Both the position numbers and the translations under genes were made by a program. Positions 1 through 64,000 of a DNA stretch of 64,000 nucleotides are shown here, one piece after another (within the stretch, counting starts at the first letter, position 1; the number at the start of each line of letters is the position of its first letter). Source of the DNA: Arenicola marina. Lineage: Eukaryota > Annelida > Polychaeta > Arenicolidae. The stretch spans positions 39,351,373-39,415,372 of the forward strand of contig OZ025260.1 in NCBI GenBank assembly GCA_964019135.1. Reading direction: 5' to 3'. The notes beneath the pieces were generated by a model, which was not told where the DNA came from, did no database searches, and saw only the letters and a program-made list of their open reading frames with translations.

Positions 1-1005
1 CCCCCACCACGGCCTGGCCACGCCCATCTACACCCACTTCACCTCCCCCATCAGGCGGTAGGTTACCTCCCCCACTACGGCCTGGCCACGCCCATCTACA
101 CCCACTTCACCTCCCCCATCAGGCGGTAGGTTACCTTCCCCACCACGGCCTGGCCACGCCCATCTACACCAACTTCACCTCCCCCATCAGGCGGTAGGTT
201 ACCTCCCCCACCACGGCCTGGCCACGCCCATCTACTCCCACTTCACCTCCCCCATCAGGCGGTAGGTTACCTCCTCCACTACGGCCTGGCCACGCCCATC
301 TACACCCACTTCACCTCCTACATCAGGCGGTAGGTTACCTCCCCCACCACGGCCTGGCAACGCCCGTCTACACCCACTTCACCCATCAGGCGGTAGGTTA
401 CTTCCCCACCACGGCCTGGCCACGCCCTTCTACACCCACTTCACCCATCAGGCGGTAGATTACCTTCCCCAGCACGGCCTGGCCACGCCCATCTACACCC
501 ACTTCACCTCCCCCATCAGGCGGTAGGTTACCTCCCCCACCACGGCCTGGCCACGCCCATCTACACCCACTTCACCCATCAGGCGGTAGATTACCTTCCC
601 CACCACGGCCTGGCCACGCCCATCTACACCCACTTCACCTCCCCCATCAGGCGGTAGGTTACCTCCCCCACCACGGCCTGGCCACGCCCATCTACACCCA
701 CTTCACCTCCCCCATCAGGCGGTAGGTTACCTCCCCCACCACATCCTGGCCACGCCCATCTACACCCACTTTACCTCCCCCATCAGGCGGTAGGTTACCT
801 CCCCCACCACGGCCTGGCCACGCCCATCTACACCCACTTTACCTCCCCCATCAGGCGGTAGGTTACCTCCCCCACCACGGCCTGGCCACGCCCATCTACA
901 CCCACTTCACCTCCCCCATCGGGCGGTAGGTTGCCTCCCCCACCGCGGCCTGGCCACGCCCATCTACACCCACTTCACCTCCCACATCAAGCCGTAGGAA
1001 ACTTT
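1..1005 (+). repeat. 68-bp minisatellite made of DIS3 exon plus splice donor
   Basis: About 15 tandem units, mostly 68 bp with a few 61-62 bp. Each unit contains roughly 53 nt of DIS3 coding sequence (HHGLATPIYTHFTSPIRR, ending in CATCAGGCG) followed by the intron start GTAGGTTACCT. Every unit therefore carries a copy of the 5' splice site. The last unit (about 930-1000) is the most diverged (CAAGCCGTAGG). The array runs off the left edge, so the genuine exon, its acceptor and the full copy number are not visible. The unit is not a multiple of three, so use of a different donor copy would change the reading frame. Confidence 0.92.
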
Positions 1006-4000
1006 TGTTTCTGATTCATTTTAACTTGATTGACACTTCTATATGTTTCTATATTGGCGGTGTGTCGTGACCTATTGCGGCCTCCGTTTTATCGCAGTCT
1101 CTTGATCTCGTTGTTCTCTTGGTTTTGGTCACGTGACCAGGTACTCTGACGTCATCGCGCACCGCCTGCTCGCCGTGTCCGTGGCGGCAGACGCTCCCTA
1201 CTCGGAGCTACTGGACAAGAGGAAGACTCAGGTCTGTGTCTGTAGAACGCTCAGCAGTTTTGTTTAATTTCTCCAAAGCAAAACAAGCTCAGCAAGTCTG
1301 TTCACACTTTACATCGTGACGTCATGGCATTGTTATGGTTATGGCGAAAGTTATAACTTTCTTATGTTAGTTTTTTTTTTGTCCTGAATCTTTACGTTTA
1401 AAATTAAAAAAATAATCCTTAAACATTGAGAATAAAAAACGCGCTAACTATACTAGGTTATAACTAGGTGGGTATAAGTATGTAATTTATTTATTTATCG
1501 ATTTAAGTCATTTGTGAGATACACTGTTTTCTTAACATAGCACACAAGAATAAACATAAATCAAACTATTTTGGTATAAATGCACGGATTACTTCTTATG
1601 TATTCTTATGTACTATCATACCTGCGATTGTACAGACCGGTAACCGTGCTGCGTCTTACTGATGTCATGGCTCTTACCTTCCTGCGCAGGCGTTGTGTCA
1701 CAATCTCAACTTCCGGCACCGGATGGCGCAGTATGCGGGCCGCGCGTCTGTGTCGCTCCACACACAGGTAACAACAAGCTGGGTCCCTGCCCCCGAGGGC
1801 AGGCTCTGGGGCAGGCTAGGTCCCTGACCCCCTGGGACAGCTTGGGTCCCTGACCCCTGGGCCACTCTGGGTCCCTGACCCCCTGGGACAGGCTGGGTCC
1901 CTGTCCCCTAGGGACAGGCTGGGTCCCTGTCCCCCTGGGACAGGCTGGGTCCCTAACCCCTGGGATAGGCTGGGTCCCTGATCCCCTGGGATAGGCTGGG
2001 TCCCTGACCCCCTGGATCAGCCTGGTCCCTGATCCCCTGGGACAGACTGGGTCCCTGATCCCCTGGGACAGGCTGGGTCCCTGATCCCCTAGGACAGGCT
2101 GGGTCCCTGACCCCCTGGCACTGGCTGGGTCCCTGACCCCTGGGGCAGACTGGGTCCCTGACCCCCTGGGACAGGCTGGGTCCCTGACCCCTTGGGACAG
2201 GCTGGGTCCCTTGCCCCTGGGGCAGGCTGGGTCCCTGACGTCTGGGACAGGCTGGGTCCCTGACGTCTGGGACAGGCTGGGTCCCTGACCCCCTGGGACT
2301 GTCTGGGTCCCTGACCCCTGGGACAGGCTGGGTCCCTGACCCCCTGGAACAGGCTGGGTCTCTGCCCCCCTTTCCATGTCATATATCTCCGTTAAATAGA
2401 CGATCGTAATAGACATAAAGTACAGTATAAACCCCCTAAACTGAACCCTGAGTAACCGATGTTAAAGGAGTTTATCGCTTTACCCCAAGTTCTGCTCCTC
2501 GAGGACCATTCAGTTTATACATGGTCTGCTGTATTTAGAAGGACATTTATTGATCTTTTTCTAATCATGGGTTATGGCGAGTCACAAATAAAATTGCGTG
2601 GTTTTGTTGCAGATTTTTTTCAAAAACCGCGTGATGGACGAGCAAGGTTACATCCTGTTTGTCCGTAAGAACGCCCTGCAGGTGCTCATCCCCAAGTTCG
2701 GGCTGGAGGGGACCGTGTACCTGGCAGACACCAAGGGCAAGACCATGTTCACCTTCTGCGAGGAGGTAGGCTCAAATCGGCCCGGACACACTGATGAGCG
2801 ATCTGCTGATGGCAATTTTTGGGGATCGTTATCCGTACAATTCCTGGTTCCAGTCCGAAGACCATTTTCCTATTTACCGCGATCCGTTAGAGCGGTCTGC
2901 AAATTTCTCGATATTCGCGATAACACCATTATTTGTTGTTTTCGCGCCCGTCTTTAAAATGTCTTAATCTTGGAGATTCGATATTGCTCTCTACAATTCT
3001 TGGGGATTCACGATTCAGAGGGGGTATCCCACCCATTACAGGGGGCCTCCTCGGTCTAGTGGTTTGCTCTAACTAGACCGCAGATCAATAGGTCCTGGGT
3101 TGGACTCTGGACCTGGTACGTTGTTTCATCCACTCGCCCTCCGCCGTCCCGGTGGGTCCTCGTCTTAGTTTAACCCTTATGTGCACGAAAGCGGTCTAAA
3201 ACACCAAATTAATTTCATTTTGCAATCTCAAATGTAGGTTTACATTTTAAAAGCTGCAATGAAAGATGATCTGTGGTGTGACGATTTTAACCAAGTGAGC
3301 ATATGGCAAATACTTTACGGCTCTAACACCTTAACAACACTTTAGTGACAAAACACTTTGGTGACACAACACTTTGGTGCCACAACACTTTGGTGACACA
3401 ACACTTTGGTGACACAACACTTTAGTAACACAACACTTTGGTGACACAACACTTTGGTGACACAACACTTTGGTGACGCAACACTTTGGTGACACAACAC
3501 TTTAGTGACAACACTTTGGTGACACAACACTTTGGTGACACAACACTTTAGTGACAAAACACTTTAGTGACAAAACACTTTGGTGACACAACGCTTTAGC
3601 TACACACTTTGGTGACAACAGTTTGGTGACACAACACTTTGGTGACAACGCTTTAGCTACACACTTTGGTGACAACACTTTGGTGACAACACTTTGGTGA
3701 CACAACACTTTGGTGACAACACTTTGGTGACACAACACTTTGGTGACACACTTTGGTGACACAACACTTTGGTGACAACACTTTGGTGACAACACTTTGG
3801 TGACACAACACTTTGGTGACCAGACTTTGGTGACACAACACTTTGGTGACAACACTTCGGTGACAACACTTTGGTGACAACACTTTGGTGACAACACTTT
3901 GGTGACACGACACTTCGGTCTGTGGTTGTCTTGTTTCAATACGCTTGACGGCTAGTCCTGTGTTTGTCTTGCGCAATTCTGCCTCTGATGGGATGTGACG

Positions 4001-5263
4001 TGGGGGTGTGTGTTTCAGGAGACCACCCAGACCTGCGGGGACACCGTCCTCCGACCCTTCGACCCTGTCACCGTCCAGGTCAGCATCGACAGAACCAACA
4101 TCCAGCACCAGAAACTCTGCCTCAAGCTTGTCCAGCCAGAGGTGAGGGTCGCGGTGGCCGTGGGGGCTGCGGGGGGCGCTGGGAGCCATGGTGTGGGCTG
4201 CCGAGGCCGGGAAAAGCCATGTAGCCTTAAAGCAATATGTTATGTAATTTTTATATTACCAATCTCTTCTCCATGTCAAATAAGCATATTCTGTCTTGAA
4301 TTGAAATCCTGAAAGCCTGTGGGCTATCCGGAGAGAAGCACATTTGTTCACCGGAGCAGAAGTTTGGTGGCTGGCTTTATATCCCTGTGCGCCTATTTGC
4401 TGTTCTGTCTCCTGTGTGATGTCGACCGTGGCTCGCTAGGACGTCCGCGCGCCATAAACTAGTCAGCGCAGTTTTCTGTCGAATATTGTGGTTTTACAGA
4501 CTCACCGAGATATTTGGTAAAATGCATCATAATTTTGAGATACTTCTTGATTATAAAATGTATAAAATCTAGAATTATTCATGTAAGTAGGCGGTCTTAA
4601 AGTTATTTGTACATATATTTCCCGCCAATTAAAAACAATCTGCGACATGTACTGGAACGAAAGATTAGCATTCACATTTAACAGAACTGTAACAACTGTG
4701 CTATGTGCACTACGTCACAGATTTGTGTGCACCATTTTTGTGATGCTGAGTAGGCTACAGACAATGCATTCTGGTGGCAGGAATAGGTTATTGCACTGGT
4801 CACGACGTAAAGTGAGACGATTTGAGATCGGAATGATTTTGGCGGGAAACACAGACTATTTCTCGTACATAGTTTAGCCGGATACAGTGAATAGTCGGCA
4901 AAAATGACCAAACAGTTACATGTCAAATTTAGCCGACGAAGCCCCGTAGTGGGCTAAACTGAGTCTGTGAATAGCTTTAAGTTTGGGGTGGAAGCTCTCT
5001 GGTTTGTTGTCGTTACATTATGGAGATTGGGAACTGAATGGCTACAGATACCCACACGATTAATGTGCTGGCTGCCGGGAAATTGGGAACTGGATTCTGG
5101 AGAGGGGTTTGGGTGATTGATTGGGATGTGTCTAAGGTGGGTCTCTCACTGATGATCTGTGCTGTCATGTGTGTTACAGATCCCCGGATTCAGTGTTCCT
5201 AGCGTCGCGACGGCTCAAGCTACCTCGGAGCCACCCAGCAAGAAGGTCAAGTCATCCAGATAG
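1..5263 (+). CDS. DIS3: DIS3/RRP44 exosome exoribonuclease, 3' part of gene
   Basis: 3'-to-5' exoribonuclease subunit of the RNA exosome. Only the C-terminal part is in the window. Supported exons: an exon ending in the array at 1-1005 (5' end outside the window), then 1141-1231, 1690-1767, 2613-2765, 4019-4141 and 5180-5263. All have AG/GT borders and phases that join without a shift. The visible protein reads the end of the RNB domain (HHGLATPIYTHFTSPIRR, then YSDVIAHRLLA), the linker ALCHNLNFRHRMAQYAG, and the S1-like domain (VLIPKFGLEGTVYLAD, then NIQHQKLCLKLVQPE). It ends in a short basic tail, KKVKSSR, and a TAG. The order and motifs match DIS3 rather than DIS3L2. Oddities: the first visible exon and its donor are tandemly repeated about 15 times, and the stop codon lies in a two-copy 49-bp duplication. 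The catalytic aspartates and the PIN domain are upstream of the window. Confidence 0.9.
1141..1231 (+). CDS. DIS3: DIS3 exon, end of RNB domain
   Basis: Starts after GTGACCAG and ends at ACTCAG before GTCTGT. It supplies the last base of an Arg codon, then 30 codons (YSDVIAHRLLAVSVAADAPY and on to DKRKTQ). Phase 2/0 joins it exactly to the AGGCG end of the repeated upstream exon, restoring the RNB signature SPIRRYSDV. Confidence 0.92.
1690..1767 (+). CDS. DIS3: DIS3 exon, RNB-S1 linker
   Basis: 26 codons, phase 0/0, from CTGCGCAG to CACACAG|GTAACA. The product is ALCHNLNFRHRMAQYAGRAS followed by VSLHTQ, matching the conserved helix after the RNB core in DIS3 proteins. Confidence 0.92.
1778..2367 (+). 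repeat. 26-bp minisatellite in DIS3 intron
   Basis: About 22 units of roughly 26 bp with the core GCTGGGTCCCTGACCCC. It begins only about 10 nt after the splice donor at 1768 but, unlike the other exon-edge arrays, does not include exon sequence. It creates long open frames on the minus strand with a repeated RDPACPRG-type pattern, which I treat as spurious. Confidence 0.9.
2613..2765 (+). CDS. DIS3: DIS3 exon, start of S1-like domain
   Basis: 51 codons, phase 0/0, from TTTTGTTGCAG to GAGGAG|GTAGGC. The product includes IFFKNRVMDEQGYILFVRKN and VLIPKFGLEGTVYLAD, the first strands of the C-terminal OB fold. Confidence 0.93.
3042..3175 (+). mobile_element. tRNA-derived SINE fragment in DIS3 intron
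   Basis: The sequence from GGGGCCTCCTCGGTCTAGTGG has an A-box-like TGGTCTAGTGG-type segment. A B-box-like GGGTTGGACTCTGG follows about 50 nt later, as in the head of a tRNA-derived SINE. A downstream non-tRNA body runs to about 3175. No poly-A tail or clear target duplication was found. It is not an intact tRNA gene. Confidence 0.5.
3326..3925 (+). repeat. 13-16-bp minisatellite in DIS3 intron
   Basis: Several dozen units of ACACTTTGGTGACA with or without an extra CA, giving 13- to 16-bp periods. It lies in the 2766-4018 intron. The minus-strand open frames here (KVLCHQSVV repeats) are artefacts of the repeat. Confidence 0.92.
4019..4141 (+). CDS. DIS3: DIS3 exon, S1-like domain
   Basis: 41 codons, phase 0/0, from GTGTTTCAG to CCAGAG|GTGAGG. 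The product ends in QVSIDRTNIQHQKLCLKLVQ, corresponding to the conserved DSSNLQHQKIRMSLVEPQ segment of vertebrate DIS3. Confidence 0.92.
4231..4596. mobile_element. piggyBac-like MITE (copy 1)
   Basis: 366-bp non-coding element flanked by TTAA (4227-4230 and 4597-4600). It is alignable along its length to the copy at 59,673-60,045. The left end, AGCAATATG, matches the terminal repeat of that copy; the right end is degraded. It lies in the last DIS3 intron and shares its right TTAA with the next element. Confidence 0.75.
4601..4976. mobile_element. second TTAA-flanked MITE next to copy 1
   Basis: 376-bp stretch starting AGTTATTTG and ending AATAGCT, bounded by TTAA at 4597-4600 and 4977-4980. 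The ends are short imperfect inverted repeats. The interior differs from the neighbouring 4231-4596 element, so this is a separate family inserted at or beside the same TTAA. Confidence 0.55.
5180..5263 (+). CDS. DIS3: DIS3 terminal exon
   Basis: From TGTGTTACAG to TAG: 27 codons, IPGFSVPSVATAQATSEPPS then KKVKSSR. The IPGFSVP start matches PQIPGISIP of other DIS3 proteins, and the lysine-rich tail is typical. Confidence 0.92.
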   Translation: MPGFSVPSVATAQATSEPPSKKVKSSR

Positions 5264-5357
5264 AGGTCGAGGTCACACGAGCGACCTTTTGTGGGTCATG
5301 TCATCCAGATGGAGGTCGAGGTCACACGAGTGACCTTTTGTGGCTCAAGTCATCCCA
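5251..5357 (+). repeat. 49-bp duplication across the DIS3 stop codon
   Basis: GTCATCCAGA occurs at 5251 and 5300, and GTCATCC again at 5349, giving about 2.2 units of 49 bp. Unit 1 contains the last coding codons and the TAG. Unit 2 repeats them with TGG in place of TAG and lies in the 3' UTR. Confidence 0.9.
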
Positions 5358-5476
5358 ATGCGCTTAACCTTACTGGGTGAAAACGGCTTATGTATAATAT
5401 GACGTAGAAGGTATTTTAAATGTCAATACTTGTATAAATATCGATTGCAAAGAATTATTGTACCCGCGTCATACAC

Positions 5477-5482
5477 AATAAA
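5477..5482 (+). promoter_or_regulatory. DIS3 polyadenylation signal
   Basis: AATAAA 214 nt after the DIS3 stop codon, the first canonical hexamer downstream on the plus strand. Confidence 0.7.
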
Positions 5483-5773
5483 GCGCCATTACTGATTACT
5501 TGGATGAGTGCTTGTTTATATCACCATGGCAACAGCTTGTCTAATGCCAGATATCTAACCGCTCGATCGACCAGCTTATAGCTGTGCCTGTTGAAAGTCT
5601 CGATGTGTTCTAAAACGTCACCCCGATCCAGGTCTTAATGTAGACTGAAACCACAACTACTGCACATCCATCGTAGTTGGCACACGGACGGATGCCAACC
5701 ACAAATGTAGCCTGAATTACCTGAAATAAACCGTTAGCGTCGTCTGCAAACATAACTTAATTGGATGACGTAA

Positions 5774-6092
5774 ACAACTGTAATGATGATGAAACACATT
5801 GCCAGTAATAAACACCTATAATGATGAAACACGTTGCCAGTAGTAAACACCTGTAATGAGGATGAAACACATTACCAGTAATAAACACCTGTAATGATGA
5901 AACACGTTGCCAGTAGCAAACAGCTGTAATGATGATGAAACATGTTGCCAGTAGCAAACACCTGTAATGATGATGAAACACGTTGCCAGTAATGATGAAA
6001 CATGTTGCCAGTAATAAACACCTGTAATGATGATGAAACACGTTGCCAGTGCATAATAAACACCTGTAATGATGAAACACTTTGCCAGTAGT
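5774..6092 (+). repeat. about 38-bp minisatellite downstream of DIS3
   Basis: Eight to nine imperfect units with the core GATGAAACACGTTGCCAGTA, with some units shortened. It lies between the convergent DIS3 and SLC6-A genes. No exon overlap is seen. Confidence 0.85.
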
Positions 6093-6095
6093 ATA

Positions 6096-8091
6096 TATAT
6101 ATTGCCATGTTTGACGTAAAACTAAACACCAAAGAAAGCAATGACACCGAAGACGCAAGCTCAGTAAGAGGCAGTTTATTGTTCACTCTATTTCATGTCA
6201 CTTGTGATCGACGTATTGACATTGGTATAGATTGGAATAAAATACATGTGTGTATATATATATAGATATTGGAGATAACATACAGTGGTGGCTTAATCTC
6301 GAAAAATACCGGATCCTTTGGCAGAAACATGTCCGACACATAAAACCTTTTGGCCTGGTCAAATCACTTAATGGGCAATAAAACGATTTCTGTATCTTTC
6401 AATTTGTGCAAAGCCGCGGATAACTCCACACGCCATCTGGTGAGATTTTAAGAAACTTATCTCTCTAAACTTCGTAAACTTTAATCGTTTCAATATGAAA
6501 ATATCATTAAAACTGTTTTGTAATAGTACCTATAAAGAAATCTACGATACTATGTGACTAGCATAACCTAATAATTAAAGAAACTCAATGTTAGGTACAC
6601 ATGATTAATTATGATAATGTAAAAAATAAAATATAAATGCCTACAATGTTGCTGTAAATTAAAATATTAAGTTATGAACATTTGCAAATTACACGTGACA
6701 AACTTCTTCAGTAAGAAAATAAAACAATCGAGATGCGCTGCTGAATTATAAGAAAATATCTGACCAACACTCCAAAGCAGTTTACATTGTCTGTAGCCGA
6801 TAAACCAACGGCGTACAAAGTTTCAGAAAAAGTACATTACAAAAGTCCGTAATTTATGAGTTTATATCAAATCGGAGTCACGTGACCCAGCCAGACACTC
6901 AGACGACTCGCATTCTTCTCAGAAGGTAAGTAACAACTGTACCATCTCGCAGTACGAAGCCGTGACTTTTTATCACCAAAATTCAAGTGAAATATTCCAT
7001 CAATCACCCCTCGCTTATACCTCTGCCACCAAACCCTACCTATCAATTACATTATTGTTCGCGACCTCAGCAAATTGGTTGCAAGTATCGGTTTTTGGCT
7101 TGAGCAAGATTGGTGTGGGCAGCTCGACTTTTTTGTGCCAAAGTTAAAGGCCAGATTTTGTTTTTCATCCTCCCCATCTCCCACCTTTTCATCTGGGTAT
7201 CAGTTGGCCAGGTCACTCCCTTTGGCAACGAGTCAGCTTTGTTGAGCAAATCACAACCCACCCCTGAACAGTCACAAAAAATCCTTCTCTGTACGGGTGG
7301 ACACTTCCTGAGTTCACATTCCATGCTTGACTTCGAATATAGCAACAGCGGTTTGGGGCAGACGACGATAACACATTCTGTTACCCTATGGACGTCTTTA
7401 CATTGACCACCGTTTGCCATACATAAATACTTTCATAACGGTGGTCGAATCCATTGCATAACACGGAACAAGATACAAATATAAGGCCGTGACGACCTAA
7501 AGGTAACGCGTAATCTGGTCTGGTCTAGCGTCGACCAAGTTACCAACAGACGGGCACGGCTGGTCTAATATAGACCGAAATAATAACAAGATAGCCGGTC
7601 TGCAATGGACCAAGATAGCAAATATAATGTCCCAATATGACACAATAGTTACACTACTATAGTATAGTATGGATACTAACGTTAGTGCTAAGGTCATAGC
7701 GTACTAGATAAATACACATACATGTACCACCCTACGAGCGATCTACCACGGACCAAACTCGACCCATTACAAGCTCCACCCAACCCGACCCGAACTTTTT
7801 TTGTTGGCGCAAATGACTTGGTGTTGGGTCGAGCGCGTGGTGGGTCGACTTGGTTTTGGGTCGAGTAATCAAGAAACGCTCTATACTTCGCCTAGAACAT
7901 AATACAATGTCCTACTAATGTGGTACACGTCGTAAGGAATAGGCCATTTCATACAGTAGTATGCACAGTATACATAGAATCATACCAAATTAATCGACTA
8001 ATTTTGGATATGGTTTCGCTACGCATGCGTGCCCCGTGGTCAAGGCAACGGCCGCTGAGCCGGCTCGGGGGGTGGGCGGGATGGGGGTGAC
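6096..8091. other. intergenic DNA between DIS3 and SLC6-A
   Basis: Unique-looking, AT-rich sequence between the two convergent genes. I see no conserved coding exon. It probably includes the 3' UTR of SLC6-A. A TTTATT at about 6174 is AATAAA on the minus strand but is too far away to assign. Confidence 0.5.
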
Positions 8092-8253
8092 TCAGGGAAC
8101 CTGCCGCCCCTGATCGACCATGTGGAAGGCCTTGACGGGGTCTCCATCCTGGACTAGGATGTCCCTGCAGGGTGCACCCCCCTGGTCGTACTTGGGTCCG
8201 GCCTCGGCGGAGGGCCCCCAGTCTGGGGCAGGACGGCTGAGTCGCTTGAGGCG
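8092..8253 (-). CDS. SLC6-A terminal exon E14
   Basis: After CCTCCTCAG, 53 codons and [23 protein letters not shown] is the conserved cytosolic juxtamembrane segment (DWGP as in glycine transporters). The rest of the tail, ending GRQVP, has no counterpart in SLC6-B. Confidence 0.88.
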   Translation of the reverse strand, partial: RLKRLSRPAPDWGPSAEAGPKYDQGGAPCRDILVQDGDPVKAFHMVDQGRQVP

Positions 8254-11200
8254 CTGAGGAGGGCACAAGACAGTACGGTGATAATAGGATTAATGTACAC
8301 GTACCATTAGTACGATTGGTTATATATTCAGGACGCTTTAACCACTTTTGGTGCGAACCATCGATCCACGCGCCGTAAGGCCCTCAGGTGGCCAGAGCAC
8401 TCAAGGCGAGGGACCTGACCCACTGAGCTACCAGGCCGGCCCCTCCATTAGTACGGTAGTAGTCATGACGAGTAATATACAGCATGGTATTGGTACTAGT
8501 ATGATTAATATCATAAACAGACCAATAGAAAGATAATACTAGTAGCATTAGCATGGCTTGCAAAATACTACTAACTACTAAATGTTTAGAACCCGTATTA
8601 TAATATATTAGGAATAGTACCAGAAAGAAAGTAACACCAGGGTTAGTCTTATTAGGTTTAGTACAAGTTAAGTATTACAAGAACGACAGTATAGCACCAT
8701 ATCATGTATAAAAGTTATTTTTTGAAGGAAATACTGACCCCCAAGACTGGTCCGCGTTCCCTGATGACCTTGTAGAGGGCGATGGTGGGGAGGGGGACGA
8801 TGGAGCTTATGGCGAACACCCACCCCACCCCCACCGCCCATCCCGGGTACTCGTAGGACCCGTATGTCACTGCCTCATGGCTGATGACACAGAACGACAA
8901 GATGAACTGAAAGACAAGGTAAACAAAAGCAACAATATCAGAACTGGGGATGGAACAATTATATTGCTAGATAGGTGATCTCAGGCTACAATATCAGAAC
9001 TGGGGATGGAACAATTACACTGCTAGATAGGTGATCTCAGGCTACAATATCAGAACTGGGGATGGAACAATTACACTGCTAGATAGGTGATCTCAGGCTA
9101 CAATATCAGAACTGGGGATGGAACAATTATATTGCTGGATGAGTGATCTCAGGCTACAATATCAGAACTGGCGATGGAATAATTACACTGCTAGATAGGT
9201 GATCTCAGGCTACAATATCAGAACTGGGGATGGAACAATTACACTGCTAGATAGGTGATCTCAGGCTACAATATCAGAACTGGGGATGGAACAATTACAC
9301 TGCTAGATAGGTGATCTCAGGCTACAATATCAGAACTGGGGATGGAACAATTATATTGCTGGATGAGCGATCTCAGGCTACAATATCAGAACTGGGGATT
9401 GAACAATTACACTCCTAGATGGGTGATCTTAGGGTACAATATCAGAACTGGGGATGGAACTGCTAGATGGGTGACATGGGGCCCAGAGAGGGCTATGTCT
9501 CTCCCACCACGGAGAGCTGTGTACATACTCACCACGATGAGGAAGGGGGTGACCACGCCCCACATGGCCTTCCACCACACAGACGGTCGGTAACCAATCA
9601 TCAGCTCGATGTCGCAATATAGCCTCTCGGCGCCTGCGAATTAAAATTAAGGAATTAATTATCTATGCATACATTAATGATGCGGAACGTATACCACGTG
9701 TTTCTAAATAATATTATACTTACTTAAAATAGTAAAGTTGGTCCAATCGTGTTACCAAGTCTGGTAGCCATGTATGCCACATATGTAAGTCGACCAGAGC
9801 TGTGCAAGTACCGTAGATCCAGGAGATGCGTACATAAGGCGGCCCAGAGCTGTGTACGTACCGTAGATCCAGGCGATGCGTACATAGGGCGGCCCAGAGC
9901 TGTGTACGTACCGTAGATCCAGGCGATGCGTACATAAGGCGGCCCAGAGCTCTGCACGTACCGTAGATCCAGGCGATGCGTACATAGGGCGGCCCAGAGC
10001 TGTGTACGTACCGTAGATCCAGGCGATGCGTACATAAGGCGGCCCAGAGCTCTGCACGTACCGTAGATCCAGGCGATGCGTACATAGGGCGGCAAAGAGC
10101 TGTGTACGTACCGTAGATCCAGGCGATGCGTACATAGGGCGGCAAAGAGCTGTGTACGTACCGTAGATCCGGGAGATGCATACATAGGGCGGCCCAGAGC
10201 TGTGTACGTACCGTAGATCCAGGCGATGCGTACATAGGGCGGCCAAGAGCTGTCTACGTACCGTAGATCCGGGAGATGCATACATAGGGCGGCCAAGAGC
10301 TGTCTACGTACCGTAGATCCAGGCGATGCGTACATCGGGCGGCCCAGAGCTGTGTACGTACCGTAGATCCAGGAGATGCATACATAGGGCGGCCAAGAGC
10401 TGTCTACGTACCGTAGATCCAGGAGATGCGTTCATAGGGCGGCCTATAGCTCTGCACGTACCGTAGATCCAGGCGATGACCATACACTCGGTGAAGGACA
10501 CGACCATCAGGGACCACGTGGATCCGTACCAGTCCAGGATCTGCAGGAAGTAAATCCCGCCCTGGATGGGGAAAGAGGTGGGGGGGGGGGGGGGAGGGGG
10601 GCTGGTTAGGATATGGCGCCAGATTGACAGTCAGTTATGCTACGCACATCCTAATGTATACTTATACTTGAATCTTGTCCACGTTAATCTGTACACTGCT
10701 CATATATCATTTTTTTCCATGAGAAATATTTAAAAGAAATCCGATCTACGTGAATAAGTTTATTGACCTCTTTATTGTATAAAGACATTGCTCTAGTAGG
10801 CAAGAACCAAACAGGAGGTGCTTTAGGATAAGTATTTTAAGACTGGTTATCAGACTGGTACAGGTCACTGTAGAAAAGGCGTCCCGGTAATTTTTATGAA
10901 GCAATCCGTGATTAATTATTCACAAAGGAAAAGCTGTAAGAGCAACTTTAACTACTTTCGTCGCATTGATCCTGTATTATCGCTCACCGTGTTGGAGTTT
11001 GTGGTATCCCAGATCACATGACATACTTACGTGTGTGATACAGGGCAGCCCCATCAGGAACTCCAGACAGCAGACGGCCGCTGTCACCTGGATCTTCTTG
11101 GTCTTCAGGATCGGATACTCGTCAAACAGCGCACTTGTCATAGTTTGAAACATGGCGCACTGCGGTTAAAGCATTTGTCCGTAAGTAGGATTAATCACAT

Positions 11201-14200
11201 ACATATTTTTCGGTCTCATCGCCACTTTATTCGCTAGGTGGCGCCCAACTGCATATATATATATATTCGGAATTCGACATCGCTTCGTCCGCCATTTGTC
11301 GCTAAACCCTATCTTGACAGAAGGACAATTGAAACAGGGGTACGAGTAATGATGAAATGCATGATTTGGAAGCGTGGTATAGTAGATACGACAGGGTTCG
11401 GTGCGAATCCATATTAGCATTTATAACAATGGCGTCAGTTACGCGCGAAATGGGCCTTTCTGTCGTTGGCGGATAATACATTATTGTGAATCAAATAAAC
11501 GATCGACGAATGTTCCACTTAGTAGATTTATGAAAATCTGCCCAGATCATTCCAGAGCTTTTGAGGCAGTTTAGTTTACTTGGCCCACGGGTCAGCGGTT
11601 GTTTTCGCGCCACACAGTGAGTGGAACGGCCATGAACGACCGAAAACCAGTGACTTGTAAGACCCACACATCTTACCCGACGCCGTGACAACCGCTGCGT
11701 CATCAGGTACTTTACTTATTCTCAAAGCACACTACATCGATAAAAAGGGGGAATGAAGAATGTTTAGTTTACCTGCGTTCCAAGTCCAACTGAGAACAAC
11801 ATAGCGAAGAAGAGGATAGCCCAGATCTGGGACAGCGGGAGGGCGGCCACTGCCTGAGGGTACACCACGAACACCAGCCCGGGACCTATTGTAACATAGT
11901 AACATATAGATATTCTTTTAATAACCACAGAAAAACTAATTACTATTCGGATATTTAGAAGAAATGACAAAACAGCGGTGATGTTCGCCTTAACGATGGC
12001 AGCATTTTCACAGATAAAAATAGGCACAAGGCACAAGGCACATCACGACATATCACGAATATACTTGACTTAAGCGCGAGTGTACAATTACCACATTCAG
12101 TTGTTCAAGAACGACCCAAGAGTGTCACTTTTAAATCTTATATATGCTAGTTAGTTGCCGCCACATGGAAACCGCCTTTCCACCACAGACGCCGTACCAA
12201 GCGGGACGTCACCGTGAATAACCGTTTTGATTGGTTGCTTTACCTTGCGTGACGACGTCCTGGATCTCTGATCCGGTCACGTGAGCCATGAAGCCAATGA
12301 TGGAGAAGATAACAAACCCGGCGAAGATGCTGGTGCCGCAGTTTATTAGAGGTACAATCCGGGCATCGCTGAAGGTCAAGGACGGAGAAATATGACTGCG
12401 TATTAGTTTAAGTTGTTGATTGGGAGTTGCGTGGAGGGAATACTAATTCATTGACATTCCGCGCTGGAATATTGATTGTAACGGATATTTCAGGACAGTT
12501 TAAGGTCTGTACGGGTAACTTGGAACCATTTCATCGGATCGCTCACTGACCCTTACCATACTTCCTTTCCTATCACGTAGACAACACATAAAACTGAACA
12601 TAGAAGGCCAACATTATTGTTATCTAGATATTTTTATGCGCATCACACATTCCCCGGTGTATTATAAGTTACCATCTTACACGCTTTGACACCAGTAAAC
12701 ACTTGTATTCCTTTTATAAAGAGATTTAAATATGACACTATATTCAGAACACGAAATGAACAAAATATGGCGGAACAACATTATTGTGTTGTATATCTTT
12801 TATTCTTTCAGTTGTTTTTTTGAGGGGGAAAGGGTGAATATATATTTACAAAATGTAATAACGTATATGGTGACAACCATAACGTACACGAAATACCCGC
12901 GTACATCATACAGTTAAACGAGCTGCGGCGTTTCCTCTTGTGGATAGCAACTATTTGACCACTTACTTGTAGCAGTTGTTGTGGAACTTGTTGTAGCTGG
13001 CCATGGTGATCAGAGCGCCCCAAGCGGCGCCGATGGAGTAGAAGATCTGCATGGCTGCCTCGCCCCAAATCTGTCGAGTAAATTAACACCAACATATCGT
13101 CAATGAGCCGAATGATACCCACGCAAAGCACACACAATGTCTCCATACAAATCTTATCGGTCCAATTAAAATTGATTGCAAAACAGTTGTGTCATTATTT
13201 ATTACACATCATATTGCTTACATATTTATCTATATTTTAACATTACTAATTAATCATTGTTTTTTTATGTGGATAGATCATCTCCGTTTTCTTGCTTCGT
13301 ATATGAATTATGTTTATGTATCAATGTTACTATTCACTTTGTGGCGCATGTCTTGCCATCTTGTCACAATAGATATAATAAACATTTAAAAAATATATAT
13401 TCTGACATTACATATTCTTGTAAAGCACATCTAGATCAAACTGTAGCAAACCCGTAGTGTTAGTAGCTTCTTCCACTCTGGAACAATGTAGAACTTGATT
13501 CCCTGCCAGGAACCTGGGAGAGTGACCCCCCTCACCAGCAGTATAAACAGTACGATGTACGGGAATGTGGCAGTGAAGTACACAACCTGCGACAAACCAA
13601 ATTACGGCAACAATTATAGTAAGGACTAAATTACTGTTATGCCTTCGTACATGTTACAAGTAAACGCGGGTTGATAACTTGTTGGTTACAATTATGGTCG
13701 ATCCGTCAATGTGATACCAATCGATGTTAATTATAACGTACTGGACGAATTGGCAGGATAACCGTAGATGTAATAATAAATGATATAGCATAGCTGGGAT
13801 CCAAATCCCCTACATGACAACACGGAATGATGCGGTATACAACGCGAGTGATGTGGACGTATACAACGCGTGAAATGCGCGTGAAATGGTTATACAAAGT
13901 GTGGTGTGGATATACAACGTGTGATCTTGTTATAAAAGGTGGGGCGTGGTTATACAAAGCGTGGAGTGGTTATACAAAGTGTGGTATAGTTATACAAAGC
14001 GTGGTGTGGTTATACAAAGTGTAGTGTGGTCATACAAAGTGTGGCATGGTTATACAAAGTGTGGTGTGGTTATACAAAGTGTGGTGTGGTTATACAAAGT
14101 GTGATGTATTTATACAAAGTGTGATGTTTCTTGACAAAGTGTGAAGTGGCTACACGATGTACCAAATAGTTTGTTGGTTATTCAGGACGCTTTAACCACT

Positions 14201-17200
14201 TTTGGTCATATCGCGTCGATGGGAGAAGGAAGGGAGAGTGGAGCCATGTCCCCGGGGGTAACCCCCTACTCTTTACGAAGAAAAACATGGGATCTTTATC
14301 CTGCGACCACACAGACATGACCACAGCAGGGCTCGAAACCACTGACCAACGTGCCGTTAGGCTCTCAGGTGACCAGAGCACTCAATGCGAGCGCTCTAGC
14401 CCACTGAGCTGTCGCGCCGGCCCCGTACCATATAGGGGTAGGTACACTGACCTTTCCAGATGACTTAATGCCCTTGATAAGGCACAGGAAGATGACGACC
14501 CAAGCGAAGAGAAGGCAGCCGAAGAGCTCCCAGCGGATGCCGCCCATGTTTTCTATACCGTCAGAGATCTGTAGCACTTGGCGCCTACATCACCATGGCA
14601 ACGCCCGCATGAAACAAACAAAAAACACTAGCCAGCTGTTTCAATACATGTCTAACTACGCTTGAAATATATCAGTGCCCACTACCTTAATATAAAGTGA
14701 AATCGCCGTTAACAACGAGATCAGAACGGAATTACACCACCTATAGAAGTTGACGTCAAAAGCCATGCTTGCCAGATGCGTCAAGTAGGGGAAAAAACGT
14801 ACTCCCAGAATTCCTCGCTTGGCGATATAAACTTCGTCCTATTTGCCACTGCCACGTGGCTTTCGTTGCCAAGGAAGTTGTGGTTGCCAAGGAAACTGTC
14901 GTTGCCAAGGAAACTGTCGTTGCCAAGGAAACTGTCGTTTCCATAGAGAGTGAGGTTGGCATGGTGTGTCCGGAGGACACAGCGGTCGGTGTTCCAGTAG
15001 TTGTCACACGTGGCCCAGGGCAGGACAGGCATGAAGGAGTGGATGAGGTAGTACACGGTCCAGGCCATGATGACGTTGTAGTAGATACACACGATGCCAG
15101 AGATGATCACCATCCCGTAACCAATACCTACAGTATGGAAAGCCAAACCTATATTGCTATACCACTCGAAATTTCGAAAGCAGGACTTATATCATTCTCC
15201 ATGTTAGAGCCCACGAAATGGATTCTTATAATAATGGTAGGCGTGAGTTACACGTGAGCTATGCTGAAACATAATGGATCGCTCGGACACCGTAACAACC
15301 ATAGAGCTACGAAAGGTCTATGTAGTGCAAGAAATAACAACGTTTCAGAAAGTGTATTAATGCGGCTGTTGAGCATCATAGTACAATGTTATATTTATCA
15401 TTATGATCTCACCCTTAAACAGAGGACTAGATAGGCTTGTAACTCACCTTTGAATAGAGGACTCATCCTCCAGACGGTGATGGGGCTGAGGCTGGCATAC
15501 TGTCCGTAGGAGACCTCCAGGAAGAACAGAGGCATCCCGCACAGCGCCAGGAAGGTCAAGTAGGGGATGAGGAAGGCAGCTGAAGGTCAAATCATTATTA
15601 TAAATGAGAGCAAGGAAAATGTATATCTTTAATAAAACTCACCGTGTGTCGCGGCAGTTCACGATCGAGCGTCCGCCGTGAAACGAACCCGTTATTGACC
15701 GACTTTGGTCACCGCTAACTATTTTCCTTCCCACACTGCAGCTGGACATTTGTTGCGGGCGAATCCCCAATTATTAACCATAATTTGTAATTTGTAATAA
15801 TAGTATCACAACCTGAATAGCGTAAAACAGCAGAATTTAACAAATATTAGGGAAAGATATTTACGGGTTATATCCACAGTTATTTGAGATGATTCGCCGT
15901 CTGGATTTTAATATTATGATGCGGGCTGCTCGCTTTCAGTAATTAGAACAATTGCTTCATCGTGTTCCGTCCGCAAGTGACTATCAGCTTGACCAAGTTT
16001 GGGGAACGTAAAGCAGTGAGTTGTTATGCTCGATTATTGTGATGAAAAGACGTTAGTGTCAGAGAGTGTCATTGGGAGTGACATGTATGTATGTATGCCC
16101 CCCCCCCCACCCCCTTTGTAGTGAGTCCATCACCTACCGCCGCCGTTCTTGAAGCAGAGGTAGGGGAACCGCCAGATGTTGCCCAGACCCACGGCGTAGC
16201 TGATGCACGACATGAGAAAGTCCAGGCGCCCGACCCAGTTACCACGAGGCTTGGTCCCGTCCGACGTGTCCATGTCCTTGACCTTGGTGTCACCGATGTA
16301 ACACTGGGGATCAGACGTGCGATTCATAAGCCGCTTGTTTACAAAATATATCATACAGTGACGGATGAGATGCACTTAACAATATTTGCGTCACTGGGAA
16401 GTATAATATGTTATAAATATCCGACATAATAAAACTACAACTATATTATAACAATTGAATAATAACAATGGAGCAGATATAATAATATTTAAATAACACA
16501 TTCAAATAACATGTGGTCATTTCCATATAATATCTTCAACGGAAACCAAAACAGGGGTTCCGTTTTCAAAGATTGTGGCTGTCCTACAAGAGGATCACAG
16601 GACATGAAGTTATCGGGTGCTCACGTGGTTACTCTCCTGGCCGAGTCACCTTACCGGTGTTAGCCATTTGCGGGTCACGTGACCCGTACCACGTGACCCG
16701 TACCACGTGACCCATGTCTGCCTTGAATCATGGGACCAGTGTCTGCCCCGTGTCATGTGACATGTGTCTATCTGATGACCGCTTTGTCACGTGACCACCT
16801 TGAGTTACGTGACCACCTTGTGTCACGTGACCGGTGTCTGCCCCGTGTCACGTGACCGGTGTCTGCCCCGTGCCACGTGACAAATGTCCGCCCCGTGTCT
16901 GCTCCTTGTCCCACTTTACCGAGCCCCGTTTCACAGAATTTGAGGCATTCATCCTAGTCATGTTGTTGAACTCTTCTAAGTTCAACTTGGCTGCATCGCA
17001 TTGAATGTTTAAACCCGTAACCAGAACCGTACACGTTGGCCGCGATGAAGCCACTTAAGTGGATTAAACAGAGGTCACCTGGAGTCCAAGGACGTGGTGA
17101 GTGGGCGGATTTAAACTGTCGCAGAGGTGGTTCTGCACGGTCGATGCGTACGGACTGGTAAACACCAGCGGTCGTATGACAGGCCAACAGCCGGGCGGGG

Positions 17201-20200
17201 AAATAGGATACGCCACATATTGGCATAACCAAGTCACACAAACAGGGTCAAGGCTGGCAAATAGGTAAACACAACGAAAGTCGCATCAATAAACCGTTCC
17301 ATGGGAAATTCTGGCAGGCGCGTGTTTCGGGTGAACTCTATAGCTCGCTCTTTACGGCAGGCCACTTCATCACTAACAAGCTCGCACTAAACTTTACATG
17401 GGCTATATGACACGCCCATATAAAGATGTTTTAACTTTATCGTGAGGTTTCAGGGGCGGAACTAGGAATTTGCCAAGCTGGGTGGGGGGGACGCGTGTTG
17501 CTATCTGAAAACTTGCGACCGGGGGGGGGGGGGGTGGGGGGGGAGGGGAGGGTGCTCTCGGAAAAACTTGCGACCAGGGGCGGGGCGGGGGTGGTCTCTG
17601 AAGAACTCACGACGGGGGGGGGGGGGGGAGGGGTTGGACAAGCGGACTTTAACAGTGTCTGTTCAGGTTCATGTGAATTATTGGGGGTGGGGAGGGAAAC
17701 AAAGATACCTGTTCTCCCCCCCCAATATTTAGTTAGGGGGGGCACGTGCCCCGGATGCCCCCCCGGTTCCTCCGCCTATGCTTTAGGCCATCTTTGGTAA
17801 GCTCGCTCTGTGCTGCATAGCCATAGGCATGTAAAAGACGACTACTGACTTACAGCTATAATTTCCAACAGTTTATCAGGGTGTTTTCTAAAAAGAAAAA
17901 CCCATTTCGCACAGATAATCTTAATTATCAAATAACATAATTTTAAAAACGAGATGGAGCCATAAAAGCCGATAGAACAGCTGATATAAATGCCAACCCG
18001 CGAATGGAAAGACTGTGAGTAGGCTACGTTAGCAGGAAAGTGGCCATATTCCCGGTTTGCTGATGTTCTTTAGTATGGAAATAATTATCGTTCTGGCGTC
18101 TATTTTGTCTAGATATATTAAAATCTAATTCAAGAAGATATATTGTACAGAATACATCAACCTGGTACTCGTTGTACCGTTGTAATTTAATTTGTTAATT
18201 CTGCCTAAATTTAAGATGGCGCTGGGTAAGCGTTACCGCATCTCGCCACTGCGTAGGAGCAAAGATATTAAAATTGCATGTCGAGCTCTTTCCCGCCAAA
18301 ACTAATGAGGTAAAAATACATATAACAATCAGTCCTTGAAGCATTCAAGACTTCTTTTATCTATACTCCACTCATACCAGACTGCCAAATAGTGTCTCTT
18401 AGCCTTGTCCGTGATATCAATTTACCACAAGTTTTCATTTTAGTGGTAAACGTCATCAGTTTGTGTGCTTCGCGATGCTTTGGTATAAGTAGCAGTGCCG
18501 CGACCGAGTTCTGTGGTGTCCCGGGATGGACACGTTCGCCACACCACAGCCGAAACGGCGATGTTTATCAGGTTTCTGAATTTATAGAATGAAACAAACG
18601 AGTTTTCTGCAAATTTTGATATAAATTTCGCCTAGGCTTAGTTTTGGCGGGAAAGAACTCCACATGCCACTTTAATATCTTTGGTAGGAGTGACTGGGTC
18701 AACTATGGTGGCATATATGTGCCACTCGCGTTCTCATATTCTCGCCTGGCACAACCTGAGGCGAGATCGCGAGAACGCGGGAATGCGCGAGGCGAGGACG
18801 CAAGAATGCGCGAGGCGAGAACGCGAGAATGCGAGAGTGCGCGGGGCAAGAACACGAGAATGCGAGAATGCGCGAGGCGAGAATGCGAGATCTCGCCCGC
18901 GCATTCTCGCGTTCTCGCCCGCGCATTCTTGCGTTCTCGCCCGCGCATTCTCGCGTTCTCGCCTCGCGCATTTTCGCCTCGCGCATTCTCGCCTCGCGCG
19001 TTCTCGCCTCGCGCGTTCTCGCCTCGCGCGTTCTTGCCTCGCGCGTTCTTGCCTCGCGCGTTCTCGCCTTGCGCGTTCTCGCCTCACGCATTCTCGCCTC
19101 GCGCGTTCTCGTCTCGCGTTCTCGCCTCGCGTGTCTATCTGTATTCACGATATAGCCACCAGGTGGAAGGTCAACGTGAAACTGATCGGCGGCCAAGACG
19201 GCGAATTGTCTCCATCTCCAACACGAATCCCTTTCTAGGGCTGTTTGTAATTGAGACGTATTCATGAGTGTAGAAATACGTTTCGACTGGCATCTACGTG
19301 AAGCACTCGAGGAAATTCTCCAATGATCAGCACATCGGTGTTTTCAGGGAGCGCCGACTCAAAGTGACCTTGAATTTTCAGTGATCCCGCTTGCTGTCGG
19401 GGGAAGTTCTGTGGGTCGTAAACAACTTGAAGGGGAAGATGGAAAATACTGTATCCCGCCGGGTAGTCTCTTCTCGGAATGAGTGCAGGGGATGTGTCAT
19501 CTGACATATATAGAGTGCGGTATCCCTGGAGATATTGCTTTTGTGCGAAGTTAGTGTTTAACGTACGAAAGGGTGTTGGGTCATCGTTGACAGTCACCGT
19601 CAGTTGCTCCAATTGTTGATGGATAAAGTTGAAGGGATTCTGCTGGTAATCTCCGTTGTAGGTAACCGATTTCACCAAGGCAATGGTAATTTTCTGAGGT
19701 ACTCTTCCTTGAAGATGTCTTCGAAGGCGAATGAATTCTCTCCTCGTAATAGAGAATATCTTTTAGAATCACTTTTCAAATAGGGATACTTGGCAGTGAT
19801 TGTCTGCAACACGTCTGCATGCGCTTCAATAATTTGAGGGACTACACTTACCTTGCATATGTGGAAAATTACGTCTGTGAGTTGCAGTCGGTAACCTTCA
19901 TCCGTCTCGGGAGTCATGAGATAGAAATCAGGTTTGTTATGCCACAATCGTAGTCCCATATCCACGTTATCCAACAAATATTTTTCTTGTTGGAAAAAGT
20001 CGACTCTTAGTTGCCCGAGGAGTTCCACCCACCTCCCTTGTTGGAACAGAGCGTAGCGCTGTGTTAATCCTCCGTTGGTGGATAAAGGACTGGCTTCATC
20101 CATAAACGCGGATGTATCGAGAAAGAAGCCTTCGGATTGCAACTTGCCATACGCTTGGTCAGCATTAGCGTGAAGCAAAGTATCCAAATATGCTTCGTGT

Positions 20201-23200
20201 GCAAAATTTACTCCCGTCTGTGTGATTTTGTTACCTTGTAAGCTGACATCCACTTGTTGAAACAGACTTTGGAAGATCAAGTTGATGGGAGACGCCAGCT
20301 TGCCCACGGCCAAAGCTTGACCGTTTTTATCCACAATTCTCGCTTTCAAGGAAAGAAAGGAGTTCTTCAGATCTATGTATTGACCCTGGCTCGCCGCTAT
20401 GACGAATTCAATGGGAGCTCCGACCGTTACTTGAGTGAGAGGACGATATTCTATGTATTTTTTCTTTTCCACAAGCGATTCTGTAGGGGGTAGACGAAAG
20501 ACATCAAGACAAGATGTAAAACTCTCTCCGCTTGTTTCCATTTCTTCACCGCTCATATCGTAAATATATCTCTAGTAGGTGTGGAGTGACTCTTTCGACG
20601 TGAAGTTTTCTTGACGGGTCTCTTCTTCTTTTTTTGCTGCAACAGCCTTTTTCTTCTTCATTCTGCTTGCGTTCAACTTTCTCTTTCTTTGGGCAGTACT
20701 CGCACTGGCAGTCTTTTTTCTTCGTCTACGGTTCTTGGCGGAGGACGATGCTTTTATAGTCTCATTCATCCGTCGAAGACGAGATCTAGCGCGAGACACA
20801 GTTTGCGCCACGGGGGAGACAAAAGTAACGTTGCCTCTCGCCCCACCCGAACCTCTTTGGTGAATTTCATCTCCTTTGGCCTGCGCCATGTAATATCGTT
20901 TCAACTTTTCCACGTCGAGGGTAAATGGGATATATCTCATGATGATCAGGGACCGGGAGTGGGTACGAAATATAAAACGCACGACCACTCGTCGGTGGGA
21001 GATTGTTTAAATGCAACACCCGAGTTGGAAAGTAGAAATATTCTCAAGTCAGTTAATTCCTGTTTCACTACAGTAATATATTGCAAATTTAAAATGGCGC
21101 GGTCGAATCCCCGTCTTAAAATGGGAAGGTTTCCGTGGGGAGTAAAGGAGACGTCGCACACGTTCGCACAAATCAATGATTCTTTTCGCCACCCCTTAGG
21201 TGTCGTGGCATCCAATAGTGTGCACAGCCAGTGTCCAGGTAGGGGAATGGGATTCTTGAAACGAACAGTGAAGTCGCTCGGAGTATTTCCTTTGGAATCG
21301 GCGCTAGTGAGATAGATGTGAAAAGGTTGTCTCTGCATCATCAACTGAAACAGTCCGCACGACTGTTCTCGTATTTATAGGACGACTTGATGTTCTTCTC
21401 TGATGACGTGTAGCTGAATGATAACGCAAGTAGACAATCGTGGCTACGATTGTCAAGGCAAATAATATGATAACAAGTCCAGTCCAGCGGTTGTCGTAAG
21501 AAGGTAGACTTTGTAGACAGCGATAATTTACATTTGCATCGTCGCAGTCTGTCACTAAAAGCAACCAGTCTTGCGAGTAGTTTTGAAATGACAAAACTTT
21601 TTCACACGCAAGCCACCCGTTGTCTCGCACTTCCATAGTCCACAAGTTGGGCCACGCCTCTCGCGACAGAGTTGGCAACGTGGTAAGGGATGTATTCAAG
21701 ATGTCGATGTGGCTGGTTTGTAGTCGAACGGATTCGGTGACATCGGGAAACTGTTCTATCTCAAGTCCTATGCACGATATGGTGTTCATAAACATGGAGG
21801 TATGACAACCGCACAATCCTCTCCCGCAAAACACACACAACAGGATGTAGGTGGTAAAATTCATGTTGGGTGCGACGTGTGTGAGGATAGATAGATAGAG
21901 GAGGGACGGGTTGTACCATGGTAGGCTTACCATAGATAGAGGAGGGACGGGTTGTACCATGGTAGGCTTACCATATATGGAGGAGGGATGGGTTGTACCA
22001 TGGTTGGCTTACCATAGATAGAGGAGGGATGGGTTGTACCATGGTAGGCTTACCATATATAGAGGAGGGATGGGTTGTACCATGGTTGGCTTACCATAGA
22101 TAGAGGAGGGACGGGTTGTACCATGGTTGGCTTACCATAGCTAGAGGAGGGATGGGATTCGCTGTGGTTGGCCCACCATTTTGCCTTCGTCGTACCCGAA
22201 CAATCCCGTTTCACCACTCGATTTGTCAAGGCGCCAACAAGCGATACCTTTCCAGAAAATGGTCTATCCCCCCTCCCCACTCTTTTTCTACCTCCCCGCC
22301 GCCGACATGCATGGTTATAGAGACCAATGGTAAGTGCAATACCAGCCACAATACCAACCACTGGTACTACGCAGTTCTGCACACATGTGCGGGCAAACCC
22401 CTGCTTGATTGATGAGGGGTTGGTGGGGGCGGGGGAGGGGGCTACTAATATCCCAGGCGAGATGCCCATAATTACCGACAAACCACCACATTCGATTAAT
22501 GACCTTGGAGGTCAATAGGTTAAGCGAACTTCGAAGATTCATAGAAACAGATAACCCATAAGTACCCCAGCTGGGATAACGGAAAAATAGCGATGGGCGC
22601 CACCCATGTGTATGCTTATATTTACAAAGCCCCCCTGCCCGCCTTTCCTTCGGGGCCTCGTCATGTCGTTTTAACTTCGTGGCCACCTGCCGCGTGGAGA
22701 CTGCCATCCATTCTTCATCCTCATCTGTCCAGGTTGTCCTGGGTTACATTCTTCCCTCTATCCGGCCTCCCCCTCTCTCTCTCCCCGCCAGCGCAGCAGC
22801 AGCGCGGCTGGTGATACAGCCAAGAGGGCTAGAGGGGGAAGGGATGCGACGGCACAGTGTGCCTAGCGGCGTGAGTCGAAAGCACAGTGTGCCTAGCGGA
22901 GTGAGTCGAAGGCAGAGAGTGCCTAGCGGAGTGAGTCGAAGGCAGAGACTGCCTAGCGGAGTAAGTCGAAGGCAGAGAGTGCCTAGCGGAGCGAGTCGAA
23001 GGCAGAGAGTGCCTAGCGGAGTGAGTCGAAGGCACAGTGTGCCTAGCGGAGCGAGTCGAAGGCAGAGAGTGCCTAGCGGAGTGAGTCGAAAGCACAGTGT
23101 GCCTAGCGGAGTGAGTCGAAGGCAGAGACTGCCTAGCGGAGTAAGTCGAAGGCACAGTGTGCCTAGCGGAGTGAGTCGAAGGCAGAGAGTGCCTAGCGGA

Positions 23201-25125
23201 GTGAGTCGAAAGCACAGTGTGCCTAGCGGAGTGAGTCGAAAGCACAGTGTGCCTAGCGGAGTGAGTCGAAGGCACAGTGTGCCTAGCGGAGTAAGTCGAA
23301 GGCACAGTGTGCCTAGCGAAGTGAGTCGAAGGCACAGTGTGCCTAGCAGAGTGAGTCGAGGGCAGAGAGTGCCTAGCGGAGTAAGTCGAAGGCAGAGAGT
23401 GCCTAGCGGAGCGAGTCGAAGGCACAGTGTGCCTAGTGGAGTATGTCGAAGGCAGAGAGTGCCTAGCGGAGTGAGTCGAAGGCAGAGAGTGCCTACAGGA
23501 TTTAGTCGAAGGCAGAGAGTGCCTAGCGGAGTGAGTCGAAGGCAGAGAGTGCCTAGCGGAGTGAGTCGAAGGCAGAAAGTGCCTAGCGGAGTGAGTCGAA
23601 GGCAGAGAGTGCCTAGGGGAGTGAGTCGAAGGCAGAGAGTGCCTAGCGGAGTGAGTCGAAGGCAGAGAGTGCCTAGCGGAGTGAGTCGAAGGCAGAAAGT
23701 GCCTAGAGGAGTGAGTCGAAGGCAGAGAGTGCCTAGCGGAGTGAGTCGAAGGCAGAGAGGCCTATGGTCCACCATAGGTCATTATAGGGGGGGGGAGGGG
23801 GGGGGCAAGAGGGGGTCGTGTTCTCGATCACGATTTTTTTTTTCTTTATTCCCAGATCACGATGAATTAAAAGCAGAACCCTCCGCATGCGATGGAAGGG
23901 CGGATACACGATACTAAATTGACGATTTCCCGATTCCCGGTTATTTAATATTAAAATTCCCAGTTCACGATTAATGAAAATCCTTGATCACGGATGTCGG
24001 CTAATACCCCATTCCCAGTTCACGAAGAATTATTTTCCTCATTCCCAGTTCACGGTCAAATGAAAAGCCCAATCCCGAGAAAAGCAAATACCCCTCCCCC
24101 CCACCACCCCCCAGCATACATCAGCAATGACGGTATATGTGATCACATGACTTCCACCGGAACACGTTGATAGGCTGTTGATTAACACACAGGAGTAAAT
24201 CATGTTCACAGTGGAGGGCCGGGAACGCACATAGCACATTACAGTAGTAACACAGTGTCCATGGAGGTGCCGCTTAATTCGGCCGGGAGAGCCGGGTTCA
24301 TGTGCCCCCCCCCCCCCCCCGCTGTGGAGCCACGGTCCCCGGGTGCCCGTTGGACTGACAGAACACTCTGACAGTAATATGGAAATGGTCCATATAATTG
24401 TCACTTATAACAATGTTTTATGCGTTCGGATGTACAGGCCGACTCAGTCTACACGTACAGTCGCTCGTAATAACACACAGAGCTCAACGCCGAAAATATC
24501 CGGACTGGTCACCGGGGGAAGCTGGGAGGCCGTGTGGGTGGCCTAGTGGGAGGGGTGGGGTGGTAACACGCTCCAAACGGGATTTAGTACCACGTACCCC
24601 TCTTTGTATATAGGGTCATACTTCCGATCTTCACATTTAAACGACATAAACGTAATACAAAGGCTATAGCACAGTCCACCGTACAAATCCCCCTGACCCA
24701 GCTGCTCATTGCCACAATACTGATTTCCTCATTCTGGTTTACAGCCCGGAGAGTGGGGGGGGGGGGGGGTATCTAATCGATTGCTGGGTTTGGGGGGTGG
24801 GGTTCCCCGCCTTTTCACCGCCAAAAGCGTGCCGCTCGTTCGGGGAGTTTTACCGCCCAAATCCGCTCGGAATGGTATTTTTTTCCCGACAAGATTCCCC
24901 GGCCCCTCCCCCGGTCCATGCGCAAGCTTTAAAATATCCGCTCTATTGGGATCTTTTTCATCGCAAAAATCCGCTCCCTGCAGGAAGCAAGGCCCCCACC
25001 CCAACACGATTTCTATATTCGTGCGCCCACCCCCCACCCCGGGTTAACCATTTGGACGGGTTTCCGTGGAAGGTCTCCGACGCGCGTACACTCACCTTGG
25101 CATCGTGCATGCTGCCGTTCTCCAT
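8092..25125 (-). CDS. SLC6-A, glycine-transporter-like Na+/Cl- symporter
   Basis: Plasma-membrane neurotransmitter:sodium symporter with 12 TM segments. Minus-strand exons in coding order: E1 25096-25125 (tentative), E2 16138-16303, E3 15448-15579, E4 14803-15127, E5 14452-14584, E6 13452-13586, E7 12967-13070, E8 12244-12368, E9 11773-11885, E10 11031-11159, E11 10462-10561, E12 9533-9633, E13 8739-8906, E14 8092-8253. Phases join to 640 aa, the usual family length. TM1 is [16 protein letters not shown] with Gly where monoamine transporters have Asp. EL2 has the [10 protein letters not shown] cysteine pair and many N-glycosylation sites. TM6 reads [16 protein letters not shown], then HNNCY as in glycine transporters. 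TM7 has N-x-x-T-S, including the chloride-site Asn and Ser. TM8 begins GLGTQ. The tail keeps DWGP. The E6 donor is the weak GTTTGC. The glycine substrate is inferred from similarity. Confidence 0.88.
8325..8445 (-). mobile_element. tRNA-derived SINE, short copy
   Basis: Lies in the E13-E14 intron. It reads as a tRNA-like head on the minus strand (GGGGCCGGCCTGGTAGCTCA start, GGTTCGCACC B box), then a tail ending near TTCAGGACGCTTTAACCACT on the plus strand. It is the same family as 14166-14430 and 62522-62712 but lacks the central body. Confidence 0.75.
8739..8906 (-). CDS. SLC6-A exon E13, TM12
   Basis: 56 codons, phase 0/0. The product includes [20 protein letters not shown] (TM12) then [14 protein letters not shown], matching the YPGWAVAIG segment of GlyT1. 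The same-length exon is in SLC6-B at 48,724-48,891. Confidence 0.9.
8925..9475 (+). repeat. 56-bp minisatellite in SLC6-A intron 12
   Basis: About nine to ten units containing CAATATCAGAACTGGGGATG. It fills most of the intron between E13 and E12 without including either exon edge. Confidence 0.9.
9790..10474 (-). repeat. 50-bp minisatellite copying the E11 3' end and donor
   Basis: About 13-14 units of 50 bp in the intron after E11. On the minus strand each unit contains CATCGCCTGGATCTACG (codons for IAWIY plus one base), then the donor GTACGT. The array starts at the genuine E11 donor (10,461) and runs downstream, so intron 11 contains about 13 extra copies of its own 5' splice site. The SLC6-B intron at the same place (below 49,597) has no such array. 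Confidence 0.92.
10462..10561 (-). CDS. SLC6-A exon E11, TM10
   Basis: 33 codons plus one base: [20 protein letters not shown] then [13 protein letters not shown]. The acceptor is CCATCCAG and the donor GTACGT. The exon's last 17 nt are the seed of the 50-bp array. A 13-bp poly-G run begins within 30 nt of the acceptor on the plus strand. Confidence 0.9.
11031..13586 (-). CDS. SLC6-A exons E6 to E10 (TM5 to TM9)
   Basis: Five exons: E6 13452-13586 ([22 protein letters not shown]5), E7 12967-13070 (TM6, [19 protein letters not shown]), E8 12244-12368 (TM7 with [19 protein letters not shown]), E9 11773-11885 ([22 protein letters not shown]4/TM8) and E10 11031-11159 (TALFDEYP-like segment and TM9). 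Phases and lengths are identical to SLC6-B. E7 differs from the SLC6-B exon by a single nucleotide. The last 90 nt of E8 are identical to SLC6-B while its first 35 nt are strongly diverged. Confidence 0.9.
13820..14150 (+). repeat. about 20-bp minisatellite in SLC6-A intron 5
   Basis: Around 15 units of TATACAAAGTGTGGTGTGGT with substitutions, ending just before the SINE at 14166. It is non-coding. Confidence 0.85.
14166..14430 (-). mobile_element. tRNA-derived SINE, fullest copy
   Basis: On the minus strand it begins GGGGCCGGCGCGACAGCTCA with an A-box-like AGCTCAGTGGGCTAGAGC. The B box is GGTTTCGAGCCC about 70 nt further on, followed by a body with GGATAAAGATCCCATG and AGAGTAGGGGGTTACCCCC. 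It ends near GTGGTTAAAGCGTCCTGAA. It lies about 20 nt from the E5 donor of SLC6-A. Confidence 0.85.
14452..14584 (-). CDS. SLC6-A exon E5, TM4
   Basis: After GATGTAG, one base plus 44 codons: [20 protein letters not shown] then [20 protein letters not shown] and SSGK (TM4 and IL2). The donor is GTCAGT. A 55-nt core is identical to SLC6-B with divergent ends. Confidence 0.9.
14803..15127 (-). CDS. SLC6-A exon E4, TM3 and extracellular loop 2
   Basis: TM3 is [20 protein letters not shown], then [20 protein letters not shown] and the EL2 disulfide pair [12 protein letters not shown]2 carries six N-x-S/T sequons (NLT, three NDS, NES, NRT), three of them in an 18-bp in-frame tandem repeat. It ends [12 protein letters not shown]. 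It is 325 bp against 328 bp in SLC6-B, where EL2 is unrelated in sequence but also sequon-rich. Confidence 0.92.
14863..14941 (-). repeat. 18-bp in-frame repeat coding NDSFLG in EL2
   Basis: Four units of 18 bp (GTTGCCAAGGAAACTGTC on the plus strand; one unit variant) encode NDSFLG three times and NHNFLG once. The unit is a multiple of three, so the reading frame is kept. Each NDS is a potential N-glycosylation site. Confidence 0.92.
15408..15461 (-). repeat. two-copy 35-bp duplication at the SLC6-A E3 donor
   Basis: On the minus strand the exon end and donor CTATTCAAAG|GTGAGTTACA is followed exactly 35 bp later by CTGTTTAAGGGTGAGATC. Spacer sequence and length match the 35-bp unit of the SLC6-B array (59,035-61,684). 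Only two units exist here. Confidence 0.85.
15448..15579 (-). CDS. SLC6-A exon E3, TM2
   Basis: 132 bp after [29 protein letters not shown] then [19 protein letters not shown] and SPLFK. This is TM2 and IL1. The first residue after NGG is Ala, formed by the g|ct junction, where most family members have a third Gly. Confidence 0.92.
16138..16303 (-). CDS. SLC6-A exon E2, N-terminus and TM1
   Basis: Codes [40 protein letters not shown] and [17 protein letters not shown]1 contains the sodium- and substrate-site helix break [12 protein letters not shown]. The 5' border CTGATCCCCAG|TGT has a poor pyrimidine tract. An alternative is that translation starts in this exon at the in-frame ATG at 16,327. 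The donor is GTAGGTG. Confidence 0.85.
16622..16880. promoter_or_regulatory. cluster of CACGTG E-boxes, four full GTCACGTGAC palindromes
   Basis: CACGTG at 16622, 16676, 16690, 16704, 16788, 16824, 16849 and 16874. GTCACGTGAC, the consensus CLEAR/TFEB-USF-MITF type site, is at 16674, 16786, 16822 and 16847. The cluster lies 320-580 bp upstream of exon E2 of SLC6-A. Spacing is partly periodic (about 14 and 25 bp), so it may also be a decaying tandem repeat. Binding is not shown. Confidence 0.5.
17451..17780. mobile_element. hAT-like MITE with G/C-rich interior
   Basis: Starts CAGGGGCGGAACTAGGAATT and ends GGTTCCTCCGCCTATG, giving imperfect terminal inverted repeats of the CAGGGGCGGA type common in hAT MITEs. 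The interior has poly-G runs of up to 14. No convincing 8-bp target duplication was found, so the class is tentative. Confidence 0.45.
18260..18683. mobile_element. 424-bp MITE with long inverted ends
   Basis: Left end CAAAGATATTAAAATTGCAT continues to CTTTCCCGCCAAAACTAA. The right end is the inverse, ending GCCACTTTAATATCTTTG, so the inverted repeats are about 48 bp with few mismatches. Both sides carry the 7-bp direct repeat GTAGGAG (18253-18259 and 18684-18690). No coding capacity. Confidence 0.85.
18697..19170. mobile_element. GC-rich foldback element
   Basis: The left half repeats GCGCGAGGCGAGAA-type units and the right half repeats the reverse complement TTCTCGCCTCGCGC. The switch point is near 18,890. 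Outer ends are also inverted (GGTGGCATATATGTG at 18,709 against CACGATATAGCCACC at 19,148). About 470 bp could form a long imperfect hairpin. The overlapping open frames in all directions reflect the repeat. Confidence 0.75.
19262..20556 (-). pseudogene. Polinton major capsid protein, fossil
   Basis: Resembles the F54H12.2-like family, the double-jelly-roll major capsid of Polintons. Key segments: [53 protein letters not shown], and a C-terminal part with [17 protein letters not shown]. It appears broken. Confidence 0.85.
20572..20940 (-). pseudogene. small basic protein of the Polinton block
   Basis: Begins [17 protein letters not shown] and continues into a strongly Lys/Arg-rich region with runs such as KNRRRRKK. 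Its position between the minor and major capsid genes suggests a DNA-condensing or core-like protein of the element. The function is inferred from position and composition only. Confidence 0.5.
20946..21344 (-). pseudogene. minor capsid (penton-like) candidate of the Polinton block
   Basis: About 130 residues, starting [20 protein letters not shown]. The pattern [18 protein letters not shown] and its size fit a single jelly-roll minor capsid. The family call rests on pattern and neighbourhood. Confidence 0.5.
21304..21864 (-). pseudogene. type I membrane protein of the Polinton block, LRR-like ectodomain
   Basis: Signal-peptide-like start [14 protein letters not shown]. The Cys-flanked ectodomain has leucine-rich spacing ([38 protein letters not shown]). 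One TM helix, [18 protein letters not shown], is followed by a short basic tail. The start at 21,864 was chosen because it opens the signal peptide; upstream codons lie in a tandem repeat. Its role is unknown; a surface-exposed protein is an inference. Confidence 0.5.
21890..22147. repeat. 41-bp minisatellite beside the Polinton block
   Basis: About six units of 41 bp containing GGGTTGTACCATGGTAGGCT. It starts about 25 bp beyond the membrane-protein start. Confidence 0.9.
22829..23760. repeat. 30-bp minisatellite
   Basis: About 31 units of GCCTAGCGGAGTGAGTCGAA plus ten variable bases. The 30-bp period keeps three frames open for about 1 kb (repeated [10 protein letters not shown] on the plus strand). 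With no start context, splice sites or non-repeat domain, I do not call a gene. Confidence 0.93.
23787..24112. mobile_element. G/C-capped interspersed repeat, copy 1
   Basis: A poly-G cap (23787 on) opens it and a poly-C cap closes it. The interior repeats ATTCCCAGTTCACGA-like motifs five to six times. It aligns through most of its length with 31434-31761 and partly with 35093-35330. Confidence 0.7.
24790..25020. repeat. interspersed repeat family 2, copy 1
   Basis: Shares the series TTTTACCGCC, GGGGTATTTTTT/GGTATTTTTTTC, CGCAAGCTTTAAAAT and CCGCTCTAT in order with 36950-37215. No coding content. It ends about 75 bp from the tentative first exon of SLC6-A. Confidence 0.6.
25096..25125 (-). 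CDS. tentative SLC6-A first coding exon E1
   Basis: ATG in good context (TTTCAAGATGG) followed by ten codons [10 protein letters not shown] and a strong donor AAG|GTGAGTGTA. The phase-0 end matches the phase-0 start of E2. A TATATAAT (ATTATATA on the minus strand) lies at 25179-25186, about 55 nt upstream. The gap to E2 is 8.8 kb. Without transcript evidence this remains a proposal; chance open sequence cannot be excluded. Confidence 0.4.
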
Positions 25126-25186
25126 CTTGAAAGTGAAGTAAAATCTCGGAACGGGTTAGGAACAAGAATTCACTCGGGTATATAAT

Positions 25187-26950
25187 GACCACGAGATGGT
25201 AGATCCAACGTATGTCACCGACTTCACGATGGACTTGGACTTCTGGAGGTCATAACCCATTGGGAATACCCCCGATACCCCCGAGGCCTCTCTCTGGTAG
25301 CGGATAAAACACGCACTGCCGAAGCTGGTGATGGGTATAACTGGAGCGGTCGCTTGGGCGGGCGTCACGCCGCCACACTGTGACGGGTCGGCAGTGGGCA
25401 GTGAGGGAGGGCCGGGGGTGGGTGGGGGTGGGGGGGGGGAGGGTGCCCCTGCCCCGCTCGAGTCGGGGCGGGGAGACGGAGTGGCGGAGGAGCTTGGGAA
25501 GGGAGTGATACCACCCCCCAAGCAGCCCCGCTTAGTAAACAACAACAACAAGCCAGGTTGAGTGCACCGATATTGTGGAGAGGGGGTCTCTATTGCTGTT
25601 GGAACAGAGGGCGGCAGGCATTTGAGGCGCGCCGAGAGGGATTGGGTAGGGGTGCGAAGACTAAGCTGGCGGGTAGTGGGGCGAAAAAGTGGGAGGTGGG
25701 GTACGGAAAGGTGGGGGAGGGGACGCAGAATGCTTCCTGATGGATGAGCACTAGCCGGACGTACGTAGAGGAGGAGGGGCGTGCGGGAGGAGGTGGGTAG
25801 GAGGGGCTCGACCAAGGTAAGGACAGCCAGAAGATGTAGGCCGCGGTAGCGGTTGTAGCTTTCAGGGGATGTACATGCCACGGATTATAGTATAATAGGC
25901 AGAATATAGCACTTCATAAACATGTGTTCAAGTTTAACCTGTTGCTGTGAGAACGTGTAAGAGACCGTCCGCCGTGCAGGGGTGGGGAGAATCTGCTGTC
26001 AATGAACGTCACATAGCGCTATATGAGTCTCCGCCCTGGATCCTTAAATTCGAAAGGCCGGGGCAGAATATTTCGCCCAACCCCATGCTAATGTCGAGGG
26101 AGATATATTCAGCCCCGGCCGATTCTAATTTACGGGCCCCGCGCCATGTGTCCGCCCGCTGAGTCAGGTTACATATGTCGTGTGGTATAAATCACGCATC
26201 GATGTCTTTGGCTCTGTCTATATCAATGTGTCCAAATGAATTAGAGGTTTCTACATATGTAATATTCAAACTTACATCTCGATGTTATATCTCCATGTTA
26301 TCTCGCCGTTTCTATGCTTTCTGTTGTCAGTACAAAGGAGTTCTGCCACTGCCCCTCGCCCACGGCTGGCCTGGTCGTCGATCGATATTCATCTCGACGG
26401 CCAGCTACGCAGCCTCCCCGCAGCCGCTGGCCTGCCCGCTCGCCCCCACAACCCGCATAGTTTATGTTCATGTATGTACAGACCGGCCCGAGACCCTTCC
26501 GGCATCGTGGTATATATAGGGTGGCTGGATGGGCTCAGGGGCCGACTCTTCTTACATCTTAGAGTTGTGCTTGTATATATTTCTCTGTCCTTGTATATAT
26601 GGAATTATAATTAATACGTGGTACAACTCAACCGTACGTGTGTTGTGTACCGTCAACGACCTGCAGAACGCTACATGACGCATACACGCCGCTCGCTTTA
26701 AATGTGACTCTTTGACCTTGACCCCAGCCTGACCGCTGCCGACACACTCCGCTCAGCCACCGTAACCCTTACCCTCCCCCACATCCCTACGCCCCGATGG
26801 AACCAGTTGACCCCTGCTAGCCCGGCCCGTCATCCACCCCCCCCCCGTCCCCCTCAACCGACCACTCCGAGTTGGCCACCTGCTGACCTGGTGACCCAAC
26901 CACCCAGGTGGGACCCTCAGCCCCTGTAAACCACCTGCTAACCTGTATCA
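25187..26950. other. intergenic, GC-rich then mixed; no gene recognised
   Basis: Contains a 240-codon minus-strand open frame (25156-25881), mostly Pro/Ser low-complexity opposite poly-G tracts. Its end reads FIRYQREASGVSGVFPMGYD, which I cannot place in a family. If E1 is right this is SLC6-A promoter and upstream DNA. Confidence 0.4.
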
Positions 26951-29900
26951 TCTTCTATACTAATAAAATGAAGCTGTCTGTCCCACTATGCCGCGGCATG
27001 CAAGAGCCCATTGGCATCAGCAGCCGCCTTGCACCTATTAATATCCAGCCGCCGCCTTGCACCTATTAATATCCAGCCGCCGCTCTTAGATGTGTCAAAG
27101 GTATCGCATGTGTCAACACAACCGCTGGGTGCTTATCACCTTATCCCGCGGCATCGGCGGGCTACCTGGCTTGGTGCCAACAGTAATAATATTTCTCCCA
27201 ACGCCTTATCGCCCGAACCGTCATCAAAACAAACAAATCCCGTACGGTCTCGCGTCCACAACTTCCCATTAGTAGCATGAGAACGAACTCTGCCCGGGGA
27301 ACCTTGCCTATTTGAATTGATTTGATCTTTTTGATCTTTGATCTAATTTTACAGTATAGTTAAGCGGTCTACACGTCAATTCTATAGACCAACCAGGACG
27401 TCAGGCAGATTTTATCCACTGAAGGTAGTAGTAATACGATATATGACGAACAACGGACGGGAAACAGCCCCTTTTTTTAACTCAATCAACCTTTTTTTTT
27501 ACTCAATCAATGTATGAGCTTGGGGCTTAGTTTTACTGAACTGATATTCGTTTATATCGTGCTTTAGCCGCAATTTGAGTATTCTGTACTGGATGCACAA
27601 TAATTGCACAGGGTTTAAATATCCTTAACATATATGTCCCGTTATTCCGTAGCTCCCGGTCTCAATTTATGTCAATATGATTATCGGTATTATTTCTGCC
27701 CAATGTCTGCCTTCTGCCTGCTACTATTTGACGTATAAAACAGGAGATATTCGTCCATAGGTCGAGGACGAAAATACATAAGTACATTTGGAAGCTGACG
27801 TTACGAGTCGTCAGGGCCAATGTTGGCTAAAGGGCCTTATAGGGGCAATTTGGGCTAAATGCTGCCTTCGACAAGCAGTGTGGCACTGTAGGCGGAGCTT
27901 AAGTGGACATCTAGTTTGAAGCCAAGGCGCTTCTCTTGAAGCAATATTAACGGTACTTTCGTATCTTTTATTTATTATGTTTTCGTGACTTCACGAACTT
28001 CATTTGACGATCACGACAATATTCGCGATGGCTTCTATTTTGTTAAGTATGCCTACTTACGAAATCATGGGTGAACTCATGAACTTGTGGGTGATGGTAG
28101 CTATTGCCAAATTAGCTAAACATCAAGCAGGCCCAAACTGTCGTCGGAGCACGTAAACTATGACGTTGACGCACACTTAGCCCCCTCGCCATAGGTGTCT
28201 CTGAAGACGACGTGTTTAAGTGAACACGAAATTTTGTTCTCAAGAGCGATGGCTTGACTCATTATGAATGGCGCTACGAATTTTACTATTTATCTAATAA
28301 TACGTCATCGTGACGTGATATGACGTCATTTGACGTTCGCGCAAATGCTCAAGATGGCTTCTATTTCTTTAATATGTCTACTTATCAACTCGGGTTATGA
28401 CAGCTATTGCCAAAGTGGCTAAAAGTAAAGCAAACCCAACATTTCGTATGGGCACGTTAGCTATGACGTCATTTTTGACGCATACTTATCCCCTGCGCCA
28501 AAACAGTTGCACACGGCACAAACTGTCCCTGAACACGACCTGCAACGTAAAGCGACCCGAAAGTCGCCATACCTTATAATAGCTGAGTAATAGCTTACGT
28601 ACGATGTATGACGTCATAGTGACGTTATGACGTGACGCACGACAACGTCCAAGTGGCAATACGCCAAAGTTTACTGCCACAACTTATTCGATTGAAGAGC
28701 TAGGCGATAGAAAGAATAGTCCTTCAGCTATGGCTTGACGAAATGGCCAAAAGTTGCATTAGTTCATCATTGCGGAGACACGGAGACCTAGGACAAGAAC
28801 AAAGAACACTGCAGGCGAAGTGATATAGCAACTCATTTGTTTCTTTTACTAGTTCTCTGCCGATCAATGGTCCCTACCATTTGGCGTAAAGATCACAGCT
28901 CTGGCATGTTTTTCTTAATTTTGACGTTGTTTTAAAGATGGACACAATCTTCATTCACTCATCATTGGTGGCCCCGCAAAGGTGTCGTCCCACTTTGAAG
29001 CGCTCTAGCGCCATAACTGAGCAACATCCGCCTGATTGAAGCATTAAGTGATCTGTAGATGCTTATTGGCAACTAGTTGGCGAAAAGAATGCAATTTTAG
29101 CATTTTTATCTGATTTTTGACGATTTTTCTTTCAATGGCAAGAATCTGTATGTTTATTATTAGGCCAGTGGCTTCGTTGCCATGGAAACAAAAAGCAATA
29201 CAGATATCGCCGTGTGTTTCTTATAACTTGCTTTAAGGTGATATTACCTCACTGTGTGGCGAAGGAGACTGAAATAGCTTGAGCGGAAGTAGGTCATATT
29301 CGATCAAGTTCATTTTTCCCCATGGGATCCCATGTTAAACGATTTCGACTATATACCGAAAAGTAATGTGGCTATGGAACCATGTTGACAGATTATGACT
29401 CAGCTTAGTATTATCCATCCACAGGTGCAAGCATTGAGTGATGGCTTGAATAGGACACCCGTGGGAGCCTCTGCTAACACCAAAAAGCCGTATCTTTCAC
29501 CATTGGCCAAATTTCAAAAAAATCCTGTGACGTCACTATTTGCTCCAATCGCATGCGATAAGCACTGAGGCTACTATGTATCATGTTTAACTAAGAAAAA
29601 AATGCCGGGGTCGCTTGATGGAGGCACTTGTGAAATACATGACAAAACATTTTTCCCAGCCTAAAGATACAGCGCTTTAACATGGGAAGTTCCATAGAGA
29701 ACTGCCGTCGGCCCTAGAACCGGAAGTAAGATCGGAACATATTGTTTTTAGTTTGCAGCTATACGAGGAACTACTTTTACTACAATATAATGCTACTCAC
29801 TCATTTTTGGATTTTTTTTCTGATTTTTGACGATTTTTTTTTAAGTACCAAAAGTGACGTCATCGTGACGTCACGTAACGCATCAGATAACTCTTAAGAT

Positions 29901-30471
29901 TCCATACAACACATCTCAATTCATATTTATATGGCATATTAGAACATCATAGCGATAGCTTGATGGCAAATGCGCCCAAAAGCGAGAAAACTGGCAGAGG
30001 TCATTTAGTGCGTTTTCCGCAAAACTTACGACCTCATTTTACTCGAAAATAAGTGTTACGCATCAAAAAGTGAACAATACCCGAAAATTGCGCCTTGAAT
30101 GCTAGCACATCTTGAAACTGACCAGAGATCTCTAGCGCCAATATTAACGGAGATATAAGCGTTTTTAGTTATTTTTTCAAAAAAATCGCTGTGACCTTGA
30201 CCTTTGACCTTTTGATGTGCGCAACAAATATGTTGTAGCCCTACTGCGTAGCTATTAGGTACTAAAGACTGCGAACCGATGCATGTAGGTGTTACACGAC
30301 CAACTGACATATGACGAAAATTGAAAATTTTCGTCATAACAAACACGATCGACCGACATATGACGAAAATTGAAAATTTTCGTCATAACAAAATACTGTC
30401 CTACTGTTATTTCTTTCGCTTATTACTACGAACGCTAGACGTCCCGCGAGCGGAGCGAGCGGGGCGGCTAG
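26951..30471 (+). mobile_element. non-autonomous Helitron, about 3.5 kb
   Basis: The 5' end is TCTTCTATACTAATAAAATG, the terminal pattern common in animal Helitrons. The 3' end is GC-rich (CCCGCGAGCGGAGCGAGCGG, stem CCCGC/GCGGG) followed by CTAG. It sits between host A (26950) and T (30472), the expected A^T target, with no target duplication. No Rep or helicase motif is seen, so it must be mobilised in trans. The interior has many TGACGTCA-like words and two perfect hairpins near the 3' end. Confidence 0.8.
30312..30385. repeat. twin perfect hairpins near the Helitron 3' end
   Basis: TGACGAAAATT-GAA-AATTTTCGTCA (11-bp stem, 3-nt loop) occurs at 30312-30336 and again at 30361-30385, inside a 49-bp direct repeat. 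Confidence 0.9.
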
Positions 30472-30485
30472 TGTGATACACTGCC

Positions 30486-31433
30486 TGCTAGTGTGATACA
30501 CTGCCTTCTGATACACTGCCTGCTAGAGTCAGCTTACCCTCTCACCCCACAGACGCCGTAAATCAACTGACACAGAACCTTTGTTTCACTAAATCATCGC
30601 ACCGCCTGCACAGATCAATAACTGATTGATCACGGTGTGGTGATGGGAGGACAGTCATCGTTTAATTGCGTTCGAGCAAGCTTATTAACTAAATCATCAA
30701 ATTATGCAAATTTAGTGTAAATTTAGCCGTGCCTGTTGCACCTAGTCTCCTCCACAGCCGCCCCGCTGCGTGGCCTGCTCACTCCGATTGGGTCTCACAT
30801 AGAGCGAGCAGAGGGGGGCTGTGGAAGAGCCTATGTCGCGCCTTGCCAATATGCACTCTCTGCTTTCGACTCTCTCCGCTAGCGGCAAGGGCTCCATACA
30901 CGGGTTTACACTTCCGCGGCCATTTTGACCTACTTTTAGATGTTGAGTAAACAAGAGCACGTGTGCCATTAACCGTCAGCTTGAAGTGAGTGCGCTTCGA
31001 AGTGTTTCTGCATGTGAACCAGTTTAAGGTGACTTACTTTTGCAGTATTGGAACCAATACTGTTTAAAATGTTTTGCCAATGGTTTCAGAACCGATATAC
31101 AGCAATCTATCTATTGTTAAGCTTTGATTTGGAGTTATGAAGGCAGTGTTAGCCTCGGGAGACCCACTCAGGAAACAGTCTCGCGAAGCTTTATAATAAT
31201 AATATATATATCACTGCATGACGAGGAGTGTAAGAGACCCTCAGCATCGCTGACTTTACAAGCTGTCGAAGGCATTCCAATATTATACACCTGTATACAT
31301 TGATATCTACTTCACATAGAGCAAATTAATGTTGTAATGTGAAAGCTGTTATGCAAGGAGATGTAGCCTAGTACACATATTGGTAGCCAAACTTCTTATG
31401 CAATAATGCATATTTTTCACTTTACATATAATT
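30486..31433. other. intergenic, no feature recognised
   Basis: Apart from three short copies of GTGATACACTGCCT just after the Helitron, I see no gene or clear repeat. Confidence 0.4.
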
Positions 31434-31761
31434 GGGGGGGGGGGGGGGCAAGGGGGCAAGGGGGGGGGGGGTCACATTCCCAGGTCACGAAGAATAAATT
31501 TCTTTATTCCCAGGTCACGATGGATTAAAAAGGAGAACTCTCAGCATATATAGGAAGGGCGTATACACGATATAAATAGCAATTTCCTGATTCACGGTTA
31601 TTTAAATGACATATTTACTATTTAAATTCCCAGTTCACGATTAATGAAAATCCTTGATCACGATGGTCGCCCCATTCCCAGTTCACGAAGAATTATTTGC
31701 CTCATTCATAGTTCACGGTGAAATGAAAACCCCATTCCTAAGGAACGCAATGCCCCCCCCC
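31434..31761. mobile_element. G/C-capped interspersed repeat, copy 2
   Basis: Opens with poly-G after ATAATTG and closes with poly-C before CACTCATAATTG, so ATAATTG may be a 7-bp target duplication (slightly offset on the right). The interior is homologous to 23787-24112. Confidence 0.7.
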
Positions 31762-32472
31762 ACTCATAATTGTCTTGGCACCATGCCGAAAGGTTAGGGT
31801 AAATACAAGAGAAAGCCCGGGGAAGAGCTTTCCAAGTGGTCCTGATATCAGGATCACTGAAGGAAAGCACTGCTAATCTTGACCAAATATGACGTTGGAA
31901 TCATTTAAACTAGAGCTCTCTCTCATTAAAATATTATCTGTCCCAGTCTAAGAAGCAAGCCTAATACTGGCGCATTTGACGAACTAGCTGCCAGGTATAT
32001 TGCTTTATTATATAAATATATATATTTAGTTAATTCTTAAATTCATATTAATTTATTGAACTATTAAATTCATATTAATTTATTTAACTATTAAATTCAA
32101 AGTAATTTATTTCATTATTGACTTTAGGTCATGACTACGTTTACCAGTAGGCCTATATTATTTTCACAGTTGACTTAATTTCATCAGTTATATAGATATG
32201 GCAATCATAATGTAAGATACTATAACATATGTTATGAATTTCTACGCATCTGATAGGTTAGAAGTAGATTCACATTATATATAATGATAAATGCAACTTT
32301 CACGTATAAAAAAAAAGGAAGTTGCAAAGAGACATGCAATATCAAGTACCGGTACAATTGATTAATTATATATATATGTATACACATTAATAATATTAGA
32401 AAAATGGTCAGATTTATAGAAGATACATATGTGGTAATATAAGCTGTGTTTCTCTATAAAATTTATGTATAT
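31762..32472. other. intergenic AT-rich DNA
   Basis: Includes a short imperfect repeat of TTAAATTCATATTAATTTAT around 32,035-32,110. No gene seen. Confidence 0.4.
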
Positions 32473-33265
32473 TGTGGAGATCCCAGATGTGGGTCCTGGC
32501 GAGGGAGGGGGGTGGAGTGGACAGCTTGCGTAGCGGTAGGCCTCTCAGGTTACACGCGGTCAGCCCGGCCCATAGAGCACGTGCGCGCGGGCTGGGGGCG
32601 CGGGCTGGGAGGTCAAGATCGTTGCTCTCCAGAGTTGGGGCGCAGCGAATATAGGTCAGGGCTGCTCTACAGTAAATAGGGTATGTAAGTGACATCACGG
32701 ACAGCGCGCGCTCACCTCCAGTGAATTCGGTTTTGGGTACATGACGCTTCACCGCCCCATATACAAAGCATAGGGAGCTCTTTGTAATGGTGTGAAACGC
32801 ACAGAAAACCAGCGTCTTGCGATTTAAAACTAGTACGAGTATGAAGGTACACCCCCAAACGTTTATTCCATATGGTTTTCAAATCTAACATTGCATTCAT
32901 ATCTCAAACATCAGTGAGTCTAGTTCGAGGCCCATAGTAAAGTATAGGGACCCGCTGACGCGTTGTACCCAAAATGGTTGTTTCTAGAGGTGAGCGCGCG
33001 CTGTCTGTGACGTCACTTACAAACCCTATGGAGAGCTGGCTGCTCTACAGTAAGTGTAGAGCTGGCCTCTCAGCGAGTATATAAAGAAGACGAACGAGAC
33101 CATCGAGAGACCACCATCAAGACTATCAAGACGAGACCACCTTCGAGAGACAACACCCACATCAACGGATATGTGTCATACCTAGAATTTAATAAAGAAA
33201 CCAAAGTGGAATTACTTCATCGAAGTTATTTACTTCCAGTCTAAACGCTCGGCAGGAACGCGACA
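32473..33265 (+). mobile_element. solo LTR of an LTR retrotransposon, fossil
   Basis: TGTGGAG...GCGACA ends are flanked by the 4-bp direct repeat ATAT (32469-32472, 33266-33269). Near its right side are TATATAAAG (about 33,080) and AATAAA (33,191), as in an LTR promoter and polyadenylation site. No gag or pol follows. Without the inserted MITE it would be about 440 bp. The Ty3/gypsy type is a guess. Confidence 0.5.
32677..33028. mobile_element. MITE with about 44-bp inverted ends, inside the LTR
   Basis: TAGGGTATGTAAGTGACATC and onward through GGACAGCGCGCGCTCACCTC at the left is the near-perfect inverse of the right end, which closes GACGTCACTTACAAACCCTA. No clear target duplication; the flank GGCTGCTCTACAGTAA is present on both sides. 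Confidence 0.75.
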
Positions 33266-33269
33266 ATAT

Positions 33270-35092
33270 ACTATATCTGGGTTGGTTTATTTTTTCAATA
33301 GATGCCTTGTTTGCTATGTGAGCTACACTGCATAAGTTCATATGTATGTTAGTATTATAATTTAACTAAATTTAAGTAACTACTGGTACAGTTATAGGTA
33401 GTATATAATGATAAGGTATCAAATTATCTGTCATCAATTGGTCACTTGTCTTATGTTACTGTTTCTTTTTATCTTTTGTGATTCTTTTTTCAGACCTTTA
33501 CTCTTGCTTATCAATGTGATTTTTAAATAAAACATACATGCATTTTGTTTTTGAGCCTTCAATGCTTGGGAAGAAGATATTCCAGCAAACTTTATGGGTA
33601 TACCCCCCAACAATAAATAGTGTAAAAGGACTTTACAATCCCCGCCGACAGCTTTGTTGCCTTGCCCAGGACATCGTCAAAGACGGGGGGGAGGGGGCGA
33701 CGGCCAATGACGATTTCGTCAAGGGGGGTTGGGGTGACCCTTTAGTCAAGGCGGGGGTGGTTACTTACCTCTACCTCTCGAGACCCTCCTCCTCTTGGAA
33801 CCCCATCGCCAGTTTCAGCTAGAGCCCTTAATTCTTCTCACGTACAGACCCCCCCCCCCCCTCCAACCAATCTACTGTAATGTTGTCTCTAATAGCCTGG
33901 CGATTTCGACCATATGCCTCCCTAATCTGATATAAATATATAAAGGGACATTTTAATACTTTGTGACTAAATTGTATGTGTGGTTGTGCCATAAACAACT
34001 TTGATAACGCATGCTCAGGCTCCGGGCTCAGGCCTACTCCATGTAACACGTGCGGACTGTTTACTCACAATTGGGTCAAGCCTTGTTCTGATTCGGCCGC
34101 GCGACTTCCTTATAAGGCAAAGTGTAAACCCGTGTATTATATCAGAGATCGTGTACCTATTATATCTCTGTTGTCGCCTACGTCCTCAATGAATTTTCAC
34201 ACTCGCTCGCCAGGGCGGCGCTGCGCAAATCGATAGCAAAGAACGTGCATGGTTCTATAAATTCTTTGTCGATAGGACAAAATGCGTCGCGCATTTCTAC
34301 AAATTAGTGCTGGGACCCAGCCTTAGCCTAATAACACATGAAATCAGGTGATGAAAAGAAAGTGTTCTGTCACAATTATAACTTTTTCGAAAGAGTACAA
34401 GATGTTTTTTTGCTGTATTAAATACACAACGCTGGATATTTTTATGTCTTATTCTTGAAAACTATAATTTTGCAAGAAATTACAGCCGATTTGACCGTTT
34501 TTCAAGAATCTTGAAATTCGCCCCCGGCCGACAGCAGCGGTAAAACTAGCTTGCTAAGCGCCGTCGTGCGGGGAGCTTGGCCAATATGGAGAGTGGGGGT
34601 GGGGTGGGGTTACGTCGTTAACTTTTGCCCCATGTCGCTTGTTGAACATCCAATCCAAGCTATCTAAGTGCCTACTATTAGGAATACTGTGATAGCATTG
34701 CCATGTGGGGAAGTTTGTTGCGCTGAGATATAGAACTTACCACCTATGGCGACATGCGTCTCCGGTTCCGTTGGAGTTATGAAGGCCGCAAAATGACATC
34801 TCGTACGAACAGCGTTATTTGGATTAAGAACGGTGCTAAGTCACCAGTCATATATATAAATCATTCAAAACGAAAATATCTCGAACGTTTCATTAGTTTC
34901 AAGGGGAGGGGGGGGGGGCGCCAGGGGCACCCCACCCCCCACCCCCACCTTTCAGGAACGAGTCAAGCACCGTTGAAGTCGGATTTTGAGGAAAAGTTTC
35001 CGGATTATTTTTTTCTCACACGGTTTTAGGCACTTGACACAATGAGCACGACCCGCAGCGATCCGTGCATGCCAGTTTAGACGCGGCGAAAT
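33270..35092. other. intergenic, no gene recognised
   Basis: Several G/C homopolymer runs and AT-rich stretches. No open frame with recognisable domains. Confidence 0.4.
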
Positions 35093-35330
35093 CGGGGGTC
35101 GTATTCCCAAATCACGAAGAACAAATGTCTTTATTCCCATGTCACTCCGAGGTAAATGGAGAACTACCCGCATACAATGAAAGAGGCGGGTACATGATAT
35201 GAATTGGCGATTTCCCAATTCAAGGTTATTTCACTATTAAAATTATCAGCTCCCGGTTAATGAAAATCCTTGATCACGACGGTCGGCTAATATCCCATCC
35301 CATTTCACGAAAAATGACTTTCTTTATTCG
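35093..35330. mobile_element. G-capped interspersed repeat, partial copy 3
   Basis: GGGGGTCGTATTCCCAAATC through GAAAATCCTTGATCACGACG and onward aligns with the interior of the copies at 23787 and 31434. The caps are short and the right end is lost. Confidence 0.6.
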
Positions 35331-35449
35331 ATCCTAGCAAAGATATTAGTACACCACGATAGGTCATACGGCGATCGCCCATTGACATTGTAAAATGTGT
35401 AATGCGGCGAGTAGTGGCGCCGCTATGCGGCGAGCGCGTAACGTTGGGC

Positions 35450-36345
35450 TGCCACTGCACTGACGATAACCATGAAACCGACATGAGAGATCTAACACTT
35501 TTGCTTCAAAATACATCATCTTTATAATAATTTATGTCATGTCTTTCGTAATATGACATGACCTGACAATGTCAGACGACCCCCCGTTTTAAGACGGCAT
35601 GAGAAATGTATGCAATCGAGAACTGTCGAATTTCCATATATTATGAGCTTATAACCCCCTGCCCGATTAATTGGAGTTTAACATTGACCTATGCATTCCA
35701 TTGTTTGTCCTGAAATTGGCAAGTTCTGACAACATCAGGCAGCTTGCTTCCGCTTATATTAGCTCAGCTCGACTGATTACACCGTGACACCCCAGATAGC
35801 ATAAAAACGGTGATTCAATATTGATTAAACGCTTCTTTCGAACATTTATTAAATGTCGATATACATTGATTAGATGTTGATTTTGCTCATCGAAAAAATG
35901 TTGATTCAATGTTATTAAATAACCTAATTTCATTTCTATTGTAACATAATTTCAACGGAATTTCAACGGTTCCTAGCACTGTTCTATACCAAAAAGATGG
36001 TCTATTAATTGTCTTTTACCACCTCCTGCCTGCCCGCCACACACAACAAGAGTTTTTACCACCTCTTGCCTGCCCGCCACAGCACCAATTTTATATTAGG
36101 ATACCGTATGGTTGATGTGTGACATTGGATCAATGTTGTATCAATGTTCACATCATTAGGTCAAGTCTGGCATTCGGTCAAACCTGGAGCGCACAAACGT
36201 TAACGACGTTCGCCGACGTTTCCACCCGATGTTCAACATTGAATCAATGTCGTCATGCTATCTGGTACTTAGCGGAGGCAATATTGAAAACAACTACGTC
36301 CATTGTCAAGATAATGCACAGTTTTTCCGTTCATGATTAAAATAA
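35450..36345 (-). repeat. older interspersed repeat, copy interrupted by a MITE
   Basis: 35450-35790 plus 36267-36345 match, in inverse orientation, 63412-63790 (for example CATTGTTTGTCCTGAAATTG then GCAAGTTCTGACAACATCAG). The family is not identified and no coding is seen. Confidence 0.75.
35791..36266. mobile_element. MITE inserted in the older repeat
   Basis: CCCAGATAGC at the left and GCTATCTGGT at the right, with more inverted similarity inside (GATTCAATATTGATT / CATTGAATCAATG). It is flanked by AC on both sides. The uninterrupted sequence at 63,470 (inverse) shows the empty site GTGACACTT, supporting a 2-bp AC duplication. Confidence 0.8.
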
Positions 36346-36949
36346 AGCACTATTTTGTCGTTCTTTATTTAATTAAATAACGCACACTTACTTTAGGTCT
36401 GTTTTCCGATGCATTTTTCTAGATAAGGAACACTTAAGACAAATGCGTGACGTCACACAAACTTTTAGTTGTCATGGTACCTCAAGAGCCGGAGTACGAT
36501 GCTGCAAGGTAGCGAAGGATGTCTTGAACACACACAGCAATGAAACTTTTCGGGACAAGCCGACTGCCGCCGTCATTGATCGTTATGCCAGGCGGCCTCG
36601 GCGTAGAATGAAGTTCTTAAACCGGTTATATTGAGATATAGTTGGATAATGCTTGTGAAACTGGCTGTATACATTATGTCGATGGGGTGGAACGCTAGTG
36701 CTCTCAGGTCTGACTTCTCTACGGATTCGTCATTTTGGTCATTTTGGTCCTAGGTTTTTCAGAACTAGGCTTTCGGAAAACCAGGGTCTCATCTCAGATT
36801 TTTGTCTCCCATTAATTCAGGGGTATAGATTACTTCTCATGGGTGTGGTCTGAGTTTATGATCCACCCCTTCACCATGGTTGAAACACCTCGTGCATTTT
36901 TCTTGTCTTAGTATCGGGTCTTGTCGTGTAAACCATTGGCAGCCGCTAT

Positions 36950-37215
36950 GTGTGAAAGGCCCCCCTATTTTGCCACCAAAATCCGCCGGGTCGGGGTTTT
37001 ACCGCCAAAGTCGGATCCGTACGGTCGGGGCCTTTTACCGACAAAATGAGATCGGAAGGGGTATTTTTTCGCGGCAACCCGCTCTATAACGGCCCATTTT
37101 CAGAGCCCCCCCCGCCACACGGTCGCAAGCTTTTAAAATCTCCGCTCTATAAAGGTATGTTTTTCATTACAAATCTGCCCGCTCTCTCACGCATCAAGGC
37201 ACACGCGGAAATCCC
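36950..37215. repeat. interspersed repeat family 2, copy 2
   Basis: Collinear with 24790-25020 (GGGGTTTTACCGCC, GGGGTATTTTTTCGC, CGCAAGCTTTTAAAAT, CCGCTCTATAAAGGTAT). Confidence 0.6.
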
Positions 37216-37385
37216 CCACCAGACTTGTATAATAGTGCCCCGCCGTCCCCCGGGCTTTATCTATCGGTGCCCATTTTTTGTTTATATTGAATCTCGCGTC
37301 ATGCTGGTCGCCTTGCGTGTAAATCATTAAACCGTTCTGAAGCTAGGTCCGAGACATGAATCATTCAAAACGCTTTGCATGCGTA

Positions 37386-37490
37386 TCACTGTCCACTACT
37401 GATAGTAGTCTGCTCCACGGACTCCCCTCACCCGAGGAGACGGCGGCGCCGCGCAGCGGCAGTCTGCGGAAGAGACTACTACTGATAGCC
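37386..37490. repeat. short imperfect inverted repeat
   Basis: CTACTGATAGTAGTCTGCTC at the left and GAGACTACTACTGATAG at the right enclose a GC-rich CGGCGGCGCCGCGC core. Possibly a small foldback; no target duplication seen. Confidence 0.4.
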
Positions 37491-39463
37491 CCTATTTGAA
37501 AGTGGGTGGGAGTGGGGGAATACCAAGCCCGCCCCGTTCACAAATTCCTAAATGTGATGTTAGTTTTGTTATTGACGATTGAAACTAAATGAGGTCATGG
37601 CCAACGGAATCATTGACCGATCTGTTGTATTCACCAGTCGTCGCCTTAATTGGTCATGCTGTTGTCGTTAACAATACAGGCTGTACAGTAATTAGGTGAT
37701 TGACATACAGAGCGCCAGGCGCCAGTGCTCCAGGGTCGGATCGCATAGAGACCCCCATCCGCTTTCTGGGTATCCAGATAGCAAGTCCTTTGTCCTTGTT
37801 TTAAAGGGTTATTCGAATAGCAGGATGCCCCTGTCGGGCTTGCCGACCCAGCAGCTAGGTTCACTGCCAATGCTGAGACTGAGTACATTGTATATACATG
37901 AATTTGTATAGCCCTTCAACTTGTTGCGCCGATATCAAACGTTGAGTGATATAATACATAACTCTCGTAGGTTATATATGGCTTCATGGAACTGCATCAT
38001 CTCAAGCGATGTGAATGAAGGTGACACAGATGTTGATAATATATGAAGTTTTATTATTACCTTACCTTTAATTATTACTTATTATTTATTAAAAGAAAAT
38101 ACAGAAACAAAAATTAAGCTCTTTCATTGAAAGGCTACTCTCCAGAATTGGGCAAAAATTCGCAAGTCGAAATAATTCACTCTCATACTCATATTCACAT
38201 AAATGCATACAAAACTGAACAGATTGAGATGATAATAACAGATGTTTATATAGAGTGGATGATTCAATGGCGGAACGCCAACGGTTCTGTATCCGTACAG
38301 TCATGGTTAGAGATAAATGATCCTGTTTGCCCAAGAGGTAGAACCAGGTGAAGGGTAAAAGTCCCTCTAGCATGCTCACTCGTCTAATGCTATATGTACT
38401 ATTTGAAGGAAGGGCCTAACTAATAATTAAGCGTGGGTAAAAAGTGGGACTTTCAATTCAGCAATCAACCTGTTCACAGGGAAAGTGCGCACACATACCT
38501 CAATCATAATGCAACCACAATGAATGTTCCTCTACGATACAAATCTATGTGGTTACTACATTAATGGAAGCTACATGATGATATAGACGTTTAAAATGGA
38601 CCCGACTGTCACTAAATATTGTATAACACAATATAATGATAATGATGATGATCATAACGATACATGGGTTGTACACAATGTAGCGCCTAATCCTATTCCC
38701 CGTACCCCAAACCTCTCAAGTGATTATCCAAAATCACAAAGCGAACTGAAAATCAAATATTTGCAACAACGAATGCATAAAATTTCGAGCTACAGTTCAA
38801 TTCAACATAGCTCACGTATTACTCACGCCTGACATCTACCACAATAATCGATTTGGTGAGGACTGATGAACTAACCATTTTGCTTGATTAAATGAGGTCA
38901 GGTTTACAATAGTCACTGATCGATATGGTCTAAATAATAACATACACAATTCTGGTGGCATGCGTGCCAGCTATCAAACTGTTGTAATCACGCTGGGACG
39001 TCGCTTGGTGACAGTAACTAAGACTCTCGTAAGTCGACCTCAATTTATCAGAGGTACAAGCTTCCAATAACAACAAGACGCAGCTCGGTGTATTTGCACA
39101 TTAGTTTCTGGCTTGTAGCTAGCTCATGCATTTTAACCATGAGCATTATTCGGCACGAACTACATGGAGAATTCTCATCTTCACCAAATATGAATACATC
39201 CACACCCAGTAGCTCCTCGGTGCAATATGTCTTCAAAACAAATTCATCGAAGTTTTTTTTTGCAGCTGTAATGGTTTTTGCAGCTATTCTGGTTCGACAT
39301 GAACAAGGATATATTCAGCTCCCCAACTACGTAAAAGCAATATATAGCTTAAAAATGTTTTACATTTCTGGGAAATTCCTGCAACAGCCTGACTAAATGA
39401 GATCCGATTCGATTGGCACGTGTAAATATTTATAAAAATAGGTACTGACATTGTTTTTATAAA
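37491..39463. other. intergenic, no feature recognised
   Basis: AT-rich, without convincing coding or repeat structure. Confidence 0.4.
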
Positions 39464-42400
39464 ACGGCGGGTGTAGGTTGATGTGTCAATCTGACGTCTC
39501 TCACACCATGGCGGGTGTAGGTTGGTTGGTATGTCAGTCTGACGTCTCTCACACCATGGCGGGTGTAGATTGATGTGTCAATCTGACGTCTCTCACACCA
39601 TGGCGGGTGTAGGTTGGTTGGTGTATCAGTCTGACGTCTCTCACACCATGGCGGGTGTAGATTGATGTGTCAATCTGACGTCTCTCACACCATGGCGGGT
39701 GTAGGTTGGTTGGTATGTCAGTCTGACGTCTCTCACACCATGGCGGGTGTAGATTGATGTGTCAATCTGACGTCTCTCACACCATGGCGGGTGTAGGTTG
39801 GTTGGTGTATCAGTCTGACGTCTCTCACACCATGGCGGGTGTAGGTTGGTTAGTGTATCAGTCTGACGTCTCCTACACCATGGCGGGTGTTGGTTGGTTG
39901 GTGTGTCAGTCTGACGTCTCTCACACCATGGCGGGTGTTGGTTGGTTGGTGTGTCAGTCTGACGTCTCTCACACCATGGCGGGTGTAGGTTGGTTGGTGT
40001 ATCAGTCTGACGTCTCCTACACCATGGCGGGTGTAGGTTGGTTGGTGTGTCAGTCTGACGTCTCTCACACCATGGCGGGTGTTGGTTGGTTGGTGTGTCA
40101 GTCTGACGTCTCTCACACCATGGCGGGTGTAGGTTGGTTGGTGTATCAGTCTGACGTCTCTCACACCATGGCGGGTGTAGGTTGGTTGGTGTGTCAGTCT
40201 GACGTCTCTCACACCATGGCGGGTGTAGGTTGGTTGGTGTGTCAGTCTGACGTCTCTCACACCATGGCGGGTGTAGGTTGGTTGGTGTATCAGTCTGACG
40301 TCTCTCACACCATGGCGGGTGTAGATTGATGTGTCAATCTGACGTCTCTCACACCATGGCGGGTGTAGGTTGGTTGGTATGTCAGTCTGACGTCTCTCAC
40401 ACCATGGCGGGTGTAGATTGATGTGTCAATCTGACGTCTCTCACACCATGGCGGGTGTAGGTTGGTTGGTGTATCAGTCTGACGTCTCTCACACCATGGC
40501 GGGTGTAGGTTGGTTAGTGTATCAGTCTGACGTCTCCTACACCATGGCGGGTGTTGGTTGGTTGGTGTGTCAGTCTGACGTCTCTCACACCATGGCGGGT
40601 GTTGGTTGGTTGGTGTGTCAGTCTGACGTCTCTCACACCATGGCGGGTGTAGGTTGGTTGGTGTATCAGTCTGACGTCTCCTACACCATGGCGGGTGTAG
40701 GTTGGTTGGTGTGTCAGTCTGACGTCTCTCACACCATGGCGGGTGTTGGTTGGTTGGTGTGTCAGTCTGACGTCTCTCACACCATGGCGGGTGTAGGTTG
40801 GTTGGTGTATCAGTCTGACGTCTCTCACACCATGGCGGGTGTAGGTTGGTTGGTGTGTCAGTCTGACGTCTCTCAAACCATGGCGGGTGTAGGTTGATGT
40901 GTCAATCTGACGTCTCTCACACCATGGCGGGTGTAGGTTGGTTGGTGTGTCAGTCTGACGTCTCTCACACCATGGCGGGTGTAGGTTGGTTGGTGTGTCA
41001 GTCTGACGTCTCTCACACCATGGCGGGTGTAGGTTGGTTGGTGTGTCAGTCTGACGTCTCTCACACCATGGCGGGTGTAGATTGATGTGTCAATCTGACG
41101 TCTCTCACACCATGGCGGGTGTAGGTTGGTTGGTGTGTCAGTCTGACGTCTCTCACACCATGGCGGGTGTAGATTGGTTGGTGTGTCAGTCTGACGTCTC
41201 TCACACCATGGCGGGTGTAGGTTGGTGTGTCAGTCTGACATCTCTCACACCATGGCGGGTGTAGGTTGGTTGGTATGTCAGTCTGACGTCTCTCACACCA
41301 TGGCGGGTGTAGATTGATGTGTCAATCTGACGTCTCTCACACCATGGCGGGTGTAGGTTGGTTGGTGTATCAGTCTGACGTCTCTCACACCATGGCGGGT
41401 GTAGGTTGGTTGGTGTGTCAGTCTGACGTCTCTCACACCATGGCGGGTGTAGGTTGGTTGGTGTGTCAGTCTGACGTCTCTCACACCATGGCGGGTGTAG
41501 GTTGGTGTGTCAGTCTGACGTCTCTCACACCATGGCGGGTGTAGGTTGGTTGGTGTGTCAGTCTGACGTCTCTCACACCATGGCGGGTGTAGGTTGGTTG
41601 GTATGTCAGTCTGACGTCTCTCACACCATGGCGGGTGTAGGTTGGTGTGTCAGTCTGACGTCTCTCACACCATGGCGGGTGTAGGTTGGTTGGTGTGTCA
41701 GTCTGACATCTCTCACACCATGGCGGGTGTAGATTGATGTGTCAGTCTGACGTCTCTCACACCATGGCGGGTGTTGGTTGGTTGGTGTGTCAGTCTGACG
41801 TCTCTCACACCATGGCGGGTGTAGGTTGGTTGGTGTGTCAGTCTGACGTCTCTCACACCATGGCGGGTGTAGGTTGGTTGGTGTGTCAGTCTGACGTCTC
41901 TCACACCATGGCGGGTGTAGATTGATGTGTCAGTCTGACGTCTCTCACACCATGGCGGGTGTAGGTTGGTTGGTGTGTCAGTCTGGCGTCTCTCACACCA
42001 TGGCGGGTGTAGGTTGGTTGGTGTATCAGTCTGACGTCTCTCACACCATGGCGGGTGTAGGTTGGTTGGTATGTCAGTCTGACGTCTCTCACACCATGGC
42101 GGGTGTAGGTTGGTTGGTATGTCAGTCTGACGTCTCTCACACCATGGCGGGTGTAGGTTGGTGTGTCAGTCTGACGTCTCTCACACCATGGCGGGTGTAG
42201 GTTGGTTGGTGTGTCAGTCTGACGTCTCTCACACCATGGCGGGTGTAGGTTGGTTGGTGTGTCAGTCTGACGTCTCTCACACCATGGCGGGTGTAGGTTG
42301 GTGTGTCAGTCTGACGTCTCTCACACCATGGCGGGTGTTGGTTGATGTGTCAATCTGACGTCTCTCACACCATGGCGGGTGTTGGTTGGTGTGTCAGTCT

Positions 42401-45400
42401 GACGTCTCTCACACCATGGCGGGTGTAGGTTGGTTGGTGTGTCAGTCTGACGTCTCTCACACCATGGCGGGTGTAGGTTGGTTGGTGTGTCAGTCTGACG
42501 TCTCTCACACCATGGCGGGTGTAGGTTGGTTGGTGTATCAGTCTGACGTCTCTCACACCATGGCGGGTGTAGGTTGGTTGGTATGTCAGTCTGACGTCTC
42601 TCACACCATGGCGGGTGTAGGTTGGTTGGTATGTCAGTCTGACGTCTCTCACACCATGGCGGGTGTAGGTTGGTTGGTGTGTCAGTCTGACGTCTCTCAC
42701 ACCATGGCGGGTGTAGGTTGGTTGGTGTGTCAGTCTGACGTCTCTCACACCATGGCGGGTGTAGGTTGGTTGGTGTGTCAGTCTGACGTCTCTCACACCA
42801 TGGCGGGTGTAGGTTGGTTGGTGTGTCAGTCTGACGTCTCCTACACCATGGCGGGTGTAGATTGGTTGGTGTGTCAGTCTGACGTCTCTCACACCATGGC
42901 GGGTGTAGATTGGTTGGTGTGTCAGTCTGACGTCTCTCACACCATGGCGGGTGTAGATTGATGTGTCAATCTGACGTCTCTCACACCATGGCGGGTGTAG
43001 GTTGGTGTGTCAGTCTGACGTCTCTCACACCATGGCGGGTGTAGGTTGGTTGGTGTGTCAGTCTGACGTCTCTCACACCATGGCGGGTGTAGGTTGGTTG
43101 GTGTGTCAGTCTGACATCTCTCACACCATGGCGGGTGTAGATTGATGTGTCAATCTGACGTCTCTCACACCATGGCGGGTGTAGGTTGGTGTGTCAGTCT
43201 GACGTCTCTCACACCATGGCGGGTGTAGGTTGGTTGGTGTGTCAGTCTGACGTCTCTCACACCATGGCGGGTGTAGGTTGGTTGGTGTGTCAGTCTGACG
43301 TCTCTCACACCATGGCGGGTGTAGGTTGGTGTGTCAGTCTGACGTCTCTCACACCATGGCGGGTGTTGGTTGATGTGTCAATCTGACGTCTCTCACACCA
43401 TGGCGGGTGTTGGTTGGTGTGTCAGTCTGACGTCTCTCACACCATGGCGGGTGTAGGTTGGTTGGTGTGTCAGTCTGACGTCTCTCACACCATGGCGGGT
43501 GTAGGTTGGTTGGTGTGTCAGTCTGACGTCTCTCACACCATGGCGGGTGTAGGTTGGTTGGTGTATCAGTCTGACGTCTCTCACACCATGGCGGGTGTAG
43601 GTTGGTTGGTATGTCAGTCTGACGTCTCTCACACCATGGCGGGTGTAGGTTGGTTGGTATGTCAGTCTGACGTCTCTCACACCATGGCGGGTGTAGGTTG
43701 GTTGGTGTGTCAGTCTGACGTCTCTCACACCATGGCGGGTGTAGGTTGGTTGGTGTGTCAGTCTGACGTCTCTCACACCATGGCGGGTGTAGGTTGGTTG
43801 GTGTGTCAGTCTGACGTCTCTCACACCATGGCGGGTGTAGGTTGGTTGGTGTGTCAGTCTGACGTCTCCTACACCATGGCGGGTGTAGGTTGGTGTGTCA
43901 GTCTGACATCTTTTACACCATGGCGGGTGTTGGTTGGTTGGTGTGTCAGTCTGACGTCTCTCACACCATGGCGGGTGTTGGTTGGTTGGTGTGTCAGTCT
44001 GACGTCTCTCACACCATGGCGGGTGTAGGTTGGTTGGTATGTCAGTCTGACGTCTCTCACACCATGGCGGGTGTAGGTTGGTTGGTATGTCAGTCTGACG
44101 TCTCTCACACCATGGCGGGTGTTGGTTGGTTGGTGTGTCAGTCTGACGTCTCTCACACCATGGCGGGTGTAGGTTGGTTGGTATGTCAGTCTGACGTCTC
44201 TCACACCATGGCGGGTGTTGGTTGTTTGGTATGTCAGTCTGACGTCTCTCACACCATGGCGGGTGTTGGTTGGTTGGTGTGTCAGTCTGACGTCTCTCAC
44301 ACCATGGCGGGTGTAGGTTGGTTGGTATGTCAGTCTGACGTCTCTCACACCATGGCGGGTGTTGGTTGGTTGGTGTGTCAGTCTGACGTCTCTCACACCA
44401 TGGCGGGTGTAGGTTGGTTGGTATGTCAGTCTGACGTCTCTCACACCATGGCGGGTGTAGGTTGGTTGGTATGTCAGTCTGACGTCTCTCACACCATGGC
44501 GGGTGTTGGTTGGTTGGTGTGTCAGTCTGACGTCTCTCACACCATGGCGGGTGTAGGTTGGTTGGTATGTCAGTCTGACACCTCTCACACCATGGCGGGT
44601 GTAGGTTGGTTGGTGTGTCAGTCTGACGTCTCCTACACCATGGCGGGTGTAGGTTGGTTGGTGTGTCAGTCTGACATCTCTCACACCATGGCGGGTGTAG
44701 GTTGGTTGGTGTGTCAGTCTGGCGTCTCTCACACCATGGCGGGTGTAGGTTGGTGTGTCAGTCTGACGTCTCTCACACCATGGCGGGTGTAGGTTGGTGT
44801 GTCAGTCTGACGTCTCTCACACCATGGCGGGTGTAGGTTGGTGTGTCAGTCTGGCGTCTCTCACACCATGGCGGGTGTAGGTTGGTTGGTATGTCAGTCT
44901 GACATCTCTCACACCATGGCGGGTGTAGGTTGGTTGGTGTGTCAGTCTGACGTCTCTCACACCATGGCGGGTGTAGGTTGGTTGGTGTGTCAGTCTGACG
45001 TCTCTCACACCATGGCGGGTGTAGGTTGGTTGGTGTGTCAGTCTGACGTCTCTCACACCATGGCGGGTGTAGGTTGGTTGGTATGTCAGTCTGACACCTC
45101 TCACACCATGGCGGGTGTAGGTTGGTTGGTGTGTCAGTCTGACGTCTCCTACACCATGGCGGGTGTAGGTTGGTTGGTATGTCAGTCTGACATCTCTCAC
45201 ACCATGGCGGGTGTTGGTTGGTTGGTATGTCAGTCTGACGTCTCTCACACCATGGCGGGTGTAGGTTGGTGTGTCAGTCTGACGTCTCTCACACCATGGC
45301 GGGTGTAGGTTGGTTGGTGTGTCAGTCTGACGTCTCTCACACCATGGCGGGTGTAGGTTGGTTGGTGTGTCAGTCTGACGTCTCTCACACCATGGCGGGT

Positions 45401-47988
45401 GTAGGTTGGTTGGTGTGTCAGTCTGACGTCTCTCACACCATGGCGGGTGTTGGTTGGTTGGTATGTCAGTCTGACGTCTCTCACACCATGGCGGGTGTAG
45501 GTTGGTTGGTGTGTCAGTCTGACGTCTCTCACACCATGGCGGGTGTAGGTTGGTTGGTGTGTCAGTCTGACGTCTCTCACACCATGGCGGGTGTAGGTTG
45601 GCTGGTGTGTCAGTCTGACGTCTCTCACACCATGGCGGGTGTAGGTTGGAGTGTCAGTCTGACGTCTCCTACACCATGGCGGGTGTAGGTTGGTGTGTCA
45701 GTCTGACATCTTTTACACCATGGCGGGTGTAGGTGGGTTGGTGTGTCAGTCTGGCGTCTCTCACACCATGGCGGGTGTAGGTTGGTTGGTGTGTCAGTCT
45801 GACGTCTCTCACACCATGGCGGGTGTAGGTTGGTTGGTGTGTCAGTCTGGCGTCTCTCACACCATGGCGGGTGTAGGTTGTTTGGTATGTCAGGCTGACG
45901 TCTCTCACACCATGGCGGGTGTAGGTTGGTTGGAGTGTCAGTCTGACGTCTCTCACACCATGGCGGGTGTAGGTTGGTTGGAGTGTCAGTCTGACGTCTC
46001 TCACACCATGGCGGGTGTAGGTTGGTTGGTTGGTGTCAGTCTGACGTCTCTCACACCATGGCGGGTGTACGTTGGTTGGTGTGTCAGTCTGACGTCTCTC
46101 ACACCATGGCGGGTGAAGGTTGGTTGGTATGTCAGTCTGACGTCTCTCACACCATGGCGGGTGTAGGTTGGTTGGAGTGTCAGTCTGACGTCTCTCACAC
46201 CATGGCGGGTGTAGGTTGGTTGGTGTGTCAGTCTGACGTCTCTCACACCATGGCGGGTGTAGGTTGGTTGGTGTGTCAGTCTGACGTCTCTCACACCATG
46301 GCGGGTGTAGGTTGGTTGGAGTGTCAGTCTGACGTCTCTCACACCATGGCGGGTGTAGGTTGGTTGGTATGTCAGTCTGACACCTCTCACACCATGGCGG
46401 GTGTAGGTTGGTTGGTATGTCAGTCTGACACCTCTCACACCATGGCGGGTGTAGGTTGGTGTGTCAGTCTGACGTCTCTCACACCATGGCGGGTGTAGGT
46501 TGGAGTGTCAGTCTGACGTCTCCTACACCATGGCGGGTGTAGGTTGGTGTGTCAGTCTGACATCTTTTACACCATGGCGGGTGTAGGTTGGTTGGTATGT
46601 CAGTCTGGCGTCTCTCACACCATGGCGGGTGTTGGTTGGTTGGTATGTCAGTCTGGCGTCTCTCACACCATGGCGGGTGTAGGTTGGTTGGTGTGTCAGT
46701 CTGGCGTCTCTCACACCATGGCGGGTGTAGGTTGGTTGGTATGTCAGTCTGACGTCTCTCACATCATGGCGGGTGTTGGTTGGTTGGTATGTCAGTCTGG
46801 CGTCTCTCACACCATGGCGGGTGTAGGTGGGTTGGTGTGTCAGTCTGGCGTCTCTCACACCATGGCGGGTGTAGGTTGGTTGGTATGTCAGTCTGACGTC
46901 TCTCACACCATGGCGGGTGTAGGTTGGTTGGTATGTCAGTCTGACGTCTCTCACACCATGGCGGGTGTAGGTTGGTTGGTATGTCAGTCTGACGTCTCTC
47001 ACACCATGGCGGGTGTAGGTTGGTTGGTGTGTCAGTCTGACGTCTCTCACACCATGGCGGGTGTAGGTTGGCTGGTGTGTCAGTCTGACGTCTCTCACAC
47101 CATGGCGGGTGTAGGTTGGAGTGTCAGTCTGACGTCTCCTACACCATGGCGGGTGTAGGTTGGTGTGTCAGTCTGACATCTTTTACACCATGGCGGGTGT
47201 AGGTGGGTTGGTGTGTCAGTCTGGCGTCTCTCACACCATGGCGGGTGTAGGTTGGTTGGTATGTCAGTCTGACGTCTCTCACACCATGGCGGGTGTAGGT
47301 TGGTTGGTATGTCAGTCTGACGTCTCTCACACCATGGCGGGTGTAGGTTGGTTGGTATGTCAGTCTGACGTCTCTCACACCATGGCGGGTGTAGGTTGGT
47401 TGGTGTGTCAGTCTGACGTCTCTCACACCATGGCGGGTGTAGGTTGGTTGGTATGTCAGTCTGACGTCTCTCACACCATGGCGGGTGTAGGTTGGTTGGT
47501 GTGTCAGTCTGACGTCTCTCACACCATGGCGGGTGTAGGTTGGTTGGTGTGTCAGTCTGACGTCTCTCACACCATGGCGGGTGTAGGTTGGTTGGTGTGT
47601 CAGTCTGGCGTCTCTCACACCATGGCGGGTGTAGGTTGTTTGGTATGTCAGTCTGACGTCTCTCACACCATGGCGGGTGTTGGTTGGTTGGTGTGTCAGT
47701 CTGGCGTCTCTCACACCATGGCGGGTGTAAGTTGGTTGGTTTGTCAGTCTGGCGTCTCTCACACCATGGCGGGTGTAGGTTGGTTGGTGTGTCAGTCTGA
47801 CGTCTCTCACACCATGGCGGGTGTAGGTTGGCTGGTTGGTGTCAGTCTGACGTCTCTCACACCATGGCGGGTGTAGGTTGGAGTGTCAGTCTGACGTCTC
47901 TCACATCATGGCGGGTGTAGGTTGGAGTGTCAGTCTGACGTCTCCTACACCATGGCGGGTGTAGGTTGGTGTGTCAGTCTGACATCTT
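39464..47988 (-). repeat. 48-bp minisatellite, about 180 units, abutting the SLC6-B stop codon
   Basis: Unit of 48 bp (GTTGGTTGGTGTGTCAGTCT, GACGTCTCTCACACCATGGC plus eight bases) with frequent 44-bp forms lacking one TTGG. On the minus strand each unit contains GCCATGGTGTGA, the counterpart of the last SLC6-B codons GCC-ATG-GTG-TAA. The array starts exactly at the stop codon and runs about 8.5 kb downstream. The 48-bp period (16 codons) keeps several frames open for hundreds of codons, which I treat as artefact. Confidence 0.95.
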
Positions 47989-48159
47989 TTACACCATGGC
48001 GTTTTTTTTCTCATCGTCTGTGTCGAGGATTCGGTCGTGGTTGAGGTGTTTGATGACGTCACAGTCCTTCTCGCTGTGGGTGAAGGCCAGGTACCCTGCT
48101 TTGTGGACCTCGAGGGCTGGCCCCCAGTCGGCGGCAGGTCGCACCAACCGCTTCACCCG
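47989..48159 (-). CDS. SLC6-B terminal exon E14
   Basis: 56 codons then TAA, beginning [20 protein letters not shown]. The last codons AAC-GCC-ATG-GTG-TAA run straight into the 48-bp array, so the C-terminal AMV and the stop are array sequence. The last non-array residues are DEKKN. Confidence 0.88.
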   Translation of the reverse strand, partial: RVKRLVRPAADWGPALEVHKAGYLAFTHSEKDCDVIKHLNHDRILDTDDEKKNAMV

Positions 48160-51100
48160 CTGGAAGGAGAAAAGGGCGTGGCAGGGGGCAGCGGGTAGGA
48201 GGGGGGGGGGACATGGCGGGGGGCCACGGGTGGGGGGGGGGGGGGCAGGGGTAGTGGGTAGATGGGTGGTGTGTGTGTGGAGTGTGGGGGGGGGGGGCAT
48301 TGATCAGGGATGAAAGAGGAAGAAGAGCACACATCAGTCTTGGGTTACTGCCGCGTGTATAGTTATCGTCAACACGTTGTAAGAAGGATGTCATTTACAA
48401 TATGATTCGCATCATTCTGGGGGATGGTTCACCTATAGTAGATAACTCTCGGCATTTAATTTAAATGCATAAAAGCTAGGACTATGCTATGAGTGTCGAT
48501 GCGGATATAATCGGTTATAAAGGATATAACTGTTGATCAATATGATTATAGTCAACATAGCATATTAATAAATAATAACAAAATAGTGAAAAAAAAGTCA
48601 ACCTGGCATGTTCTCAATAATTAATATCATTTTTACAAAACAGTACATATATAATATCCTATTTATTGTAAATCGTCAGCATATTAGTCTGAATATGAGT
48701 GGTTGATGTATACATTGACTCACCCCCCAGACTGGCCCCCGCGACCTGATGACCTTGTAGAGGGCGATGGTGGGGAGGGGGACGATGGAGCATATGGCGA
48801 AGACCCACCCCACCCCCACCGCCCACCCCGGGTACACGTAGGACCCGTATGTGACCGGCTTGTGAATCACTACAGTGAACCCCAAGATAAACTGGAACAA
48901 GAAAACAGGCGAAATAAATTAAACATATATTACATATATGTTTATAAAAATATTTAAATAAAACGGATCGAACAATGGTTATTAAGTTTTAACATCATTT
49001 CTCTTATAATTAGTTTGATATTTATGTCACGGATGGCCTATTTCTCCCGCTTGGCAATCCTGAGGTCTTGTACTCACTACGATGAGGACGGGGGTGACCA
49101 CGCTCCACAGCACTCTCCACCACAGACACGGCCGGTAGCCTATCATGAACTCTATATCCGTGTAGAATCGCTTCACACCTGTAGAAACATAATTACACAT
49201 CAATTATGATGTTACGTTGTGTATTATTAATGTCGGATATTCGGTGCACACTTTCCTCGTTAGTTCTTTCGAAAAATCCTCTGCGATGTTGTCGACGAAC
49301 ACGTACGTTAGAACGATCATTAAACCAAGACCTTGTACCCGGTATCATGGCGCTACAGAGCATCTTTTCTTGAATGCAAATCAAATTTTTATACTACGCT
49401 TGGCGATCCATATCATTGATTTACATATTTAAACTACATATGGCGATCCATTCTTTGATTAAAATATTTAAATTACTTATATGACGATCCATTCTTTGAT
49501 TAAAATATTTAAATTACTTATGGGGAACTATACTTAATAAATCTTTCATTTCGGGATGGGGCTATGCAGTTGCGCTCCCTGGCGACAGAGGCTCACCGTA
49601 TATCCAGGAGATCACCATACACTCCGTGAAGGACACGATCATGAGGGAGAAGGTCGAACTGTACCAGTCCATGATCTGCAGGAAGTAGATCCCGCCCTGC
49701 AAGAACAGTGGTTGGTTGGTTTAAGTATGACGTAAACTCTTACTACTGTAGATAAGACCGCGGCAATGTTCGGCCGGGTCGCGGTAGAGGGGAGCAATGT
49801 CTCTATAGCTTGTGACAGGGAGTAAGTATATAACCACTTACTCTTCACCATGGAAGATATGGAATCTTTATCCCGCACAAACATGGGCATTTGCACAAAT
49901 GGGATTGGAACCACATCTGGCTGCGTGGGGTTGTTTAGTAGACGAAAGCACGGTCGACAACAGCCGATCGCCTTACGCACTAGGCCACGCGGTGACCTCC
50001 CTCTACAAGACCAGGACCGATCGCGTTACGCACTAGGCCACGCGGTGACCTCCCTCTACAAGACCAGGACCGATCGCGTTACGCACTAGGCCACGCGGTG
50101 ACCTCCCTCTACAAGACCAGGACCGATCGCCTTACGCACTAGGCCACGCGGTGACCTCCCTCTACAAGACCAGGACCGATCGCTTACGCACTAGGCCACG
50201 CGGTGACCTCCCTCTTCAAGACCAGGACCGATCGCCTTACGCACTAGGCCACGCGGTGACCTCCCTCTTCAAGACCAGGACCGATCGCCTTACGCACTAG
50301 GCCACGCGATGACCTCCCTCTACAAGACCAGGACCGATCGCGTTACGCACTAGGCCACGCGGTGACCTCCCTCTACAAGACCAGGACCGATCGCGTTACG
50401 CACTAGGCCACGCGGTGACCTCCCTCTACAAGACCAGGACCGATCGCCTTACGCACTAGGCCACGCGATGACCTCCCTCTACAAGACCAGGACCGATCGC
50501 GTTACGCACTAGGCCACGCGGTGACCTCCCTCTACAAGACCAGGACCGATCGCCTTACGCACTAGGCCACGCGGTGACCTCCCTCTACAAGACCAGGACC
50601 GATCGCGTTACGCACTAGGCCACGCGGTGACCTCCCTCTACAAGACCAGGACCGATCGCCTTACGCACTAGGCCACACGGTGACCTCCCTCTACAAGACC
50701 AGGACCGATCGCGTTACGCACTAGGCCACGCGGTGACCTCCCTCTACAAGACCAGGACCGATCGCGTTACGCACTAGGCCACGCGGTGACCTCCCTCTTC
50801 AAGACCAGGACCGATCGCCTTACGCACTAGGCCACGCGCTGACCCCCCTCTACAAGACCAGGACCGATCGCGTTACGCACTAGGCCACGCGGTGACCTCC
50901 CTCTACAAGACCAGGACCGATCGCGTTACGCACTAGGCCACGCGGTGACCTCCCTCTACAAGACCAGGACCGATCGCGTTACGCACTAGGCCACGCGGTG
51001 ACCTCCCTCTACAAGACCAGGACCGATCGCGTTACGCACTAGGCCACGCGCTGACCCCCCTCTACAAGACCAGGACCGATCGCCTTACGCACTAGGCCAC

Positions 51101-54100
51101 GCGGTGACCTCCCTCTACAAGACCAGGACCGATCGCGTTACGCACTAGGCCACGCGGTGACCTCCCTCTACAAGACCAGGACCGATCGCGTTACGCACTA
51201 GGCCACGCGGTGACCTCCCTCTACAAGACCAGGACCGATCGCGTTACGCACTAGGCCACGCGATGACCTCCCTCTACAAGACCAGGACCGATCGCCTTAC
51301 GCACTAGGCCACGCGGTGACCTCCCTCTACAAGACCAGGACCGATCGCGTTACGCACTAGGCCACGCGGTGACCTCCCTCTACAAGACCAGGACCGATCG
51401 CCTTACGCACTAGGCCACGCGGTGACCTCCCTCTACAAGACCAGGACCGATCGCGTTACGCACTAGGCCACGCGGTGACCTCCCTCTACAAGACCAGGAC
51501 CGATCGCGTTACGCACTAGGCCACGCGGTGACCTCCCTCTACAAGACCAGGACCGATCGCGTTACGCACTAGGCCACGCGGTGACCTCCCTCTTCAAGAC
51601 CAGGACCGATCGCCTTACGCACTAGGCCACGCGGTGACCTCCCTCTACAAGACCAGGACCGATCGCGTTACGCACTAGGCCACGCGGTGACCTCCCTCTA
51701 CAAGACCAGGACCGATCGCCTTACGCACTAGGCCACGCGGTGACCTCCCTCTACAAGACCAGGACCGATCGCCTTACGCACTAGGCCACGCGGTGACCTC
51801 CCTCTACAAGACCAGGACCGATCGCCTTACGCACTAGGCCACGCGGTGACCTCCCTCTACAAGACCAGGACCGATCGCGTTACGCACTAGGCCACGCGGT
51901 GACCTCCCTCTTCAAGACCAGGACCGATCGCCTTACGCACTAGGCCACGCGGTGACCTCCCTCTACAAGACCAGGACCGATCGCGTTACGCACTAGGCCA
52001 CGCGGTGACCTCCCTCTACAAGACCAGGACCGATCGCGTTACGCACTAGGCCACGCGGTGACCTCCCTCTACAAGACCAGGACCGATCGCCTTACGCACT
52101 AGGCCACGCGATGACCTCCCTCTACAAGACCAGGACCGATCGCGTTACGCACTAGGCCACGCGGTGACCTCCCTCTTCAAGACCAGGACCGATCGCCTTA
52201 CGCACTAGGCCACGCGGTGACCTCCCTCTACAAGACCAGGACCGATCGCGTTACGCACTAGGCCACGCGGTGACCTCCCTCTACAAGACCAGGACCGATC
52301 GCCTTACGCACTAGGCCACGCGATGACCTCCCTCTACAAGACCAGGACCGATCGCCTTACGCACTAGGCCACGCGGTGACCTCCCTCTACAAGACCAGGA
52401 CCGATCGCCTTACGCACTAGGCCACGCGGTGACCTCCCTCTACAAGACCAGGACCGATCGCGTTACGCACTAGGCCACGCGGTGACCTCCCTCTACAAGA
52501 CCAGGACCGATCGCCTTACGCACTAGGCCACGCGGTGACCCCCCTCTACAAGACCAGGACCGATCGCCTTACGCACTAGGCCACGCGGTGACCCCCCTCT
52601 ACAAGACCAGGACCGATCGCCTTACGCACTAGGCCACGCGCTGACCCCCCTCTTCAAGACCAGGACCGATCGCCTTACGCACTAGGCCACGCGGTGACCT
52701 CCCTCTACAAGACCAGGACCGATCGCCTTACGCACTAGGCCACGCGGTGACCTCCCTCTACAAGACCAGGACCGATCGCCTTACGCACTAGGCCACGCGG
52801 TGACCTCCCTCTACAAGACCAGGACCGATCGCGTTACGCACTAGGCCACGCGGTGACCTCCCTCTACAAGACCAGGACCGATCGCGTTACGCACTAGGCC
52901 ACGCGGTGACCTCCCTCTACAAGACCAGGACCGATCACGTTACGCACTAGGCCACGCGGTGACCCCCCTCTACAAAACCAGGACCGATCGCCTTACGCAC
53001 TAGGCCACGCGCTGACCCCCCTCTACAAAACCAGGACCGATCGCGTTACGCACTAGGCCACGCGGTGACCTCCCTCTACAAAACCAGGACCGATCGCCTT
53101 ACGCACTAGGCCACGCGGTGACCTCCCTCTACAAAACCAGGACCGATCGCCTTACGCACTAGGCCACGCGGTGACCCCCCTCTACAAAACCAGGACCGAT
53201 CGCCTTACGCACTAGGCCACGCGCTGACCCCCCTCTACAAAACCAGGACCGATCGCGTTACGCACTAGGCCACGCGGTGACCTCCCTCTACAAAACCAGG
53301 ACCGATCGCCTTACGCACTAGGCCACGCGGTGACCTCCCTCTACAAGACCAGGACCGATCGCGTTACGCACTAGGCCACGCGGTGACCTCCCTCTACAAA
53401 ACCAGGACCGATCGCCTTACGCACTAGGCCACGCGGTGACCTCCCTCTTCAAGACCAGGACCGATCGCCTTACGCACTAGGCCACGCGGTGACCTCCCTC
53501 TTCAAGACCAGGACCGATCGCGTTACGCACTAGGCCACGCGGTGACCTCCCTCTACAAGACCAGGACCGATCGCCTTACGCACTAGGCCACGCGGTGACC
53601 TCCCTCTTCAAGACCAGGACCGATCGCGTTACGCACTAGGCCACGCGGTGACCTCCCTCTACAAGACCAGGACCGATCGCCTTACGCACTAGGCCACGCG
53701 GTGACCTCCCTCTACAAGACCAGGACCGATCGCGTTACGCACTAGGCCACGCGGTGACCTCCCTCTACAAGACCAGGACCGATCGCGTTACGCACTAGGC
53801 CACGCGGTGACCCCCCTCTACACTAGGTCACGCGGGGACCCCCCTCTACACTAGGTCACGCGGTGACCCCCCTCTACACTAGGTCACGCGGGGACCCCCT
53901 CTACACTAGGTCACGCGGTGACCCCCTCTACACTAGGTCACGCGGTGACCCCCTCTACACTAGGTCACGCGGTGACCCCCCTCTACATTAGGTCACGCGG
54001 TGACCCCCTCTACACTAGGTCACGCGGTGACCCCCCTCTGAAAAACAAGGACCGTGACCCATAACCCCAACAGCATGGGGGTAGGGGGGCATAGGGGAGG

Positions 54101-57100
54101 CGGAAGGGGAGGAGTGGGGAGAACGGCTATATCTCAGAGGCCCTATTAAAGCAGGGATAAAGCGATAATGTGAGCCGGTTTCATACGTAAGGATGCCCTT
54201 AGTGCCCTGGGGCCGTATTCATAATCGCCACTTAGGCTACGCCGTTAGACTTAGCGCTAAGTGAAAGATTTGTCAAGCGATTATCGGGTTCAAAACACAT
54301 AAGTACTCACCCAAAAAGTGAATTTTCTGAATTAAGAAAGTGGTAAAATTATATTGAAGAGGATTTCTTAATCATGAGCACCACAACAAAGAGCTGGTGA
54401 GGCTAAGACGAAAATGCACTCTTCGTGCGCAACTTACGAGGGGATTATGAATACGGCCCCTGGTCCCTGGGTCGGCCCGGATGCTGCATGGCCAGCTACA
54501 CGCGGATTAAGGAGGGTGTGTCTGACACATGTCATGAAAATACGTCACAGGGCGGCACGTCAACAGCACCTATTACATGTACTTACGTGTGTAATACAGG
54601 GCAGCCCCAGCAGGAACTCTAGACAGCAGATGGCCGCTGTCACCTGGATCTTCTTGGTTATGAGGATCGGATACTCGTCAAACAGCGCACTTGTCATGGT
54701 TTGAAACATGGCGAACTGGAAAGTCCCACATATGTGTGAATTATTTTATAGAAATGGGACTGGTTGGATAATTTATTTACTCAGTTGAACACTTTATTTT
54801 ACTGGTTTTACCGTTTATCCAACAGACATTGCTCAAATAGTTATCAGTCCTTGATCCATAAATGTAGTTGTTATACTCATTTCACCGGTTCAAATGAAGA
54901 TCCCCAAACTAATAGCTGAAATACTCTCTTCATTTGGTCACATTCAGCCATCTTGGCCCGGGTTTTGTATGTCTAAACTCCCATCAACAAGGATGAAGCG
55001 GACATGGTTCCGTGGATCTCACCTGGCTGCCGAGGCCCACCGAAAACAACATAGCGAAGAAGAGGATGGCCCAGATCTGGGACAGCGGGAGGGCGGCCAC
55101 TGCCTGGGGGTACACCACGAACACCAGCCCGGGACCTGCGACAGAAGGGCGTGGTCAGAACGCAGACGGCAGCCATCGGTGAATGCACGTATACATGTAG
55201 GCGGTGGCCAATTGGAATCTTCTGTGGTTCAGTAATGGTTATACATGCTATATAGAACACGCACAACGTTATGCATTGATTTATAAATACATCGTACAAA
55301 GCATGCAGGCTTCGCAAAGTCAGTCTGTAAGTGCACCAGTCCACTCATAAGTATTGCACTAATTGTATTGAACTGGTGCAAACTGATACCATGAAAGTAT
55401 ATAAGGTAAGTGTTATTATTATATTAAGTAAAAGCGAAGATTTACACTAATGACCCCGACTTGAGCTTTTCGAATTATTGCAGTAAGTGCAATTTCCCCG
55501 AGATGTGTGACGTCATCGTGAATAACCGTTTTGATTGGCTGCTTTACCTTGCGTGACGACGTCCTGGATCTCTGATCCGGTCACGTGAGCCATGAAGCCA
55601 ATGATGGAGAAGATAACAAACCCGGCGAAGATGCTGGTTCCGCTGTTGAGCATGGGAACCAGGAGGGCGTCCCTGATTGTGGAGATTGGGGAGGATGGTC
55701 AGGGCACCAGCTTAGCGCAGGGAACTTGGCGGTTAACAACAGACCACGTGTTTGCAACATGATTTGGTGGCAGACCACTGTGGCTAAGACATATAACGAC
55801 TTCAGGACGGTTTAAAACTCTTGAAGGCATATGAATGACATATTGTCGACTCCTATTCCACTGTGGGCCAATGTGGCTAATGAGATGATTAAGATGATAA
55901 TACCTTATGCATTTTGTTATGCATTATATTGAACTATGTATGAAGGTCATAAAACATATTTCTCTCATATCTCAAAATGATTTACATTAAATAATGTCTT
56001 TATTCCTGGTCTCCAACCTCTGTCAAGACCTGCCGTATGACATATAAAGGGCCCCAGAGGAGCTTTTTTGACAAGGCGACACAGCGATTTTTAAAATCGA
56101 CAACGCGACATTGGGGTTGTCTTAGAATCGACATGCGACATAAGACTTAGCGACACGCGACATGAAACTGTTCTTAAAATCGACACGCGACATGGACCTT
56201 TTCTTAAAATCGACACGCGACATGGACCTTTTTTTTAAATCGACAAGCGACATGGCTAGCCCCCCCTCAGGGGCCCTATATAACACAGGGGTTTGTGCAC
56301 TCGAGCCCTTCGCTGCCCACCTGTAGCAGTTGTTGTGGAACTTGTTGTAGCTGGCCATGGTGATCAGAGCGCCCCAAGCGGCGCCGATGGAGTAGAAGAT
56401 CTGCATGGCTGCCTCGCCCCAAATCTACCGTGTCACAGAGCCCACGTGGTCAGTCAAATACGACGCGAACTTTATACATTACCCACATTCTCACAAAGAT
56501 CAGACACGTATTCTCAATACTTATCAGTATTCCCCCCAACGAAAATAACTATACGTAGTAGAGATAAGCAGAGGACAAGCATAAAACTATATCAGTAGAC
56601 TGTAGCATAATTAAGTTCATATTATTATCTTCTAAGCGATACGAAAAATATTATTCTATAACTGCAATATCGGACTGTACCTGTTGATAGCCAGTTCATA
56701 TTTAGTTAATAGCCTCGTTTGATATAAACACAATAACTACCTGCATCGTCAGCAGTTTATTCCAGTCGGGAATAATGTAGAACTTGATGCCCTCCCAGGA
56801 TCCAGGTAGAGTGACCCCCCTCCCCAGCAGTATCAACAGCACGAGGTACGGAAAAGTGGCAGTGAAATACACAACCTGAAATAGAGGGTTAAATAATATA
56901 AAATACCACACAACATGTATGCAATTATGATCGTTTATTTTACGGTTACGGGGATTTTCTCTGATAAGAATTGAACATATTTATCCCATATTTGTTATCA
57001 CAACCTATTGCACGAGGGTGAAGTTGTAATCCGCTCATTGATTTCGCACGTTAACCGCCACGAGCATAAGGTCACATTAATAATACTTAATAACAGTAAT

Positions 57101-60100
57101 ATTTTATCATATTATACTTTCATAATAGGAATCTTTAATTGGTCATTTTTTAATAATATTAAAATTTAATAATGATTACATTTTCTTACTTAATAACAAT
57201 GTATATAAACAATATTTAATATTGTTATCTAATCATAATATCTGATAATAGGATTTAATAAATAATAATATTTAATAATAATATATTAAAACAATATGTA
57301 ACACTATATGCATAAGCTTAATATATTGATAATCAAGCGTATTGCAAGTATTATATCAAACATATGTCGACGTCTGGGGAGCAACAAAAGTAAGCCAGGG
57401 GCTCACTATACATATGGACGCAGCGTGAGGTAACGCTCGGCGCCTCAGAGAATACTCACCCTGCCCGATGACTTAATGCCCTTAATTAGGCAGAGAAACA
57501 CCGCGACCCAAGCGAAGAGAAGGCAGCCGAAGAGCTCCCAGCGGATGCCGCCCATGTTGTCTATACCGTCAGAGATCTGTAGCACCTGGCGCCTGAATCA
57601 CCATAGCAACCAGAACAAGCTATAGCAACCATTTCACCATCAACGCAGATGAAATCCAATCATATGGTGTTTTAATTATGCCGCTTTTATGCACACAAGG
57701 ACTAAAATAGGTCAAGGGACATCTTGGGATTCGCCCGGATCACCCCCTCCCCCCCTCCCTCCCGCCCCCCAGCCCAGTATAGATAAAGATCCGACGTTAG
57801 ACGGTTACTTAACGGAGGCATGCGATATGTAATCGCCTATACACACAGGTTTAGGCTCATTCACGTGACTCTTCATTTTCGCTACGAAATCATTTGAAAT
57901 AATTAGTAAACCTTTGGAATTAACCACGTTTTTTTAAAATAATCAGTGTACATCATTTAAATTGTATCCGACGATGATGCTACAATTATTGCTAAATATA
58001 GCTGGATGCCCTTTACTCTGCTTGTGATTGTGATGACAGGTGAAGGTACTTGAACGCTGAACGAATTATTTTGTACAGAATATATCACAAATGGTACTAT
58101 TATAAACTACCGTGCTAGAATAATTCCACTTACTCCCAGAATTCCTCGCTTGGGGATATGAACTTCGTTCCATTGGCGATGGTGTCGTTACCAAGGGAAC
58201 CGTTGTTCATCGACACCGCGTCGTCAAGGTAATCGCTCGTAGCCATGGTGACGTCATATCCAGAGTCGTTGCCATAGAGAGAGAGGTTGGCGTGTGGCGG
58301 GGTCCGGAGGACACAGCGGTCGGTGTTCCAGCTGTTGTCACACGTGGCCCAGGGCAGGACAGGCATAAAGGAGTGGATGAGGTAGTACACGGTCCAGGCG
58401 ATGATGACGTTGTAGTAGATACACACGATGGCAGAGATGATCACCATCCCGTAACCAATACCTACAGTATAGAAAGCCAAACCTATATTAATACCTTTGC
58501 TTTTGGCAGATATAATGGTACGAATGATTCTGAAACTGGCACAAAGAGAGAAATGAAATGACACCAGTAGTCAAACAATATTGCACAGACGCAATGGGGC
58601 CGACACGCATCAGCCCAGGGCATCAGCCCAGGGCATCAGCCCAGGGCATCAGCCCAGGGCATCAGCCCAGGGCATCAGCATAGGGCATCAGCCCAGGGCA
58701 TCAGCCCAGGGCATCAGCTCACGCATCATTACCATCATTATTAACTATAAAAACAAGTAGTGGCCTTTTGCCAGTACGAGAACAAACCCGAAAGATCTTA
58801 TTACAAGTGGCAACTTGTAGTTTGTAGTCGTTAAAACATTAAGGCAAAGACAAAAAGATCACCTCCCTTCGCCTTTAACAATATCCACCCTCGCCCCCCC
58901 GCCCCCCCAATTGGGCGTCCTTTCTCAGTGCAAAATGTACACCATTTTGGCGTGTCCTTTCTCCTGTTTTTTGTACATGACCCTCCCCTTTTATTTCACT
59001 ACCTGCCCAAAGTGGACTTCCCTTCTCACGGATAACTCACCTTTAAACAGAGGGCTGCATGGGCGTATAACTCACCTTTAAACAGAGGGCTGCATGGGCG
59101 TATAACTCACCTTTAAACAAAGGGCTGCATGGGCGTATAACGCCTTTTAACAGAGGGCGAGATGGGCGTATAACTCACCTTTAAACAGAGGGTTGGATGA
59201 ACATATAACTCACCTTTAAACAGAGGGCTGGATGGGCGTATAATTCACCTTTAAGCAGAGGGCTGGATGGGCGTACAACTCACCTTTAAACAGAGGGCTA
59301 GATGGGCGTATAACTCACCTCTAAACAGAGGGTGGGATGAACATATAATTCACCTTTGAACAGAGGGCTGCATGGGCGTATAACTCACCTTTAAACAAAG
59401 GGCTGGATGGGCGTATAACATCTTTTAACAGAGGGCGGGATGGGCGTATAACTCACCTTTAAACAGAGGGTAGGATGAACATATAACTCACCTTTAAACA
59501 GAGGGCTAAATGGGCGTATAACTTACCTTAAAACAGAGGGTTGGAGGAACTGATAACTCACCTTTAAACAGAGGGCTGGATGGGCGTATAATTCACCTTT
59601 AAGCAGAGGGCTGGATGGGCGTATAACTCACCTCTAAACAGAGGGTTGGATGAACATATAATTCACCTTTAAAGCAATATATTCCGTAATTTTTTGTATT
59701 ACCAACCTCTTCCCCATGTCAAATAAGTATATTCTGTCTTGAATTTGAATCCTGAAAGCATGTGGGCTATCCGGAGAGAAGCATTTTGGTCAACGGAGCA
59801 GAAGTTGGTGGCCGGCTTTATATCCCTGCGCGCCTGTTCGCAGTTCGCTATTTTGTGTGCGAGGTCGACCGCGGTTCGCTATCACGTCCGCGCGCGATAA
59901 AAATAAACCGCGCAGTTTTATGTTGAAATTGTTGTTTTACAGACTCTCAGAGATCTAAAACTTATATGCATCATAATTTTGAGATACTTTTAGTCTTGAT
60001 TCTAACATGTAAACAATCTAAGATGGCGCATGTAAGTATATTGCTTTAAACAGAGGGCTGCATGGGCGTATAATTCACCTTTAAGCAGAGGGCTGGATGG

Positions 60101-62427
60101 GCGTACAACTCACTTTTAAACAGAGGGCTAGATGGGCGTATAACTTACCTCTAAACAGAGGGTTGGATGAACATATAATTCACCTTTAAACAGAGAGATG
60201 CATGGGCGTATAACATCTTTTAACAGAGGGCGGGATGGGCGTATAACTCACCTTTAAACAGAGGGTTGGAGGAACTTATAACTCACCTTTAAACAGAGGG
60301 CTGAATGGGCGTATAATTCACCTTTAAGCAGAGGGCTGGATGGGCGTATAACAGACCTTTAAACAGAGGGCTGAATGGGCGTATAATTCACCTTTAAGCA
60401 GAGGGCTGGATGGGCGTATAACTGACCTTTAAACAGAGGGTTGGATGAACTTATAACTCACCTTTAAACAGAGAGCTAGATGGGCGTATAACTCACCTTT
60501 AAACAGAGGGTTGGATGAACTTATAACTCACCTTTAAACAGAGGGCTGGATGGGCGTATAATTCACCTTTAAGCAGAGGGCTGGATGGGCTTATAACTCA
60601 CCTTTAAACAGAGAGCTAGATGGGCGTATAACTTACCTTTAAACAGAGGGTTGGATGAACTTATAACTCACCTTTAAACAGAGGGCTGAATGGGCGTATA
60701 ATTCACCTTTAAGCAGAGGGCTGGATGGGCGTATAACTCACCTTTAAACAGAGAGCTAGATGGGCGTATAACTCACCTTTAAACAGAGGGTTGGATGAAC
60801 TTATAACTCACCTTTAAACAGAGGGCTGGATGGGCATATAATTCACCTTTAAGCAGAGGGCTGGATGGGCTTATAACTCACCTTTAAACAGAGAGCTAGA
60901 TGGGCGTATAACTTACCTTTAAACAGAGGGTTGGATGAACTTATAACTCACCTTTAAACAGAGGGCTGAATGGGCGTATAATTCACCTTTAAGCAGAGGG
61001 CTGGATGGGCTTATAACTCACCTTTAAACAGAGAGCTAGATGGGCGTATAACTCACCTTTAAACAGAGGGTTGGATGAACTTATAACTCACCTTTAAACA
61101 GAGGGCTGAATGGGCGTATAATTCACCTTTAAGCAGAGGGCTGGATGGGCGTATAACTGACCTTTAAACAGAGGGTTGGATGAACTTATAACTCACCTTT
61201 AAACAGAGGGTTGGATGAACTTATAACTCACCTTTAAACAGAGGGTTGGATGAACATATAATTCACCTTTAAACAAAGGGCTGGATGGGCGTATAACATC
61301 TTTTAACAGAGGGCGGGATGGGCGTATAACTCACCTTTAAACAGAGGGTTGGAGGAACTTATAACTCACCTTTAAACAGAGGGCTAAATGGGCGTATAAC
61401 TTACCTTTAAACAGAGGGCTGGAGGAACTTATAACTCACCTTTAAACAGAGGGCTGAATGGGCGTATAATTCACCTTTAAGCAGAGGGCTGGATGGGCGT
61501 ATAACTGACCTTTAAACAGAGGGTTGGATGAACTTATAACTCACCTGTAAACAGAGAGCTAGATGGGCGTATAACTCACCTTTAAACAGAGGGTTGGATG
61601 AACTTATAACTCACCTTTAAACAGAGGGCTGGATGGGCATATAATTCACCTTTAAGCAGAGGGCTGGATGGGCTTATAACTCACCTTTAAACAGAGGACT
61701 CATCCTCCAGACGGTGATGGGGCTGAGGCTGGCGAACTGTCCGTAGGATACCTCCAGGAAGAACAGAGGCATTCCGCACAGCGCCAGGAAGATCAGGTAA
61801 GGGATCAGGAAGGCAGCTGAAGGTCAAACCAGGTTAAATTACTTAACCACACCAAAGGCTACACGCCCGGACCAACGAACGGCCACGAGAAGTGGTAGAA
61901 GATATGACATGTTTATATCCGTTTGTCATGCCATTTATTAAAATTGCATTGTCGGATGAAGAGAATATATAAAATACAAAGCTTATGCATAGAAAACTAT
62001 TTTTCTTATGACAACCGATATTAGTAATGCATTATACTCTGGGTCTGCATAAAATGACCCATGCAATCATTTGGTTTTGGAGAAATAGAGAACGTGCTAA
62101 TGCGTATTTTGTTGATGGCTATTTAGAATCTAGCAAATTATGGCGAGCGATATTTTACGGAAATATATGTTGTTCTACCAACAAATACACCCAGATAACT
62201 TTACATCTACAGTGTGACACAAACATCTCACCGCCGCCATTCCTGTAGCAGAGGTAGGGGAAGCGCCAGATGTTGCCCAGACCCACGGCGTAGCTGATGC
62301 ACGACATGATGAAATCCAGACGACCGATCCAGTTGCCACGCTCTTTGTTCTCGTCACCGCTCGACGACCCATCGGAAGAGAGCGAGACTGAGGCCGACGA
62401 CTTTTTACGGCAGCCCATGTCGTAAAC
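47989..62427 (-). CDS. SLC6-B, glycine-transporter-like Na+/Cl- symporter
   Basis: Tandem paralogue of SLC6-A with the same exon phases. Exons in coding order: E2 62232-62427, E3 61685-61816, E4 58134-58461, E5 57460-57592, E6 56741-56875, E7 56321-56424, E8 55548-55672, E9 55023-55135, E10 54587-54715, E11 49597-49696, E12 49078-49178, E13 48724-48891, E14 47989-48159. They join to 644 codons plus stop. E2 begins after a good acceptor (TTTTTTTTCATCCAG), so a first exon is missing, probably beyond 64,000. TM1 [16 protein letters not shown] lacks the monoamine Asp. TM7 has NSGTS; TM8 begins with GLGSQ (GLGTQ in SLC6-A). EL2 has five sequons. The C-terminal tail [16 protein letters not shown] then [11 protein letters not shown] differs from SLC6-A and ends NAMV. 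Two introns hold huge arrays. Confidence 0.88.
49808..49985 (-). mobile_element. tRNA-derived SINE whose head seeds the 53-bp array
   Basis: Minus-strand body with GGGATAAAGATTCCATATC and AAGAGTAAGTGGTTAT, and a B box GTGGTTCCAATCCC. The head GGTCACCGCGTGGCCTAGTG (A box) lies at the boundary where the array begins. It is related to the SINE at 14166-14430. Confidence 0.75.
49965..53815 (-). repeat. 53-bp minisatellite made from a SINE tRNA-like head
   Basis: About 72 units. Each contains, on the minus strand, GGTCACCGCGTGGCCTAGTG then CGTAACGCGATCGG, the A-box part of the SINE head, plus TCCTGGTCTTGTAGAGGGA. Units vary at a few fixed positions (CGTTACG/CCTTACG, CTACAAG/CTTCAAG). It lies in the SLC6-B intron between E11 and E10. 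Confidence 0.93.
53815..54045 (-). repeat. about 29-bp derivative array
   Basis: About eight units of CTACACTAGGTCACGCGGTGACCCC, a shortened form of the 53-bp unit lacking the CAAGACCAGGACCGATCG segment. Confidence 0.88.
54209..54460. mobile_element. MITE with GGGGCCGTATTCATAATC ends
   Basis: GGGGCCGTATTCATAATC at 54,209 and its inverse GATTATGAATACGGCCCC ending at 54,460. 252 bp, non-coding, lying about 125 bp from the E10 donor of SLC6-B. Confidence 0.8.
56065..56260 (+). repeat. about 31-bp minisatellite in SLC6-B intron 7
   Basis: About six units around AAAATCGACACGCGACATGG. Ends about 60 bp before the E7 donor without including it. Confidence 0.85.
56321..57592 (-). CDS. SLC6-B exons E5 to E7 (TM4 to TM6)
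   Basis: E5 57460-57592 ([22 protein letters not shown]4), E6 56741-56875 ([22 protein letters not shown]5) and E7 56321-56424 ([21 protein letters not shown]6). E7 is 103/104 identical at nucleotide level to SLC6-A E7 while the surrounding introns are unrelated. Confidence 0.9.
57050..57350. other. AT-rich low-complexity stretch in SLC6-B intron
   Basis: Dominated by TAATAATATT-type words. No gene. Confidence 0.6.
58134..58461 (-). CDS. SLC6-B exon E4, TM3 and EL2
   Basis: [30 protein letters not shown], then EL2 with sequons NLS, NDS, NGS, NDT and NGT, ending [11 protein letters not shown]. The middle of EL2 ([19 protein letters not shown]) has no tandem repeat, unlike SLC6-A. Confidence 0.92.
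58608..58720 (+). repeat. 15-bp repeat GGGCATCAGCCCA
   Basis: About eight near-identical 15-bp units in the E3-E4 intron of SLC6-B. Confidence 0.9.
59035..61684 (-). repeat. 35-bp minisatellite copying the SLC6-B E3 end and donor
   Basis: About 65 units. On the minus strand each holds CCTCTGTTTAAAG|GTGAGTTATA, the last 13 nt of exon E3 plus its splice donor, then a GCCCATCCAGC spacer. Variants include GTGAATTATA and units in which AAG|GTG is altered. The array begins directly at the genuine donor (61,684) and fills most of the intron. It is split once by a MITE. Confidence 0.95.
59673..60045. mobile_element. piggyBac-like MITE (copy 2), inside the 35-bp array
   Basis: 373 bp with AGCAATATA at the left and TATATTGCT at the right, flanked by TTAA (59669-59672 and 60046-60049). 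Removing it and one TTAA restores a normal array unit, so the insertion followed array formation. Confidence 0.88.
61685..61816 (-). CDS. SLC6-B exon E3, TM2
   Basis: 132 bp: [20 protein letters not shown] then [19 protein letters not shown] and SPLFK. The 3' end is the seed of the 35-bp array. Confidence 0.92.
62232..62427 (-). CDS. SLC6-B exon E2, N-terminus and TM1
   Basis: [20 protein letters not shown], then a Ser-rich cytosolic segment, [20 protein letters not shown] and [15 protein letters not shown]. If the upstream acceptor is not used, translation could begin at the ATG at 62,418. Confidence 0.88.
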
Positions 62428-62521
62428 CTGGATGAAAAAAAACCGGATTAAATTCGTGGTTTTGCCACACGCTTATAATATGTCGATTTTTAGTCTCTTA
62501 TGTTAGCCCATAATGATCGTT

Positions 62522-62712
62522 TGTTAGGTTGGTTGGTTGTATATTCAGAACGCTTTAGCCCCTTTTGCTCATATCGCGTCAATGGGAGAAAGAACGGAGA
62601 GCAGAGCCGTGTCCCAGTGGTAACCCCCTACTCTTTGCGAAGAAGGATGAGAATGGGATCTTTATCCTGCGACCATACAGATATGGCCACAGCGGGGCGC
62701 GAACCACCGATC
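62522..62712 (-). mobile_element. tRNA-derived SINE whose head is replaced by a 24-bp array
   Basis: Aligns with 14166-14430 from TTCAGAACGCTTTAGCCCC through GGATCTTTATCCTGCGACCA to the B-box region GCGCGAACCACCGATCCAC. The rest of the tRNA-like head is missing and the array starts there. Confidence 0.8.
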
Positions 62713-63411
62713 CACAAACCCCTTAACACCACGTGGTACAAACCTCTAAACACCACGTTACACAAACCTCTTAACACCACGTTACACAAACCCCTTAACA
62801 CCACGTTACACAAACCCCTTACCACCACGTTACACAAACCTCTTAACACCACGTTACACAAACCTCTTAACACCACGATCCACAAACCCCTTAACACCAC
62901 GTTACACAAACCTCTTAACACCACGATCCACAAACCCCTTAACACCACGTTACACAAACCCCTTAACACCACGTTACACAAACCCCTTAACACCACGTTA
63001 CACAAACCTCTTAACACCACGTTACACAAACCCCTTAACACCACGTTACACAAACCCCTTAACACCACGTTACACAAACCTCTTAACACCACGTTACACA
63101 AACCTCTTAACACCACGTTACACAAACCCCTTAACACCACGTTACACAAACCTCTTAACACCACGTTACACAACCCCCTCAACACCACGTTACACAAACC
63201 CCTTAACACCACGTTACACAAACCTCTTAACACCACGTTACACAAACCTCTTAACACCACGTTACACAAACCCCTTAACACCACGTTACACAAACCCCTT
63301 AACACCACGTTACACAAACCTCTTAACACCACGTTACACAAACCCCTTAACACCACGTTACACAAACCTCTTAACACCACGTTACACAAACCTCTTAACA
63401 CCACGTTATAC
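62713..63411. repeat. 24-bp minisatellite
   Basis: About 29 units of CACAAACCCCTTAACACCAC plus GTTA. The 8-codon period keeps frames open (HKPLNTTL repeats on plus, CNVVLRGL on minus), treated as artefact. Confidence 0.93.
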
Positions 63412-63790
63412 AAACTGTGCATTATCTGGATAATGAACAGTTGTTAATATTGACTCCGCCAAGTGTCACGGTGCAATCAGCCGAGTCGAGCTGAGCTGAG
63501 CGGAGGCGCGTTGGCTGATGTTGTCAGAACTTGCCAATTTCAAGACAAACAATGGAATGCAAAAGTCAATCCTTAGCTCCAAGGGGGCGGGGGTTAGATT
63601 AGAAAGGGGGGAGCGTCGGACATTTTCATGTCATGTCATTGCCACAGCAGGTGTCACATATGTGTTTAATGGTGCAGGATAAATATTACAAAATACACGA
63701 CATATATGGATGATTCATTTGCAAGCAGAAGTGTTAGATCCCTCATATCGCTTTTCAGGGGGCGATGTTTTCAAGAAAGTTAGACGTAAT
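63412..63790 (+). repeat. older interspersed repeat, uninterrupted copy
   Basis: Inverse of the copy at 35450-36345. It holds the empty site (AAGTGTCACGG) for the MITE that splits the other copy. Confidence 0.75.
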
Positions 63791-64000
63791 GACTTAATTG
63801 AACCGTGCGTGGTGATTTAGAAAACAAGACTTCCAAAAAAATGTCTACTTCCTCCAAGCCTTCCCATCCCTACCCTCCCCCCCTTGGGCTACACAATGAC
63901 GAACCGTTGTTTCCATAATGCGCTCACTTATTAGTCCTGATGTGCAATAAGACCGATCCAGACTGTCAATCATTCACTCACGTCACTGTTGCTTTTATCC

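Follow-up and report, generated by a model that had tools for sequence, protein, structure and literature searches.

The analysed window, a 64,000-nt stretch of the Arenicola marina genome, harbours exons of a DIS3 gene on the forward strand and two tandem SLC6 paralogues on the reverse strand, each modelled from its first conserved residue onwards as a series of 13 exons: the glycine-transporter-like SLC6-A (8092–16243) and SLC6-B (47989–62337). The sequence-only reading of this DNA had listed six tandem repeats at the edges of coding exons. All six are present, although corrections to their extent, location and number of origins were needed. Splice donors lie inside three large arrays (DIS3, 68 bp; SLC6-A, 50 bp; SLC6-B, 35 bp) and inside one two-copy 35-bp duplication of SLC6-A, and stop codons are included in two further repeats (SLC6-B, 48 bp; DIS3, 49 bp). 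The host had been taken for an amphioxus; however, SLC6-A groups with the annelids Paralvinella (97/89) and Capitella (99/97), and the Branchiostoma SLC6 protein, 51% identical to SLC6-A, stands in position 107 among the 120 matches listed.

In the case of DIS3, positions 1–998 (+) represent only the downstream end of an array which spans about 61 kb (approximately C13:39291371–39352370 of the contig) and comprises roughly 900 copies. The 68-bp unit combines about 58 nt of exon end with the first 10 or so intron nucleotides, donor included. The 15 copies within the window are intronic, the true exon end being located about 60 kb upstream (C13:39291371–39291428). The exon following the array intron (1141–1231) is succeeded by exons at 1690–1767, 2613–2765 and 4019–4141, the acceptor choice of the latter being uncertain by 12 nt, and by the last exon at 5180–5263, all on the forward strand. 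The stop codon of the last exon (5261–5263) falls within a 49-bp repeat of 2.3 copies (5245–5355, +), which covers 16 coding nucleotides and the stop.

The features of both SLC6 genes are on the reverse strand. The donor (10462) of SLC6-A exon 10 (10462–10561; exon 11 in the earlier numbering) is spanned by 13.7 copies of a 50-bp unit (9794–10478), and that of exon 2 (donor 15448; exon 15448–15579) by the two-copy 35-bp duplication (about 15391–15460), which is absent from the TRF output. A weak repeat (17 bp, 2.1 copies, score 51; 8883–8918) overlies the acceptor at 8906. In SLC6-B, 76 copies of a 35-bp unit (59032–61697) extend across the donor (61685) of exon 2 (61685–61816). Since this unit is homologous to that of the SLC6-A duplication and involves the same donor in tandem paralogues, the two 35-bp cases are of one origin. 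The 48-bp array (39476–48001, about 180 copies) contains the SLC6-B stop codon and the downstream sequence, with a coding overlap of only about 10 nt plus the stop. An intron of the same gene also carries 73 copies of a 53-bp unit with no strong donor (49964–53822). By chance, 37 arrays in the window with collapsed seeds would be expected to include 0.76 donors, 0.76 acceptors and 0.08 stops; the three donors and two stops counted (DIS3 among them) correspond to a post hoc P of about 0.002.

The donor signal is largely maintained in the repeated copies. The GT was retained in 405/429, 60/63 and 14/14 copies of three arrays, and a donor-like site scoring 4 or more was found in 647 of the 724 copies of 11 arrays, so that most copies, though not all, carry a donor in the unit, as in the human ABCA7 repeat discussed below. 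Donor retention, however, is no higher than retention at other unit positions. The exon and intron parts of the copies vary alike (exon-part/intron-part values of 0.970/0.973, 0.905/0.925 and 0.951/0.920 in three arrays), as expected if the copies are untranslated. The listed unit length is divisible by three in 7/23 donor-spanning arrays, which is near one third and lends no support to in-frame use of the copies.

Exons outside the window were selected by homology in the SLC6, myosin, CCT and actin families, their edges being defined by homology together with splice scoring. In this independent sample of four gene families, arrays spanned 25/141 donors, against an expectation of 4.8 (P = 6e-11), and 4/127 acceptors, against one of 4.3, a contrast that is significant by Fisher's test (p = 1e-4) and changes little (p = 2e-4) when one donor and one acceptor missed by the filter are added. 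It also persists with SLC6 left out (10/66 donors vs 1/61 acceptors, p = 0.009), and 22/138 donors remain (P = 5e-9) after merging of paralogous copies. When array seeds were scattered at random over the SLC6 regions plus the window (4000 trials for each of three settings), no trial yielded as many spanned donors as were observed, and the acceptor count fell within the null. The SLC6 donor calls are well placed, given that 58/67, including seven array donors, occupy exactly conserved intron positions. Thus it is the independent sample that decides: donors are enriched and acceptors are at the level of chance. The previously proposed non-random link of arrays to 5' splice sites is thereby supported, and of the predicted excess at donors and stops over acceptors the donor part holds. 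The stop part is not shown: stops were spanned in 2/3 cases in the window (post hoc), but elsewhere in only 1/15 actin-family 3' ends, several of which belong to close actin paralogues (0.46 expected at 0.031 per edge).

To relate the donor excess to array size, arrays with units of 25 bp or more in the SLC6 regions and the window were divided by copy number; the myosin, CCT and actin arrays, whose sizes are lower bounds owing to short flanks, were kept out. A known donor was spanned by 11 of the 20 arrays with 15 or more copies (0.58 expected), compared with 1/17 arrays of 5–15 copies (0.49 expected), 2/27 of 2.5–5 copies (0.80 expected) and 3/23 of 1.5–2.5 copies (0.69 expected, P = 0.03). 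The last class, in which the two-copy repeats of L013 and L014 represent one event, becomes 4/23 with L024:1429–1515, the donor of which was not called by the filter. The donor excess is therefore greatest in the largest arrays, and the intermediate classes show no clear enrichment. Since the two-copy repeats are enriched too, the counts do not cleanly distinguish growth from seeding. A gradient of growth away from the exon was unsupported as well: along 11 arrays, identity to the exon copy fell significantly in two, rose significantly in one and showed no significant trend in eight.

Taken with a rough probability of 0.45, the best explanation is that these are donor-anchored minisatellites resembling the amphioxus ‘mirages’, but in an annelid, which arise through donor-linked expansion or sparing combined with tolerance of downstream donors. 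Such an array would originate when a short segment containing the exon end and the intron start was duplicated in tandem in the ordinary way. The original donor is seen to remain beside its exon, ahead of every copy, so that with splicing to this first donor, which is presumably the one used, the protein stays the same and the copies fall within the intron. Tens or hundreds of copies are far commoner for donor arrays than for arrays elsewhere, and a process tied to the used 5' splice site during transcription may raise expansion or spare the arrays from loss, surplus donors behind the genuine one being tolerated; the initial duplication may itself be biased and so contribute. The step from the pattern to this mechanism is one that we infer. 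Besides the enrichment of two-copy repeats, observations that run counter to it are the existence of large donor-less intronic arrays such as 49964–53822, which implies that a donor is not required, and the donors of arrays being not clearly stronger: the attraction of arrays by stronger donors was suggested by the overall comparison (p = 0.0005), yet at conserved positions only the value was 0.05. A more far-reaching version, in which the used 5' splice site is a cis determinant of minisatellite growth, co-transcriptional donor recognition makes a repeat expansion-prone or protected, and the splicing machinery of this genome largely decides which genic repeats grow to giant size, as in the 61-kb intron with its approximately 900 donors, is put forward only tentatively.

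Much of the same evidence could be read as donor-specific seeding, in which a paused polymerase, staggered nicks or R-loops give rise to the first duplication at the 5' splice site and later growth is ordinary. The donor excess in the four pooled families and the enrichment of two-copy repeats, to which the SLC6-A duplication missed by TRF adds a further case, agree with this rather unlikely alternative; the far stronger excess at 15 or more copies and its weakness in between do not. Neither do the attractors named earlier fare well. GGT-rich or donor-like motifs are unsupported: among 114 arrays away from called exon edges, a strong donor motif occurred once in sense and never in antisense, in a test of low power (about 0.4 expected per strand) whose single match merely continues a donor array. 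To the extent that G skew reports on R-loops, these are not supported either, array and plain donors showing no difference (p = 0.23) in a comparison where the intron measured for array donors is the array itself. Survivorship alone, which we judge slightly less likely still, would have duplications occur without positional preference, those at the 3' ends of exons surviving since the first donor or stop still leads, and those at acceptors or starts being purged because decoys precede the real signal. This logic suits the stop codons of the window, and in SLC6, myosin and the window (141 donors, 129 acceptors) the nearest 100 exon nucleotides contain 21 array ends at donors but only 4 at acceptors, those in the first 100 nt of the intron being alike (19 vs 18). 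Nevertheless, survivorship predicts donors at background and acceptors depleted, whereas, once unit length is allowed for, donors stand about five times above background and acceptors at it; the stops elsewhere are not enriched, and the strongest enrichment, that of very large arrays, is left unexplained.

The size dependence and the donors kept in most copies could also reflect U1 telescripting, a described process (PMC10404622): a U1 binding site in every unit might curb premature polyadenylation in the growing intron and so allow donor arrays to lengthen. We regard this as improbable in view of the large donor-less intronic arrays (49964–53822 and others) and of donor retention that does not exceed that of other unit positions. 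That the pattern stems from misassembly, or from chance in a single chosen window, is very improbable. Long arrays are indeed difficult to assemble; yet the pattern was replicated at loci chosen by homology, the DIS3 copies differ (72 distinct among 429) despite long exact repeats inside that array, and arrays of two or three copies pose little difficulty for assembly.

Repeats across exon boundaries are already known, and the novelty lies in the annelid host, in the scale and in the donor bias. The term ‘mirage’ is indeed applied in the literature to minisatellites of this kind in amphioxus, described for Adh3, the globins BflGb6 and BflGb9, PGBD5 and TnC (PMC3087553, PMC3902484). The annelid arrays share with them tandem units across the exon-intron boundary and splice signals in many copies. 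Mirages, however, occur in a cephalochordate, at both 5' and 3' boundaries, with few copies in the globin example (6 units in one haplotype of BflGb6 and 3 in the other), and no enrichment test was found in the accessible parts of that literature; the arrays described here reach about 900 copies and exceed chance at donors only. Because of the non-cephalochordate host they are termed mirage-like. The 25-bp unit of the human ABCA7 intron 18 VNTR begins with the GT of the exon 18 donor, and splicing from the donor of a later copy keeps one unit in the transcript, with a frameshift as the result (PMC5954066). This is a single locus with about 24 reference copies, alongside which the accessible part of the report mentions no genome-wide donor bias. 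Intron gain by tandem duplication likewise begins with a duplication containing a splice signal (PMC3087553, PMC4974935), but the present arrays enlarge existing introns, and intron gain was rejected on the ground that the SLC6 introns, where age was tested, are old, as their 58/67 exactly conserved donor positions indicate. Among annelids, overlap with exons is not described in the accessible part of a report on intronic minisatellites of earthworm metallothionein (PMC12783039), and the main text of the Alvinella genome paper (PMC12403961) uses neither ‘tandem repeat’ nor ‘satellite’.

If true, the preferred reading of donor-linked expansion or sparing would connect splice-site position with repeat expansion, for which the ABCA7 VNTR, carrying the donor of its exon, is one disease-related locus. 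The finding itself extends an amphioxus oddity to a protostome and makes it countable, the donor-acceptor contrast and the dependence on array size being checkable in any annotated long-read assembly. The genome itself offers a natural test of how the spliceosome chooses among hundreds of near-identical donors, about 900 of them consecutive in DIS3. Two single arrays may be mentioned in addition: that at L022:3345, one of the 25 spanned donors, overlaps only 3 exon nucleotides, and L024:9866–10000 is an acceptor-type array standing outside the counts.

Outside the window, exons were picked by homology alone, ahead of any inspection for repeats, from four gene families of the Arenicola marina assembly (867 Mb, 762 contigs). 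The SLC6 sample comprised 18 regions of 10 kb (L013-L030); matches buried entirely in arrays were excluded from it, as were edges distant from a conserved junction, and 58 of 67 SLC6 donor calls fell at exactly conserved positions. Of the 77 myosin-head matches, the first 40 in list order were used; the CCT sample consisted of 20 of 49 matches, likewise taken in list order with two in one long frame passed over, and the actin/Arp sample of 10 exons picked from 69 matches, avoiding the actin tandem cluster, with some exons in a common gene. Exon edges were assigned from splice scores in the vicinity of the homology match, and exons without a clear site were dropped from that count. The usable edges amounted to 38 donors (5' splice sites) and 34 acceptors of the 40 myosin exons and 19 donors and 17 acceptors of the 20 CCT exons; for actin, reading by eye gave 9 of 10 donors, and the acceptors were represented by 10 probes.

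Units of tandem arrays identified by TRF included the donor in 15 of 75 SLC6, 6 of 38 myosin, 2 of 19 CCT and 2 of 9 actin cases, while acceptors were spanned in 3 of 66, 0 of 34, 1 of 17 and 0 of 10 cases, respectively. The pooled counts are 25/141 donors and 4/127 acceptors (Fisher p = 1e-4), for which array density and unit length predict 4.8 and 4.3; for CCT and actin the prediction borrows about 0.03 per edge from the other loci. When the SLC6 regions L013/L014, as well as exon 2 of L023/L024/L025, were merged as single events, 22/138 donors remained (p = 4e-4). Addition of the window, minus the DIS3 array, whose exon lies outside, and the two-copy case of SLC6-A, gave 27/169 donors and 5/156 acceptors. 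The observed donor count was never reached in 4000 random placements over the SLC6 regions and the window under three settings, and the acceptors fell inside the null.

Two arrays of L024 stand outside the main counts, one (1429-1515) spanning a donor uncalled by splice scoring and the other (9866-10000), at the end of the fetched region, acceptor-like and left out by the junction filter. The p value becomes 3e-4 with this extra acceptor alone, 2e-4 with both, 6e-4 with the acceptor and without the donor L022:3345, where the array overlaps only 3 exon nt, and 1e-3 with the acceptor and paralogues collapsed. In CCT, TRF touched three called donors, of which that of L073 was taken out, as on reading it lies about 29 nt ahead of the array. 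Arrays beginning about 4-30 nt into the intron past the donor were seen in L033, L034, L073, L123 and L020:4118-4706, and were not counted as spanning. A degenerate donor duplication in L125 (G000:C17:29288016-29288206) was seen by eye, and TRF assigned it another position; the count of older donor duplications may be too low. The unit of the myosin donor array L045 (G000:C7:32813879-32814581) also contains a C-rich tract and CAG, so that each copy resembles a miniature exon carrying splice signals of both kinds. At G000:C4:367768-383133 the same myosin model segments were matched repeatedly, probably representing mutually exclusive exons of a muscle myosin gene.

The size of the arrays was compared for units of at least 25 bp in the SLC6 regions and the window. 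Donors were spanned by 3 of 23 arrays with 1.5-2.5 copies (0.69 expected; 4/23 once the missed L024 donor is added), 2 of 27 with 2.5-5 copies (0.80 expected), 1 of 17 with 5-15 copies (0.49 expected) and 11 of 20 with 15 or more copies (0.58 expected), where the DIS3 array, truncated at the window edge, is counted in the 5-15 class as not donor-spanning and the copy number of the composite 308-bp unit of L022 was set by hand from its 28-bp sub-unit. None of these 20 largest arrays spans a called acceptor; two of the nine not counted as donor-spanning are cut by the end of the fetched region, and some could touch an unannotated exon. Since three of the 11 donor-spanning arrays are paralogous copies of one event, nine are independent. 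Above a TRF score of 1000, 12 of 23 arrays of SLC6 and the window span a donor. In our reading, giant arrays are strongly over-represented at donors and new duplications to a lesser degree, growth and seeding being not fully separated because the middle classes are weak and the numbers small.

One result points in another direction. When array ends were counted in 50-bp bins in SLC6, myosin and the window combined (141 donors, 129 acceptors), unit length ignored, the intron side showed 19 ends in 100 nt at donors vs 18 at acceptors and the exon side 21 vs 4, so that the contrast sits on the exon side. With local intron density as the baseline, repeats could be called permitted at donors and purged at acceptors. 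We prefer the null that takes unit length into account, because a repeat starting 60 nt inside an exon holds the donor only if its unit exceeds that length, but such survivorship retains some weight as a less likely explanation. As regards the excess at donors, a donor-like motif alone as attractor found no support among 114 arrays off called edges, where a strong donor occurred once in sense and never in antisense orientation (0.4 expected, little power), the single sense case being the continuation of a donor array. G skew showed no difference, donor strength differed only marginally, and unit lengths had no bias toward multiples of three. Across 11 arrays, a donor-like site is present in 647 of the 724 copies, so surplus donors are not being removed. 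In the human ABCA7 VNTR, according to passages of PMC5954066, the donor of the second copy can at times be used, with one unit retained.

Within the window, 59 TRF rows merged into 37 arrays that touch it, together occupying 22,952 of its 64,000 bases. A glycine-transporter-like SLC6 and DIS3/RRP44 were recognised by homology with solved structures. The models built from open frames, GT-AG sites and phase predict SLC6-A (16.2 to 8.1 kb) and SLC6-B (62.3 to 48.0 kb), both on the minus strand with 13 exons, and, on the plus strand, the final five exons of DIS3; the donor of SLC6-A exon 5, near 13454, is placed approximately only. The six exon-edge repeats described in the sequence-only reading, whose exon numbers equal ours plus one, are all present. 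They go back to five origins, since the two-copy case of SLC6-A and the 35-bp array of SLC6-B have a unit and donor common to both tandem paralogues. A weak acceptor repeat at 8883-8918 was absent from that reading. With seeds collapsed, 0.76 donors, 0.76 acceptors and 0.08 stops would be hit by chance; three donors plus two stops, DIS3 counted, have a chance probability of about 0.002, but the window was chosen for these repeats. The coding overlap of the two stop-codon repeats is small (about 10 and 16 nt), and the proposed excess at stop codons was not confirmed, as 1 of 15 actin-family 3' ends has its stop codon repeated over (L114, 86-bp unit), which is one further true case without enrichment in this sample.

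The first base of the window falls within the DIS3 array, and three upstream 10-kb stretches are full of it. An RNB search placed the true exon at C13:39291238-39291429, where, in a 701-base sequence, the coding frame continues into the array and the first unit has about 58 exon nt. Twelve of 12 further probes between this exon and the contiguous part matched the unit at 0.97 to 1.0, and the array would therefore measure about 61.0 kb, with roughly 900 copies, if unbroken between probes; two probes upstream of its start did not match the unit (0.45 each). Over the 31 kb that was read through, 429 copies are free of gaps; 405 of them keep the donor GT, and the 429 comprise 72 distinct sequences. 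Long exact repeats also occur inside the array, e.g. 400-mers with a spacing of 15,756. Since variation is alike on the exon side (0.970) and the intron side (0.973), no coding constraint is evident in the copies. RNB-domain matches at G000:C4:29455745, C4:17891182, C11:38622791, C11:38695898 and C11:38759371, each near-complete in a single open frame of 1365-1454 aa, are a multicopy gene or element, intronless there.

Passages of PMC3087553 and PMC3902484 describe the amphioxus mirages as tandem repeats over exon-intron boundaries and cite an original paper of 2002. Among the titles and abstract openings listed for open-licence PubMed Central papers, we found neither a report of mirage-type repeats in annelids nor a genome-wide donor-against-acceptor count. 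The premise of an amphioxus host is unsupported: among the best 120 of 5542 matches, the top relatives of SLC6-A by identity are Paralvinella (67%) and Capitella (66%), the best E-value belongs to a 943-aa protein of the mollusc Tegillarca (46% identity), and a Branchiostoma protein (51%) stands in row 107. In a single-gene tree of 25 proteins, SLC6-A falls beside Paralvinella (support 97/89) and Capitella (99/97), the annelid sequences not being a single clade.

An Rfam scan of the window returned zero families at gathering score. Exon 3 of SLC6-A carries an in-frame 18-bp coding repeat (NDSFLG; 14863-14943), a frame-keeping coding minisatellite. Long open frames of 299, 234, 166 and 142 aa on the minus strand at 19265-22008, outside DIS3 and SLC6, possibly belong to a mobile element. 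At 18758-19131 lies an adjoining pair of arrays, with GCGAGAAC-type units followed by CTCGCGTT-type units, which are apparently mutual reverse complements.
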